The notes under the pieces were generated by a model. The model made no database searches. It was not told the DNA's origin and saw only the letters and a list, made by a program, of their open reading frames with translations. A stretch of DNA of 64,000 nucleotides from Cristatella mucedo (taxonomy: Eukaryota; Bryozoa; Phylactolaemata; Cristatellidae): assembly GCA_009760855.2 (NCBI GenBank), contig WPIO01000164.1, forward strand, positions 552,001 through 616,000, written 5' to 3'. Shown piece after piece: positions 1 through 64,000 of the stretch. The position numbers and the translations under genes were made by a program. Numbering within the stretch: the stretch's first letter is position 1; each line of letters starts with the position of its first letter.

Positions 1-269
1 GTGGAGCTGATGTGGCCGCCTAACGAAAGGTCACTTTGGAACAGGATATTTAGATTTCGTGCAGAGTCAACTGGAGATATGCTGGCAGAGCTGATTTTAA
101 GCGTTAGTCTTTCCAATTTCTGAATCACTCTTGGTTGGCCCATAGCCATAAAGTTAATTTTACCATCATTTAATTTAAGAAATATTTGCTGCTATTCATG
201 TGCGGATGGCATCAATACATACAGCAAACGAGTTGAGAGAATTCGAGGTGCTCAAAGGTGGGAGGGATG
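1..269 (-). mobile_element. LINE-A reverse transcriptase fragment, 3' part
   Basis: On the minus strand this matches the RT/connection region of the better-preserved LINE-A copy at 57.7-59.4 kb (the LVMGKP and IGSASISPVES region). It runs off the window edge. The match stops at 269, where a second LINE-A 3' end begins, and resumes at 450, so this is the downstream part of an interrupted copy. Stops and indels make it non-coding. Confidence 0.85.
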
Positions 270-449
270 ATAATAATTATTATTATTATACACTTGATAA
301 AGCAACCTCGTAGAACTCAATCTACTTCTAGGCGCTTTACATTTTCCGAAAGTTAAACGCGATTGAATGGCGAGTGGTATCATACTTGATAAACAACAGG
401 AATAACATGGCTAGGGGACATGCACAGGGTCAGGGATCATAGCAAAGGT
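270..449 (-). mobile_element. LINE-A 3' end nested in another LINE-A
   Basis: The segment starts with an AAT/ATT-rich tail, then the reverse complement of the LINE-A terminal hairpin and 3' UTR (TTCTAGGCGCTTTACATT, then AACATGGCTAGGGGACATGC). It splits an older minus-strand LINE-A whose two halves lie at 1-269 and 450-706. It is strongly 5'-truncated, as expected of target-primed reverse transcription. Confidence 0.8.
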
Positions 450-706
450 ACAACTGAGTGCCATCCGCATAGAAGTGAAAGCCTAGATTGTGCTTGGAAA
501 TCACATCGGCAAGAGAGCGAGAGAGAGAGGGAGTGTAAACCGTGAACAGAACCAGACCTCGCACGGTGCCCTATATTTCAGAGGTGCCACAAATGATCTG
601 TGTAAATTCACATCAATACTCTGAGTCTCCCGTTGAGATAGGACCGCAACCATTGCAGAGCAGTGCCAGTGATGCCCAGGCGAGACGAGAGGTGCTCTAG
701 AAGAAC
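450..706 (-). mobile_element. LINE-A reverse transcriptase fragment, 5' part of the interrupted copy
   Basis: The reverse complement contains the FYADDTQLY region and, further upstream, the block that reads LERLSSRLGITGTALQW in the 58 kb copy. It continues the copy begun at 1-269. A short GAGAGAGAGA run at about 506-527 sits exactly where the 58 kb copy has CTCTCCCTCTTG. There are indels and frame breaks, so it is a dead copy. Confidence 0.85.
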
Positions 707-879
707 TAGCAAGACACTCACACTAACTCATAAAAAAATTTCAAGCCGAGAATTGTTTAATTCGTGAGAATTGACCATCGGGAGACCGACAAGGCGGCTT
801 TAAACGTGTGGTATTTATATGGGGCGTCAGACTTATGTCCTGGTTGAATTCTTCCAAGCGGTCTGTAGCTTCGCATTTA

Positions 880-1027
880 TTTATAATTCATTTGTATTGC
901 GCCGCAAGAGAACTTAATCTCTATTTAGGCGCTTCACATATGCCTCCGGGCTCGAGCCCACGATCTCAGCCAGACCTTGGTCGGCGGGGGGGGGGGCGAG
1001 CACCTTAACCGCTGGACCAAACCAGCT
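880..1027 (-). mobile_element. SINE-2 (tRNA head, LINE-A-like tail)
   Basis: Read on the minus strand it begins with a tRNA-like head (GGTCCAGCGGTTAAGGTGCTCG as A-box region, then GGGCTCGAGCCC as B-box region). It ends in the stem-loop tail GAAGCGCC...GGCGCAAT, which resembles the LINE-A 3' hairpin. A run of ten or more G interrupts the head near 987-997. Very similar copies lie at 55917-56054 and 61953-62085. Confidence 0.75.
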
Positions 1028-1321
1028 CCAACGCCACTTAAGCGAGTCATGCTCTATTTTTCTTCGGGATTCGACATTACACTTGCATACGGAACAGCCG
1101 ACGGCTATAAAAGACGTTTACAAGCTGTTGTGCTGCAAATCCTTTGGCCTCGTGCACCCTCGTCACCGACGGAAGAGGCCGAAGGCTCAAGGCGACGCTT
1201 TCAGCACGAGCAAAAGGGCGGTCGTGAAACTGAAGGGGCGGTCATTGAATCCCACAATGCAGTGCTGGTCAAGGACGATGGTGCGGCCAGAAGCCAGAAG
1301 CGGCGAAGCCTGCGGCCGCCG

Positions 1322-1660
1322 AAACTTCACAAAGCCGCAAAGACGGTACTGTGGTATTACACAGGAGTGTTCTGCATGCGCCACGTTGATCGGTCGACTT
1401 TTTGTGCTGTGCTCTCTAATGTATCTTCTTCTGTAACTCCACAAAGCCATAAAGACTATGTGGGCGTTACGCAGGAGAGTTTTCAATAGCGCACTCAAAG
1501 CCCAAGCGGCTTTCGGCATTCGGTAGCCAGCGGACTTCATCACACGCGAAAAGAGACAGTGAGAAGCACAGCTGAGTCAGGAAACCTGTCGAGGTACTGA
1601 TAGCATGGAATTAGCAGCTCAAGACCGCTGAAATGGTGTGCCGTGCAGGAGACCGATTGC
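1322..1660 (-). mobile_element. Two adjacent LINE-B 3' ends
   Basis: The reverse complement of the LINE-B terminus (ACTCCACAAAGCCATAAAGACTATGTGGGTGTTACGCAGGAGA type) is present twice. A diverged copy occupies about 1322-1380 and a better copy about 1425-1660. The second extends into the LINE-B 3' UTR (GCAGCTCAAGACCGCTGAAA). Both lack coding sequence. Confidence 0.7.
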
Positions 1661-1951
1661 CGTTACGTAACTGTTGCCCTAACCCGCTGACGCTAGCCCA
1701 GCGCCTGAAGGACGTATCTAGCTTCGGCTAACTGTTATTCAAGACTATTAACTCCTTTTTGAATCGCTATATGTATGTTTACGTCTATCGTGACATGCCC
1801 CCTTTCTGCCTGTCTGACCGGGGGTGACTTTTGTTCAATGACCAAACAATCTGTAAGGATTATACGATTAACGACCCCTGGGGGTGCTCTGGCTAGGGAG
1901 TCTCTTATCGCCAAAACTTTTGGATCCTTAGTCCGCTAATGCATTTCCTAC
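1661..1951. other. Unassigned stretch
   Basis: Unique-looking sequence containing GGGGTGACTTTTG and GACCCCTGGGGGTG. I see no coding potential, RNA gene or clear repeat here. If the modular gene continues, this is intron. Confidence 0.4.
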
Positions 1952-2111
1952 GGTCAGCCATTTTTCACGAGGCTGCAATTGTTGACAATTAAAGGCAAAA
2001 GCCAAGAGTACCGTACGCTGTGAGTTGCAGTTACATTGATGCCATTTTAAAAAGGCTGGAACGATATTTGCAGTCGTACTCTTTTCTAAGCAGGAACCGA
2101 TTATTATCCAG
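1952..2111 (-). CDS. Possible C-terminal half of a CTLD (modular gene)
   Basis: Low-confidence exon. A pyrimidine-rich acceptor (ACTTCCTTCAG) opens a frame reading WIIIGSCLEKSTTANIVP, then AFLKWHQCNCNSQ and AFAFNCQQ, and a GTAGG donor follows. The spacing C...W..C...F.CQ resembles the end of a C-type lectin fold. It lies downstream of a CTLD first-half exon at 2886-3099, as expected. Against it: the acceptor is phase 2 whereas the upstream donor is phase 1, so the two do not join directly, and the donor is weak. Confidence 0.25.
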
Positions 2112-2148
2112 CTGAAGGAAGTAGTACTTGACAGTAGAGGTAATGCGC

Positions 2149-2331
2149 TCATTCAATGACGAGGCGTATTACTATTGATTCAACAACAAAACTTCTTTTG
2201 TAAGTGGCTATTCCTTTCTTCAAGGAACCATGTTTTATAGTGTTTCCAGACCGCAAGAGTTGAACATAAGAGCACTTTAACATGTAGGCCACGTATATGA
2301 TTGCAAGCAAATGTATAATGATGATGAACAC
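2149..2331 (-). other. Possible transmembrane-like reading frame
   Basis: The minus-strand frame reads VFIIIIHLLAIIYVAYML followed by a basic stretch. It would suit a membrane anchor for the modular gene. No good splice acceptor precedes it, and it lies between the two putative halves of a CTLD, so it may be chance. Confidence 0.12.
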
Positions 2332-2739
2332 TTCCTTTTCTTTAGGGCCATGTGACTAAAACTTTCATTTAAGCGTTTAAGAACTTGTTTTTAGGATCAA
2401 AAATATTCTCCGATTAACGTAAAGCCAGGTTGTGTGCTTTACAAACATGTGCAGGCACACAAGAATCTGGTACGGACAAGAAAGCTATAGCGCACAGTCA
2501 GACACTAGCGACACTATTAGGGCCCAAGGGAATAACAGATACTTGATAACACACGTTGAAACTCCCAAAGCACGCTTAAATGAGAAATGCAATCGGCCAA
2601 TGGCCTTTTTTATTTCTCTCTGCTTGTGCTTACCTTTGCACTACTCTTTTTATGCTTACCGTCAATAGGTTCATTCGTAGGGTGGGGCAATGCAGACCAA
2701 GTGCTTGGGGCCCGATGAGCCACCAACACAGAGGCGACC

Positions 2740-2905
2740 TATACTAGCTGATTTAGCAGCCTCTTTTTATAAAGCGACAGAAGAGCCTTTGCGGTATCAC
2801 CACCTTTTCCAGCAGCGATAGATGATCGCACACCGTACGATTCGAACCCACGACCTCGAGACCGAGGTCATATAGAGCAACCGACCTATAGGGTGTATCA
2901 TCCAA
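2740..2905 (-). mobile_element. SINE-1 (tRNA-derived)
   Basis: The minus strand shows GGTCGTGGGTTCGAATCG (B-box), an upstream A-box-like region with CCTATAGGTCGGTTGCTC, then the SINE-1 body ending AGAGGCTGCTAAATCAGCTAGTAT. Related copies are at 14.6, 19.8, 32.7, 45.7 and 50.9 kb. Its 5' end touches or overlaps the end of the CTLD exon at 2886-3099. Confidence 0.75.
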
Positions 2906-3099
2906 AATACTGTTGGAGAATCAATGCGACTGGCGATAAAATTTGCGACTCTCTGGTATAACCACGTAACGTTTCCGTTTGCGGCCTCATAATTAGTAGC
3001 AGAGCAGGCGACGAGTGCGCTTTCGAAGGAGAGTAGATTAGCTTTCTGGGATACGCAAACTCCCGTTTCGTTTGAATAGCTCCAGGTCGCATCGGGCTT
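2886..3099 (-). CDS. Modular gene exon: first half of a CTLD
   Basis: A strong acceptor (GTGTCTTTTTTTTAG) opens a phase-0 frame: KPDATWSYSNETGVCVSQ, ANLLSFESALVACSATNY, GNVTWLYQRVANFIASRI, then TVFWM. The W...C...kanLLsfes...FWM pattern fits the first half of a C-type lectin domain, and two N-glycosylation sequons are present. The upstream CCP exon ends in phase 0, so the junction fits. The 3' boundary is uncertain: the only GT donor giving phase 1 (ATAG|GTCGGT at 2885) lies inside the adjoining SINE-1, so the original donor may have been lost or replaced. If the SINE starts at FWM, the last few codons are SINE-derived. Confidence 0.55.
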
Positions 3100-3179
3100 C
3101 TAAAAAAAAGACACGAATGTAAGGCAATATGTCACGCACTTCAGAAGATATATAATTTTTACTCCACCAAGAAGCATAC

Positions 3180-3391
3180 TCTTGTGCAAGGCAGGATGCT
3201 TGAATTGGTCCATTGATCGGGCATCTTGCAGTAAAAAATCCGAATCTCCAACTCATCCTGAAACTCGTAGCCCTCTTCACACTTAACGGCTATCCAGTCA
3301 TTGAAGTCGAAGAGACTTGATCCGACACCAGTGCTGGAACTGACTATCTTCGAATGCTGAGGTATGGATGGCAAATTTGAGCAGAAAATTC
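3180..3391 (-). CDS. Modular gene exon: CCP (sushi) domain 2
   Basis: The acceptor TTGTTCCTAG opens a phase-1 exon with a textbook CCP layout: C1 in IFCSNLPS, C2 in AVKCEEGYEF, C3 in IFYCKMPDQW with the conserved Trp, and C4 in ILPCTR. CCP modules are about 60-residue beta sandwiches with Cys1-3 and Cys2-4 disulfides, found in complement and adhesion proteins. The donor AGA|GTATGC gives phase 0, matching the phase-0 acceptor at 3099. The 212-nt length is consistent with phase 1 in, phase 0 out. A damaged copy of its 5' half lies just upstream at about 4170-4275. Confidence 0.8.
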
Positions 3392-3491
3392 CTAGGAACA
3401 AATAATTAGAGAAGTTTGAAAGATGTTCAAACTAGGACTGTTATAATCAATTTAATAGCATCATCAAACTAGTTAGATATATTTAACGTAC

Positions 3492-3704
3492 TGTGACATT
3501 GCCTAAGCAGAGGTGACCACGAATTGCATCCCAGACACCGACTCGAGAAGGTTCTCTGAGAGTCACCACGGACTAGCCACCCAGAGCCACAGGTGAATGC
3601 ATTCAGAGATCCTCGAAGCAACGATCCGCTGACTGCTGCAATGCCAGAGCTGTTCGGTGGATTCACTTGACAGCAACCACAGAAATCGACGTCCGTTGAC
3701 GAGC
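3492..3704 (-). CDS. Modular gene exon: CCP (sushi) domain 1
   Basis: This 213-nt phase 1-1 exon lies between acceptor TTTTTATTCAAG and donor CACA|GTACGT. The frame reads CCQVNPPNSSGIAAVSGS, NAFTCGSGW, SSRCLGCNSWSPLLRQC, giving the four CCP cysteines and the Trp before Cys4, plus extra Cys residues near both ends that may form an additional bond. It precedes the second CCP exon by about 100 nt of intron, a compact tandem pair. Confidence 0.75.
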
Positions 3705-4169
3705 CTTGAATAAAAATGTTTGTCAGTTACTGTGTGAATTCAGCTTTATTCCTAAGAGAGATAAATTAACACTATCAAGAATTTATTGTATTACCAGTGA
3801 CTACATACGCAGGACAAACTATGAAGACTCCCTTTCATACCGTATTTGAAGTCATATGTACGATTTCATTCATATAAAACGGGCACCGGCATGTGCATCT
3901 GCTTGTAGACATGTGATTAAACAAGAAAGCGGTCACTCGTGGCAATTAATTATTTTACTTAAATAGTCATATATATATATGAATAGAATTTTATATCAGG
4001 TGCATTAATTAATAAACTAATGGAGAGAAAACCAGGTAAGTAACTTTTTTTAGGCTCATGGTATTTTCCCAAAGCTTATACTGCATCGTACTTTATATAT
4101 CGGAAATTAACTTTCGCCTTGTGCGACCCCTCGACGTCTGATATTGATTATATTTCAGAGACATCTGCA
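3705..4169. other. Intron sequence of the modular gene
   Basis: AT-rich sequence with a short TATATATATA run near 3970. I saw no repeat family member or exon. Confidence 0.5.
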
Positions 4170-4275
4170 ATCAGCGCTAGGACTGACAGTCTTCGAATGC
4201 AGAGAGATGGATTGTAACTTGGAGCCGAAAATTCCGAGGAAATAACTTCGATTAAGGTTTGAAGAACTGTTGCTT
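4170..4275 (-). pseudogene. Decayed partial duplicate of the CCP-2 exon
   Basis: The stretch aligns base by base with about 3330-3440, the start of the CCP-2 exon and its upstream intron: CTTCGAATGC, then TGGATTGTAACTTGGAGC versus TGGATGGCAAATTTGAGC, and AAAATTCC(G/T)AGGAA. The acceptor AG (CCTAG) is CCTCG here, and the first CCP cysteine codon TGC is GGC. It therefore cannot splice or fold as a CCP. The homology fades after about 105 nt. Confidence 0.65.
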
Positions 4276-4934
4276 GATGCCTGAAAATTGCTATTATAAA
4301 GATTTTCTGTGAACTAACGCTATCGATAGATACACAAATTACTTACTTAAAGGGTGAGCTGCTCATGCCGCGACAATTTTATCAAAGCCAATTTGTAGTG
4401 CACTTATTAATAACGTTAAAGGCTTAAGCAATTCCCTTCTTTTGCTCTAGAAATTGTCTGAAAAAGTACGAGTCGAAAGGGTAATTTTTACTTTGCTGAA
4501 TCATTGATTCATTATTAAGGATTCTACGAAAATTACCTGCAAGGATTTTTTTAAAGCTACCCGCGACAGGCCTCATTTTTATCATTAGCCGTATCCACTT
4601 AAGAATGCGAGGAAAATATCATTTCTAACTTCTATCTCTAAAAATCTAGAGTTTAGTTCCTTTTCAACATCCTGGATTAACGTGATTTCTAGCATTGCTT
4701 GTAGTCTTAAAAGAACTTTATTCAGCTTAGAACTCTATAAAATACGATTGACCTTAAAATTTTAACTATGATTACACGACTTAATAATTAAAGAATATAA
4801 AGATGTACTTTAAGATATACATTATAAGATGAACGTCATCCACATTTTGGGACATGTATGTCTTAAATGGGCATGATTGCAGAACTACCAATAATTTATA
4901 ATTTTCATTTATGGGACATCATCTATGGTTATAG
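4276..4934. other. Intron sequence, AT-rich
   Basis: No exon, RNA gene or recognised repeat seen. It ends at the left arm of the foldback element. Confidence 0.5.
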
Positions 4935-5065
4935 GAAAGTTCCCCCTAGAAGTTCCCCCCCCCGGACATTTCCCCCTCATGGACCCTACGACATTTCCCT
5001 CCGGACATTCCCCCGGGGTAGGACATTTTCCCCATATGTTGATGAATGTATAGCTAAAAACAAAG

Positions 5066-5229
<164 letters not shown>

Positions 5230-5604
5230 GATCAAATAAAGTCCACGCTCCATTGAAATAAACTGAACTCCGTATAATTTGAAGGATGGATGGATTGGAA
5301 GGATGGTTACTAATGGAGCGAGTGGCGGCGGTGGTAGCTGCGGCGGCGGCGGCAGCAGCGGTGTCGGCCAGCTAAACAATTCGGTAGCACAGGAGTTCGG
5401 TACCGCTCGACGCCGCCAGGCACGTGTCTGTACCCGTCGAAGCGGGTTCGGGCTACGGCATGCCGCGCAATCTTAAAAATGAGTGCGAAGCTTCAAAGGT
5501 CTACTGAATATAACTCGATCTCAAGAGATCTTGTTTTGCCCTAATACGCACTAATTAAAGCGTGGAATACGAGCAATGGTGGATTTAGGCGGCGGAGGCG
5601 CAGC

Positions 5605-5703
5605 CCACCCTAAACCCTAAGCCCCTGAATACTAAACCCTAAACCCTGAAACCCTAAACACTTAATCCTAAACCCTAAACCCTAGGACCATAAACCCTAA
5701 ATT
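5605..5703. repeat. Degenerate CCCTAAA (TTTAGGG) telomere-like array
   Basis: CCCTAAA or close variants recur about ten times (ACCCTAAACCCTAGGACC, AAACCCTGAAACCCTAAAC). Heptamer TTTAGGG is the plant-type telomere unit; most animals use TTAGGG. The array is imperfect and sits inside the foldback element, so it may be an unrelated minisatellite. Confidence 0.7.
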
Positions 5704-5994
5704 ATATACCCAGGGGAATGTCCTGCCCCAGGGGTGAAATTTCCAGGGGAAATGTCCAGGGGGAAAATGTCCTGGGGAAACGTCCAGAGGGAAGTGTCCG
5801 CACCCCCATCTAAAGCTATTCATCAAGTTCGAATGTAATTTGAGACTGTTAACTTCATACTTTGACGTAAACTAGAGCTCTTACTAGCTTCTTGGTTCCC
5901 ACGCAACAGAACTTCTGAGATTTAGCTTTGTTTGGTCTACTGAAAAGATTATTTAACCCATAACGTACGGTATGCATGTATGTATGTGTGTATA

Positions 5995-6960
5995 TATGTA
6001 TGTTTCTCCGTCTTTAGCTCCACAAAGCCACATTTACTACGTGGGTGTTACGCTGGAACGATTTGGCAAGCGCTCGCACAGCCTAAGCAGCTTTTGGTAC
6101 TCATTTGGCAGTGAGCAAACATTATCTCACGAAATTAAGAGAAAGTGAGAAGCACAGGATAGTCAGGAGAGCAGTTTTGGTAGTGAGTAGCATAAAAGTA
6201 GCATTAGAGGACAGCTAGAAAGAATGTTCCATAGTCGGCAGCGAGAGAGTAGTTGTCGTTGCGTATGAATCGTGGACGCGAGCTCCTCAGTCTAGGACCT
6301 GCAGAGCTAAAGCTTCTGTCGCCAACGGTCTTTAAGCAGAGGAATGAATGAAACAGCTAATTTATCGTCCATTGGGAACCTTAGGGCACAAGGAGGCTTA
6401 AACAGGTGTAGCAGTTCCGCTAGGTATGAAGGAGCCGACCCGCCATGGTAGGCCTTGTGGGTCACTGTAAGAACTTGGCTCAGTATCCGTTGATGAAGCG
6501 GCAGCCATCCAAGCTCTTTCAGCAATGAATACACTTTGTCAAACCTCTGGGATTTGTAAACTAGCCTTGTAGTCATGTTCATCGCTAGTTGCAGCGGCCT
6601 ACTGGCTTTTCCGACAGCTCAGCCAAAATGGACAAAATCATCTAGCCGAGACAGAACTAAGGAGCATTTTAAATATTTTGCAAGCCACCGCGGAAGACAG
6701 TTCGAAACCTTAAATAGGGATCAGAAGCAGTCTTCTTGACAAAGCTTTTAAAATTTTGGCAGATGTCGACGACAACACTTAAACTCTAAGCGAATGTTAA
6801 TGGGCACACAAAAATTATCCCTTATTTGAAGAGCTAAGCCTTCTCGTACAGCCAAACACTTAGGTGGTCTTACGAGTTGCAGTTCCGCTTTCTTTTCATT
6901 CAGTTTCAGGAAACTTGCCGGCATCCGCCTTCGAATGTCTGAGGCAGGCATTCAGTTTAT
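5995..6960 (-). mobile_element. LINE-B, 3' half of RT plus 3' UTR
   Basis: On the minus strand this runs from the LINE-B region encoding FLKLNEKKAELQLVRPPK (the counterpart of FLKLIDNKTELLLIRHPK in the 24 kb copy), through the RLVYKSQRFDKVYSLLKELGWLP part, to the terminus near 6000. Frame breaks split the product; the fragment encoding LVYKSQRFDKVYSLLKELGW is at 6307-6582. Confidence 0.8.
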
Positions 6961-7564
6961 TAGTTGGTGCAGCAGATTTCGACGGAACATGCCGGCGGTG
7001 TACGTTCAAAGCCAGAGAACTGCCCCACATGGGTCTTTTTTTAATGAAGGGTGCTTTTTTCCGTTGACGTTAAGCATAACGTTTACTTGACCCCAAGGTT
7101 GACCACCGTGGCTGGCTCCTAAATGCCTTGCTGAGCTGCTGCACTCTCTTCGGGCTCCTCTCGCCATGCGGTCGTCACGATGGACCGCTCAATGTACTGC
7201 TTTTCGGTTCTCAGCTTCGAATCATTGGAAAAAGAAGATTTTCTTGTGCTGCTACTGTGAAAGCTCAAGATTTAAAAAGCTCTAGCTGCACCCTTCACTC
7301 GCGAATTGGCGTTCGGCTCATCTTGTACAGTCTTTGTATGTTAAATCGCTTATGCTATGAAATTATTCACACTGACCTAAATCAGCTATGTTTCCCATTT
7401 TCTCTTTGTTGAACCATGTGGAATCTTTTGCTTAGTCTTTGCTCGCTGATAGCCGGTTTGACTTTTGAGTGAGCCATAGGAAACTCTGCATCACAAATCC
7501 ATGCAGTCTTCTTCGCAGCTGCTCGAGTTAGAGATAGATAAATGTACACTTTATTTACAAAACC
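6961..7564. other. Unassigned intron-like stretch
   Basis: Mixed-composition sequence. Short open frames exist on both strands but show no family resemblance or splice-site support. Confidence 0.4.
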
Positions 7565-7895
7565 TACGCATTTACCCTGACACTCACTCCCGCCTTGCGT
7601 CACGACATCTCCTGACTTGACGACATTTAAAAGATCCTATGAATGCACCTATTCGTCACAGCATGTAGTGGGTCCCGCGATTCGTCCTTTATTTGCTCAT
7701 GCATGCTGACACTTGTGTATGCTGCCACTAACCACAATTGCATGCTGACCCTGCACATGTCAGCTCTAACTTGCTCATTGAGCGTGCTACCACTAACCAT
7801 TCGATTGTGCATTCTTTATAAAAAATTTAAAGTGGCTAGAACAGATTGATTTCTCTGAGGGGCTATATGCAATTTACCATCATTATTATTTTATA
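7565..7895 (+). mobile_element. LINE-A 3' end
   Basis: Contains the LINE-A C-terminal coding remnant (CTGACTTGACGACATTTAAAA), the 3' UTR landmark GGGTCCCGCGATTCGTCCTT and the terminal hairpin region (TTTAAAGTGGCTAGAAC...TTCTCTGAGGGGCT), then an ATTATTATT tail. Diverged and truncated. Confidence 0.8.
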
Positions 7896-8162
7896 ATTTT
7901 ATAATGTATTTATTAATATACAATTGTATTATTTAATTACAATTCATTAAATGTATGTAAATAATTTTAAACTTATCATATTTGCAGTCGCTTGCACTCT
8001 TACTTTTATCCTGAGATCCAGACTTTCCTTTAAAAAAAGAATATTTCTGAGTATTTTGCAAAAGCAAATGAATCTACCTTCGAAGGATGAAAACTTTGTA
8101 GAATCTATATCACCATTAGACAGTGGAATGATAGGAATGAATTTTTGATTCACTTGTATTAC

Positions 8163-8417
8163 CTTGGCATTTCTCTTGCGAACAAGGTGGATTCTGAACA
8201 TAACACATTCTTTTTCTTGTTCTCGTTTTCTTTATTCCGTCGCAAACTTCTAGCCACGGGCTCCATTCTAACCAATGAGACGTTTGTGTATGGCGCTGAC
8301 AGATAAACCTTAAATTGGCGTTGCACGGTTGTGTCATAGTTGTTAGGTTTCCGTTCGTGGAGTCAAAAAGACCAGCGATGCACGAGTCACTTTTAAATTG
8401 AGATTCGGCTACATTAG
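8163..8417 (-). CDS. Modular gene exon: CTLD second half plus TSP1
   Basis: A strong acceptor (CTTCTGTCTTGTCTTTGTAG) and a phase-1 donor (CAAG|GTAATA) bound a 255-nt phase 1-1 exon. The frame begins NVAESQFKSDSCIAGLF, then TTMTQPCNANLRFICQR, the closing disulfide region of a C-type lectin fold. It continues SHWLEWSPWLEVCDGIKK, TRKRMCYVQNPPCSQEKC, a TSP1 repeat with W..WS.W, basic R/K layer residues and paired cysteines. The WND motif used for calcium-dependent sugar binding is absent (TTMTQPC), so classical lectin activity is doubtful. It joins in phase to the exon at 8549-8734. Confidence 0.78.
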
Positions 8418-8548
8418 CTACAAAGACAAGACAGAAGCTAGTATCACGGCATATATGCCATATATGCGGTATATTGTGTAATCAAGAAAAACTGCTGGAT
8501 ATATGGAAAACTATTTCCGATAAATTGCCGCTCGAAACGTTTTCTTAC

Positions 8549-8734
8549 CGATCCAGAATAATGACAGGACCATTTCGTTAAGTGAGCCAGACATTATAGC
8601 TTTGACATCATTATTATAATCAGTCAGTAGCATCGAGTTCTGGTATATACAGCTCCTATTTGAGTTATTCAGATCTTGGTGGTTCGACAGCATACTAATA
8701 GCAATGCAGTCGCAGCCATGGCAGATGAAATTCA
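8549..8734 (-). CDS. Modular gene exon: CTLD first half
   Basis: The 186-nt exon is phase 1-1, with acceptor TTTCATCCAG and donor ATCG|GTAAGA. The frame reads VNFICHGCDCIAISML, SCIYQNSMLLTDYNNDVK, then MVLSLFWIG. The C...nsmLLtdyn...I...FWIG pattern is the first half of a C-type lectin domain, and the exon at 8163-8417 supplies the rest. The break directly after the WIG motif, in phase 1, supports the pairing. The extra cysteines at the start (CHGCDC) are unusual. Confidence 0.65.
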
Positions 8735-9345
8735 CTGGATGAAACGAAAAATAATATTGCACTCACTTCTGAGTTGATCTTAAATTTTTTCGCACACACT
8801 GAGTCCCTAGCATATGCTCAGTTGAACGTATTTTACCCAGGAGAAATTGAATTGCATACTTCATCAAGCAGACTTTAAAATCTTTGACAAACCATATATA
8901 AACTAGCAATAGTATACAGTTCACTAGCTAATTTAGCTGTTTGATTAAGCCTTTTGTGCTCGGTTCACCTTGAGCAAAATCAGATTTGTGGATCTCAATA
9001 AATTGCAATCAGCATTTAATTGTACCTTTATGTTAGATTTAATAACGAGAGTTATATAGCAGTCGTTGCACACTATCAGAGTGCCCTGTCCTGCCGCGGT
9101 CGTCAGTTCCGTCCTCAACTCTTGGCTTGAACAGGTGACCAAACGGCTCTGGATCAGATCGCACTGCGATCGCGTCAGAGAAACACAATGGCCTCAGTAT
9201 ATTTTTCTCAGTTCAAGGGATCCCGAGATAATCCAGGTAGGCTTCAAAGCCGGGCAACCAGCTGCCTAATTCATGTACTACAAAAGGCCACACCTTGGCG
9301 GACCGACGGTCGGCATTTAGCAATGACCGAGCTGCGACCATGTAC
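8735..9345. other. Intron sequence of the modular gene
   Basis: No further exon with acceptable splice sites was convincing. A Cys-containing minus frame near 9000-9165 (TTAAGQGTLIVCNDCYI) follows an acceptor-like CGATCGCAG but fits no domain I know. Confidence 0.35.
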
Positions 9346-9425
9346 TTTGCAGCAAATGTACGGCGCCTAGATAGAGATTGAGTTCTCTGATGGCCCTTTA
9401 TCAAGTGTATTTTTATTATTACTTG
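9346..9425 (+). mobile_element. LINE-A 3' tail fragment
   Basis: Only the terminal hairpin region is present (ACGGCGCCTAGATAGAGATT...TTCTCTGATGGCCCTT), with TTTTTATTATT after it. A heavily 5'-truncated insertion or a SINE tail. Confidence 0.75.
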
Positions 9426-10264
9426 TCGACCTTGTCCTGGGAAGCCATCGCCAAGGAACCGCTTTCGATGTTGTGTCTTGATCATTGTCACAATCAAACA
9501 GATAGAGACGATAATATGATGCGGCTACTAATGGAACTCGGACAAAAGCAAAGAAACCTTTGTGGCTATCAAAATGTCAAAGCCGCAACCTCAAGAAAGA
9601 GCAGGCTTGTTCTTAGACTTTTACACTCAAGCTATCTTTTATCAATTATGAGCCCACATGTATCCTGGAGCCGTAAAAACTGACAGTCGCAAGCCATCCA
9701 GTATTTTAAACTAGGAAAACCTAATTGTTTGCATCTCGGATATAGACGCATGCTAATCTACTAGCTCCTTGGTCTACTTGATAAGTTAGGTTTTACAGGT
9801 TGAATTGCTTCAGATGCGATGCGAGTTTAAATGGCTTGATCAAACTGAAATCCTCCAATTCTCGCTATTTGCGTTTCAATTTCTATCCAATAACTAAAAT
9901 TCAGAGTGTTCACAAAAGTAATTACGGCTCTTTCTACTGAGACTATGTTAAAATACAATGACACGGTCGATTTCATGCTATAAAATAACGCCAATGTGCC
10001 ATAAAGAGACCTACAAGTGAGTGAAAAACTTTGAAGACAAGTGGCTGCTTCATTAGGATCTGATGGGCCAGCGAGAAGTAGCGAAACGTGGCACGTTCGC
10101 CGCTCACGACGAACAAGCCGTTCGTTTTCACATATGATCTTTACAGAAGCAGTTCAGAATCTTCTATTTGAGCACCTGTGAACTCGTTTTATCGAGGAGA
10201 ATACTAAGATAGATTTAAATGCAAGAAATCGGTCGGTGCGGATTCCCAGCCCGCCGATCCCATG
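9426..10264. other. Unassigned intron-like stretch
   Basis: The open frame at 9378-9683 (plus) has no recognisable domain and overlaps a repeat tail. No RNA gene or repeat family was recognised. Confidence 0.4.
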
Positions 10265-10372
10265 AGGGGGCATTTCCCTTTGCAGCAAATGCATAGCGCC
10301 TAGAAAGAGATTAAGTTCTCTGAGGGCGCTTTATCAAGTACATTATTATTATTATTATTATTATTAAGGTAG
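10265..10372 (+). mobile_element. LINE-A 3' tail fragment
   Basis: Carries GCAGCAAATGCATAGCGCC, the hairpin and GGGCGCTTTATCAAGTACA followed by (TTA)n. Very close to consensus but under 110 bp. Confidence 0.85.
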
Positions 10373-10514
10373 TACTGGAGCATACGGGCCACAGGGGCAC
10401 AAGTACAAGCAGTGTATTTTCATGTTGTTTTGCAACGTGCCGTCACATTCTCCTGCCCCCCACATCTTTTTTGTAACGCTTACGTCACTTGCTTCTGCGT
10501 GAAGCACTGCCTGA

Positions 10515-11185
10515 AGCTTAATAATAATAATAATAATAATAATATTGCACTTGATAAAGCGCCCTCAGAGAACTTAATCTCTTTCTAGGCGCTTTACATT
10601 TGCTGCAAAGTGATACGCAATAGAATAGTAAGTAAAATCATGCTTGAAAAACAAACAAAATGAATAACATGGTTAGGGGTTACATGCACTGGGTCAGCAT
10701 GCAAATGTGGTTAGTGGCAGCATGAACAATGTCAGCACGCATAAGCACATCGAGGACGAATCACATGGACCCACTAAATGCTGTCCTAAATAGGTATGTT
10801 TTTAAGTTTCTTTTAAATGTGGTCAGGTCAGGGGATGTTCTGACGCAGGTCGGGAGGGAGTTCCAGGCTGTGGGAGCATACGAGCTAAATGCACGGTCTC
10901 CAAAGGATTTAAGGTTTGTACGAGGTATTTCTAGACTGTTGGATTCCGAAAAGCGAGTGGTACGATGCTTTGCCTGATGGGGTAGTATATCTGAAAGATA
11001 GGCTGGAGCCATAGAATGAAGAGACCTAAAAGTGAGCGACAAAACCTTGAAGTCAATCCGTTGCTTGACTGGTAACCTGTGCAGGTCGGCGAGAAGTGGA
11101 GTAATGTGGCAACTGCGACGCTCACGACAGACAAGCCTAGCTGCAGAGTTTTGCACCAGCTGCAATCGCTTGATTGAGAACTAGA
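10515..11185 (-). mobile_element. LINE-A, C-terminal coding end and 3' UTR
   Basis: Begins with (AAT)n and the hairpin on the minus strand. The minus frame 10761-11165 reads [34 protein letters not shown], ... TYLFRTAFSGSM, the last 134 residues of the LINE-A protein without a stop. The 3' UTR shares subfamily-specific variants (AGAATAGTAAGTAAAATC) with copies at 12955-14113 and 44580-44826, so this is a young subfamily member. Confidence 0.88.
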
Positions 11186-11353
11186 CTGGACTAGACTAGA
11201 AGCTACTTACTAGGTTTGAATTTCCGCTCTCGGGGATTTACTTGTCTGTTGTTGCTCTATCAAGCGTCTGTGACTGTAATGGCAAAAGGAAGATTTTTCG
11301 AAGGAATTTTTGTTCTTTTTATATAGTTTAATTGGCAAGGCATTGTGTGTGCA

Positions 11354-11413
11354 AGTATGTATGCTATTATGTATGCTAGTATGTATGCCAGTGTGTATGC
11401 CAGTATGTATGCT
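11354..11413. repeat. 12-bp minisatellite, five units
   Basis: The units are AGTATGTATGCT, ATTATGTATGCT, AGTATGTATGCC, AGTGTGTATGCC and AGTATGTATGCT. Confidence 0.85.
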
Positions 11414-11704
11414 ACTATTTAAGTGATATAAGCTGATGCCATTTCCTTTGCACTATTTAGTAATATTTTGTATTTATTGTTTTAGTCATGTGGTATGTTT
11501 TCTATCCCTAGGAGTATCTCGCAATGTAGAAAATGTGTATAGAATATCCCAGGCAGTTACATTTTGCTTCTGCAAGCTTCCTTAATGTCTGCTTTTTACT
11601 TTTAATCTAAAACCTTCAACAATTGATGGCTTGCCTTCTCTTGCATCAAAATAGTTGCATGGAAACGTTTTTGTCTCTTGCTACATTCAAAAATTGACAT
11701 CAAG

Positions 11705-11775
11705 TATTAGTAAAGCGCCTAGAAAGAGATTGACTTCTCTGAGGACGCTTTATCAAATACATTATAATTATTATA
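11705..11775 (+). mobile_element. LINE-A 3' tail fragment
   Basis: AGTAAAGCGCCTAGAAAGAG, then TTCTCTGAGGACGCTTTATC and an ATTATAATTATTAT tail. Confidence 0.8.
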
Positions 11776-12354
11776 TTTAGCATGCTCCTCATCAAGCCAG
11801 AGGCGGTGGACGTTGCAAAAAGCAATGACAATTTGTCTCCGATACATAGTGACTAAAAACGGTAGACATACTATAAAATTGAAATACGATTATATATTGA
11901 GGGAGAGACTGTGGTTTGGATAAACTAATGGTCATTTATTACGCGACAGCAAGGTATCTGAGCAAAAACCTCTCTTGCCATATCACATACACTACCGGTT
12001 CATCCCATTACTCAAGAGGGCGAAGTAATGCTCGCACGAGATATCATCTCAGTATGCACATTAAAAAAAGGAATAAACCGATAGAACTAGGTTAATGCCT
12101 GCCTATTTTCAAGTTTTTGTAATGCTCAAAGCCAAGTCACTAAGCAGGTTTGACCTTGTAGACTCCCTACTGCTCGCTAAAACATTCAAGCTCAGTAGTC
12201 AACTTTCCTGTCTCCGTATCACTCACTCGCCTACTTTTTTTCTATTTGCATTGACGGCTCTTCTGTTCGACTACCCTGCCAAGTATTTTCTACATTTCAA
12301 AGCATGCCGCATGAGTTGGGTGTGTGCGCGCGTGCGAGCGTTCGCGCGTGTGTT
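11776..12354. other. Unassigned intron-like stretch
   Basis: Ordinary AT-rich sequence ending in a GTGTGTGCGCGCGTGCGAGC run near 12318-12350. No feature supported. Confidence 0.4.
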
Positions 12355-12600
12355 TGTGACTCCGTAAAGCCACATAGACTATGTGGGTGTTTCTCAGGAC
12401 TTTCTTTATAGCGAACTTAAAGCCTTTAGTTTGTTTTCACAAAGCCTGGAACTCATAGCGGACACACGTCACGAAGTGCCCTGACTTGAATAACGTTTAA
12501 AAAGAAGCTTATGACACAACTGCTTATTATCGTATTTAGTGGATCTTTTGTCATTTGCCCTTTGTGTGCATAAGCCGCCAGTAGTAGAGCATAAAAGTAG
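12355..12600. mobile_element. LINE-B (minus) and LINE-A (plus) remnants abutting
   Basis: Positions 12355-12435 match the LINE-B terminus in minus orientation (GACTCCGTAAAGCCACATAG). Positions 12440-12580 match the LINE-A C-terminal region in plus orientation (AAAGCCTGGAACTC, GCCCTGACTTGAATAACGTT). Both are diverged. Confidence 0.6.
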
Positions 12601-12954
12601 CAGCTCCGGATGGTGGGAAGAGTTGAACCACAAAAGACCGCTTGACAAGAAATTGGAGTGAGATATAACATGTTTACCTTTCGCAAACTAACGTGTTAGT
12701 AATGTGACCTATAGATTGAGCAAACTTGAAAATATTTTGTATAACTCTAACTAAAAGCACAATTGGTGAAATGAAAAGCAGAGCGTGAGCTCACATGACA
12801 CAATAATCACTTGAACTCGATTAATAGGCAATTAATGTGTCCCCAAGTGACAGACTAGGTGCTCTTTAATTAGTTACTGACATCTCTAATACGTATAGTC
12901 ATATTTCACAAGTACGCTGCTTAGCCATATTTATGGACCCGTTTCATTTACAAT

Positions 12955-14113
12955 ACACGGTTTATACTCTGCCTCTTGTTGATGTGATTGCCAAGCACAA
13001 TCTAGGCTTTCACTTCTACGCGGATGACACTCAGTTGTACCTTTGCTTTGATCCCTCCCAGCCTTCGAGCACATCAAATTCTCTCAACTCACTTGCTGCA
13101 TGCATCGATGACATGCGCACATGGATGGCAGCAAATTTTCTAAAACTAAACGATGATAAAACTAACTTACTAGTTATGGGCAAATCCAGTGTGATTCACA
13201 AATTGGAAAGGCTGACTTTCAAAATTGGCTCTGCCAGCATATCACCAGTTGAATCAGCTCGAAATCTAGCTGTCATATTCCAAAGTGACCTCTCGTTAGA
13301 TGACCACATCAGCTCCACAGTCAAATCTGCCTATTTTCAGCTTCATAACATTGCTAAAATTAGGGCTTGTTTAGATAAGGATACCACGTCCAAGTTGGTA
13401 CATGCATTCGTGACATCCCGTCTCGACTTCTGCAACTCACTGCTTACTGGCCTACCAGCATGTGCGATCATGCGATTGCAGCTGGTGCCAAACTCTGCAG
13501 CTAGGCTTGTCTGTCGTGAGCGTCGCTGTTGCCACATTACTCCACTTCTCGCCGACCTGCACTGGCTACCAGTGGGGCAACGGATTGACTTCAAGGTTTT
13601 GTCGCTCACTTTTAGGTCTCTTCATTCTATGGCTCCAGCCTATCTTTCAGATATACTACCCCACCAGGCCAAGCATCGTACCACCCGCTTCTCGGAATCC
13701 AACAGTCTGGAAATACCTCGTACAAACCTTAAATCCATTGGAGACCGTGCATTTAGCTCGTATGCTCCCAAAGCCTGGAACTCCCACCCGACCTGCGTCA
13801 GAACATCCCCTGACCTGACCACATTTAAAAGAAACTTAAAAACACACCTATTTAGGACAGCACTTAGTGGGTCCCTGTGATTCGTCCTTGATGTGCTTAT
13901 GCGTGCTGACACTGTGCATGCTGCCACTAACCACATTTGCATGCTGACCCTGTGCATGTCACCCCTAACCATATTATTCATTTTGTTTGTTTTTCAAGCA
14001 TGATTTTACTTACTATTCTATTGCATATCACTTTGCAGCAAATGTAAAGCGCCTAGAAAGAGATTGAGTTCTCTGAGGGCGCTTTATCAAGTGCAATATT
14101 ATTATTATTATTA
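12955..14113 (+). mobile_element. LINE-A, 5'-truncated copy with intact RT C-terminus
   Basis: An uninterrupted frame (12933-13880) covers the catalytic FYADDTQLYL box at about residue 29, the connection region (LVMGKSSVIHKLERLTFK), and the conserved end ([20 protein letters not shown] ... FRTALSGSL). The 3' UTR, hairpin (14046-14085) and (ATT)n tail follow. The element starts abruptly around CACGGTTTATACTCTGCC, so fingers and upstream motifs are missing and it cannot be active. The hairpin is perfect: AAAGCGCC pairs with GGCGCTTT. Confidence 0.93.
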
Positions 14114-14279
14114 CACTTCCGCTTTAAATCTTTGATATTGAGCAAAAAATGAATAATCATTATTTTAACTCGGTTTTAGCAAGCTTGATTCTAATTAATG
14201 AAAATTTGAATTCAAATGCTTAGCGGCGCTTTTTAGTCAAACTGAGCAGGTCAGTTTTTCGTTTGCCTGCAAGTCTTAC

Positions 14280-14423
14280 GTGGACATTGTGGTTGTGCTA
14301 GGCATTGTCGGAAGCTTGATTCGCTGGTATTTATACCGCGGATAAATCGCTGACGTGTTTGAACTCCGGATCCGCATTCGGACCAGCACTCTGTGAAAGC
14401 TCCCCATTCTGTCCAAGAGTAAT
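14280..14423 (-). CDS. Modular gene exon: TSP1 repeat
   Basis: This 144-nt phase 1-1 exon lies between acceptor ACCGTTTCAG and donor CCAC|GTAAGA. The frame reads YSWTEWGAFTECWSECGS, GVQTRQRFIRGINTSESS, FRQCLAQPQCP. It has the TSP1 W..W core, the CSxTCG-like element (CWSECGSG), alternating R/Q/R layer residues and paired cysteines. W..W is also the context for C-mannosylation in TSP1 modules. A sequon (NTS) is present. It is a single-module exon of the shuffled class, in register with its neighbours. Confidence 0.85.
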
Positions 14424-14594
14424 CTGAAACGGTTGTCAGTTAAGTAAGACAACGCGGCATTTGATTGGTTATAGGCGGCTCCTTTTGCTTGCAGTCTCCA
14501 CGTGTGCATTGTAAGGCTGCACTAAGCCCTAGTGAATCAACACAACCATATATGGTGATAATTTGACAATTGATTTTCTTTACATGCACGGCGA

Positions 14595-14770
14595 CTTAAC
14601 CTATCACACTGGGTAAGGTGGTTGCTCTTCACTACTTCGGTCACAAGGTTGTGGGTTCGAATCCTGCTGCGGGAGGTCCTGTATTGCCGCCTCAAGCCGT
14701 GGTGATGGCCTTTATGGCTCTCTTCTGCCGCTAGACAAAAGAAGCTGTTGAATCAGTCAGTATTTTTTAG
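14595..14770 (+). mobile_element. SINE-1 (tRNA-derived)
   Basis: The head has ACTGGGTAAGGTGGTTGC and the B-box GTGGGTTCGAATCCTGC. The body ends TCTTCTGCCGC...AAGCTGTTGAATCAGTCAGTA, the plus-strand equivalent of the other SINE-1 tails. Confidence 0.75.
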
Positions 14771-15419
14771 AGAGATGTCTATGACAATAGGGTGGCCACT
14801 TTTTCACTGAGGCAGGGAGAGCAAGAGAGCGTAGCAATGGCTTTTTCTGGGGGGTAAACTGCAGGTCGTCGATACGCTAGCCATAACTGCCTACGTCATG
14901 AACAAAGTGGTCGCCCTAGCTGTGAAGTTAATAGCACTGTAGAGCTACCATGTGTACCCTATTTAGCCTGCTAGCTAGTGTACCCCGCCTTGTCTCGGAT
15001 ATTTTACGCACTTTCTTTCGGCGATATCGACCGCTGCTCTTACGGTGGACAAGCTGCTGTACTGCTCAGCGATAGTGCAGTTTTGGAGTCTGCTCTACCA
15101 GCACTGCGCCTCTAATCAACTATTGTGACGCTCTTTGATCAACCGTGTGTCTGTCATAATGCGAGACGCACTGAAATGGCAATTCGTCAGATGCAGCTGC
15201 AGTGCAGATGAGGAAGATGGCGGTTCGCTTCCTATTTCTCGCAAGCTCTACTTTTACCCGACTTCTCTTTGATTTACCGGCTATCTTCTGGGAAGCTCAT
15301 TATTATGCATATTAAATTGTCAGCGCGCCTCTTTCTGACATGATTACCTTTACTTTCAAACCGGCTTATTCAATTTCCAGGATCTTTATGTATTTTTGTG
15401 TCAGCACACTTACCGGCCT
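14771..15419. other. Unassigned intron-like stretch
   Basis: No coding or repeat evidence beyond short pyrimidine runs. Confidence 0.4.
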
Positions 15420-15645
15420 TGACAACATTTAAAAAGATGCCAAACAAATGCATCAGTTCCTAATATCCTGTGCCGGGTTAGCATAAATTTTCCTTGGTTG
15501 TATAGTTCAATATTAGAATGTTAACACTAACCGTACTGACCCTTTTGATTTTCAAAATATGTTTTTAAGGTGCCTACAAAGAGATGACGTTCTATGATGG
15601 TGCTGTACAAATTTATTGTATTATTCTAGTTGTTATTATTATTAT
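15420..15645 (+). mobile_element. LINE-A 3' end, strongly diverged
   Basis: GACAACATTTAAAAAGATGC, a shortened 3' UTR, a degraded hairpin (AAGGTGCCTACAAAGAGA...GGTGCTGTAC) and a TTATTATTATTATC tail. Confidence 0.6.
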
Positions 15646-16211
15646 CACTTTAAAATATCCGTGCTTCCATTCCAGCCTGTTCAAAGTAATAAGAAATGCA
15701 TGGTTTTCAACAAAAATGTGTTGCTATTACTAATGTTAATTTTAATAAGATTAAGGTAATCCGTTGTTTTATAATAACTACTTTGAATTAAGCTTTTGCA
15801 ATCTTTAAACAAAAGATATTTCTTACAGAAGTTAGATGTTTAGTGTTGACGCGTTTCATTCAGACGAACAGATACAGACACTTAATTGCTGTAAAGCATA
15901 GCAGTTCATAGGTAAGAATTTTGGGCTTTATCGCTTTTATGTGTGCCGTATTTTTTATTAGAATTATGGAGTTCTCTTTTCATCAACTTTAACCAGAATA
16001 ATTTATATAAACCATGGATAGATAATCCTTTTCAGATCAAATAATAATTCTATGAAGCTCAAACTATTATTGTTATAGTGCTGTAATTATTCAGCCTTTA
16101 TAGCAACGAGTGGGCTACCTGCCGCAAGGTTAAGACCCAAAGACAATGACTTGGTGAAACTAACGATTTAAAGCACAAATAGGACTGGAATACCGACATT
16201 TTTGGTCTTAC
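15646..16211. other. AT-rich intron sequence
   Basis: No feature seen between the LINE tail and the Ig exon. Confidence 0.45.
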
Positions 16212-16532
16212 CTTTTATTTCAAATTCCATGAATGTAGATAGTAATGAGTAGGACCTATAAAAACTATCTCTGGTTATTTCTACTTCGCATTGAACCATA
16301 GCTGAACCATTGGCGTCATTGTTCCATATCATGACAACGGCATTGCCATTGCCTTCCGAATTTCTGTGAAGCCTTATGTTTTGGCTAACGTACCAATTAG
16401 TGTTTATCATGGTGAAGTCTCTAAGAGCTGAGCAGTCACATAAAGCTTCATATAATTCACTATTGGGAAAAATAATATTCAAATAATTTGATTGTGGAAA
16501 TTTCACCCTTGAGATTCTAACCACTGGAACAT
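16212..16532 (-). CDS. Modular gene exon: Ig-like domain 3
   Basis: The 321-nt phase 1-1 exon has acceptor TTTACATTGCAG and donor AAAG|GTAAGA. The frame starts DVPVVRISRVKFPQSNYL and includes ELYEALCDCSALRDF (B-strand cysteine region), NTNWYVSQNIRL (C-strand Trp) and NGSAMVQCEVEITRD (F-strand cysteine). The spacing and one exon per domain fit an Ig-superfamily module. No residue signature identifies a known receptor family. Confidence 0.7.
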
Positions 16533-16893
16533 CTGCAATGTAAATACAAGAGACATAAATTAATATCAAATGTCATACTGTTTCAGCGACTAATATTTTC
16601 AGATTACCACATAGTTGCGGTTCCGTGAAGTCACTGTACACAAGTATGCCGGCTCAATGAACATGAAAGTAAGACATTAGGTAACGTCATACCAGCCATG
16701 CTAACGTATTGAACACGAACAAGAACTGTAAACTCGACTGTATCTGTAGACAGGCAGCTAAATCTCAATGGTACCTGTACTTAATATTTACAATCCTAAT
16801 TACAGACAATTTCTAGGCCGTTTTTATTGACCCAATATTCTTATTTGCAATGCTACATGAATATTATATCTTCATATTGATACAACTATATAT
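16533..16893. other. Intron sequence
   Basis: No feature seen. Confidence 0.4.
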
Positions 16894-16931
<38 letters not shown>

Positions 16932-16970
16932 ATATATATATATATATATACATATATGTATGTATATATC
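16894..16970. repeat. (TA)n microsatellite
   Basis: Two TA runs separated by AGTAA, followed by CGCTCGCTCGCTCTCTCTTT. Confidence 0.95.
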
Positions 16971-17084
16971 GCTCGCTCGCTCTCTCTTTCGCTCTCTGTC
17001 TTTCTCTCTGTCTTCAGTGGTGCTATCGGTACTACTATCAAATAACGTACTTTCATCTACAGACGGAGCATTATTATTTATGTT

Positions 17085-17165
17085 TACCTTTGTATGTGTT
17101 TATAAAGTCAGCAAGACTAAGTGGGTGTTGCGCTGGATAGTTTTCACTTGCACACTCAAATATTA
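17085..17165 (-). mobile_element. LINE-B terminus remnant
   Basis: GTCAGCAAGACTAAGTGGGT, then GTTGCGCTGGATAGTTTTCAC, matches the minus-strand LINE-B 3' end. Confidence 0.5.
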
Positions 17166-17189
17166 AATATTAATAGGTAATGTAATGTA

Positions 17190-17800
17190 ATGCAGCTAGG
17201 CTTGTTGTCGTGAGTATTCCAGCTGCCACACTACACCACTTCTCGCCGACCTGCACTGGCTACCAGTCAAGCAACGAATTGATTTCAAAGTTTTGTCGCT
17301 CACTTTTTGGTCCCTTCATTCTTTGGCTCCACCCTATCTCTCAGATCTACTCGCTCACCAGGCCAAGCATCGTACCACCCGCTTTTCGGAATCTAACACT
17401 TCACTGATACCTCGTACAAACCTCAAATCCTTTGGAGACCGTGCATTTAGTTTGTATGCTCCCGAAGCCTGGAACTCCCTCCCGACCTGCGTCAGAACAT
17501 CCCCTGACCTGACAACATTTAAAAGTAACTTAAAAACACACGTATTTAGGACAGCATTTAGTGGTTCCCTGTGATTCGTCCTTCACGTGCTTATGCGTGC
17601 TGACACTGTGCACGCTGCCACTAACCACACTTGCATGCTGACCCTGTGCATGTAAACCCTTACCATGTTATTCATGTTGTTCATCAAGCATGATATTACT
17701 CATCATTCAGTTACGCTTCCCTTCGCAGCAAACGTAAAGCGATTAGAAAGAGATTGAGTTTTCCGAGCGCGCTTTGTGAAGTGTATTATTATTATCATTG
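17190..17800 (+). mobile_element. LINE-A C-terminal coding end and 3' UTR
   Basis: Encodes the ...LAHQAKHRTTRFSESNT to HVFRTAFSGSL end (frame 17293-17574), with one frame break near 17210-17290, then the full 3' UTR, hairpin (GTAAAGCGATTAGAAAGAGA...) and a TTATTATTATC tail. Confidence 0.88.
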
Positions 17801-18014
17801 AACGGCTTTCGCTACGCATGCAGCAACCAACAGACGTCGTAAAAAAACGACCCACTATTGGACAACACTGCCGCAAAGCTCTTAGCTCTGAATCGAGGCA
17901 CTGCAGTCAAGCTCTCAGTTCCTAATGGCGGGGGGGGGCCTTACACTGCATATCCGCTTGAACCGGGTGAGCTCTGGCATGTGCGAGCACCTAGCAGAGC
18001 CAATTAAGCCTAGC
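17801..18014. other. Spacer between LINE copies
   Basis: Contains GGCGGGGGGGGGCC at 17928-17941. No feature supported. Confidence 0.35.
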
Positions 18015-19065
18015 TAGTCTTAATAATAATAATATTAATAATGCACTTAATAAAGCAAACTCGAAGAACTCGATCTCTTTCTAGGCGCTTTACATTTGCT
18101 GCAAAGGGAAATGCAATTGAATGGTGAGTAATATCATGCTTGATAAACAAACCAAATGAATAACATGTTTAGGGTTTACATGCACAGGGTCAGCATGCAA
18201 GTCTGGTTAGTGGCAGCATGCACAGTGTCAGCACGCATAAGCACATGAAGGACGAATCAAAGGGACTCACTAAATGCTGTTCTAAATAGGTGTGTTTTTA
18301 AGTTCTTTTTAAAGGGGGTCAAGTCAGGGGATGTTGTGAAGCAAGCCGAGAGCAAGTTCCGGGCTTTGGGAGCATACAAACTAAATGCAAGGTCTCTAAA
18401 GATTTTGAGGTTTGTACGAGGTACTGGTCAAGAGTTAGACTCCGAAAAGCGGTTGGTACGATGCTTGGCCTGCTGTGGGAGCATATCTGAGAGATAAGCT
18501 GGAGCCAAAGAATGAAGTGACCTAAAAGTGAGCAACATAACCTTGCAGTCAATCCGTTGCATGGTTGGTAGCCAGTGCAGGTCGGCGAGAAGTGGTGTGA
18601 TGTGGCAACAGCGACGCTCATGACAGACAACCCTAAGCACATAGTCTTGCACTTGCTCTAAACGCCTGATTGCACACGCCAGTAGGCTAGCAAGCAGTGA
18701 AATTCAAGACGGAATGTCACAAATGCATCGACCAACTTAGACGTGATATTCTTATCTAAACTAGCACTCGAATTTTAGCAACGTTATGTAGCTGAAATTA
18801 GGCAGACATGACTGTGGAGCTGACTTGGTCGTCTAACGAATGGTCACTTTGTAACATGACACCTAGATTTTGAGCTTTTTCAACAGGAGATATGCTTGCA
18901 GAGCCAATTTCGAGCGTCAGCCTTTCCAATTTTTGAATCACACTGGGCTTGCCCATAATTAGTAAGTTAGTTTCATCATCGTTTAGTTTAAGAAAATTCG
19001 CTGTCATCCATGTGAGGATGTCATTAATACATCCAGCATGTGATTTGAGAGAATTCGAGCTGAAT
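18015..19065 (-). mobile_element. LINE-A, RT C-terminal half and 3' UTR
   Basis: Starts with (AAT)n and the hairpin, then the 3' UTR and the C-terminal coding region. Minus frames at 18798-19085 (TWMTANFLKLNDDETNLLIM) and 18428-18652 ([20 protein letters not shown]) carry it, with frame breaks between. The YADD box is absent, so this is a 5'-truncated dead copy. Confidence 0.87.
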
Positions 19066-19569
19066 AAGTGGCCATTTGCAAACATTTCTTGAGCAAGCTG
19101 AAGATAGTCTTGTCTTATCTAAGGGCATCAATGGGGCAAGGTCGACTCTTTGATTTGGCCTTGTTAAGCATAGAGAATGAAACACTGGAAAATATTGACT
19201 TTCAAACCATAATACACCGGTTTGCCAAGTTCAATGCTAAAAAAATTCACGTAAGTTAAAACTGTGAAAACTTCTTTTTTACCTGTACGACAGTTAATAA
19301 AACTTTCTTGACTTGGAGTAGCTTCTAGCGTGTTTTCTGCAATTAGCTTCCGTGGTGGGGCTATTTTGCATGAACTTTTTTAGGAGGAGGCACCATTTAT
19401 AGCTTTTTCCTCAGGCACCGAGAGGTCTCTCAATGCCTCTGGTCTTCAATGCCTTAACTTCCTAGATAACCATTGCTTCCGGTTAGTGCTATAATATCAG
19501 TGTAAATTAGCAAGCAGTGAGTTACAGAAGTCACGATTTGATGTCACAAACGCATGAACCAATTTCTTT
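19066..19569. other. Unassigned intron-like stretch
   Basis: Part at 19500-19560 (TTAGCAAGCAGTGAGTTACAGAAGTCA) resembles a minus-strand LINE-A scrap. Otherwise nothing is recognised. Confidence 0.35.
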
Positions 19570-19672
19570 GTGGTATCATCTGTTCCTTTGCAGCGAATAT
19601 AAAGCACCTAGAAAGAGATTGAGTTCTCTGGGGGCGCTTTAGCAAGTGCATTATTATTATTATTATTATTAA
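19570..19672 (+). mobile_element. LINE-A 3' tail fragment
   Basis: CCTTTGCAGCGAATATAAAGCACC, hairpin, GGGGGCGCTTTAGCAAGTGCA and a TTATTATTATT tail. Confidence 0.8.
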
Positions 19673-19754
19673 ACAATGCTAAGCTTATTGACTTTAAGCG
19701 TGATAGCCCTAACCGTTTGGTCATCATTATTTCTTGCCAGTAAAATAAAAAAGA

Positions 19755-19925
19755 AAAAATACTAGCTGATTTGACAGCCTCTTTTTTATAGCGACGCGAG
19801 AGCCTTTACGCTATCATCGCTTGTGGCGATGATAAAGAATCACCCACCGCAGGATTCGAACCTGTGAACTTGAGACCGAGCTCCTAAAAAGCAACCACCT
19901 TGCCTATTGTGCCATTACGGCTCAC
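19755..19925 (-). mobile_element. SINE-1
   Basis: The minus strand has CAAGTTCACAGGTTCGAATCC (B-box region) and CACAATAGGCAAGGTGGTTGC (A-box side), with the body ending CTGTCAAATCAGCTAGTAT. Confidence 0.78.
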
Positions 19926-19929
19926 CGTA

Positions 19930-20000
19930 TACGTATAAGTGCCTAGAAAGAGATCAAGTTCTCTAAGGGCGCTCTACAGGCGTATTAATATTATTATTAG
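19930..20000 (+). mobile_element. LINE-A/SINE-2 type 3' tail fragment
   Basis: ATAAGTGCCTAGAAAGAGATC...AAGGGCGCTCTA with a TTATTATTAG tail. Confidence 0.65.
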
Positions 20001-20993
20001 GAGTTTCATAAAGGTCAAAACTTAAGAGCGATAAGTCAGCTACTTAGGCATAAGTAGCCTTGTTCTCACTGCTTTATATCCAAAGTAAATAGGTTGACTA
20101 AGCTTCTTTTACGTAAGCAGTATTTCTTAGGTCGGGCTTCTGACGCCCTGTAGTTTCAAATTTCTTACTTTCTCTTTTTTACATTTGAAACCACATGCAA
20201 ACATCCAAGCGTGAAAATCCTCGATTGTCATCAAGATCAAAAAAATTAAGTCTTTGCAACAAATAGTCAATTGTTGCAATGCTACAGTGCGACATTAGCC
20301 TGCGTTCAAGGCGATTTTTCTCTGATGACTAGCTGAATATTATTTCGTAGTGCAGAGAGCCACGGTGTGCAGCAGACTTATAACTAGGTTCTTTCACGAG
20401 CAAGAATAAAAAAAACTCAAATTAGGAGGAATTCCTGCACCTTTCTGGTTTACGGTGGCTATAGGCAACAATATAATATTTTCAAATACTAAGCTATAGT
20501 AGCAACGGCAGTTTTTGGTTCTTGACAGCATAATGGATTCAGGTAGGCAAAATTTGAACCTACTTTAGTCGGCTATCAAGAATCTACATTGTCGCTCCCC
20601 GAGTGAGTACCTTACCTAGCGATACTTGTGATGGCAAGTTTGATTTGTAAAGGCGTTTTCAGCAAGATAGACATAGTCAAAAACTTCAACCCTAGTTAAC
20701 CTTTGGGTCGGCCGAAGCATGAAAGGTTCCTCTTGATGGGCTGACAGAAAAGCATGGTTGAGCGGAAGTTTCAAAACAATCTTTTTTCTTTTAAAGCAGA
20801 AGCCTGCTTATTTTGCTAAAGTTATTGGATTGTATCTAAAATGCAGTTGCCTAAAGCCCACCTACGGCGTACAGCTAGGCTCGTAATTCTGTAAGCAAGC
20901 TTTTGTTTGAGTTGTGGCAGCAATTAAAAAAACACAGAAGCCCTACTAACACTTTTCTGTTAGCCGTTAAGGCCATCTTCGTTTAATACTTAC
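20001..20993. other. Intron sequence of the modular gene
   Basis: A good minus-strand donor (GCTAG|GTAAGGTAC near 20617) exists, but no matching phase-1 exon precedes it. Nothing else supported. Confidence 0.35.
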
Positions 20994-21326
20994 CCAAGCT
21001 AAAAGTGGGTAGAGTTCTTATGGTTTCTGATTTAACAATTGTTTCTTCAGATGGTCCGAATTTCAATGCACAGAATATTGATACTTCTTTAAATGGTACC
21101 TCAATAGACAATTGGCTCGTTTGAACTGTGCTGTGATTACTGGCGCAGCCGGGTGCTGTGGTATTGGAGGAATTCATTGTCACAGCGTCAATACCGTCAA
21201 TGAACCAGTGGACACTCCAGATATTTGAGGTGTTTCCACCAAGAGATATAATGAGGCAGCAAAATGTGCGAGTGTTCCCTTGATTTTCAGGCATGGTCAG
21301 CTGAGTGAGCATCACTTTATCTACAT
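20994..21326 (-). CDS. Modular gene exon: Ig-like domain 2
   Basis: This 333-nt phase 1-1 exon has acceptor CCTTCACTGCAG and donor TTGG|GTAAGT. The frame reads DVDKVMLTQLTMPENQ, RTFCCLIISLGG (B strand), SVHWFIDGIDAV (C-strand Trp), SQLSIEVPFKEVSIFCALKF (E and F strands with the second cysteine). It contains the sequons NTS, NSS, NTT and NHS, so it is expected to be heavily N-glycosylated. Confidence 0.75.
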
Positions 21327-22109
21327 CTGCAGTGAAGGCATGTATGATTTATTTCTAAGTTATGTCATTCATTAATATGTCAACTTTTAATTATAGAAGC
21401 CTGTGTGCCTGACCTCTTTAAATCTATAAAGAAAAATGACTGGAAACATATATATTGCGATTTTTACGTATTCTTTTGGTAATATATATTGGTAATATAT
21501 TGCTCCAATTTTAGAGAATTGACACTATATTGAATTTGTGTTTCAGTTTTCGTACATATACTGATCGTGGTCAGTGCTAAATGGCTGATCGAACTCTAAT
21601 ATTAGTTTCAGCAAATGTTCCACTGAAGAAAAGATCACAAAAAAGCAACATTAAATAGCATCCTGTAATAAAACATTTAAGCAGAAAATGTTCAGAATAT
21701 TTTTTATTCATTTAAGCGCAAATTATAATAAGGATATCAGGTGGTATTGTCTAGGCTATGCCAGCAAATACTTTTGCTCGTGGTAGCTAAAAGCTAACCA
21801 ATGACTATTTCATTAGGTTTTCATGAGAAAAACTGGCAATTTGATGAGAACTTAATGAATTTGATAAAGGTCTAAGGCAATCAAAGGAAGCAAGCAATTA
21901 CCAACAGCAAAAACTTGAAAGCAACCTTGCGTTACTTTTAAGTTGATTATAAAAAATACTTGCTCCATCCATAAAATTTCTATTCTTATAAAGAATATTC
22001 TGCTTTTTTTCTTGAAAGACCTATTAACTTTAACATCGCCAAAACATTTTCTAATGGCTCCCTATCACTTCGCATTTTACAATCATTCGAGACAGCTGGA
22101 AGGGTTATA
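21327..22109. other. AT-rich intron sequence
   Basis: No exon or repeat family recognised. Confidence 0.45.
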
Positions 22110-22225
22110 GGGTTATTACTACACTTGCACGGAACCCTCAGGGAATCTCTTTCTAGGCACTTTACCAGTGCTGTCAAGACGCATGATCGAATAGTTAATA
22201 AAAGCATGCTTAATGACGACAAAAT
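22110..22225 (-). mobile_element. LINE-A 3' end fragment
   Basis: GAATCTCTTTCTAGGCACTT, then ATGATCGAATAGTTAATAAAAGCATGCTTAA, is the minus-strand tail and 3' UTR. It joins a plus-strand RT fragment at about 22228, an inverted junction. Confidence 0.6.
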
Positions 22226-22227
22226 TA

Positions 22228-22516
22228 CTCAAAGAAACGACACTAGACCAAGAGAACTTAGGAGACTTCCGTTCAGTCTCCCGTCTACCGTTCGTTTTAA
22301 AGACGCTTGAATGAGTCATGGCAGACCGGCTGAACTCGTTAATTTAAACTGTATACCTCCAAAGATCCACTCTTTAGAGCTAATCACTCTGCAGAGTTAG
22401 CGTTGCTTCGGGTGCACATTTACCTACTTACGAATGCGGACATAAGTAGAGAATCTCTGTTTGGTTTGCTGAATCTTTCGGCAGCTTGTGATACTATCAA
22501 TCGCAAAGTCCTTCAT
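22228..22516 (+). mobile_element. LINE-A RT fragment, part 1 of a doubly interrupted copy
   Basis: ACGACACTAGACCAAGAGAAC through GATACTATCAATCGCAAAGTCCTTC aligns with 58025-58315 of the well-preserved copy (RENLSNYRPVSLL to DTIDHKVL). It contains frame breaks. It is cut after the AAAGTTCTTC position by the next element and resumes at 23487. Confidence 0.8.
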
Positions 22517-23486
22517 AATTACAATAATATTAATAATAATGCACTTATGAACCGCCCTCGGAGAGCTCAATCTCTCTCTAGGCGCTTTACATTTGCTGCA
22601 AAGGGAAATGCAATTGAATGGTGAGTAATATCATGCTTTATGAACAAACAAAATGAATAACATGGGGTGACATGCACAAGTTCAGCATGCAAATGTAGTT
22701 AGTGGCAGCATGCACAGTGTCAGCACGCATAAGCACATGAAGGATGAATCACAGGGACCCACTAAATGCTGTCATAAATATGTGTGTTTTTTAAGTTCTT
22801 TTTAAATGTGGTCAGGTCAGGGGATGTTCTGACGCAGGTCGGTAGGGAGTTCCAGGCTTTGGGAGCATACGAACTAAATGCACGGTCTCCAAAGGATTTA
22901 AGGTTTGTACGAGGTATTTGTAGACTGTTGGATTGTGAAAAGCGGGTGGTACGATGCTTGGACTAATGGGGGAGTATATCTGAGAGATAGGCTGCAGCCA
23001 AATAATGAAGTGACCTAAAAGTCAGCGACAAAACCTTGAAGTCAATCCGTTGCTTGATTGGTAGCCAGTGCAGGTCAGCGAGAAGTGGTATAATGTGGCA
23101 ACAGCGACGCTCACGACAGACAAGCCTAGCTGCGGAGTTTTGCACCATCTGCAATCGCCTGATCGCACATGCTGGTAGGCCAGTAAGCAGTGAGTTGCAG
23201 AAGTCGAGACGTGATGTCACGAATGCATGTACCAACTTGGTCGTGGTATCCTTATCTTAACAAGCCCGAATTTTAGCAATGTTATGAAGCTGAAAATAGG
23301 CAGATTTGATTGCGAAGCTGATATGGTCGTCTAACGAAAGGTCGCCTTGGAATATGACACCTAGATTTCGAGCTGATTCAACAGGAGATATGCTTGCAGA
23401 GTCAATTTTGAGCGTCAGCCTTTCCAATTTGTGAATCACACTGGGTTCTCCCATAGCTAGTAAGTTAGTTTATCATCGTTTGGTTG
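22517..23486 (-). mobile_element. LINE-A copy inserted into the plus-strand LINE-A
   Basis: Tail (AATAATATTAATAATAATGC), hairpin and 3' UTR, then the C-terminal coding region in minus orientation. The frames 22963-23235 ([20 protein letters not shown]...) and 23257-23454 (MGEPSVIHKLERLTLK) hold most of it. It separates homologous host sequence at 22516 and 23487. Confidence 0.85.
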
Positions 23487-23512
23487 CTGAGCGCCTCTCA
23501 TCTTACCTGGGC
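23487..23512 (+). mobile_element. LINE-A RT fragment, part 2 (26 bp between two insertions)
   Basis: TGAGCGCCTCTCATCTTACC and GGGCGT match the continuation of part 1 (58313-58336 in the reference-like copy). Confidence 0.6.
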
Positions 23513-25238
23513 GTGAAAGACATTGCAACACTAGCAGACCAACATAGCCCTGCCATAACCAAGATTTTTAATGCTTCTTTGGGAAGAGGGGTCGTCCCCA
23601 AGTCCTTCAAATCAACAATCGTTAGACCTTTTCTTAAAAAGCCTGGATTAGACACATAGGTCCTAGCAAACTATCGCCCAGTTTCCCTTCTTCCGTTCTT
23701 ATCAAAGGTTCTTAAAAAAAATTGTTGCTAAGCAGCTCGTTGAACATATTGAAAACAATGAAATGTCAGAAACATTTCTATCAGGGTTCAAGAGCCAGCA
23801 CTCTACTGAAACTGCTATCAGGGTTCAAGAGCCAGCACTCTACTGAAACTGCTCTCCTCCATGTTAACAATGACATTCTACGTGGCAGCAACGACGGGAA
23901 CTTCACAGCCCTAGCTCTGCTAGATCTTTCTGCTACCTTCGACACCATTGATCACGAAATTCTGCAGGAACGATTGAGAACAACGATCGGTCTGGCCGAC
24001 GAAGCACTGGCGCGGTTTAAATTCTACTTGTCTGATCGTGTTCAATCCGTGTTGTGTGGGGGTCAGGTCTTAGACACGAGAGGGGTCACCTGTGGAGTCC
24101 CTCAAGGGTCTGTACTTGGGCCCTTGCTGTTCTCCATTTATACGCAACCTCTGGGAAAAGTGATTAAGGCCCGTGGAATAGGATATCACTTCTATGCTGA
24201 CGATACTCAGTTGTATTTGTCATTCAAACCGTCGGAATCTGCTGCGGCAACTGAGAAACTGAATGCTTGCCTTGCCGATATTTAATCCTGGATGTCAGAA
24301 AACTTCCTGAAACTAATTGATAATAAAACCGAACTGCTGCTCATACGACACCCTAAGCGTGTGGCTGGATTAAAAGGCTTTGCTGTTCTAATAGGTGATA
24401 CTATTGTGCGGCCATCACCACTTGCTCAAAATTTAGGTGTCGTTTTCGACAGCTGCCTCAATTTCAAAAGCATTATTCAGAAGACTGCCTCTACAGCTAG
24501 CCATCACATACGATCCCAGTTCAAGATTAGGAGCTGTCTCCCACAGTGGCTTGCAAAAAATTTAACTAGCTCTCTAGTTCTGTCTCGGCTTGATTATTGT
24601 AATTCCCTTTTAGCTGGGTTGACAAAGAAAGGTATTAGGCCACTACAGCGGACTATAAGCATGGCTGCAAGGCTAGTCTTCAAGTCCCAGCGGTTAGAGC
24701 ACGTGTCTCCTTTGCTGGAAGAACTAGGATGGTTACCGGTTGAGCAACGGATACAGAGCAAAGTTCTTACGCTGACCCACAATTCAGCCATGGCTTTGCC
24801 CTTTCGTAGCTAGCTAAACTGCTGCATCAGTTTCAGCCCTTTCGAGCCTTCAGGTCCTGTGTAGACAATAAATTCGTTGTACCATTTCTCCGCTTAAAGA
24901 CAGTTGGCGACAGAAGCTTTAGCTCTGCAGGTATTAGACTGTGGAACTCGCTTTCACAATTCTAACGCAATGACAACTACTCGTCTACTGCCTACTCTGG
25001 CACATCCTTTTCAGCGGTCCTGAGCTGCAACTTCTATGCTACTCACTACCTCAACTGCTCTCCTGACTCTGCTATGCTTCCCACTCTCTTTTTTGCGTGA
25101 GATGAAGTCTGTTTGCTACCAAATGCGTACCAAAAGCCGCTTAGGCTGTGAGTGCGATATACAAAACTCTCCTGCGTAACATCCACATGGTCTTTATGAC
25201 TTTTTGAAGTTACAGACGGAGACGGAGATACATTACAA
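23513..25238 (+). mobile_element. LINE-B, most complete copy (RT plus 3' UTR)
   Basis: Encodes a CR1/L2-group reverse transcriptase: LSGFKSQHSTETALLHVN, LALLDLSATFDTIDHEIL, GVPQGSVLGPLLFSIY, and FYADDTQLYLSF (catalytic Asp pair at residues 160-161 of the 23722-24285 frame). A TAA at 24283-24285 splits that frame from its in-frame continuation at 24292-24813 (MSENFLKLIDNKTELLLI ... LARSLVF region). A 37-bp direct duplication near 23778-23851 shifts the frame upstream. The 3' UTR runs to GTTACAGACGGAGA near 25220. No endonuclease domain was seen, so it is 5'-truncated. Confidence 0.9.
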
Positions 25239-25359
25239 TGGTTTAGATGCTATCTCTGTGGGAGACTCTATAGTATTGAAGTGAATGGACAACGATCATC
25301 CAAGGAACCTCTTATGGGTTACCTCAGGGCTCTGGTTGGTCTCATTCTTGTCACGGTTT

Positions 25360-25455
<96 letters not shown>

Positions 25456-26025
25456 TGATATGTTTGCCAGCCACAACCTAGGCTTTTAATTCTGTGAAGA
25501 TAGCACTCACTTTAATCTTTGCTTAGATCCCACCCTGCGCTCCTACTCGTCGAATTCTCTGAACTCCCTCGCTGCATGTATTAATGGTATTTGTAAATGG
25601 ATGGCAGAAACGTTTCTTAAATTGAATGATGATAAGTCATCTTACTAGTTATGGGCAAAGCAATTTTGATTCAAAAATTTGATTTCGTAAATGTCACAAT
25701 CGGCTCTGCCATCATATTTCCTGTTGAATTTGACCAAAATCTATGTTTCAAGCTCCAAAGTGACTTTTTTTTTATTAGACGACAACATCAACTTCACAGT
25801 CCTCTCTGAATACTTTCAGCTACATAACATTTCTAAAGTTTTGGCTTGTTCAGAAAGGGATACCAGATCTAAATTGGACCACGCATTTTTGATATCCCGT
25901 CTTGACTTCTGTAACTTACCGCTAGTTGGTATACTCGCTTTTGTCTGTCATGAGCGTCGCAGTTGCCACATCGCACCACTTTTCACACACCTGCACTGGC
26001 TCCAAGTCAAGAAACGCGTCGATTA
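25239..26025 (+). mobile_element. LINE-A RT fragment, part 3 of the interrupted copy
   Basis: TGGTTTAGATGCTATCTCTG and GGGTTACCTCAGGGCTCTGG (GVPQGS box) continue the copy begun at 22228. A (CT)n tract has expanded at the exact site of CTCTCCCTCTTGC in the 58 kb copy. Coding homology continues to GTCAAGAAACGCGTCGATTAAAG and then stops; no LINE-A 3' UTR follows. Confidence 0.82.
25363..25452. repeat. (CT)n microsatellite inside a LINE-A ORF
   Basis: About 90 bp of pure CT. Flanks on both sides are LINE-A RT sequence (ACGGTTTATACTCTCT and GATATGTTTGCCAGCCACAA). Confidence 0.95.
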
Positions 26026-26243
26026 AAGTCTAGTTGGGAAGCCGCAATCTTAGAGATGGACTCTCTGATCTTGTCTATCTTCCTGACAAAGAAGCTAGAG
26101 AAGCGATCAGGTGGATTATTACATGGATCACTAGGGAAAAGAGCTAAATTGTGACCGCTTGAAGAGATGGTTGATGGCAGACATCAACAATTTTTGTGTC
26201 TACCATCCATCATCTGAGGTTGCTATATCAAATTTTTTCTTAG
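26026..26243. other. Unassigned stretch
   Basis: Unique-looking sequence after the truncated LINE. No feature supported. Confidence 0.35.
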
Positions 26244-26642
26244 TTACTTAATCCCTTTTTTGACATATATCAGTGACTCCTGGCACAGGTCTCGTCGAAG
26301 TCTTGAGAACTTAATCTCAAGAGAGTGGAGGTCACAAGAGGCGTGTTTAAAGTTCATTTTTGGATCCTGCAGTCTTTTCGGAAGGCCGTCAGTCCTGCTT
26401 AAGATGCTGTCCGAAAATGGAAACAGAGCCAAAAGGCTTAAGTTCAAAGTACCATGTATTAGACTGCCAGCTATAATTCTTGTTTTAAGTGTTCCACTTG
26501 TGCCCTCTGACAGTTGCCCCAAAAGACCTGGAATGCTGTTAAGTTCATTATTTATAGCTTTCACAGCCTCCACTCTTGAAATCCACCTGGCGGCAGAGTC
26601 AAGTTTGACGGCGATGGCTAAGACTTTCTTCTGTTCTTTCAA
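26244..26642 (-). other. Unrecognised 130-codon reading frame
   Basis: The minus frame reads KKVLAIAVKLDSAARWIS, RVEAVKAINNELNSIPGL, LGQLSEGTSGTLKTRIIA. An in-frame upstream stretch (ILITLFGVIASTLLFSR) is hydrophobic but separated by a stop. Composition looks protein-like (amphipathic helix), but I recognise no family, there is no ATG start, and the ends do not show phase-1 splice sites that would link it to the modular gene. It may be a decayed unknown gene or element. Confidence 0.2.
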
Positions 26643-27519
26643 CCTTGGATTCTATCTTGAAAATAATAAGGTGCTCGCTATTACTCCAAACAAGGTAATC
26701 AAAATGGAATCTTGAGTTGCTGCATGAACCCCTGCCAGTTCACTCTGCGGTTATCACAGTTTACAAAATTTGCCTTCTCATTTTGGACATTATCCTCTTT
26801 TGGACACCTGGCAAGTGGCCAGACATGACTGCTGAGTTGTCTTATTAATGCCAGTTAAGCATAGCTTGTGTGGTACAATAGAGTGTCGGTGCTCAGCCAC
26901 GGCAGGCTGATTCGCCCTTGACGCGGCGTAGCAAGCCGGGCGACACAGCCCGCCTGTGTTAGGCAGGATGGGGAGAGCTGATGAGAAAATCAGTTTGAAT
27001 GATTACAGAGGGTTTAACTGCCGTGATCTTGTTTCGCTGGGAGCGTCAGCCGAATACGCGGCGCTTGAAGCACCTTTATTTCCGTGCCGTCCCATGTTTG
27101 CCTCTAGAGCTTCAAACTACAGCTTTGTCTAAGTCTGTAAACATGCTTAACTAGCTCTGCCAGATGTATTTAAGTTTATTTAAACAATGACTTGCGTGAA
27201 ATCATAACTAATATGATCACCTGAAAGTTTTCATAATATGCACACGCCTTTTGGTTTTGGTGCCTCCTTGGCCTTGGCGCCCGGTGTCATCTGTCCCCCT
27301 GCCTACCCCTTGCTAGATCTCGGTAGGAGACAGATGTACACGGGCTGACTAAGAGTTACATTATAACTTGATTACTCATAACTACTTTCAGTTCTAACGA
27401 CGCAGACATTTAAATGCTCTGACGATCATATAATAATGCGTGGGATATCTACCATATTCTATTAATCAAAACGTATAGCTATCGTGGTGATAACTAATAC
27501 TCCAGGCCTCATAACTTAC
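26643..27519. other. Unassigned intron-like stretch
   Basis: Includes a GC-richer part at 26880-26965 (GACGCGGCGTAGCAAGCCGG) of unknown origin. No RNA or coding signature seen. Confidence 0.35.
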
Positions 27520-27939
27520 CACACCACGTGAGATTAGCATTATTTCTGGAGTAAAATTCAATAGGCTGCTGCCTTGATGAAGAAGGGCGTAATGTTGCTT
27601 GGCAACTCATAAGATTTGCGTAGGTCAATGTTGATGATCTGTCTCCTGTGATACGAAGGACAAATGTAGCATTCCAGTATCCGTCATAATGGTAGGATTG
27701 CGAGTTCTGGGAATTACACAGTGCTGAAGTCAAGCTGAAGGATTGAAAAGACTGTCCAAGGTAGCGAGGCAATATTGCTCCCGGGGGGCAGCTATAACCA
27801 TAATACACCTCGCTATGAAGACTAATAGCAAGTCGCATGTCCTCTATTTCGTATCTATCTGGAAATGAAGCTGAACATGCCACGCTGAATGGGTACTTCA
27901 AGCTTAAGCAGATGGGCCACTCACTGATCAATGTTGGCT
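27520..27939 (-). CDS. Modular gene exon: Ig-like domain 1
   Basis: The first module after the signal peptide: 420 nt, phase 1-1, acceptor TCTTTTTTGTAG and donor TGTG|GTAAGT. The frame reads EPTLISEWPICLSLKYPF, SVACSASFPD (B strand), WNATFVLRITGD and LTYANLMSCQATLRP (the Y.x.C F-strand signature). At 140 codons it is longer than a usual Ig domain. The excess holds a CPPG...LCN cysteine pair between the B and F strands, probably a disulfide-stabilised loop. Confidence 0.75.
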
Positions 27940-28654
27940 CTACAAAAAAGACGTCACGTTCGTCCATACAATGATAGTATCAGTTGACATTTAAGTACAT
28001 TTCAACCCATATGTTGAATGCCATCGACCTCGCGAGATGTAAATCATGGGGATATTGTAATGGAAGAGTCAGAGATCATCGTTTAAACGCGGGCCTTATT
28101 TCTGCAAAAGACCAAAGTTTGTTATTCCGTTTCTAGTTTCCGGCGTTTTTGTCATTATTCTGGCAACACCTTGAGTTGGGTAGTATTTTTAAAGTGCAAG
28201 CCTGATTTACTCATTACAGACTAAGGTTTCCACTTTAACAAAAAAGTTCTCCTTCGTCTGCAAGAAGGTCATTTGCTGGCCATTTGAGCACATACAGGTA
28301 AAAAGACAGGGTCAAGGTATTTGAGAAGAATAACTCATTCCACAATCAAGATCACCCAGATTGTAAGGCAAATAGCTACAGGAATTTATAGAAAGAAGTA
28401 CCGCTGGGCTATTTTGGTCAAGTATTCAATATAGTTACATTACTTCATTAAGGACACTTGATAAATAGGCTTGGCTGCTGCTGCTTTTTATTCGATTTTC
28501 TTTTGAAAGATGACCGAATACACCCGGCGACGAATTTTCAGCACTTATGAAAATGCAGAGAGTACTCAAAACCAAGTTTTAAATTGGCTCAAATTTGATC
28601 AGTATGCCGTTCGAAACAACCTTAAATCCTTTGATGTCTGACATGTAATTTAAT
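27940..28654. other. Intron 2 sequence
   Basis: No repeat or exon recognised. Confidence 0.4.
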
Positions 28655-29330
28655 GTAATGTATCTCCGTCTGTAACTCCACAAAGGCTATGTGGGTGTTA
28701 CGCAGGAGAGTTTTCTATAGCTCACTTAGATTCTAAGCAGCTTTCGATACGCATTCGTTAGCCAACAGATTTCATCTCATGCAATAAAGAGAAAGTAGGA
28801 AGCAGGGCAGAGTCAGGAGAGCATTTGAGTTAGCGAGAAGCATGGAAGTAGCAGCTCAGGACCGCTTAAAAGGATGAGCCATTGCCGGCAGCAGGTGAGT
28901 ATTTGTTGTTGCGTAAGAATTGTGGAAGCGAGTTTCACATTCTAGGATCTGCAGAGCTACAGCTTCTGTCGCTAACGGTGTTTAAGCAGAGAAATAGAAC
29001 AGCTAATTTACTGTGCATACAGTACCAGGAGGCTGAAACTGGTGCAGCAGTTCATCTGGTTATGAATGAGCCAAGCCACAGTGAGACTTGCGGATCACGG
29101 AAAAAATTTACTCTGTATCCGTTGATCAACCGGCAGCCATCCAAGCTCTTTTAGCAAAGGTGACACGTGTTCAATCCTCTGGGACTTGAAAACTAGCCTT
29201 GCAGCCATATTCATAGCCAGCTGAAGTGACCCAGATGCTTTTTTTGGTAGCCCCAGCCAAAAAGGAATTAAAATAGTCAAGCCAAGACAGAACTAAGGAG
29301 CTAGTTAAAGACACTTGCAACCCAGCCCTA
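28655..29330 (-). mobile_element. LINE-B 3' end and C-terminal coding remnant
   Basis: Starts at the terminus (GTATCTCCGTCTGTAACTCC, minus orientation), then the 3' UTR, then coding remnant MNMAARLVFKSQRIEHVSPL (minus frame 29095-29280). Frame breaks present. Confidence 0.82.
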
Positions 29331-30129
29331 GATCTTTACTGTTACTTTCTACTGCGGCAGGTCAAGCTGCTGCATAGCACGGAGTCTCATAAATCCATCC
29401 GGTCGTCGCTGCATGTTAATTTGCTGGCTCTTCTTTGTGGTTAGTGCAATCGATAAAAGCTTACGCCGCTGTGCTGGTCTTACGGTGTATTTCTCTCCTT
29501 AAGCGGTTGCTTAATAAAGATACTTTGAGCCAAGACCTGCACAAAAGGATTGCACTTACGAGGCTGCCTCGCGTACGCGATTTAAAATGTGATTGGTGAA
29601 AAGTAGCTGAATGACAAATTCAACATAAAAATATCATTCATTCGGTGCTTTTTTACAGGAATTGAACCGACTAACCCCATTTTGTTTCTTCAGCCATAAA
29701 ACAAAACAAAAAAACAAAAAGATGATCCGCCGTCTTTTTTTGTGATTCCCATCAAAGTGATTTCAACCAACCGTGCAAAGTAGCAGGCGACAGCTGGAGT
29801 AAGGCCTAGTGTACATTCCTTTGCAACTACGCTTGTTGATGGAACATTTCATTTTTATGATTTTTGCATATTTTGGAACAAAGCCACGAAATTTCAGGCA
29901 TTCAGCAAATATTCAAAGAAGTATCTTGTTATAATCCAAATTTTTGAGGTGGTAGCACACTACGTCGGGCGACAAAAATCAAGAGATCGGCAACATATAA
30001 TGGCATTGCAACTTTTCCTCGCATTGCAAGCTATTCCGGTGGATTCTTTTCGTGAATCGCAATATATATATATATATTAGTCTAAAAATGTAGTACAATT
30101 CTAGACTATTTTGAAAAGAAACTCTTTAG
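29331..30129. other. Intron sequence
   Basis: Contains an A-rich run (AAAACAAAACAAAAAAACAA at 29698-29719) and TATATATATATATATA near 30062. No other feature. Confidence 0.4.
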
Positions 30130-30840
30130 TCACTATTTTAATAATAACAGTTTATAAAATGTCTCCAGAGAACTCAATTTCTTTCCAAGCACTTTACATT
30201 TTCTGCAAAGGAAACACGATTTAAGGGTTATTAGTAGCATGCTCGATACACAACAAGCTAAACAACATAAAGAATAACAGGGTTAGGGGTAACATGCACA
30301 GTTACCATGTAACTGTGGTTAGTGGCAGGATGCACAGTGTCAGTATGTATATGCACATAAAGGACGAATCATAGGGGCCCAATAAATGCAGTCATAAATA
30401 GATGCGTTTTTAGTTTCCTTTTAAACGTGGTCAAGTCAGTTGTCGTGACGTAAGTCAGGAGTGAGTTCCAGGCTATATGAGCCTGCGAACTAAAGGCAGT
30501 CTCAAAGGAAGTCTCCAAAGGATTTGACGTTTGTACGAGATATTGGTAAACATTTCTATTCTGAAAAGCTTGTGGTACGATGTTTAACCTGATGGGGGAG
30601 TATATCTGAGAGATAGGCTGGAGCCAAAGAATGAAGGGACCTAAAAGTGAGTGACAAAACCTTGAAGTCGATGCGTTGTTGGACTGGGAGCCAGTGCAGG
30701 TCGGCGGTAAGTTGTGTGATATGGCAACTGCGACGCTCATAAAAGACAAGCCTAGCTGCAGAGTTATGCACCAGCTGTAAGCGCCTGATTGCACGTGCCG
30801 GTTGACCAGCAAGCAGTGAGTTACAGATGTCAGGTCAGAA
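30130..30840 (-). mobile_element. LINE-A C-terminal end and 3' UTR
   Basis: The tail-hairpin (TTTCTTTCCAAGCACTTTAC), 3' UTR and coding remnant with MHNSAARLVFYERRSCHI (30556-30771) are in minus orientation. Diverged, with frame breaks. Confidence 0.82.
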
Positions 30841-31240
30841 GTCAATTACTCTGAACTTAGCATTTAATTTCAATTACAATGAAGAGATCCAATTAGTGGG
30901 GCAGTTACCTTAACAAGCTTCTCTAAGAGGTGGAAATCTAGACAAAAAATGGCCGCATAAGAAAACGAACCATGACGTTTTCAACCAGAAGTTAGCCCAG
31001 TGTATCCAACATTCCGAGTACTAGCACTGTGCGTTCATTTGCGAAAACTCTCTATGTTAAACCATATGCTGCATGATCAACTCTTAGGGATTATGTAGTT
31101 TTTTTCCTTTCAATCGGTTTATATGTAGCAGATCAAGCCACAGCAACAAGTGAAATGTGCAAATGAAAGGGCGGACATTTTGAAGTGGCGCGCTAGAGCA
31201 TGCCAGGCAGCATATTCAGTCTTGTTGGGCTCCAGCTTAC
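30841..31240. other. Intron 1 of the modular gene
   Basis: No feature apart from the splice donor at 31240-31239. Confidence 0.4.
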
Positions 31241-31304
31241 CGGTAGCCAGCGACGACTCACTGGCCGCGAAGGCCATCAAGACGTACAAGATCAAAAGTG
31301 CCAT
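31241..31304 (-). CDS. Modular gene exon 1: signal peptide
   Basis: ATG at 31304-31302 begins MALLILYVLMAFAASESSLAT, a hydrophobic core with small residues before a likely cleavage site near SSLA. It is interrupted after 64 nt by the strong donor ACCG|GTAAGC in phase 1. Signal-peptide exons ending in phase 1 are the classic start of secreted proteins assembled from phase 1-1 modules, and the next downstream exon (27939) begins in phase 1. The predicted product enters the secretory pathway: Ig x3, TSP1, CTLD, TSP1, CCP x2, then CTLD. No membrane anchor or GPI signal was established. The first ATG and absence of an upstream frame favour this start. Confidence 0.65.
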
Positions 31305-32084
31305 TCAATTTGTAAAATTTCTCGTTAAGCTCTTGATTATCGGCTCGATTGTTATCAACGTAGGCAAGCGATATGGCGTGTGCATTGGATAACGGCGGCA
31401 ACCATTTCACCACCCGTAGGTCAATACCTTAGCGGTGAGTGCATTCCTGGTTTGATCCTGGGGTAAGGTGATCGTCTTTACGGCAAAAGTCGTAGGCTCG
31501 AGTTCTTCGGCATGTGCAAAGCTCGAAGAGCGATATTAAGATTTTCTAGGGGGCGATAGTGATGGCTATATTCACTAGTAGCCTATCTAAGTACTGGCAG
31601 CAGTTACATCAGTTCGCTAGATGGATGAAGTATCGGAAAAGTATGCCAACTTCGAGCAGACGTATGCTTGCAGCTAGGAAAGCCTTAATCGACGATGGCT
31701 TACGAGAAAATGATGGAGGAGTCCTGAACCGTGCTAAATACTAATCATTACATTTCTGAGTGCCCTTTTGGATATAAGCTGAGAGTAATGAGTCTTGGTG
31801 TTCACATCTAGGCGCATATTTATGGGAAGGAGAATAATATTTTCAGCTTTCCCGGCTGTTGCTACGATCAGAGGCAGAACAATGTATATCGGACGCGCGG
31901 AGAGAACGGTTCTTACCGACAACTTTTGTCATTACTTTACATCCCGCTCCTCTCAAATACATCCTGCCGAATTGCTACTTGGACACCAGGCTACTTACGT
32001 ACGTCGGCAAATTAGTTTTCAATACATCCAGACATGCTAATGACTTGAATGCGAGGTGTAGGGTGAGGTCCTGTCGTTCGCCAT
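31305..32084. other. Upstream region of the modular gene
   Basis: Should hold its promoter. A weak SINE-1-like piece (GGGTAAGGTGATCGTCTTTA, then GTCGTAGGCTCGAGTTC) lies at about 31450-31510. I saw no clear TATA box or CpG island. Confidence 0.3.
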
Positions 32085-32460
32085 CATGTCCATTGCCATC
32101 TCCGCCATCTTGTCAATGGTATTCGTGCTCCTGAAACTTGGAACTCACTCCCGGCTGACGCTATGCCATCCCCTGACTTGACGACACTTGAACAGAAGCT
32201 CAAAACCCATCTGTTTACCACGGATTTCAGTGGGTCCATGCGATTCGTCCTTTGTATGCTTAAGAGTGCTGACACTGCATGCTGCTACTAATCATACATG
32301 CACGTTGACCATGTGCATGCCACCTCTAACCATGTAATGCTTGGTGTCGTTGAACATGCTACAACTAACCATTCGATTGTGCTTAATTTGCAGCAGATAT
32401 AAAGTGCCTAGAAAGAGATCGTGTTCTCTGAGAGTTGTGTATCAAACGTATTTGTATTTA
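32085..32460 (+). mobile_element. LINE-A 3' end, diverged
   Basis: AACTTGGAACTCACTCCCGG, CCCCTGACTTGACGACACTTGAACAG, GGGTCCATGCGATTCGTCC and the tail TAAAGTGCCTAGAAAGAGATCG. Confidence 0.78.
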
Positions 32461-32649
32461 TTAGCATTGGGCATCAAGAGCAGTTTTTTTGAAAATAGTC
32501 TTTTAAGCCCTCCCCCCGGAGGCACTTGTTGACAGTACTTCTTGTACTACTCTAGGCACTATTTTTAGGAAGTTGTCATCTTTATTATTCTCTTGGCATT
32601 AAATTCAATAAATTAAAAACTAAAATGTTAAAATTGAATAAATTAAATA

Positions 32650-32815
32650 CTTGCCGATTTAACAGCCTCTTTGTATAGCGACAGAAGAGCCTTTACGGCT
32701 ATCATTACCGCTTGCAGTGGCGATAAAGGATCACCCACCGAAGAATTCGAACCCACGACATCGGGACCGAGGTCGCGAAAGGCAGCCGCTTTACCTAGTG
32801 CGCCATCGCGACTTT
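32650..32815 (-). mobile_element. SINE-1, well-preserved copy
   Basis: The minus strand carries the A-box TGGCGCACTAGG (32805-32794) and B-box GGGTTCGAATTC (32754-32743), spaced as in a tRNA gene. A body follows, ending GAGGCTGTTAAATCGGCAAGTAT. The internal pol III promoter structure marks it as tRNA-derived. Confidence 0.85.
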
Positions 32816-34064
32816 AGTTTGGACGCTCCGTCATTGTCGTAGCTCTCACTTCTAGGGAAATGCAACAGACGAAGTCGACGTCGTCTCGGCTTTTCCGTTG
32901 TTCCTTGAGTGCTTTGTGTTTGCACCTTTGAATGATTTAGTGCCTGTTCATAGTCAGAAGTGTTACTAACTGGTCGGTTCGATTGTCTTCTTGGTTTCGC
33001 TGGAACGCTAGCCTAAGCATGACCCTTTATTTTTTCTCTTTTGCCTGTCAGAACTAACCAAATTGGCATCGACTCTCGTGAAGGCAGATGTAAAGCACCT
33101 CGATACTGGCTGACTTGTCATAGAGCAACATAAAAACGACCTATTACTGCTCCTATTATTTCTTCAGCCTACAGGTGTTCTATTTGCACACTTTGCTGAC
33201 ACAAAGCATCTCATAGTTTTGCAAACACAGCTGAGTCATCCCCTTGGAGCCACGACAGCCATGGCCGAGGCCAGGCCGAAAAAACGTGTGGGTCGGATGC
33301 CGACAGCATTAGCCGTAAGCATGGCGGGGCTAAGCTCTGCGTTCGGATGCAGACGGCACCAACGGGAATCGCCTCGGGGCACGCTCTGCGTTCGGATGCG
33401 GGACCGAGTTTTCTAGGCTCACGTCAATGCTTCAAAGGCATTATTATATTTTCAAAGGCACTATTAAAAATCGGTTCCTCTGGCTTTACTTTTCCGTAGC
33501 TTCACCAGAGATGCCATACCGAGGGTATGTTGCTGGAGGGGCCGACTGTGCACCTCATCAAGCAAAGCCGCTTGTCAATGGAAGCCCGGGTCAACTAGAG
33601 TGTATCTGCTAAGTCTGTTAAGTTTTAGAGAGCAGGGCAGTTCCCGAAACGAGAAAAGGCAGTCAAATGAGTGCAGAGCAGAAGGCAGTACCGGCTGCCA
33701 GTCATCCAGCTGCCAATGATTGGCGGCGCTCACTCGAAACTCTTGACGCGACAAATTGCTGCTCACTGAGTAGCAGGCCGTACCCTGCGAGGGCTAGAGG
33801 CTACACGGATTATTGGCTTATGAAGGAAACTCTGCGGCGTCAAAGCTATCCACCCGGCCGGGCTTGTGTCGCTGAGGCTGCCTGAAAAGAGTGGCGGCCG
33901 GGTAGATCGGGCGAGGATCGAGAGCGAAGGCATTCAGGACCTCCGGCGGTAGCTCGGATGATCATTCCAGCCGGCAGAACTGCCATGTCTGGCAAGACCA
34001 GTCTCCTCTACTGCTTGCTTTCCAGGCGAGGAATCCAAGCATTTGGCGAATAATAATGATAGCA
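32816..34064. other. Unassigned intergenic region
   Basis: Includes a direct repeat of CTCTGCGTTCGGATGC at 33336 and 33382 and a GC-rich segment at 33780-33980. Open frames here lack domain evidence. Confidence 0.35.
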
Positions 34065-34125
34065 ATAATAATAACGGCTATATACTTGCATAGCGCCCTT
34101 GGATAACTTGATCTCTTTCTAGGCG
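34065..34125 (-). mobile_element. LINE-A/SINE-2 tail fragment
   Basis: AATAATAATAACGG, then GCATAGCGCCCTTGGATAAC and ATCTCTTTCTAGGCG. Confidence 0.6.
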
Positions 34126-34334
34126 AGGGTCAATGTCAACAAACTTTAAGGTCGCACCTGAAAAATCGGAATAGGAGTAATTTTAGAATTAACTCAATTG
34201 CCTACAAATATTAATGTGCTTGCCGTGGTAATCTTTCCTAAGAATTTTATACACTATGTATACTCGTATTAAATTCGGGTTTTACATTTAGGGACAGCTC
34301 AAGTGATAAGCTATTATCATATTTTTCTTTGGTC

Positions 34335-34670
34335 CCAGCCTAACTATTAGATCTACTCCCCCACCAGGTTAAGCATCGCACCATCCGCTTTTCGGAATCT
34401 AACTGTTTAACTATACCTCGTACAAACCTCATATCCTTTGGAGACCATGCCTAAAGTTCGTTTTTTCTTCCGGAGCCTGGAACTCACTTATCGGAGCATT
34501 TAGTGGATCTATCTGCGTGATTCGTCATTTACGTGCTGACACTGTGCATGCTGCAACCATATTTGCATGCTGATCCTGCGCATGTCACCCATAATCATGT
34601 TGTGCTTGCTGTCGTTAAGCATGCTAAAACTCACCATTCGATCGTGCTGTCACTTAACCTATCCTTATAT
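34335..34670 (+). mobile_element. LINE-A C-terminal remnant and partial 3' UTR
   Basis: ATCTACTCCCCCACCAGGTT, TACCTCGTACAAACCTCATATCC, GTGATTCGTCATTTACGTGC. The hairpin is lost. Confidence 0.7.
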
Positions 34671-35534
34671 GTCAAACTCGAATGTACCCGCCATTAAGTA
34701 TAAACCTCTGAGGTGAGATTATAACGGCAAGGACATTATTTATTGAAGCCAGTTGAGTTAATTCTAAAATTACTCCTACTAAGATTTGTTTCTGGTACGT
34801 CCTTAAAGTTTTGCACCGTAAGTCTGTTTCAAGCTTTTAACCCACATCATTCATGCATCCGATTTTTTCTCTCAGCAATCACTACATTGATAAGATCAAC
34901 AGATTGTCTCTACGGAAGTACCATAATTACGCAACTGTCCAAACTGTCGAGGTGCATTACAAATGCAATAATTCAGTTTAAATTAAATTACCAACTAAAT
35001 TTTCTAAACATTTTTCAGTGTTTATTTCATGCATACCTAGCCTTAAACTTCACAGAGCCATATTTTTACTAATTTAAGCAAGAAATTGTGTCATACCGTA
35101 AGATGGACCCTTGTATCACGTCGAAAGATGGCACACCTCCGTCAAGTGGCAAGATGGCATAGCGTTGTCTTCCGTGATAGATCTACCATGACTCAGGCAA
35201 GCGAGTCCACCGGCAGTGAGCTGCTCATTGGCAGTAAGCTGAAATTACGGTAGAATAGCTAAATAATACTCTAAGCCAAAGCGGCCTCCGGCTAATATTA
35301 ATATAAACAGCTGTAAAATTTACTTTTAGCAAGAGTACACAAGTAGAAAGGCATTTGAATAGATATGCTATTTGACGAAACAAATAAATTTAAGATGAGT
35401 TTTGGGACTTTTGGAAGGGAATTTTTATTATCGGTAGAAGGAAAAAATATTTGGAACTGTAACTGCAAACGACCTGCGGAATTTTTCCATAGTCGGAAGC
35501 TATCAGATAGACTCTTCTGTAATACTAATAGTAA
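34671..35534. other. Unassigned intergenic region
   Basis: AT-rich. The frame at 34743-35072 (plus) has no recognisable domain. Confidence 0.35.
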
Positions 35535-35905
35535 ATCTGATATAGCGCCCTCGGAGAACCCCGTCTCTTTCTAGGCACTTTAAATTTGCTGCAAAGGAAG
35601 CACAATCGAATGGTTAATGGTAGCATGCTCAATAAACAGCAAGAATGACTGGTTAGGGGTGACATGCACAGGGCCAACATGCAAGTGTGGAAGTGGCATG
35701 CAAGTGGCAGCATGCACAGTGTCAACACACATAAGTACGTAACGACGAATCACAGGGACCCAGTAGATGCTGACCTAAATAGGTGCGCTTTTAGTTTCTT
35801 TTTAAATGTGGTCTAGTCAGGGGATATCGTGACGCAATTCGGAAGTAAGTTCCAGGCTTTGAGAGCATACGAACTAAAGGCATGGTCTCCAATGGATTTG
35901 AGGTC
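35535..35905 (-). mobile_element. LINE-A 3' UTR and extreme C-terminus
   Basis: Tail hairpin (AGCGCCCTCGG...CTTTCTAGGCACTTT), 3' UTR landmark AATGACTGGTTAGGGGTGACATGC and the C-terminal remnant end near GGATTTGAGG. Confidence 0.8.
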
Positions 35906-36659
35906 GGAAATAGTTAGTAAGTAAATGAGATAGAATGAATGTTGCTTTTAATATCTGAGGTCTATACGTTTTTAAGTAACACATTATTCCAGCAACTTTT
36001 AAAGAATATAACATATAAGAAAATGTATAAGAATATAGCCAGTGTCGCGTTTGCGAAACAATCAAAACTTTGCATTCAACCCTCAACTCTACCAGCAAAA
36101 TAGCTACTCTAGTTCACCTAGAAAATATGCGACGGCTACTCATTTTCAGATGTGATCCAAAGCACTTTTAGATAACAGATTTAATTTTAAATCAATACAA
36201 GGCTGCTAGCATACATATGGGAATCCCTTTAGGAATCGGAAGCAAAACTAGAGAAAAATGTAATCTCTAATAAATTATTTTTGACGAATTAACTGTTCTT
36301 TTATTGAACAAAACGTTGACTGTCAAAGTGGCAGAATAAAACGCATGCACCTGGCGCCGAATGCACAGGTCTGTTCAGCACACACGCATCGGCTGCTAAT
36401 AAAACTGGCTAGCTTGAACGTGGCATTTACACCACCTAAAGGCTTTCTGCAAGCCAAACCATTGAATATGATTTTTCAAGAAAGTTTGCATTTCTTCGCA
36501 TGCAACACTTCCGCCACCGACTGGCATAGTAGATTCCTGGATGCGTTAGCACCTGCCGCCGTCAAACGACAACGCTCTTTTTTCATTCGCAGATTTCCTT
36601 TCCTTAGGTTAGGAAAGCAATCTGGCGATATGCGAGTCCGCCGAGCAGCGATACAGCTC
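35906..36659. other. Unassigned intergenic region
   Basis: No gene supported; short frames only. Confidence 0.35.
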
Positions 36660-36960
36660 TGACCAGACCCAAACAGATCAGATGACAAACCATCTACTCT
36701 CCAACTGCCGACTATGGCACATCTTTTTCAGCGGTCCCGAGCTGCTACTTCTATGCTACTCACTACCTCAACTGCTCTCCTAACTTTGCTATGCTTCCAA
36801 CTTTCACTTTGTTGCGTGAGACGAAGTCTGTTGGCTACCGAATGCGTACCGAAAGCCGCTTAGGCTGTGAGTTGAGTGAGCTATTGCAAAACACTCCTGC
36901 GCAACACCCACATGGTCTTTATGACTTTGTGGAGTTACAGACGGAGACACATTACATTAA
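36660..36960 (+). mobile_element. LINE-B 3' UTR and terminus
   Basis: Runs from about ACTCTCCAACTGCCGACTAT to GTGGAGTTACAGACGGAGAC and ACATTACATT. It matches the end of the 24 kb LINE-B copy. Confidence 0.85.
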
Positions 36961-37789
36961 ATCACGCAGGTAGGCTTTCCTTCTACCGAAAAGCGATGCT
37001 TGTTGACGGTCTAGGTAAAAAATAACCTCTCCGAGTGAGGCAAAGTCGGCCATTTTAAGCAGAATTCAGGCTAGATGCGACTACTAGAAGTTTCAATTTT
37101 CACGATACACGATCGTATGTTATGACATCATTGACCGCTAATTACTAGAGTTCAGGAACCGCTAACGATATCTAGGCAGTTACAAACTGTTGTTACAGCG
37201 TGCAGATACTTCACAATGGCCTTCCATTAACCCGTTGATAGACCCGGTCACAACTGAAGCATCCGTTGAGATTGATCAGCAAGGTGGTCCCCTAAAAATA
37301 TTTGCGCAAAGCTATTTGAGGTCAGCCTTCGGTTACTTTAGGTCAGAAAAATAGCTGTTCCTGGTTATCGCTTAAGTACTTAATAGTTTGCAGTCAGGTG
37401 CTTTTACTCAAAACTTCTTGAGCAGCTGAACTCATCACCATAATTCTTTCGCAGCGAATCTGGCTTAGCATCAGCATCGGACCCTATGAACTCCACTTCC
37501 AAGGGCTTGAGAGTCACTTTCCCATGTCCTCATTTCACCCACTACGCCTCATGCTTAGCTTAGCTCTTCCATTTTTCTTTTTGCTCTACAACAGTTCATT
37601 ATATCTATATCTTGCTTGCTCAAAAGTTCCAGTCGGAATTCGGGACTATCCATTTCACAGACATTATTTAGTTGAAAGTTTACAATGACCTTCTGAGCAG
37701 CTGGTCAGGCACAGAGACGCTCGTAGCTAGCTTGCATCTGTCTCATGCACCATTTCACTCAATCAGCCAGCAGGTCCTTCTGTCACCAC
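36961..37789. other. Unassigned intergenic region
   Basis: May contain very diverged LINE sequence near 37460-37560. No firm call. Confidence 0.3.
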
Positions 37790-38200
37790 CTACTATGAAT
37801 CGCCGTCCTTTAAGTCTCAGCTGAAAATGCATCTGCTGTGAACCCAGTGAACTTGTCTACGGTGCAACCCTGCGTTTTGCACACTTGGCGGCTCATGGCT
37901 CAGTCCATGTCACTGATAAAATACACAACTAACTAATCGTCTCGGATTTCTGCTTGTGTGCTTTCTTTTTAGGGTGCTTTATCAAGTGCATTATTATTAT
38001 TATTATATTCTTTTGAATGTAGACCTAAGCATTATGCTTTGCGAAATTTCGCTGGCTGATCTAAAACCATAATACTTATGTCATTAACCTTCGGCTATTG
38101 CTTCCTTTACAGGAAGTTGTAGAGTGCCAGGATATATTTAGTTCTCTTTTGAGGACGCTGTGAAAACGACTCATTATCATTACAATAAATGACATTATCA
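37790..38200 (+). mobile_element. Diverged LINE-A-like 3' ends
   Basis: TTAAGTCTCAGCTGAAAATG..., then GGGTGCTTTATCAAGTGCA with ATTATTATTATTAT at 37970-38010. A second degraded tail (AGAGTGCCAGGATATATTTA...GAGGACGCTGTG) lies at 38120-38175. Confidence 0.55.
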
Positions 38201-38367
38201 GCGTCAGACATCGGCTTCTCGACTAGGCTATATCAATGGGCAATCGAGTAATACAAAAAGTTATTGTTGAGCAGCGAGTAGGTTTGGGCGCGGAACCGAG
38301 AACCTGGACTTACATTGCGTCGTCTGTTAGTTGTGCTTCCGTGAACAAGTAATGGCAAAGGACTCAC

Positions 38368-38532
38368 TTTCACGAAAAAACTCCACGCTTCCCGAACGAC
38401 CATTGTGCCACAGTTTCTTTCCGAGAAATCGGTGCTTTTGGAAGCAATCACCAGGAACGATAGCTGTGCAATCGTTTTGGACTTTTTGCCTATTGCAGAC
38501 GCAGGGAGCTGGCTGCAGTGAGATGACACATT
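38368..38532 (-). CDS. Possible orphan phase 1-1 exon, Cys-rich
   Basis: The acceptor-like TTCGTTCCTAATTAAAAG and the strong donor GAAA|GTGAGT bound a 165-nt open frame, divisible by three and phase 1-1. It reads CVISLQPAPCVCNRQK, QNDCTAIVPGDCFQKH, RSGSVEFFRE. Cysteine spacing suggests a small extracellular module but fits no family I recognise. It lies between the EFHB stop and the modular gene start on the same strand. It could be a chance open stretch. Confidence 0.25.
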
Positions 38533-39018
38533 CTTTTAATTAGGAACGAAAAAAGGAGCTTTGCGAGCTCTGCCAGCATTTCTAAGTAATGTACAAGCCA
38601 CTACCGCAGGTTAGCCGGTGCAGCGGCAGATGCAAAGTAAACAGAGGGCTTGACGTTTTTTCACTAACACCCAGTCCAAGAACAGCATCGCTCGCATCCG
38701 CTGAAGCTAGCCGACAGAAACAGTAGAGGCAACTGCATACTGCAGCTCGCTTTTAAGCCAGCTGCTGCACATATCAAGTCAAGTTCGCATTGCTGCTCGT
38801 TGCCACGGCTTAGGCAACTGCCTCAATTGTCGTATAACGCGCCATTTCACGTGCGCCACTGGTTGTGATCCTAGAGCCACTAGACTAAGCTCTTCCTTTC
38901 AGTCCGTCCCCGACGGGCTCTTAGACCATTTGGCCCCCGTGGGTGGCTGTTGTGAGTCACTGCGTCTCGACGAGCATGAAGTCTTGGCCGCAAAATGTCA
39001 AAAGTCGTCCAAGAGGAT

Positions 39019-39213
39019 CTAAGCAACTGCGAGCTTTGACATCGGTTGAGTCTCGAGCTGCTGCAACTTCTTTGCCTGAATTTCGTCCAAGATGCTGCGA
39101 AAAGACTCCACGCTGACATACCCCTTAGGATGCAGGGCCGCAGCCTTCTCATAGAGAGTGTCGAAGCTGTCCAACGTCATTTCTACTCCGATGCTCGTGA
39201 ATAGCTCTCGTAT
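39019..39213 (-). CDS. EFHB: EFHB last exon (C-terminus)
   Basis: The acceptor GATACTTTCAG-like site (TTTCAG at 39219-39214) opens in phase 0: IRELFTSIGVEMTLDSFD, TLYEKAAALHPKGYVSVE, SFRSILDEIQAKK, and the frame ends at TAG (39021-39019). This is the C-terminal EF-hand-like segment of EFHB (also named CFAP21), an axonemal microtubule inner protein of motile cilia. The helix-loop-helix resembles an EF-hand, but the loop (A-L-H-P-K-G-Y-V) is degenerate and should not bind calcium. The exon joins in phase to the exon at 41198-41379. Confidence 0.85.
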   Translation of the reverse strand: MRELFTSIGVEMTLDSFDTLYEKAAALHPKGYVSVESFRSILDEIQAKKLQQLETQPMSKLAVA

Positions 39214-39764
39214 CTGAAAGTGGTAAAATCAACTTCCTGTGGGAGTCTACTCAAACGCAGCACATCTCCACCATTGTATATAACGGGTGCTCGTAGACAA
39301 AACTTTAAAATAGATTCTCAGCGTATAGACTCAAATAATGCCCATATTCGCTTGCTCTTTTAGTTCAGGGATAGACACGCTGGTAAGTAACAGCATGGTA
39401 TTAAACAAAGCAATAGAGATAGAATTAAAACGCAGCTGCAGAAAACAGTAGAAGCAGGAATAAATTTGCTGTCTTGGATTTTGGTAGCAAAGTGCATAAG
39501 CAGATCCATGTGCCGGAGGACTCAAAAACCTGACTGGCCGTTGTCGACATCATGGTTAGTCAGCAGTCAACCTTTATAATTTGTGCGCTAGGCAATTTAT
39601 CATCACTGGAAATCTTTCAGTGTGCCCAGTATTTCTTAGTCCCTGTGCTGCTGACTTTTGCGCTACGCAAACGAATTATTTGACTTAAAAGCCTCAGCAG
39701 TGCCGTTATAAAAGCGCTATGCGCAAGCCGCGGAAGGGGCTGAGCAGTGTGCAAAGCAGCTACC

Positions 39765-39955
39765 TCGACTTCCCTTCTGACACGGCTGTGCTTCTCACTT
39801 TCGCTTTGTTGCGGGAGGTTAAGTGTGCTGGCTACCTTGTGCGTACCAAAAGCCCCTTAGGCTTTGAGTGCGCCATAGAAAGCTCTCCTGTAAATTCGCG
39901 TAACTCTCACTTAGTCTTTATGGCTTTTCGGAGTTACAGACGGAGGTAAATTACA
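39765..39955 (+). mobile_element. LINE-B terminus
   Basis: GACACGGCTGTGCTTCTCAC, CTTTGTTGCGGGAGGTTAAG, TTTCGGAGTTACAGACGGAGG. Lies in the last EFHB intron. Confidence 0.8.
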
Positions 39956-39984
39956 TAACGGCCACACCACTTCGAGGAAAAGCC

Positions 39985-40095
39985 TTTGATAGCATTCGAT
40001 CGTGCTGCTTTTGCAGCAAATGTAAATTGCCTAGAAAGAGATTGAGTCCTCTGAAGGCGCTACATCAAATGTACAATTATTATCAGTATTATAGC
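39985..40095 (+). mobile_element. LINE-A 3' tail fragment
   Basis: CATTCGATCGTGCTGC, AGCAAATGTAAATTGCCTAG and an ATTATTATCAGTATT tail. Confidence 0.78.
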
Positions 40096-40159
40096 CTCGA
40101 GGAAGATATCCATCTCCGTGCCTGCTGGCTTTTGACGCTTGCTCCTGCATTCATAATTT

Positions 40160-40345
40160 ATTTCGCCGCCCTGGTTTGGCCCAGTGACTACGGTGCTCGC
40201 CTTTAACGACCGAGGTCAATGTGTTCACCTTTACAATCGAGGTCGTTCGCTAAGGCCCTGCTTCATATGTGAAGCGCCTGGCTAGAGATTCAGTTCTCTT
40301 CGGGTGCGAAGCAAGCAAATCAAGTGTAATAAATTTATTTTTATT
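40160..40345 (+). mobile_element. SINE-2
   Basis: The A-box region is TTTGGCCCAGTGACTACGGTGCTCG. A degenerate middle has duplicated CGAGGTC units. The tail is GAAGCGCCTGGCTAGAGATT...CTCTTCGGGTGC. Confidence 0.7.
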
Positions 40346-41197
40346 GATGGGCTTCAGAACAAGTCGCGACTAAAGCACATCAAGATTTAAATTTGTAAAT
40401 CTCACCGAAATCCCTTCTATCATGGATATCAGTACTTTAGCCCCACGAAGCATTGTTCAGATGGCAATTTGGAGACTAAATTTTGATACTTTCTGATTTT
40501 GCAGACTGATTTTGTGAGCCAGTTTGCTGAGAAACCGATTTGCCCATCATCTATCTGCTCACGTAACCTACATGGTTTGATGAAGCTAAACTACATCTTT
40601 ACAATTAGTTGAGAAAGAAATGCTGCAAACCGTGATTCGCAGCTGTTTCCTTTTTTTTCGTCAATCACGCTATAGCTTGCGCAAAATTAGGATGATTGAA
40701 TGGATGATCAAACAGATGATTGAACAGCATCATTAGTCACCGGGCTCAAGAGCCGCATGGCGACCGTCGCCGTTTCTTGCCACTTTTTCTTCTTGACTCG
40801 AGCCGACGACTTGAATTACCAAGTGTAAACCACTTCACCCCACATAGAGATTCGATTCCCTTCAACCGCAATAAAAACTGCTCATTACTATTACTGCTAC
40901 TTTTGAGCTTAGATCAGGGTGTGAGCACAGCCCTGCGCTAAGATGCGGAAAGGCAGTGTACATATTCATTGGGCTTTTAATTGTGTAATTATTAGGAAAA
41001 TTGGCAACATGGAGACAACATGGAGCAACATATAGACAGCATAAATCAACATTGAGACCAACTAGAGCAACATAAAGACCCGTCATGGATGAGCCTGGGC
41101 CTCTGCAGCTTTCCGTTATATTGTGTTTTCATATTTTGTATTATATTTTCATTGTACGTTGTAGATTGCATTTCAGTGTATATTACATTGTACTTAC
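40346..41197. other. EFHB intron sequence
   Basis: Contains ACATGGAGACAACATGGAGC near 41010, a short direct repeat. No exon seen. Confidence 0.4.
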
Positions 41198-41379
41198 CTC
41201 TTCTCTGTTCCTTGGCAGTAAGAAATCCTTTTCTCCCACTCCAAGATTCGAGTACACGGACGGATTTACCAGTGCGCCGGCATTTGGTTCGTCTCCATAG
41301 TTCTTGTGGTCGCTTATGCTTTTGAAACGAGGAGCTGGTAAGTCGTACCTCACAGTGGGTACGCCGTAACACCGGAAAT
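41198..41379 (-). CDS. EFHB: EFHB internal exon
   Basis: Phase 1 in (acceptor AATGTTTGTAG), phase 0 out (donor GAGGAG|GTAAGT style, GAG|GTAAGT). The frame reads FRCYGVPTVRYDLPAPRF, SISDHKNYGDEPNAGALV, VGEKDFLLPRNREE. The YGVPT.R.D.PAP...S...NYG motif series is characteristic of EFHB between its paired EF-hands and the C-terminus. The 182-nt length is consistent with both neighbours. Confidence 0.92.
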
Positions 41380-41579
41380 CTACAAACATTGTATTAGCAG
41401 CAAGCTTCAGACACTCTTAAATAGGCGTGCCTTCCATAGCGAACATTAAAAGAACAGAAACCAGTAGCGAGGATACAATGGTCAGCTAAAGCCAAATGTT
41501 TAATGGTGGCTAATAAATTTACAGCAATGACGAGGTGACTTCGGCACTCGGAATGTTCTGTTTCGCTTGGTTACCTTAC

Positions 41580-41919
41580 CTTTCGTGCTCAGCCCACCGA
41601 CAACTGCATTAATCATAGCCGAGCTGGTTCGGTGGCCTCCAATGGCGCCATCGATCTGCTTGTTCACCCGACGAGTTTTGGCCTCCTTGACAACGGTCAC
41701 CGTGGTGTCTGGGTCAGCAGACTCCTTGGTGCTGACCTCGACAACACCACTAGGTAAGTTATAGTTGAGGAAATTGGCGAACGTCAAGTAGTTAATTGAC
41801 CCTTCGGTATCGACGTCGCAGTATTCCATCACCTGCGCCAGTAACTCAGCTTCAGCTGGCAATCCGAATTGGTAGCAGACAGTGGCCAGGTTATCCACTG
41901 TTATTTTCCCGCTGCCGGA
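41580..41919 (-). CDS. EFHB: EFHB internal exon with EF-hands
   Basis: Acceptor TAATTTGTAG (phase 0), donor AAAG|GTAAGG (phase 1), 340 nt. The frame begins SGSGKITVDNLATVCYQF, completing the first EF-hand begun in the upstream exon (FYDK). It continues LLAQVMEYCDVDTEGSIN, YLTFANFLNY, the second EF-hand. Both loops keep the Gly at position 6 and Ile at 8, but position 12 is Asn in the first and Thr in the second instead of the usual acidic residue, so calcium binding may be weak. The rest is a linker (RRVNKQIDGAIGGHRTSSAM) leading to the next exon. Confidence 0.92.
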
Positions 41920-42080
41920 CTACAAATTACAATCTATGCATTAACCATTGATCCCCTTAATACTTTTTGCTAAGAGCAGCTGTTTATCACCGAAATCAGC
42001 TAGACAACACCGATCCATATACAGCTAACTTTCTGCATCATGCACCGTTTTCGTTAGGATTCCATGTATAGGTAAATACA

Positions 42081-42404
<324 letters not shown>

Positions 42405-42500
42405 TTTCTCCGTATGTAACAGCACAAAGCCGCTGGCACTAAGTTGGCTTTACGCTCGCGATTTTTCTATTGAAAACTCAGTGCATATGGGTTTCGATGC
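42405..42500 (-). mobile_element. LINE-B terminus fragment
   Basis: GTTTCTCCGTATGTAACAGC, ACAAAGCCGC and TTTACGCTCGCGATTTTTCTATT match the minus-strand LINE-B end. It sits immediately beside the TA repeat. Confidence 0.65.
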
Positions 42501-42744
42501 TTATACCTTAGCAAAAAGCTTGTTGTTAAAAAAGTTATTTCTACTTTTGAGTAAGCCAGAAGCTCTTTATTCAGTGTACACAGCCTTTTTCAGCCCAGAC
42601 CGCTGCTTTAGTAACAGTGATGGGTAGCTTTTGCCCCCACCCTAACCCCTCCTCCCCTATCCTTGAGACTTTAAAAAATGAAAAGCGACTTTATTACCAT
42701 AAATTGTTACCATCTCTCTCATTTCCTTAATATACCATGAAAAT

Positions 42745-42895
42745 ATAATTCATTTTTATAGCGCCGTTAGATAGTTTAATCTCGATTCAGGCGCTTCACA
42801 TGTGCCACGGGGCTCGAGCCAATGACCTAGGCCATCACATACATCTTGACCTTCGTTCGAGGTAAGAACCTGCTGAGCCAAACCAGCACCTCAAC
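42745..42895 (-). mobile_element. SINE-2
   Basis: Tail AGCGCCGTTAGATAGTTTAATC, GGCGCTTCACATGTGCC, head GGGGCTCGAGCC and GAACCTGCTGAGCCAAACCAG (minus orientation). Confidence 0.72.
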
Positions 42896-43074
42896 TACAA
42901 CGAAAACTGGCTCCACTAAGTTCTTAATTAGTGCCGTCAAGCAAACATAAAGATAATCTGCATCAGTTTTTTCCGATATGCAATTTTTCGGGGAATTATG
43001 AAGGATTAATCTAAAACAAGCTAGTGCACGCTGTTTTGAAGGAAACGTCTCTGTAGTTTTATAGGTTTACGAAG

Positions 43075-43162
43075 TCACTCATTGCCTTGATATGCTTGTT
43101 TTTTTGGGGCATGCTACCACTAACCATTCAATCACGCTTCTTTTTCAGGCAAAGTGAAGTGC

Positions 43163-43208
<46 letters not shown>

Positions 43209-43260
43209 AGTTCTCTGAGATGGCTATATCAAATTTTTTATTATTGTTGCTATTATTATT
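43075..43260 (+). mobile_element. LINE-A tail whose hairpin has expanded to (GA)n
   Basis: 3' UTR landmarks (GCATGCTACCACTAACCATTC) and TTTTTCAGGCAAAGTGAAGTGC precede a (AG)n run at 43165-43205. The normal GATTGAGTTCTCTGAGATGGC and an ATTATTATTATTA tail follow. The run replaces CTAGAAAGAG of the hairpin. Located in the EFHB intron next to the 43386-43608 exon. Confidence 0.85.
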
Positions 43261-43385
43261 ATTATTAATGCTGCTTTGCCGAACCAGTACTTTAAAGAGC
43301 ATGAGCTTTGACCTAAAACTCTTAAGATTTTTAGCCCGCTGACATCGGCTCTGTCACAAGCCATCACATGGATGCTTTGACTCAC

Positions 43386-43608
43386 TTTGTCATAGAATTG
43401 GAAGGCATGGAGCAAGTTATCAAAGCTCTGAAAGTTAGCTTTCTTGAGTTGATGTCGAAGTGCAGCCACTGCACCTCTTTGATGGTCAAGGCCACGTAGG
43501 TACGCCCCTCTGCCTCTCTGGTGAATGAGATCACCGGCTCCGTATTCGTCAGGCTTCACAAGAGCTCCAAACGTATGGTCTTCGCTGATCTTCATCGTTT
43601 CCTTGATC
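43386..43608 (-). CDS. EFHB: EFHB internal exon
   Basis: Phase 2 in (acceptor TATTGAAG), phase 0 out (donor GACAAA|GTGAGT), 223 nt. The frame reads IKETMKISEDHTFGALVK, PDEYGAGDLIHQRGRGAY, LRGLDHQRGAVAALRHQL, FDNLLHAFQFYDK. The HTFG.LV.PDEYGAGDLIH block is a strong EFHB signature. The exon ends with the entering helix and first Asp-Lys of EF-hand 1; the loop continues in the next exon. Confidence 0.94.
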
Positions 43609-44180
43609 CTTCAATATAGAAATGCTTTGTATTGCTCTGTTATGCACTAAATAACTAGCAAAAGGATGTTTTATTCAAAAATTGCCTATTGCTTCATGCT
43701 TAATATAGTATCTGTGATGAATATTGCATAATCTTTCGGAATATGAGATATATCACATTCGAGCTATTGTATAACACAAGATCTCAGCTTTCTGTTCCGT
43801 TTTTAATAACTGATGTCGATTTTGATTCTGGCAGCAAACGCTATGCCTGGAAAATAAGGAAATTTCAGAGGGAATCGTTCGCGATGCTTCTACTACGATA
43901 AACAAAAATAAAAATGATCTGCATTTTTAGGGCTATGTAAATAACAGGACTAATAATGTTTGCGTACAGCATCCTAAGGAACTTAACCTCTCTTTAAGCG
44001 TTCTTTCACTCGCTGCAGCTACGCAGTGGTCTCATTCGATACAACACAGTGCTCCAGCAGTAAAACAAAATGATCGGCAAGTCGGCTTCCAACAGAACCT
44101 ATTGCGTGTTGATTTACAGAAATAGTATCGTGAACACAGTCTCACTCGGCAATGCAAAAAAACAACTCCACTACTACTAC

Positions 44181-44183
<3 letters not shown>
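43609..44183. other. EFHB intron sequence
   Basis: A degraded LINE/SINE tail (AGGAACTTAACCTCTCTTTAAGCG) may lie at 43975-44012. Nothing else supported. Confidence 0.35.
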
Positions 44184-44268
<85 letters not shown>

Positions 44269-44280
44269 CGCTCGCTCGCT
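44184..44280. repeat. (CT)n microsatellite ending in (GCTC)n
   Basis: About 80 bp of CT followed by GCTCGCTCGCTCGCT. Confidence 0.95.
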
Positions 44281-44579
44281 CTGTAAATATCAGCCTTTTT
44301 CATTTTACCAATTGGGTGACTCTAAGCATAATCTCGCAAGCATCAGATCAAAAAGACAGATTGTCAGCCTCAAAGAGATCCTCTAGCACTCTTTTTATTT
44401 GCCTATTGCCGACCTGAGGTAGGATTGGCCCATCGAGCAGCTGCTCCAAGCCTGGCTCTTCGTCGAGCCCGCCGTCGCTGCCAACGGTAGACAGTGAGCA
44501 AGCGAGCTTCAGTCGCATCCAGTGGCGAAATCTTCAAGCCGCTACTTTATTCACAGCGAAGTGGATCATAATGAGATGG

Positions 44580-44826
44580 CAATGAATTATGTCATTGATG
44601 TGCTTACGCGTGCTGACACTGTGCATGCTGCCACTAACCACATCTGCATGCTGACCCTGTGCATGTAACCCCTAACCATATTATTCATTTTGTTTGTTTT
44701 TCAAGCATGATTTTACTTACTATTCTATTGCATATCACTTTGCAGCAAATGTAAAGCGCCTAGAAAGAGATTGAGTTCTCTGAGGGCGCTTTATCAAGTG
44801 CAATATTATTATTATTATTATTATTT
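44580..44826 (+). mobile_element. LINE-A 3' UTR, young subfamily
   Basis: By eye it differs from 13885-14113 at only about three sites over some 220 bp, and carries the same perfect AAAGCGCC/GGCGCTTT hairpin and (ATT)n tail. The coding part is absent (5' truncation). Confidence 0.9.
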
Positions 44827-45054
44827 ATATTTCTATCGTAAGCCCATCATAGCCGGTCAATTCAGCTGAATATAAATCTCGTAGATCTGATAGCGAGCTC
44901 AAGCAGTGCGAGAATGGAGCTCAAAGGCCTGGGTCAAAGGTCTGGGAAATGATTCCGTGGCTTCGTTAGAGCATCTCGCACTACAACGTAGTGAGTAGTG
45001 TATTGGCCAGAGTAAAGTAAGTAAAATTAGGGTAAGCTTTTCTAATTGCAAGCA

Positions 45055-45670
45055 TTTGGTGGCGATCGAGCCTTTAGCTCGTGTGCACCGAAAGTCTGGA
45101 ACTGGCTTCCAGCTAGAGTGAGTACTGACAGCAACAACTTCTCAGCATTACAGTCTCGGCTCGAGACGTATCTCTTAATGTCAGATTTCCCTTGGTCCCA
45201 TTGAGCTTCTCTTTTTGCGGCCCCGGCCTGCTTTGCACCTGCCTACCTTTGCAGGGTGCAGTGCTCGGTACTAGCCGCACGCATCGTACACCGATTGCTC
45301 TGAGCGTCTTCATGTTGGCCTTCACATGCTGACCTTTGCACGATTCAGCCATGTCACTAGATGAAGTTCTGATGAACCGATTGCTCTGAGTGTCTTCACG
45401 TTGGCTTTAGCGTACGTATCTTTTCACGATTCGGTGCATATTACTAGCTGCAGGTGTTGTAAACCGATTGCTCTGAGTGTCTCTGCGTTGGCCTGCACCG
45501 CACGCTGACCTAAGCAAGCGAACACTAGTTGCTTTGTACGTGCTCGATGACATGCATGTCACTAGTCCTCGAGTGTATTGATTCTCTCGCAGCGAGTTGC
45601 AAAGCACCTAGATAGAGATTGAGTTCTTTTAAGGCACAGTACCTAAAACCTACTGCTACTATTATTATTA
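45055..45670 (+). mobile_element. LINE-C 3' end (diverged third family)
   Basis: A LINE-A-like coding end (GGCGATCGAGCCTTTAGCTC, GTCTGGAACTGGCTTCC) is followed by a distinct 3' UTR. Within it CCGATTGCTCTGAG(C/T)GTCT recurs at about 45291, 45379 and 45464. The tail is AAAGCACCTAGATAGAGATT plus CTACTATTATTATTA. The hairpin arms no longer pair well. It may be a separate family using the same tail logic. Confidence 0.65.
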
Positions 45671-45689
45671 AAATCGGCTCATTCAAAAG

Positions 45690-45850
45690 CCTCATTTGCA
45701 TAGAAAAAGAAGAGCTTCGGTGACGCCTCGGTGACTGGTAGAAGAGCATCGGCGGCTATCGCGCCTGCTTGCCGTGGGCAATAAAGGATTGCCCACTGCA
45801 CGACATAGACTAGTGACTGTAGTCGCAGTGTAAACAACTTACGTGGGCTA
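45690..45850 (-). mobile_element. SINE-1, diverged
   Basis: AGCCTCATTTGCATAGAAAAAGAAGAGC, GCAATAAAGGATTGCCCACTGCACGACAT. The B-box is degraded. Confidence 0.6.
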
Positions 45851-45940
45851 CGACGCAAGGCTGTAACGAGCGTCCGACGTAAAGCTCTTACTAAAACTAC
45901 GCTAGAGCCTACTGTAGAAATTGTAAAAGCTCGCACTCAC

Positions 45941-46102
45941 ACCATAGGTTGACCTTCGAGCTCCCGAATGCAAATTAGCTAGCATGACAAACAAGGAGCT
46001 CAGTCGGCGTGCAATAGTAAATACGGAATCTGTCCAGCCAAGAGACGTCAAGACTAGCGTGACATTGAGGAAGAAAAACGTGACAACTAAAGCTGCGCTC
46101 AT
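45941..46102 (-). CDS. Possible signal-peptide-like exon inside the EFHB intron
   Basis: ATG at 46102-46100 starts MSAALVVTFFFLNVTLVL, TSLGWTDSVFTIARRLSS, and after 162 nt meets a strong donor (GGT|GTGAGT). The hydrophobic N-terminus could be a signal peptide or membrane anchor. No downstream exon was identified and the frame is open upstream of the ATG, so this may be chance. Confidence 0.2.
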
Positions 46103-46807
46103 TTTCTTGGTGCAACGATACAGCAAGCGATCAAACTGACACGGTAACTTAAAAATAAAATGCAACCGAAGGCCATCCACCTGCCGTCGGACTGAGCGCC
46201 CAAAAACTTCTAGCTGGGTGCAATCCAGCAAAGACCTCGGGGTCTCGCTTGTTCGGTGCTCTAATGCTCACTCCCAAGTCCAATGCTGCTCAGCGAGATT
46301 GAGCTTTCAAACTCGATCAGGCTATCACGAATATACTTCTTTTGAACTCGGCGTGGGAACTTGAAGCGTCAGCTTTAAAATTCCAAACGCTTCCCAAGAG
46401 CCGAATCCCGCGTCGTATTTCGTCTATTATTTCAAGTTTAAGCAAATCTGGAGCCATTTTACGACAGCTGACGTCGGCGACCTGAGAGCGGTCTGCGACT
46501 TGAGGAGGCCCGTGCAAGTGGCGCTAACCCATGCAAGCGGTTCCCTGCAGCCTCTTGGGCGAGAGGCGGGATTTGCAAAGCACCTCCTTGAGAGAGAGAG
46601 AGAGAGAGAGAAACCGAGATTGTTCAGGTAGGCGGAAGGGCGTGCCGGTCGCCAGCTCATGAGTTCGATCATTCGCTGGCACACGACATTCGCTCAGAGC
46701 ATTAACCTTGGACTTGTTTTGCTCGATCGCAGCGCCCAGACAGCAAGCGAAACAAATGAATGGCCTTGAGTGCTGCAAGCTGCGCTGTCCACCGTCGCCA
46801 TACTCAC
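46103..46807. other. EFHB intron sequence
   Basis: A (GA)n run lies at 46590-46612. No other feature. Confidence 0.4.
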
Positions 46808-47132
46808 GGGTCGAGAGTTTTCCCGAGCTGCGGCTGAGTCTTCTCCCTGAAGCTGTCCAGTCGCTTGCTGACGACCTTGGCCGCTTTGGCCGCTTGCAGC
46901 TCGTGCACCCATTTCAGCGACTTGTACGTCATTCCACCGGTGTTGTCGTGGGGCGTTGGCCTTCCAAACGCGTCCGTCGGAGAGTAGTTGCCGGAGCTGT
47001 AGTTTCGCACTATCCTCTCGCCGGGCTCGAAGTCGCCGTGCGAAAGGACGTACATGTCATGTCCGACTGCGCTCTCTTCCTCTACTTGCGGATGAGCTTT
47101 GGGAGGACTCACGAGCGCTCCTGCGGAGCCAT
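46808..47132 (-). CDS. EFHB: EFHB internal exon
   Basis: Phase 1 in (acceptor TTTTCTCGCCAATAG), phase 2 out (donor CGACCC|GTGAGT), 325 nt. The frame reads DGSAGALVSPPKAHPQVE, VGHDMYVLSHGDFEPGER, YSPTDAFGRPTPHDNTGG, SFREKTQPQLGKTLDP. The GHDMYV.SH...PGE.....Y, FG.PTPH and FR.K.QPQLGK.LDP blocks match the EFHB central region. The Asp codon is completed by the last base of the upstream exon. Confidence 0.94.
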
Positions 47133-48361
47133 CTATTGGCGAGAAAATGCATTCGAGTTAGAAGTTGCGGAATCAGGGATTGGTCGGCTGGACTCCTAGC
47201 CACCTCCAAAGAGCGTGAGTGATGTGATAGCCACCTGAGCAGTCCCCGAAGTACCAAAGACCGCGACTCTCACTTTCGACGAATTTATGGGCTACTTCCA
47301 GATGACGAGTAACCGCCGAGTGCGAATCGAAGTTGACACTAGGATTGTTCGCCACAATACTTCATTACTCTCATGCACCCAGCCCACTACCGCAAAAACC
47401 CCAGCTCCACCCAGAAGGTGAAACTGGGGTTACACGATCGACTTTCATCCTAAGTCGGTACCGATTTTGAGCGATTTCCCTCTGGTTTGAGGTACTAAAT
47501 TACCATACGTTACCGCATTTTGGAAAGAGAAGCCAGGTCGGCAGACTCTCATGAAGGAGAATCCATTTTTATTTTTCCTATCCTAGCTAAACCAGCCAAG
47601 CAGTCAACACCCGGGATGTTTCCCCTATACCCCAAGAGGCCAAAATAAAATGCCTGAAGCTCATAGGCTCTAGATCTATTGAGGCTATCAGCGCAAGCCT
47701 TTAAACACTCGGTGCCTTTGCGTTGTAGCCGAAACCTAAAACTGGTCTTCAAAGATGCCGCCGCTTCTGTTTATGAAATCTACAAACAAAGGCACATAAT
47801 TTCGCACGTTGCCTATCAGTACACCCGGACACCCGTAACGGAGCACATTACCAAGCGCTATTCCCTTTCCCGATAAAGCTTCTTTATATGCTTATCTTCC
47901 TTTTCTTTATATTCTCCCATGACTGCAGCGGCGAACTCAACTTCCGTGGGTAATGGCTTGGGGGAGACAACCCTCGTTCATGCTAGCCTCCCGCATTAGA
48001 GCAGAGAGCTGTGGGCGGGACTAAGTGGGCCATCAAATCGGGAGTGTAAACGTACTCACTAGTAGAAAAGTAGGCGTCGTTCAGGAGTTAGGTCGATCGT
48101 GTAAACGTTGCTTTATTAGACTACACCAAGACCTTCGCATTTTGCCAGCAGTGCCTAACCTTGACCTTGTCCGGAGCTACGAGTCGAGAAAAATGGTAAA
48201 CCGGCTTAGAGGATTGGCAGATGGGAACCAAGGCGACTTCCAACTAAGTCCTCACCACTTTCAAGGGCTTTATTTAATTCTGTAGAGGCGATACGCCTAT
48301 CTGCTTTCCTGATCGCTACTCGGCCACGGTACAGCCAGCCTCCCATTCTAACGAAACCGAG
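47133..48361. other. EFHB intron sequence
   Basis: Higher GC than introns further downstream. The frame at 48025-48285 (plus) is unsupported. Confidence 0.4.
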
Positions 48362-48935
48362 TAATAATAATAATAGTAATAATGCACTTAATAAAGCGCC
48401 CTCAGAGAACTCGATCTCTTTCTTGGCGCTTTACATTTGCTGCAGAGAGAAACGCGATTGAATGGTGAGCAATACGATGCTTGACAGTCTACCAATACCT
48501 CGTACAAACCTCAAATCCTTTGGAGACCGTGCATTTAGTTCGTATGCTCCCAAAGCCTGGAACTCCCTCCCGACTTGCGTCAGAACATCCCCTGACCTGA
48601 CCGCATTTAAAAAGAACTTAAAAACACTCCTATTTAGGACAGCATTTAGTGGGTCCCTGTGATTCGTCCTTGATGTGCTTATGCGTGCTGACACTGTGCA
48701 TGCTGCCACTAACCACATTTGCATGCTGACCCTGTGCATGTCACCCCTAACCATGTTATTCATGTTGTTTGTTTATCAAGCATGATATTACTCACCATTC
48801 AATTGCATTTCACTTTGCAGCAAATGTAAAGTGCCTAGAAAGAGATTGAGTTCTCTGAAGGCGCTTTATCAAGTGCATCATTATTATTATTATTATTATT
48901 GAGAAACAGCATGAATAACATGGCTAGGGGAATAG
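48362..48935. mobile_element. Plus-strand LINE-A 3' end inserted into a minus-strand LINE-A 3' UTR
   Basis: Positions 48362-48478 are (AAT)n, hairpin and 3' UTR in minus orientation, and 48898-48935 (AACAGCATGAATAACATGGC) continue that copy. Between them, 48479-48897 is a plus copy encoding IPRTNLKSFGDRAFSSYA to LLFRTAFSGSL (48462-48662), followed by its own 3' UTR, hairpin and (ATT)n. The arrangement makes a 120-bp inverted repeat with outward tails. Confidence 0.85.
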
Positions 48936-49089
48936 ACCTCGCAGCGACGTCGGTGCAGTTCGCCAGTATAGACAAGGTACGGACACGCTTGCCGCCGACT
49001 GTTAAACTAAAAGCAGGAGAAAATTCATGGTCGGACAGTTTTGCTGCGCCGCGACAGCCATCGCGCACCCTTCGCCGACCGGTCCTCAC

Positions 49090-49420
49090 CTTTCTCCGTC
49101 ACGACTCCGAAAACCGTGCTGGGCGTGTAGAGATTCGGAGGGAAGGCGCCCGTCTGGTCGTGCGAGTGCCCGAGTGGGGCCTTCTTGTGCGAGAGGTACA
49201 GCGACTCGTGCTTGCTGAACTGCTTGTACTGGAACTTGGTCAGCGGCTGAGGATTGACCAGCTCGCCGGCGCCCAGCGACGCCTGCGTGTTCACTCCGTG
49301 CTTCATCTCCTCCGCCCACTTGAGGTGAGGGTCGAACGCTTTGGCGTAGAACACCGTCCTGCTGCCGGCCTCCGGGCGAAACGTCGCCCGGAACCTCTTA
49401 ATCACGGCTGGCGACTCCGG
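49090..49420 (-). CDS. EFHB: EFHB first recognised exon (N-terminal part)
   Basis: Acceptor TCGTTTGCAG (phase 0) and donor AAAG|GTGAGG (phase 1), 331 nt. The frame reads PESPAVIKRFRATFRPEA, GSRTVFYAKAFDPHLKWA, EEMKHGVNTQASLGAGEL, KKAPLGHSHDQTGAFPPN, TVFGVVTEK. The HGV.TQ.SL.AG..VNP...KAPLG.SHDQ series is typical of EFHB. An in-frame stop lies 18 nt upstream of the acceptor, so the start codon must be in an upstream exon, not identified in the GC-rich region beyond. From here to the stop the six exons encode 531 residues; mammalian EFHB is longer, with a variable N-terminus. Confidence 0.92.
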
Positions 49421-50041
49421 CTGCAAACGAGGCGGCTTCGCCTAGGACCGCGACCGCGACCGTGCTGCGCTCGGCCGGCGGGCGTGACGTCACCGGAAAT
49501 AGCCGAGACCGCTGGCCGCCTTACCCTAGCCGGAGTAGTGAGGCATTGAATGGCCGAGTCACCCGTGGTGGTCAGTTTTCCCGCCTAAACGGAAGAATTG
49601 GCGGCCTGACTCTGAACGAGCGGCTCGACGCCACGCCCCGCCTCGACGTGGTGGAGCTAGCCACGCTCGCCCGCCGCCCTAGCGGCGAAAGCACGCCACG
49701 TGCGTCTGGACCGGCATAGATTGTCGCACACCCTTCTCGGCGAGCGAAGCGATTGCACCGTTCGATGAACCCGAATGTACCGACTTGCTCGCCGACGCAC
49801 GAGGCCTGGCGCGCCAAACCGCGCGTATCGCCCGCGAATCGCTCCGGAAGTCGAGCTCGGCAGCGCCGAAAGTTCGCGCCGTAGAAGGAAAAAAACGTCT
49901 TTTGAGAGGGCCACTGCAAACGCTCGTGAGCGAAAGAGCGAAAGCTGCAGTGGCCAGGCTCGCAGGCGCGCGCCGATTGGCTCGACTTAAAGCGGCGCGC
50001 GGGCCGTCCAGAGACTGGGCGAGACTCGGGCGGCGAAACAG

Positions 50042-50065
50042 CATGCCTTTAAAAGTACTAGCGAA
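50042..50065 (+). other. Possible first-exon end with strong splice donor
   Basis: ATGCCTTTAAAAGTACTAGC followed by GAAA|GTAAGTAAC is a near-ideal donor on the RAB5 strand. It could be the end of the untranslated RAB5 first exon; its ATG would then open a short upstream frame that stops before the RAB5 ATG. Unproven. Confidence 0.2.
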
Positions 50066-50179
50066 AGTAAGTAACCTGATCGGAGCGGTACGAGAGAGCG
50101 AGCAAGCGAGTTCCTGCCATAAGCGCCCGACAGCTGCTTCTTTAAAGTGCTCGTAAACGCGACGGTGAGCTAGTTTGCA

Positions 50180-50320
50180 TGCAACAAGCTCTTTTGCGTG
50201 GCGGCTTAAGTCGCCGTCACCCCACTGGCTTCGTGGCAAAGGGAAAATGGCCCGCTGCTGCGAGGTTTGAACGCGCGACCTGAGTCGGTTAGTGCGCGCG
50301 CCACGCCGATCGATGGAAGA
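50180..50320 (-). mobile_element. SINE-1-like or tRNA-like, GC-rich
   Basis: The minus strand reads GGCGTGGCGCGCGCACTAAC, CTCAGGTCGCGCGTTCAAACC, which resembles an A-box and B-box with tRNA spacing. Downstream similarity to the SINE-1 body (AAGAGCTTGTTGCATG side) is weak. Confidence 0.45.
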
Positions 50321-50454
50321 ACGTGCATACCCGGCGTAACGTAACATACAGGACGCGACGACACTCTTTAGGAGGGCCGGCGGCCGGGCGCAACTTCGCG
50401 CACACCTTTATGTCCTACTCACTCGCCCAATCTGTCTCGTAATGTAACGCAAGG

Positions 50455-50560
50455 TATCTGCGACTGTAACTTCACAAAGCCGCACAGACTAAGTGGGTAC
50501 TCCTCACGCAAGTCTTCCGTAGCAAACTCGAAGCCTAGGAAGCTTTTGCGTGGAAGCCGG
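50455..50560 (-). mobile_element. LINE-B terminus fragment
   Basis: CGACTGTAACTTCACAAAGC, CGCACAGACTAAGTGGGTAC. Confidence 0.65.
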
Positions 50561-50814
50561 CTCGTCGCTAGAAGCGCAGCATAAAAATAATAAGTTTTTC
50601 ACGATATTTTTTTCGGAAACTGAAGAGCCTACGACCGCCTAGAACAGCAACGTATGAGGCGGCGGCAATAAACTTATAAAACGGCGGTGTGCTAAATCAG
50701 CCAAACTATGACTGATAATTGTTGTTCTTGGGGGGCCAAGGGAACCTTCCCCCAAGGCCTGGGAAAATTTGCCCTGGGATCTCGATACTTTCCTCTGTCC
50801 TCGGAGGGCAATAA

Positions 50815-50975
50815 AAAATGAATACTAGCTGATTTAGCAGCCTCTTTTGTATAGCTTCAGAAGAGCCTTTACGTCTATCGCCACCGCTTGCAGCGGCAAT
50901 AAAGGATTGAACACCGCACGTTTCGAACCCACGACCTCGGGACCGAGGTCGCGAAAAGCAACCGCCACTGGATGA
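50815..50975 (-). mobile_element. SINE-1
   Basis: Body AATACTAGCTGATTTAGCAGCC, B-box GGGTTCGAAACG (minus), then GGTCGCGAAAAGCAACCGCC. Only the extreme 5' end is lost. Confidence 0.82.
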
Positions 50976-51706
50976 ACTTATGAAACGGCCGGTGTGCCAA
51001 ATCCGTCAGATTATGCCTGGTAGCCAAGGCAGCACGAAAGCCCGAGACGCTTAAGACGTGGCCCTAAATTCGGCGCTTTGACAGTTGAGCTGAGTCGCCC
51101 TTCAGGCCAATGAGCCGTGCGAGAGTTGGTGCTACGTCCCGTCCCGGCTGTTGACAGAAGCCTGTAACCCTCCGCCGCTGCTGAATATGCCGCTCCGCGC
51201 GCTACGTTTACGGACTTTTTATGGTCAAAGTACGGGCACTGTCTCTCTGCCCCCCCCCACCGATGTCGCGTTCCGCTACCATCGGCGACCTACCTGCGAG
51301 CGCATCGTTGCTGCACGTACGAATCGCTAACTACGATTCCGAGGGCCAAGGTTTGACCGACATTTGCCCCGCGGCAGCTGAGACCAGCGCCGTTACGCTC
51401 GCCGCGTTTGCTCGCTAATTCTGCCAGGAAGGACGGAAGCTGCTGCGCACCGTTTGTGACAGTTATCTGATGGGTGAATTCCGGGGCACCCATTCGGTCA
51501 CCTCGCCGACGCCACACAGCCGGACGCCGCTCTCTTTCCTTACGCGCAGTCAACCGCAGGCTCGGTTCGACCGACGTGCGCTGCACACTCGGGCAGCCGT
51601 GGCTAATTGCAAGTCATACAACCCTCGCTAGACCACGCTTGCTCCGACTTTCTACCAGACCATGGACCTGTACGCTTTAAAATGAGAAAACTAACGACAG
51701 CAGTGC

Positions 51707-51885
51707 ATTTCTATAGCGCCCAGAGTAAGCTAAATCTCTTCCTGGCTTGGCCCAGCAGTCTAGGTGCAGAACTTTGACGATCGAGGTCATGACGATCGAG
51801 GTCATGGGCTGGAGCCTGGCGGTACATGCGAAGCGTCTGGATAGAGATTCAGTCCTCTTTGAGTGTTATACAACTGATTAGTATA
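51707..51885. mobile_element. SINE-2 tail (minus) joined to SINE-2 (plus)
   Basis: TATAGCGCCCAGAGTAAGCT, AAATCTCTTCCTGG is a minus-strand tail. From 51748 a plus-strand SINE-2 follows (GGCTTGGCCCAGCAGTCTAG, GGAGCCTGGCGGTACATGCGAAGCGTCTGG), with a 17-bp tandem duplication GACGATCGAGGTCATG in its head. Confidence 0.65.
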
Positions 51886-53419
51886 TATGTTTATATTTCA
51901 TTTTCAATACACATCTAATGAGCTCGCGCTATTCGTTCGACCATCAAAATACATCTCTGGCGTACATCTCCCGCGCTCCCAGGCAGCCGAGGCCGGACGA
52001 CGCGGTACCGTGCGGGTACCGCAAACGCAACCGAGTGGCACTGCGACCTCGGACCGACCGCCGGCGCACGATAGCTCGCGTGCATTCGCGAAAGATTGCG
52101 CCCGGGAACAATATTTCATCGAAGGTAGCCTGTTCGCTCAAGTAGCGAGCGCCTCATCGTCGGTTTATAAAGTCGCCGAGCGCGCGCGTGCGTGCGTGCG
52201 GCGGACGTACGAACGACCCGACGACGGCAAACTGAGCGAACGCATATGCACGCGCAATCGGCGACTGGACTCGTCCCGCGTCCCCGTCGCTAGCCTGCAA
52301 GTCGCTCGCTCGCAAAGCTCCACGCGCACGCTCCGCTGTAAGAGCATGCCGCGTCTCTACAGGCGAGTGGCGCCTCGGGCATCCTCGGCTGCGGCCAGCG
52401 ACTCTCACCGGCCTGGTTTGAGGCGTCGAATCCCTGAACTTCCCCGAATAAATACCGTAACGCTGCTCGATCGGCGGCAGTGAAGTGGCTTCGGCTTCCA
52501 TCGTGCCGCGACAGAGTCGAATCTGCAGGTCGGCGTCTCCTCTCGGACCGGCGAACGCGGTAGGTAGTCAACTCCGAGCGAAACCTGGGCCAGCAGTTAG
52601 CGGATGTCTCCGACGGTGTTCATGACAACGGGTTCAAAGAGCGCCGCTGTGACGTAGGGTCTCGCAGGCGCGTGACTAATAACGACACCTACTTCCATTT
52701 ATATAACTGTCGTATTATTCAGCTCTTTTCAACCCCGAATTAGCTCATTTAAAATTCATACTGGGACATTTAGTTTGGGATAAATAGACTAGTGCTATAT
52801 TGCGCTGAACTCGCACTGCGCCGAACTGCACCAGCCACAGCGAGCGCACGAATACAAAGTGCAGAAGTAGTGCATCTGGGAGGTGGTGCGACTTCGCCGT
52901 GACGTGACTCGCAGATTTCGCTGCTATCTTCTATTCGCGGTTCTTTAAGGCAAGTCTCTTCACGTTGATCCGCATGAATATGACCTGGCTGCCGTCGGCA
53001 CGGATCCCTGCACATACTTCAGGCGTTGGCTCGACGTGGACCACGTAGACGGCGGTGGCAGGCGATTCCTTTTTCATGGCTGCCCACCGCTTCCTCTGTA
53101 GCCCGAAATGCGCTGGCTGCTGCGATTGTATGCGAGTGCGAGCCGCTGTCGAACCGCAACTAACTGAGCGTGTCTTTTACCGCGACCGGAGTTTCCCTGC
53201 TAGCGCGCTGCTTAGCTGCCTCCCTGCCTCGGTGACCTCAAATTGTGGGCGGTGGTTTGCCAATGTCCGGCGGCCGTCCGTCAAGTGGGGCCCCTGTCGT
53301 TGGCCGCCTGCTTGACGCCTTTGGCTCGCCGCGTCGCGCCGGCCCCCACGCCCACTGTTACAGGCCTTGCGCATTCCTACCGGAGTATGCCGGCGGTTAT
53401 CGAAGTACCTACCCAAGGG

Positions 53420-53545
53420 GTGCCCGAGGACTGTTCGGCTGCCATTCGATCGTGCTCCCTTTGCAGCAAATGTAAAGTGGCTAGGAAGGGATTGAGTTCT
53501 CTGAAGGCGCAATCTCAAATGCATTATTACTTCTTTGTTATTATT
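53420..53545 (+). mobile_element. LINE-A 3' tail fragment
   Basis: GCCATTCGATCGTGCTCCC, AGCAAATGTAAAGTGGCTAGG, hairpin remnant and TTATTACTTCTTTGTTATTATTAAC. It lies 130 bp upstream of the RAB5 coding exon. Confidence 0.78.
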
Positions 53546-53676
53546 AACATCGCACTCGCGTAGGTCGGCTTTTGGTCGTTTGCAGTACTTATCGCTCGCC
53601 GTATCGTCCCTCAGCCTTCGCTACCGGCTGTGTGCTGCTGCGACTTAACGCCGAGCCCGTGTGGCTTTTTTTCTAG

Positions 53677-53863
53677 GGAAACTCCACAGAGTCAAAGTAG
53701 ATGGCCGGTCGAGTCGCTGCTCAGAGGCCGAACGGCACGAATCAAGGCAAGATATGTCAGTTCAAGCTCGTTCTGCTGGGTGAATCGGCTGTCGGAAAGT
53801 CGAGTCTCGTTTTACGCTTTGTAAAAGGCCAGTTCCACGAGTATCAGGAGAGCACGATTGGTG
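53677..53863 (+). CDS. RAB5: RAB5 first coding exon
   Basis: ATG at 53701 starts [54 protein letters not shown]. Residues 28-35 (GESAVGKS) form the P-loop that binds GTP phosphates, and YQESTIG is the switch I/effector region including the conserved Thr. This N-terminus and the HEYQESTIG motif are specific to the Rab5 subfamily, the GTPase of early endosome fusion. A 24-nt 5' untranslated part follows an acceptor (GGCTTTTTTTCTAG), so an upstream non-coding exon exists. The donor GGTG|GTAAGT is phase 1, as expected before the AAF continuation. The remaining exons (switch II, NKXD, C-terminal prenylation site) are not in the window. I cannot tell which paralogue it is. Confidence 0.96.
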
Positions 53864-54059
53864 GTAAGTGTCTGGCAGGGGGTAAATTTCTGGCTGCCCT
53901 GCTATGCATTCTTGCCTGCCCAGCCGAAAGTGTGCAGGCTGCTGCAGGTCCAGCCTCTTGAGGCGGATGTCGCATATTAGGTGCGTTTACCATTCCTTAA
54001 ATAGGCCCTTAGTTTCATGCGAGCCAGCCTCTTCAGTCAGCAGGAAGATGAAGATCTGA
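53864..54059. other. Start of RAB5 intron 1
   Basis: No repeat family or exon seen. Confidence 0.5.
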
Positions 54060-54234
<175 letters not shown>

Positions 54235-54464
54235 GCAAGTTATCCGAATGGCTATTGGCTCTTTTCTAATTCTTTTTTATCAGGATTCGTGTGTGCTAGC
54301 TAGCACCTTCGGGCTCTGATTAGACAGTTTTGCTCTACTGACGGCTCGTCATGCTTGAATTACTTCCTTACACGGATAGATCAGTTGTGAGTAGTTCAAG
54401 CATTGCCTTAAACCACACTTGAACATTAAGAGGGATGTACTTTTTGTAATTTTAGTTCTCCTAG

Positions 54465-54690
54465 TGAAAGGTGACCTGAAAGCAGACCTGTCAGTGAAAG
54501 GACCGAAAGTCAAGGGCGATGTGAGAGTGGACTTACAAAAGGTGCCGGTCAGTCTTAGGTCCGAAGTGAAAGGTGACATGAGAGTAGATTTGCCCGAAGT
54601 TGAACTTGAGCTCGACCCACGCCGAAGGCAAGCCCGGCAAGGCTAGATGTGGCATCTGCATGCCCAAGTTCAAAGGGCCCGACATACATA
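54465..54690 (+). pseudogene. AHNAK-like repeat fragment, frame-disrupted
   Basis: One frame reads VKGDLKADLSVKGPKVKG, DVRVDLQKVPVSL, VKGDMRVDLPEVELELDP, the GPKVKGD...DLP.V pattern of AHNAK-type repeats. It then hits a stop (GGC TAG near 54644). The characteristic continuation MPKFKGPDI appears in a different frame at 54660-54688, so at least one frameshift separates them. An acceptor-like TTTTTGTAATTTTAG precedes it. It lies in RAB5 intron 1 and is probably a fragment of a duplicated or retroposed gene. AHNAK proteins are giant scaffold proteins; nothing else of one is visible. Confidence 0.6.
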
Positions 54691-54740
54691 CATACACCTG
54701 TGTCTTTCATTGGTTGGACCTTATCCGGGCGAAGCCTACT

Positions 54741-54741
<1 letters not shown>

Positions 54742-54786
<45 letters not shown>

Positions 54787-54839
54787 GCACACACACTCTC
54801 TCCCTCCCTCTCTCTCTCTTTTTCTCTCTCTCTCTCTCT
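54742..54839. repeat. Compound (CT)n/(CA)n microsatellite
   Basis: CT run, CACACACACACGCACACACA, then CT with CCC and TTT interruptions. Confidence 0.95.
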
Positions 54840-55374
54840 TCCCCTTTGGTGGTGACGACGTTTCCCCAAGCACGAACGATGGGTACAGTCGTCGAGCCGG
54901 TCAGGCTCTGACTTGTCTTCCAAGTGTTTGACACTGCTGGATTGGGTTGATGTGCTCATTCTTGTTTGTTACCATCGACTGGGATTGGTAGTCGGCAAAG
55001 GTGGAATACATATGGCAGTTAGTGGTCAGCCAGCAAGAGACCTGCTTGTGCTTGGCTTCGGTCTCTGGACTCTTGAGATCTTTGGCTAAGCAGGTATAAC
55101 AGGCCGGCTGTGCCCTGCTTGGTCGTTTCTACTTACCTTGGTTGCCGTTCCACAAGCAGTCGCTCAGTGTCAAGATCTGACGACTTCCTCGCTCAGGCCA
55201 TATTCTTGGCCCCTCCTCCTTAAATGCCGCTCAGCTTTTCGAAGTCAACTCTCCTGTCCTTGTTTTACTCTAGTTGTTGGTGGCTAGTCGGTGCTTGCTG
55301 CGTTCCTCACAGCACCATTTCGGAAACTCGGTGCATTCCTAGTGCTTACCTGTATGTGGAAAGTCCTTGGGAGG
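54840..55374. other. RAB5 intron 1 sequence
   Basis: No exon of RAB5 found. A GACACTGCTGGATTGG stretch at 54930 recalls the DTAG box but the frame is broken, so it was not accepted. Confidence 0.45.
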
Positions 55375-55625
55375 CCTTGTCTTCAGTTCGTATGCTCCCA
55401 AAGCCGGGAACTCACTCCTAACTGCTGTGACAGTAGATATTCCTGACTTGACATTTAAAAAGAAACTGGAAATCGGCTGTTGCTCACAGCATCCTGTGCT
55501 TATTTATCAGTGTTGACTGGCCAATTGACTTGCTTGCTTTCCAGCTTATCTGAAGTGTCTGGAAACATTTAGTTCTCTTAGGGTGAAATAAAAACGTATT
55601 TTTGTTATAATTATCATTATTATGT
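55375..55625 (+). mobile_element. LINE-A-like 3' end, diverged
   Basis: AGTTCGTATGCTCCCAAAGC, CCTGACTTGACATTTAAAAAG, tail CTGAAGTGTCTGGAAACATTT and TTATAATTATCATTATTATG. Confidence 0.68.
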
Positions 55626-55916
55626 TGAGCACCCTTAAAATGCTACTTTCGAAGGCTTGCACATCAGCTGGGGATGTTCCTCTGAAAATGAAGCGGTGCG
55701 TAGTGTCGAACTGTTTATCGGCAATATCCACTGACCTTTGGCAATGGCCGTTTTCCAGCTTCACAATGTATTTTTAACAGACCGATCACTGACATAATTT
55801 CGAGCAAGCATTGGCACACGACCCGAGTGTTGCCGTAACGGTTGTTTATTTCGTCTGTAATCAAAGCTCTTCTCAGTCCACTGCACTTTCCTCATCAAAT
55901 TGGTTTTTATTATAAG
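55626..55916. other. RAB5 intron 1 sequence
   Basis: No feature seen. Confidence 0.35.
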
Positions 55917-56054
55917 TTATAATTCATTTATATAGCGCCGCAAGAGAACTTAATCTCTATTCAGGCGCTTCACATATGCCTCGGGGCTCGAGCCCACGAC
56001 CTCAGTCAGACATTGGTCGTGGCGAGCACCTTAACCGCTAGATCAAGCCAGCTC
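55917..56054 (-). mobile_element. SINE-2, well-preserved copy
   Basis: The minus-strand head has TCTAGCGGTTAAGGTGCTCG and GTGGGCTCGAGCCCCGAGGC (B-box region). The tail is GAAGCGCCTGAATAGAGATT, TTCTCTTGCGGCGCTATATA, then AATGAATTATAA. The AGCGCC/GGCGCT arms and the AGAGA/TCTCT inner stem match LINE-A. Confidence 0.85.
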
Positions 56055-56064
56055 GGCTTCAAGT

Positions 56065-56420
56065 TATGTTATGTTTCTCCGTCAGTAACTCCACGAAGTC
56101 ATAAAGACCATGTGGGTGTTACGCAGGAGAGTTTTGTATAGCGCACTCACAGCCTAGGCGGCTTTCGGTACGCATTCGGTACCCAACAGACTTCGTCTCA
56201 CGCAACAAAGAGAAAGTGGGAAGCATAGCAGAGTTAGGAGAGCAGTTGAGGTAGTGAGTAGCATAGAAGTAGCAGTTCAGGACCGCTGAAAAAGATGTGC
56301 TATAGTCGGCAGTTGGAGAGTAGATGTCGTTGTGTAAGAATTGTGGAAGCGAGTTCCACAGTCTAGGACCTGCAGAGCTAAAGCTTCTGTCGCCAACTGT
56401 CTTTAAGCGGAGTTGATGTA
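56065..56420 (-). mobile_element. LINE-B 3' UTR and terminus
   Basis: GTTTCTCCGTCAGTAACTCC to CTAGGACCTGCAGAGCTAAA and CTTCTGTCGCCAACTGTC, in minus orientation. A close match to the 24.9-25.2 kb segment. Confidence 0.87.
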
Positions 56421-56429
56421 AAGGTCAGC

Positions 56430-56560
56430 CGATTCAGGGGCGTAATTTAAATAGGAGCAAATGAACCCTGTCGGCAGTCAATCACTTGTAAGTGCAGTGA
56501 GCAATAAAGAATGGCCTGTTGCAGGAGTCGAACCCACCATAGACCTATGTCGTGAAGTAC
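56430..56560 (-). mobile_element. SINE-1, diverged
   Basis: GCAATAAAGAATGGCCTGTTGC and GGAGTCGAACCCACCATAG retain the B-box side. The rest is degraded. Confidence 0.5.
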
Positions 56561-57639
56561 CAGCACTTACATTTACATGTCGCGGCCCTTACATTTTGAC
56601 GGCCAGATAAACTGGCTAAAGGCAGAGCAATGCCCAAGCTCGAGGGTGAATAGCCTGCCCGATTGTGTGAACCCAACTGCTGTTGCAGCTCAGATGGTTG
56701 GTTAGTCGTCTCTTCTAGCCGGTATCTGAGCAAGTGTGTTCAGGAGGCTTCGAGCTCACACCTGGATGCACTTAGTGAAGCCATCTTCTTTTGGCCAATG
56801 GTTGAAAGTCCTAATGATTGGCTTTGCTTCGACGCTTGGGGGGCTGCCACTTGAACCGATTCTCGGTGCCTGCCTCTTCCTCTAAGAGCTAGGGTGATAA
56901 GTTAAAAATAAGTCTTTCTCGCATCGTGGCTAAAAAAGAGAATGCAGAGCCTGAGGTGACGATTTCTGTTGATCAGCAGATGTTGCTATCGATGCCACAC
57001 GTGCAGTCGCCTGTAAGAATAGCTGTAAATGTTTGGGTCCTTTTTCTGCTTGGAGGTCTTGGGCTTGTTTTTGTTCGCTTGACTGCTGAGGGCCTGCCTG
57101 AGCCTTGGTAAAGTAGTTCTCGATTTTAACCAGACTGAACCTATTTAAGATTTGTTTATACCTTTACATGATCCTAAGTAGGTTGACATAGGAAATCTGT
57201 GTGGTAGGTGTGACTGTTTTAGACTTGTGGTTAGGGTTGCCAGAGCTGAGCAAATGAGGCACACTCTTATACTGCCCAGGAGCACCCTTGCCCAGCAGGA
57301 GCCGTGCTTTCCATGCAATTGAGTCGCATGCCTGTACTCCTCGAATCACTCTGCTCTCCTGTGCAGCTTTTCTTCATTTAGGATAATAATAACGCCTGAA
57401 AACTACTAGAGTAAGAAAGTGATCTTGGTGTTTGGCATAGCTACTGATTCCAAAAAATAAGCGCTGGGTTGTTAAAGGTGGAAGTATGCACTGCAGCTAT
57501 CAGTACCATAATTTTTCTCCTGGGAGATGCCATATTCTGATGCTGATGTGGCTGCAAGGAGCTCAACGGCTCAGAATCATTTCCTTAGCAAGGAATTTAT
57601 GTATTGCACCGATTGGTAACATATATCATCTCACCATCT
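56561..57639. other. RAB5 intron 1 sequence
   Basis: A 61-codon plus frame at 56926-57111 ends in a hydrophobic stretch (VWVLFLLGGLGLVFV) but starts with GTG and lacks splice support, so no gene is called. Confidence 0.35.
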
Positions 57640-59635
57640 CCTCAACCGCTCCCATGTTAGCTCCTTACCTGATGATCCTTGTGATGATCTAGCCGATCGC
57701 TTCTCACGATTCTTTGTACAGAAGATACAAGATCAGGGAGTCCATCGCTGCGATGACAACATCCCCACTAGAATGCTGTTTCCCGATTCCTGGCTGCACC
57801 TCAATGTCTACATTTAAGCAGGTCACTAGTGATCTAGTCCTGAAGTTCCTATCCCAATCAAAGAAGACAACAAGTCCTCTTGACCCTATTCCCACTGTCT
57901 TGCTCCTATGTTGCATTGATCTGCTGCTGTCATGCATAACTAACATCATTAATATGTCGTTAGCCTCAGGTAATGTCCCAGCACCTTTCGAAAAAGCTGT
58001 AGTCAGGCCAATTCTCAAGAAAGCGACACTAGACCGAGAAAACTTGAGTAACTACCGCCCAGTCTCCCTTCTATCACTTCTATCAAAGACACTGGAACTG
58101 GTCGTGGCAGACCGGCTTAACTCATATATCGAAACTTCAAACCTTGCTAGTAAGTTCCAGTCTGGCTTTAGAGCTAATCACTCCACAGAGTCAGCATTAC
58201 TTAGGTTATACAATGACCTACTTAGGAATGCAGACATGGGTGGAGTGTCTCTGCTTGTTTTGCTCGATCTTACGGCAGCTTTTGATACTATCGATCACAA
58301 AGTTCTTCTAGAGCGCCTCTCATCTCGCCTGGGCATCACTGGCACTGCTCTGCAGTGGTTCAGGTCCTATCTCAGTGGGAAACTCCAGAGTATTGATGTG
58401 AATGAACAAAGATCATCTGAAGTACCTCTGAAATATGGAGTACCTCAGGGCTCCATTCTAGGTCCGGTTCTTTTCACGGTTTATACTCTCCCTCTTGCTG
58501 ATGTGATTGCCAAGCACAATCTAGGCTTTCACTTCTATGCGGATGATACTCAGTTGTACCTTTGCTTTGATTGCTCCCAGCCTTCGAGCACCTCAAATTC
58601 TCTCAACTCACTTGCTGCATGCTTTGATGACATCCGCACATGGATGGCAGCAATATTTCTAAAACTAAACGATGATAAAACTAACTTACTAGTTATGGGC
58701 AAACCCAATGTGATTCACAAATTGGAAAAGCTGAAGCTCAAAATTGGCTCTGCCAGCATATCTCGTGTTAAATCAGCTCGAAATCTAGGTGTCATGTTCC
58801 AAAGCGACCTCTCGTTAGACGACCACATCAGCTCCACAGTCAAGTCTGCCTACTTTCAGCTACATAACATTGCTCAAACTCGGGCTTGTTTAGATAAGGA
58901 TACCGTGTCTAAGTTGGTCCATGCAATCGTGACTTCCTGTCTCGACTTCTGCAACTCACTGCTTACTGGCCTACCGGCATGTGCGATCAGCCGAATGCAG
59001 CTGGTGCAAAACTCCACAGCTAGGCTTGTCTGTCGTGAGCGTCGCAGTTGCCACATCACACCACTTCTCGCCGACCTTCACTGACTACCAGTCAAGCAAG
59101 GGATTGACTTAAAGGTTTTATCGCTCACTTTTAGGTCACTTCATTCTTTGCTTCCGGCCTATCTCTCAGATCTACTTCCCCACCAGGCCAAGCATCGTAC
59201 CACCAGCTGTTTGGAATCAAACTGTTTACCTATACTTCGTACAAACCTCAAATCCTGTGGAGACCGTGGCTCTTATTCGTATGCTCCCAAAGCCTGGGAC
59301 TCTCTCCAGACCTGCATCAGAACATCCCCTGACTTGACCACATTTAAAAAGAACTTGAAAACATGCCTATATAGGACAGCATTTAGTGGGTCCCTGTGAT
59401 TCGTCCTCGATGTGCTTGTGTGTGCTGACACTGTGCATGCTGACACTAACCACATTTGCATGCTAACCCGGTGCATGTCACCCCTAACCACGTTGTTCAT
59501 GTTGTTTGTCAAGCATGATTTTACTCACGATTCAATCGCCTTTCCCTTTGCAGCAAATGTAATGCGCCTAGGAAGAGATTGAGTTCTCTGATGGCGCTTT
59601 ATCAAGTGAATAATTATTATTAGTATTAGTATTAC
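57640..59635 (+). mobile_element. LINE-A, longest copy (RT domain plus 3' UTR)
   Basis: The frame 57714-59084 encodes 456 residues: GFRANHSTESALLRLYND, SLLVLLDLTAAFDTIDHK, YGVPQGSILGPVLF, and the catalytic box FYADDTQLYL (Asp pair at residues 277-278). The thumb/connection follows, to LVCRERRSCHITPLLADLH. A TGA at 59083-59085 replaces the Trp codon found in other copies. The same frame continues to FRTAFSGSL at 59399. Upstream, DDLADRFSRFFVQKIQD at about 57682-57735 is out of frame by one base, so there is a frameshift near 57735. No endonuclease domain is recognisable, so it is 5'-truncated. The 3' UTR, hairpin (ATGCGCCTAGGAAGAGATT...) and AATTATTATTAG tail end it. CR1/L2 group by RT motifs and the microsatellite-like tail. 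Confidence 0.93.
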
Positions 59636-59659
59636 GTTATAGGTATGGTTAAGATGAGG

Positions 59660-60465
59660 TTTGTCAATGACATATCCACATAGATTGCAGCAAATAACTA
59701 AATAAATATAAAACTAATTTACTTGGCATGGGCCAATTAATGTGATTCATACTCAAAATCGGCTCTGCCAGCATATCTCCTGTTGAGTCTGCACGAATTC
59801 TAGGTGTCATGTTCTAAAGTGGCCTTTCATTGGACGACCGCATCAGCTCTGCAGTCTGCATACTTTCTGCTGCTACATAACATTGATACAATTCGGGTTT
59901 TAGGCAGGGATACTGCATCTAAATTGGTCCATGCATTTGTGACATCTGGTCTTGACTTTTATAACTCACTGCTTGCTGGTGTACCGGACTGTACAATCAG
60001 GTGCATGCAGCTGGTGCAAAACTCATCAGCTAGGCTTGCCTGTCGTGAGCGTCGCAGTGCCACATATAACCACTTCTCGCCGACCTGCACTAATTCCCAG
60101 TCAAGCAATGCATCGACTTCAAGGTTCTGTCTTTCACTTTTAGGTCTCTTCATTCCTTGGCTCCGGCCTACCTATCAGATCTACTCCCCCACTAGGCTAA
60201 GCATTTTACCACCTACTTTTCGGAATCTGCCAAAAACGCCTGTTTATTGCAGTATTTATTGGGTCCATATCATTCTCCTTTGTATGCTTGTGCATGCTGA
60301 CCCTGTGCATGTCACCCCTAACCATGTTATGCGAGTTGTCTGTCATTGAGCATACTACCACTATCCATTCAATTGTGCTTCCTTTGCAGCAAATGTGAAG
60401 TGCCTAAAAAGAGATTTGAGTTCTCTGACGGTGCTATATCAAATGCATTATAATTATTATAGAAA
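59660..60465 (+). mobile_element. LINE-A, RT C-terminal fragment
   Basis: CTAATTTACTTGGCATGGGC (LVMGK region), ATCGGCTCTGCCAGCATATC, coding remnant [18 protein letters not shown] (59804-60349), then a shortened 3' UTR and tail AGTGCCTAAAAAGAGATTTG...GGTGCTATATC. Frame breaks present. Two LINE-A copies therefore follow head to tail. Confidence 0.87.
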
Positions 60466-61952
60466 TTGTGCAATTTCAAGAGCATTGATCCTCTGGGTAT
60501 TTAATGTCGGTGTGCCTTTCAGAATCAGTGCTTGAAGGAGACTAGAGTGCTAATTTGTTAATTAAAAAATTAATGCACAGTTTCTGGCACAGTTTCCAGT
60601 GCCAGAAACTGTGCTAGCACTGGCCCTTTTTCTGTTAAATCTGTGAGAGCTGGTGAAGCTGAAGCACGTTTTCCGACGGCCAGGTAGCGCAGCGACTTTG
60701 CTAAATGTATTCTACTAGTACCTTCACATGGGATGGGGCTAGAGCGATTGGAAGATCCTCTCGTTTGCAAGGAACTAGGGGCACTCTGGCCAACTGCCAC
60801 TGACTGGGCAGCCATAAGATGCCGAGTCCCGAGACCTGCAACTGAAGGTGGCTGCACAGCAAAGCGATATGGCAAGGCCAGCTTGGCCGAGCTAGTGCAG
60901 TCACTGGAAGCTGGCAGTCACTGGACGCTGCTAGAGGACCAGAACCAGTGGGAAATAGCAGGGCAGCTTTGAATGTTGGTGTCTGCAATTTTCCAGCCAG
61001 TGGAAAAGAAAGTGCAGCAGCAGAGTAGGCAGCATGAAGCTGAAAAGCGGCTGCTGCTGTGGACCCGAGCGAGAGCTGCGCCCACTGGACTCGTGAAGAT
61101 TGGTGCTGGATTTTTTTTTTGGACATATGAAAGGAAAATGGATATCTTCGTAGAGCTGTGACTGCTTTAAACACACTGGCTTGGGGTTGTTTTTTTCCTG
61201 TTCAGGCCTTGGAGGGATTTTGCTGCATCTTGTTCCTGGCATTCTTGATCAGTCTGCTTAGATCAGTGTGGTGCAATATCAGTCTAGGCATTCGGTGCGG
61301 TTGACGACTGCAGGGGCAACAGCTTTATGTCAGGTTGGATAATGAGCCAGCTGCCTACCGACCATAGCGCTGGCCTGCAGAAATGCTCATGGCCTTGCCT
61401 GTAAATGATTTGTGGTTTAGTGGCTGACCTGTTGAGTGGTAGAAATCTTAAGTGCAGCTGCTTCCCATACTGATTTCTCCTTTTCACATGCTCTCTCACA
61501 TGCTGGCAAACCTCCCACCTTTTTGTGGACAGTGGGGTATGGTTGTGCTGTGCATGCCATCTATTTGTATGCATGCCACGCGTGTATGCCGTGCGTGATC
61601 GGTTTGTTTGAGGCACCTTTTTTTGTGTGCATGTGCATGTCGGGAGTGCACATGTAAGCTTGCAAACCACAATATTCTCATTTTCTTATTTCCGAGTAAT
61701 GCCAGAGTAGGTTAGGTGAAGGGGAGGGTCATCGGTGTGCTACTTTTGCATTGCAGCAGTTTCAGGAATCATTCAGTTTTGACATCCGTGTGGCAGTGTC
61801 ATTGTCTTGTTGATTGACTTCGGAAGAAGAAAGAAAAAGATATTTGTCTTGTCTTACCAGCATCACTGATACGTTATACCATTTTGGACCAATGCTGCTG
61901 GAAAGAGACACAGAGAGAGCGAGAGAGACAGACACGGAGAAAGAGACATTCA
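60466..61952. other. RAB5 intron 1, unassigned
   Basis: GC about average. Overlapping open frames on both strands at 60570-61240 show no known domain. One perfect hairpin lies at 60575-60614. Confidence 0.35.
60575..60614. repeat. Perfect 15-bp inverted repeat, 10-nt loop
   Basis: GCACAGTTTCTGGCA (60575-60589) is followed by CAGTTTCCAG and TGCCAGAAACTGTGC (60600-60614). It would form a stable hairpin. Function unknown. Confidence 0.9.
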
Positions 61953-62081
61953 ACATAATTCATTTGTACGGTGCCCTAAGAGAACCTAATCTCAGTTCAG
62001 GCACTTCACATATGCCTCGGGGCTCGAGCCCACGACCTCGACCGGGACCTTGGTCGGGGCGAGCACCTTAACCACTGGGCC

Positions 62082-62085
<4 letters not shown>
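61953..62085 (-). mobile_element. SINE-2 with a compensated tail hairpin
   Basis: Minus-strand head CAGTGGTTAAGGTGCTCGCC and GTGGGCTCGAGCCCCGAGGC. The tail is GAAGTGCCTGAACTGAGATT and TTCTCTTAGGGCACCGTAC, where GTGCC pairs with GGCAC in place of GCGCC with GGCGC. Confidence 0.83.
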
Positions 62086-62114
<29 letters not shown>

Positions 62115-62129
62115 AAGAGAGAGAGAGAG
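62082..62129. repeat. (GA)n microsatellite
   Basis: Interrupted GA run directly at the 5' end of the SINE-2 head. Confidence 0.93.
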
Positions 62130-62721
62130 CATGTACAGTTGCTTTGATGTGTTGCAAGCCACGAAGCCACCTCTATGGCTCGATGAAACTTCATTCGTGT
62201 CATCTGGAGACCAGTCGGTCTGCCCTCGGAAGGATATGACTGGGTTCTCCCCTCAATCTGCCTATTGCTTAATTGCTGCAGCTGCCACCGTCTGTTGCAG
62301 AGTGTGCTGCACCAACTTGCCGTGCCGTTGTTGTAAGACAGCTGCTTACTGTAGCAGTGGCCCACTCAAGCAAGAGGCTGTGAAGCTGCCTTGTTTTTCT
62401 GTTTCTCAGGCAGAGCATATGCTCCCAGGCTCTGAGAAAAAGCATTGGGCAATTCATGCCGTTGCTCCTAGCTTCTTCTGCCATGTCCATTTGCATCTGT
62501 GCACATGCATGGTGCAGAACTAGCCCCCTCCCCCTTGCCAGTACCTAGGTTCTGTCACGTGATCAGCAGATAGCCGTGGAGAGTTATCGGCCTCTCCCCC
62601 CCCCACCTCTAGGATCGGTGTGCTCTTGAGTTGTTGTACTCGAATCTGTATGGTGATAAGTAGTTTCAGTAACAAAGTAGTTTTTTAATTGCAGTGGTCG
62701 TACACAGCAGCGCTGCGCTGC
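62130..62721. other. RAB5 intron 1, unassigned
   Basis: No gene or repeat supported. Poly-C runs lie at 62594-62609. Confidence 0.35.
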
Positions 62722-62778
62722 TGCGTCGGTTAGGGTGTATTGCGTCGGTTAGGGTGTATTGCGTCGGTTAGGGTGTAT
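62722..62778. repeat. 19-bp minisatellite, three identical units
   Basis: TGCGTCGGTTAGGGTGTAT repeated three times without a mismatch. Confidence 0.95.
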
Positions 62779-63009
62779 TGCTTCTGCAGTCCTAATATTT
62801 CTTGTTGGTTCTTTATTGTTATTCGTAGCAGCATGTGGTTGTATTATATTATATTATTGTATTTATATTTATATTGTGCTGCTGTTATATGTGTGTTAGC
62901 AAATTATTGTGTGGATTAGCCAGGGTAACGTATAGTGTTGGTCTGCTGATGACTAAGCTCACTTGTGTCTGCCCAAAGTACTGGTGGCTGACGAAATTTG
63001 GTCGTCTGC

Positions 63010-63090
63010 AACTACATAATGACTAAGTGAGGGTTATGCTGGGGGCGTTTCTGTAGTGTACTCCTAGTTGCCGAAGTCGCTTTTGGTATG
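63010..63090 (-). mobile_element. LINE-B terminus remnant
   Basis: CTGCAACTACATAATGACTA, GTGAGGGTTATGCTGGGGGC, GAAGTCGCTTTTGGTATGCATGCG, diverged from the minus-strand terminus. Confidence 0.5.
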
Positions 63091-63366
63091 CATGCGTTCT
63101 TAGTTTTTTCAGGAACTATGTGCCGCCTCTGCTCTGGTGGCATGCTTGCATACATTATCTCTGTGTCCCTGCTCTACCGGTCTTTCCTTTGTCTCATATT
63201 AGTGCGTATTGCTTCCCTTCGGCAAAGGCTCAAGACAGGCCTTCGTGGGACAAAGTGGGGCCACGGCCCCTAGGACCAGAAGTCTGCAGGCACTGAGCTG
63301 CTCTGTCGGACTTGGGCTCAACAGGCACACAGCAGCTGCTCCAGAGTCCGAGCGGTGCTCGGTGCC

Positions 63367-63801
<435 letters not shown>

Positions 63802-64000
63802 TACCGGAAACCCTGCCGCCTGGCCGGCTCGCCCCGTCGGGCGATCTTTGCGATCAGAACTGCCGTTTTTTAAAACGTGTGCTTTGCAGTGGTTAAATTG
63901 TTGCTGCTGTTTTAATGGTTCGACCAGACATGGTACCTTGGTCTCCTGAAAGCATCCTTAGCTGCTATTGTAGTGGTCCTTCTTGGGAGTCAGTTTATTG

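Follow-up and report, generated by a model that had tools for sequence, protein, structure and literature searches.

The described systems nearest to the gene analysed here include membrane proteins of the ascidian Botryllus. In the accessible part of their description (PMC12065747), fester is a protein of ~350 aa with one Ig domain, one sushi domain and three TMs; the FcoRs are 520-610 aa long and ordered Ig-sushi-Ig-Ig-TM; and fuhc-tm is a type I membrane protein of ~535 residues with three tandem Ig domains. The R3 receptor phosphatases form a further point of reference, with ectodomains built of fibronectin repeats according to the available part of PMC5336234. A search of open-access journal papers found no published receptor with the module order described below. 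The first-pass annotation had matched the order to no named family either, and the lineage-specific origin it proposed is judged plausible.

Structure of the gene in the window

The window is a stretch of 64,000 nucleotides. COX1 of the assembly fits the ascidian code, where we take as given the meaning of AGR in that code and the invariance of the glycines concerned; a tunicate affiliation is therefore read for the host. On the MINUS strand of the window, at 31304-2886, all ten exons (10/10) read as the first-pass annotation, which names no strand, had described them, and the junctions among E1-E10 are GT-AG and phase-compatible in 9/9 cases (Table 1). Exons and phases support a single, exon-shuffled gene made mostly of phase 1-1 modules. 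The divisibility by three claimed for every module exon up to the second CCP holds in E2-E8 (7/7) and breaks at that CCP exon itself, E9, which has 212 nt and leaves in phase 0. Together, the ten exons count 787 residues instead of the ~717 claimed. The donor of E10 at 2886 (GTCGGT) is poor and coincides with one end of a dispersed repeat. Two further occurrences of the repeat lie within introns of copy 2 (blastn: 81.5% over 146 nt; 81.8% over 143 nt). An Rfam search of the window gave 0 matches. Counterparts of E1 open copy 2 at -55528 and copy 3 at -145856, the window gene being copy 1.

Table 1. Predicted features of the window gene (copy 1). Negative coordinates are positions beyond the left window edge on the flanking contig (C71).
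Feature	Position	Strand	Remarks
E1, start codon and signal peptide	31241..31304	(-)	phase-1 donor; hydropathy peak 1.81 at residue 1
E2, first Ig-like module	27520..27939	(-)	phase 1-1
E3, second Ig-like module	20994..21326	(-)	phase 1-1
E4, third Ig-like module	16212..16532	(-)	phase 1-1
E5, TSP1 module	14280..14423	(-)	phase 1-1
E6, first half of CTLD 1	8549..8734	(-)	phase 1-1
E7, second half of CTLD 1 with fused TSP1	8163..8417	(-)	phase 1-1; conserved in copies 2 and 3
E8, CCP 1	3492..3704	(-)	phase 1-1; conserved in copies 2 and 3
E9, CCP 2	3180..3391	(-)	phase 1 in, 0 out; matches CCP 6 downstream (tblastn)
E10, first half of CTLD 2	2886..3099	(-)	phase 0 in, 1 out; weak donor
Dispersed repeat starting at the E10 donor	2744..2888	(-)	also in copy 2 introns, -104774 and -106781
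Exons past the window, E11 through E23	-1810..-2010 (E11) to -38736..-38946 (E23)	(-)	
Predicted TM exon	-31115..-31273		conserved in copy 2 at -122876..-123033

Continuation beyond the window

The left window edge cuts the gene, and ~39 kb more are predicted on the flanking contig, to -38946. The completed copy 1 model comprises 26 predicted exons over 70 kb. The part beyond the window contributes the second half of a CTLD, a third TSP1 and six more CCPs, followed by a juxtamembrane region matching PF18861, a single transmembrane exon and two exons for the tail. The module order, which had been ended at a CTLD half, continues as CTLD-TSP1-CCP x6-RPTP-like juxtamembrane region-TM-tail, and in full it reads signal peptide-Ig-like x3-TSP1-CTLD-TSP1-CCP x2-CTLD-TSP1-CCP x6-RPTP-like juxtamembrane region-TM-tail. 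The copy 2 model predicts a protein of ~1,785 residues, and copy 1 stays open over 1,626; the ten window exons make up the N-terminal half. In both copies the TM exon holds the highest 19-residue hydropathy peak (2.24 and 2.31). Because TM and tail exons are predicted downstream, a type I receptor is favored over the secreted protein proposed from the ten exons.

All 25/25 junctions are GT-AG in each of copies 1 and 2. Splice sites in copy 2 and past the window were selected from GT/AG candidates; the evidence independent of this choice is the agreement of phases across junctions, 25/25 in copy 2 and 24/25 in copy 1. The copy 1 TM exon has one extra base relative to copy 2, with a stop at residue 1627 that falls 16 residues past the hydropathy peak and upstream of the tail exons; the stop may be a real truncation, a product of alternative splicing or an assembly error. 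Copy 2 has a stop at residue 787, at the E10/E11 join, where the donor is uncertain and where a second hydropathy peak (1.76) is located. Its tail of ~170 residues contains neither a catalytic domain nor a Y-x-x-L/I/V motif; E23 of copy 1 carries the Y-x-x-I/L/V core motif (SRYQTL) downstream of the copy 1 stop.

One gene could also yield two isoform classes, one secreted or short-tailed and the other membrane-bound, which we consider rather improbable. The weak, repeat-borne E10 donor would permit read-through to a secreted product near the one originally proposed, copy 2 has no GTCGGT site at a repeat edge at this position, and the copy 1 stop lies shortly past the TM helix. Against such an arrangement, conservation and constraint extend over E11-E21 in the comparison of copies 1 and 2, and over E11-E13 in copy 3 as well.

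Domain assignment

The Pfam search of the ten joined exons gave TSP1 below the cut-off (E5: TSP1_spondin, E 0.0016; TSP_1, E 0.022; both under the curated threshold) and returned no Ig, CTLD or sushi, with one unrelated weak match (Meiosis_expr). For the three Ig-like exons, no Pfam match was obtained in E2, E3 or E4. E2 has no meaningful PDB profile match, and its best AF2 model is all-beta at low confidence (mean pLDDT 56). The best E3 model, likewise of low confidence, has seven strands (mean pLDDT 67; the remaining four models 37-42), and the best Ig match of this exon in the PDB profile search is an IgG C region at E 0.1, ranked after an unrelated protein at 0.038. E4 gave no match in that search up to E 10. 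The Ig label of E2-E4 is thus a candidate assignment, unconfirmed by any profile.

For CTLD 1, the PDB profile search matched an NKG2D chain at E 1.2e-4, the match covering the first half of the domain (E6), and the other 11 of its 12 matches (NKG2D, CD94) lie at E 0.07-0.3. Pfam matched neither CTLD 1 nor CTLD 2, the latter taken from copies 1 and 3, and of the 33 matches listed by a genome search for CTLD exons, none lies on C71. Neither CCP of the window has a Pfam sushi match; CCP 2 (E9) matches the downstream CCP 6 by tblastn (E 2e-4). The Ig, CTLD and CCP labels within the window therefore rest on residue patterns, the half-CTLD 1 PDB match, the CCP 2 tblastn match and two low-confidence all-beta models. 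Beyond the window, Pfam sushi reaches E 4.9e-35 over six stretches, all of which lie in this part. The Pfam result for the ten exons nearly suggested that the domains are imaginary, a reading dismissed on the downstream half and the copies. On CCP 7, the hormone receptor domain HRM (PF02793) scores 35.1 bits in copy 2 (cut-off 26.2) and 25.2 in copy 1, which we tentatively take as a cross-match. FN3 has no Pfam match up to E 1 in the predicted protein. By eye, one degenerate FN3 is possible in E19-E20.

The juxtamembrane region matches PTP_tm (PF18861) at 28.5 bits in copy 2 (cut-off 26.3) and, below the cut-off, at 23.8 bits in copy 1. Four occurrences of the module lie on C71 and one on C78, where the relative scores 25.3 bits, also below the cut-off. 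A genome profile search with PF18861 matched nowhere, controls included, probably since the region is split over exons. With 150 of 186 candidates scored, a search for PTP domains listed 136 matches, none of which lies on C71. A scan of 254 of the 695 kb of C71 found neither the PTP active-site motif nor the WPD motif, with two stray QG-type matches only, and the copy 2 model ends without a PTP domain.

Tandem copies, constraint and possible exchange

Copy 2 follows in tandem and is colinear, with 26/26 exons in the same order. Copy 3 has E1-E13 in this order as far as read (at least half a copy), and copy 4 is represented by three matches at ~281 kb of C71, with pieces on both strands. The array comprises at least three tandem copies and probably four; the window gene is accordingly modeled as part of a tandem family, a context that the window alone would not have revealed. 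The exon peptides match the 134.6 kb holding copies 2 and 3 in 26/26 cases at E<=1e-3 and its reversed or dinucleotide-shuffled controls in 0/26, so the matches exceed chance. Identity to copies 2/3 is 53/51% for E2, 75/65% for E3 and 62/57% for E4.

The dN/dS values of copies 1-2 (over 1,755 codons), 1-3 and 2-3 are 0.35, 0.42 and 0.37, with 0.10-0.18 in the TSP1 exon E5, and no module exceeds 1 in the copy comparisons. Decay of the copies into pseudogenes, which would explain the copy 1 frameshift and stop, the copy 2 stop at an uncertain junction, a TAG inside a single match in each of copies 3 and 4, and the two-stranded pieces of copy 4, is very unlikely given this constraint, the 1,626 open residues of copy 1 before its stop and the junction phases, which fit in 24/25 cases in copy 1 and 25/25 in copy 2.

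Between copies 1 and 2, dN is 0.26-0.43 in Ig1, Ig3, CTLD2 and the tail and 0.05-0.16 in TSP1a, TSP1c and CCP3-8; within the tip, Ig2 and CTLD1 (0.16 and 0.12) evolve no faster than the stalk. Between copies 1 and 3, dS is 0.10-0.27 in E8-E13 versus 0.40-0.92 in E1-E7. Four introns measured within the E8-E13 block are 76-89% alike in this pair and 59-68% alike in copies 1-2; the E6-E7 intron, outside the block, is 70% alike. The closer block of copies 1 and 3, introns included, has the pattern that exchange between copies would leave. The array may form a small, evolving recognition repertoire, since the tail and parts of the tip diverge most rapidly and a central block is shared.

The same data could describe a large structural adhesion or matrix-binding surface protein without an immune role, its copies arising by neutral tandem duplication. 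Constraint acts on the TSP1 and CCP modules (dN/dS 0.09-0.39), such modules are frequent in adhesion proteins, and the copy 2 tail is devoid of the tyrosine motif. Three observations point away from adhesion while still being compatible with it: the dN of Ig1, Ig3, CTLD2 and the tail above that of the stalk, the closer block common to copies 1 and 3, and the NK receptor as the significant profile match of CTLD1. Overall, we regard adhesion as unlikely, though the strongest of the competing accounts. A recognition receptor is preferred.

A proposed recognition receptor

The best reading of the locus is a tandem array of lineage-specific recognition receptors. The ten exons likely form the 5' half of one member, a predicted gene of 26 exons that would encode a large type I TM receptor. 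The exon prediction, the copies, their constraint and their mosaic can be read from the DNA. If the exons are spliced as modeled and the product reaches the cell surface, the Ig/CTLD tip would bind a ligand on another cell or a microbe, possibly in an immune or allorecognition role, and the CCP/TSP1 stalk would keep the tip off the membrane. Signaling would most likely go through partner proteins or short motifs in the tail, since the phosphatase ordinarily found after such a juxtamembrane domain was not detected.

More tentatively, and with the balance somewhat against it, the array might encode tunicate-specific, phosphatase-less receptors: an R3-RPTP anchor that lost its catalytic domain and gained an Ig-TSP1-CTLD-CCP recognition arm by shuffling, in a segment-exchanging tandem array serving self/non-self recognition in parallel to fester/FcoR. 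If true, this would be a new receptor class joining an NK-receptor-like CTLD, Ig-like modules, a complement-like stalk and a receptor-phosphatase membrane anchor, and an example of how signaling anchors and recognition modules are re-sorted. The array supplies concrete genes for testing by expression, polymorphism and knock-down.

Comparison with known receptors

With the CTLD receptors of NK cells (NKG2D, CD94), the gene shares the CTLD1 profile match, of which only the NKG2D chain hit is significant. NKG2D and CD94 are single-CTLD type II proteins, whereas the CTLD here has an internal position within a protein predicted to be type I. The R3 receptor tyrosine phosphatases (PTPRB, PTPRJ, PTPRH, PTPRO, PTPRQ) have in common with it the PF18861 juxtamembrane region (copy 2), a signal peptide and one predicted TM; the array gene differs in having no PTP domain among the listed matches or in the 254 kb of C71 covered, and in an Ig/TSP1/CTLD/CCP ectodomain in place of the fibronectin repeats given in the available part of PMC5336234.

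Of the Botryllus proteins, fuhc-tm is an ascidian type I membrane protein that would resemble the predicted one in its three tandem Ig domains if the Ig labels hold; the accessible part of PMC12065747 names no TSP1, CTLD or CCP for it. As far as that part of the source goes, neither the module order nor the size found here agrees with the Ig-sushi ectodomain of fester or the Ig-sushi-Ig-Ig ectodomain of the FcoRs (350-610 aa): the protein predicted here, at ~1,785 aa, includes TSP1 and CTLD modules, eight CCPs and a juxtamembrane region of RPTP type. What the array would share with fester and the FcoRs, as described there, is a tunicate multigene family of type I membrane proteins combining Ig and sushi domains, and the Y-x-x-I/L/V core motif of some FcoR tails has a likeness in SRYQTL of copy 1 E23, downstream of the stop.

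Gene structure

All ten exons that the first-pass annotation had described are present in the window (C71:552001-616000). They lie on the minus strand, with GT-AG sites and matching phase at nine of nine junctions, and they join into 787 residues with no stop. The gene (copy 1) is cut by the window edge and is predicted to run on for 39 kb past it. More exons lie on the same strand in the left flank, of which 190 kb was examined in a genome of 572 Mb and 688 contigs; splice sites there were fixed by comparison between copies. The complete predicted gene has 26 exons over 70,251 bp, and the last tail exon, read in its own frame, ends with a stop codon. The third CCP seems, by eye, to start within the preceding TSP1 exon (CSDPG / IPQNAY). 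The wide spread of the gene is due partly to introns rich in reverse-transcriptase fragments and repeats; related LINE fragments lie at many places in positions 1-32000 of the window, in introns and in either orientation. A LINE-type reverse transcriptase occupies 57693-59081 (+) (RVT_1, E 5.6e-31), and a second such stretch lies at 12870-13877 (+) (E 3e-4, below cut-off).

Predicted features in window coordinates (negative values lie left of the window)
Feature	Position	Strand	Copy and basis
Signal peptide exon (E1)	31304-31241	-	copy 1, window sequence
First Ig-like exon (E2)	27939-27520	-	copy 1, window sequence
Second Ig-like exon (E3)	21326-20994	-	copy 1, window sequence
Third Ig-like exon (E4)	16532-16212	-	copy 1, window sequence
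TSP1 exon (E5)	14423-14280	-	copy 1, window sequence
CTLD half exon (E6)	8734-8549	-	copy 1, window sequence
CTLD half + TSP1 exon (E7)	8417-8163	-	copy 1, window sequence
First CCP exon (E8)	3704-3492	-	copy 1, window sequence
Second CCP exon (E9)	3391-3180	-	copy 1, window sequence
CTLD half exon, last in window (E10)	3099-2886	-	copy 1, window sequence
CTLD half	-1810..-2010	-	copy 1, copy comparison
TSP1	-2175..-2324	-	copy 1, copy comparison
CCPs, first three beyond edge	-2613..-2774, -6335..-6541, -13096..-13317	-	copy 1
CCPs, next three	-14356..-14550, -14639..-14827, -19795..-20000	-	copy 1
Juxtamembrane exons 1-3 of five	-22087..-22192, -22250..-22389, -27121..-27474	-	copy 1
Juxtamembrane exons 4-5 of five	-28828..-28934, -29017..-29153	-	copy 1
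Transmembrane (TM) exon	-31115..-31273	-	copy 1
Tail exons	-33504..-33766 and -38736..-38946	-	copy 1
CCP 7	-107627..-107815	-	copy 2, Pfam HRM (hormone receptor domain) over cut-off; reads as sushi module too

Domain assignment

Results from Pfam, PDB profiles and AlphaFold set the grading of the labels. The CCP stalk and the anchor, which resembles the juxtamembrane region of R3 receptor tyrosine phosphatases (RPTPs), are firm: Pfam sushi matches six stretches (E 4.9e-35), and PTP_tm (PF18861, the domain next to the membrane in receptor phosphatase type J) scores 28.5 bits in copy 2, above its cut-off of 26.3, and reaches 23.8 in copy 1. HRM (PF02793) also matches the CCP 7 stretch, at 35.1 in copy 2 against a cut-off of 26.2 and just short of it in copy 1 (25.2), probably as a cross-match between small disulphide domains. 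The TSP1 and CTLD1 (E6 and E7) labels are likely. Pfam TSP_1 stays under its cut-off, and a three-copy CTLD1 profile found an NKG2D chain in the PDB at E 1.2e-4, covering the first half of the domain, with 11 further NKG2D and CD94 chains that were not significant. The Ig and CTLD2 (from E10) labels are putative readings that we consider reasonable. Searched singly, E2, E3, E4, CTLD1 and CTLD2 had no Pfam match up to E 10, and profiles of Ig1-Ig3 (E2-E4) found nothing significant in the PDB. The best AlphaFold models are all-beta, both of low confidence: Ig1 with one short helix (mean pLDDT 56; others 42-51) and Ig2 (67; others 37-42).

Tail and phosphatase domain

No PTP domain was found on the gene's contig, C71, among the 136 genome matches listed (150 of 186 candidates scored), nor a catalytic domain in the copy 2 tail. 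PTP active-site and WPD motifs were absent from the 254 kb of C71 scanned, with only two stray QG-type matches. The 136 PTP-domain exon matches form many clusters elsewhere (e.g. C25, C41, C653, C196, C219 and C110), which suggests that tyrosine phosphatases, possibly of receptor type, have expanded strongly in this genome. One Y-x-x-L motif occurs in E23, the last tail exon, of copy 1 (SRYQTL) and none in copy 2. Because copy 1 carries one base more than copy 2, it stops at residue 1627, 16 residues past a 19-residue hydropathy peak; this could mean that copy 1 encodes a form with a short tail, or reflect alternative splicing or an assembly error.

Tandem copies and diverged relatives

Copy 2 (-55528 to -132588) lies downstream in the same orientation with 26 of 26 exons, and copy 3 starts at -145856, with peptides matching for 13 of 13 exons (E1-E13, as far as the sequence examined reaches). 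Copy 1 exon peptides matched the real downstream sequence for 26/26 exons at E<=1e-3, against 0/26 for reversed or shuffled sequence. All 25 junctions have GT-AG sites in copy 1 and likewise in copy 2, those outside the window having been picked among GT/AG candidates, and phase agrees at 25/25 junctions in copy 2 and 24/25 in copy 1 (the exception is the TM exon). The juxtamembrane module gave 13 genome matches, 12 on C71 and one on C78; on C71 it recurs in copy 3, near 339 kb, and in copy 4, near 281 kb, where the pieces lie on both strands. One juxtamembrane match in each of copies 3 and 4 contains a TAG. Of 15 matches to the CTLD1-TSP1-CCP1-2 module, 12 lie on C71, where they make up three occurrences, and 3 weaker ones are on C155. 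Neither module search has a match past the window copy, which is therefore the outermost of the array.

The partly read, very GC-rich locus C78:624001-634000 holds CCP exons, an E19/E20-like region and 'EYCNGPLK...LDTPC'. Its PTP_tm score of 25.3 bits is just under the cut-off, and a TM exon likely follows the RPTP-like juxtamembrane region. The C155 locus, also partly read, holds TSP1, CCPs, a stretch that looks by eye like a split CTLD (no Pfam CTLD match) and a CTLD half with TSP1. The two halves of the architecture thus each have a more diverged relative on another contig. CTLD exon clusters also occur on C111 (~3.46-3.71 Mb), C419 (~2.85-2.90 Mb) and C9 (~1.19-1.36 Mb), within 33 matches genome-wide.

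Selection and exchange between copies

dN/dS was computed by the Nei-Gojobori method with our own script, using tblastn ranges for 6 of the 13 copy 3 exons and correct splice-site patterns for the other 7. Values are 0.35 for copies 1-2 (1,755 codons), 0.42 for 1-3 (942) and 0.37 for 2-3 (940), and no module exceeds 1. Low values fall in TSP1a (E5; 0.10-0.18), TSP1c (0.12-0.30), CCP4 (0.09) and CCP8 (0.12), CCPs 4-8 being compared in copies 1-2 only; high values fall in Ig3 (0.66, 0.50, 0.21), CTLD2 (0.55-0.62), Ig1 (0.45-0.58) and the tail (0.49). Between copies 1 and 2, dN is 0.26-0.43 in Ig1, Ig3, CTLD2 and the tail, 0.16 in Ig2, 0.12 in CTLD1, and 0.05-0.16 in TSP1a, TSP1c and CCP3-8.

Between copies 1 and 3, dS drops from 0.40-0.92 in E1-E7 to 0.10-0.27 in E8-E13. 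The four introns compared in this block (all but E10-E11) are 76-89% alike, versus 59-68% in the comparison of copies 1-2. Alignments also run over long distances through both exons and introns. Outside the block, the E6-E7 intron is 70% alike. Such a pattern is the trace that gene conversion or unequal crossing-over would be expected to leave.

Source organism and neighbouring genes

With translation table 13, COX1 on contig C688 has glycine at its seven AGA and four AGG codons, and these residues look like conserved COX1 glycines. AGR encodes glycine in the ascidian mitochondrial code, so the source animal is most likely a tunicate. Further COX1-matching fragments (C166:4375626-4376390, C83:2826-3735, C549 and C299) are possible nuclear insertions of mitochondrial DNA. 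EFHB adjoins the gene at 39022-39228 (-), with its C-terminal EF-hand domain (PF25325, E 3.2e-15); 41503-41919 (-) appears by eye to belong to the same EFHB gene, with no match over cut-off. The exon at 53701-53958 (+) opens the coding sequence of a small GTPase (Ras family, E 8.4e-10; Rab5-like by eye).

Proposed working and comparison with known receptors

We propose that the tip (Ig, CTLD) would bind, the stalk (TSP1, CCP) would project the tip, and the RPTP-like anchor and TM would relay a signal to partners. Recognition receptors under turnover would be expected to show such fast tip parts and a slow stalk, together with tandem copies and exchange; alternatively, the array may serve in adhesion. 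A literature search found no description of this module combination, an absence that is no proof that none exists. Three kinds of Botryllus protein described in PMC12065747 differ from the window gene in order and size: fester is an Ig-sushi protein of about 350 aa with three TMs, FcoR has the order Ig-sushi-Ig-Ig and 520-610 aa, and fuhc-tm carries three Ig domains in about 535 aa. The R3 RPTPs, as described in PMC5336234, have only the anchor in common with it.
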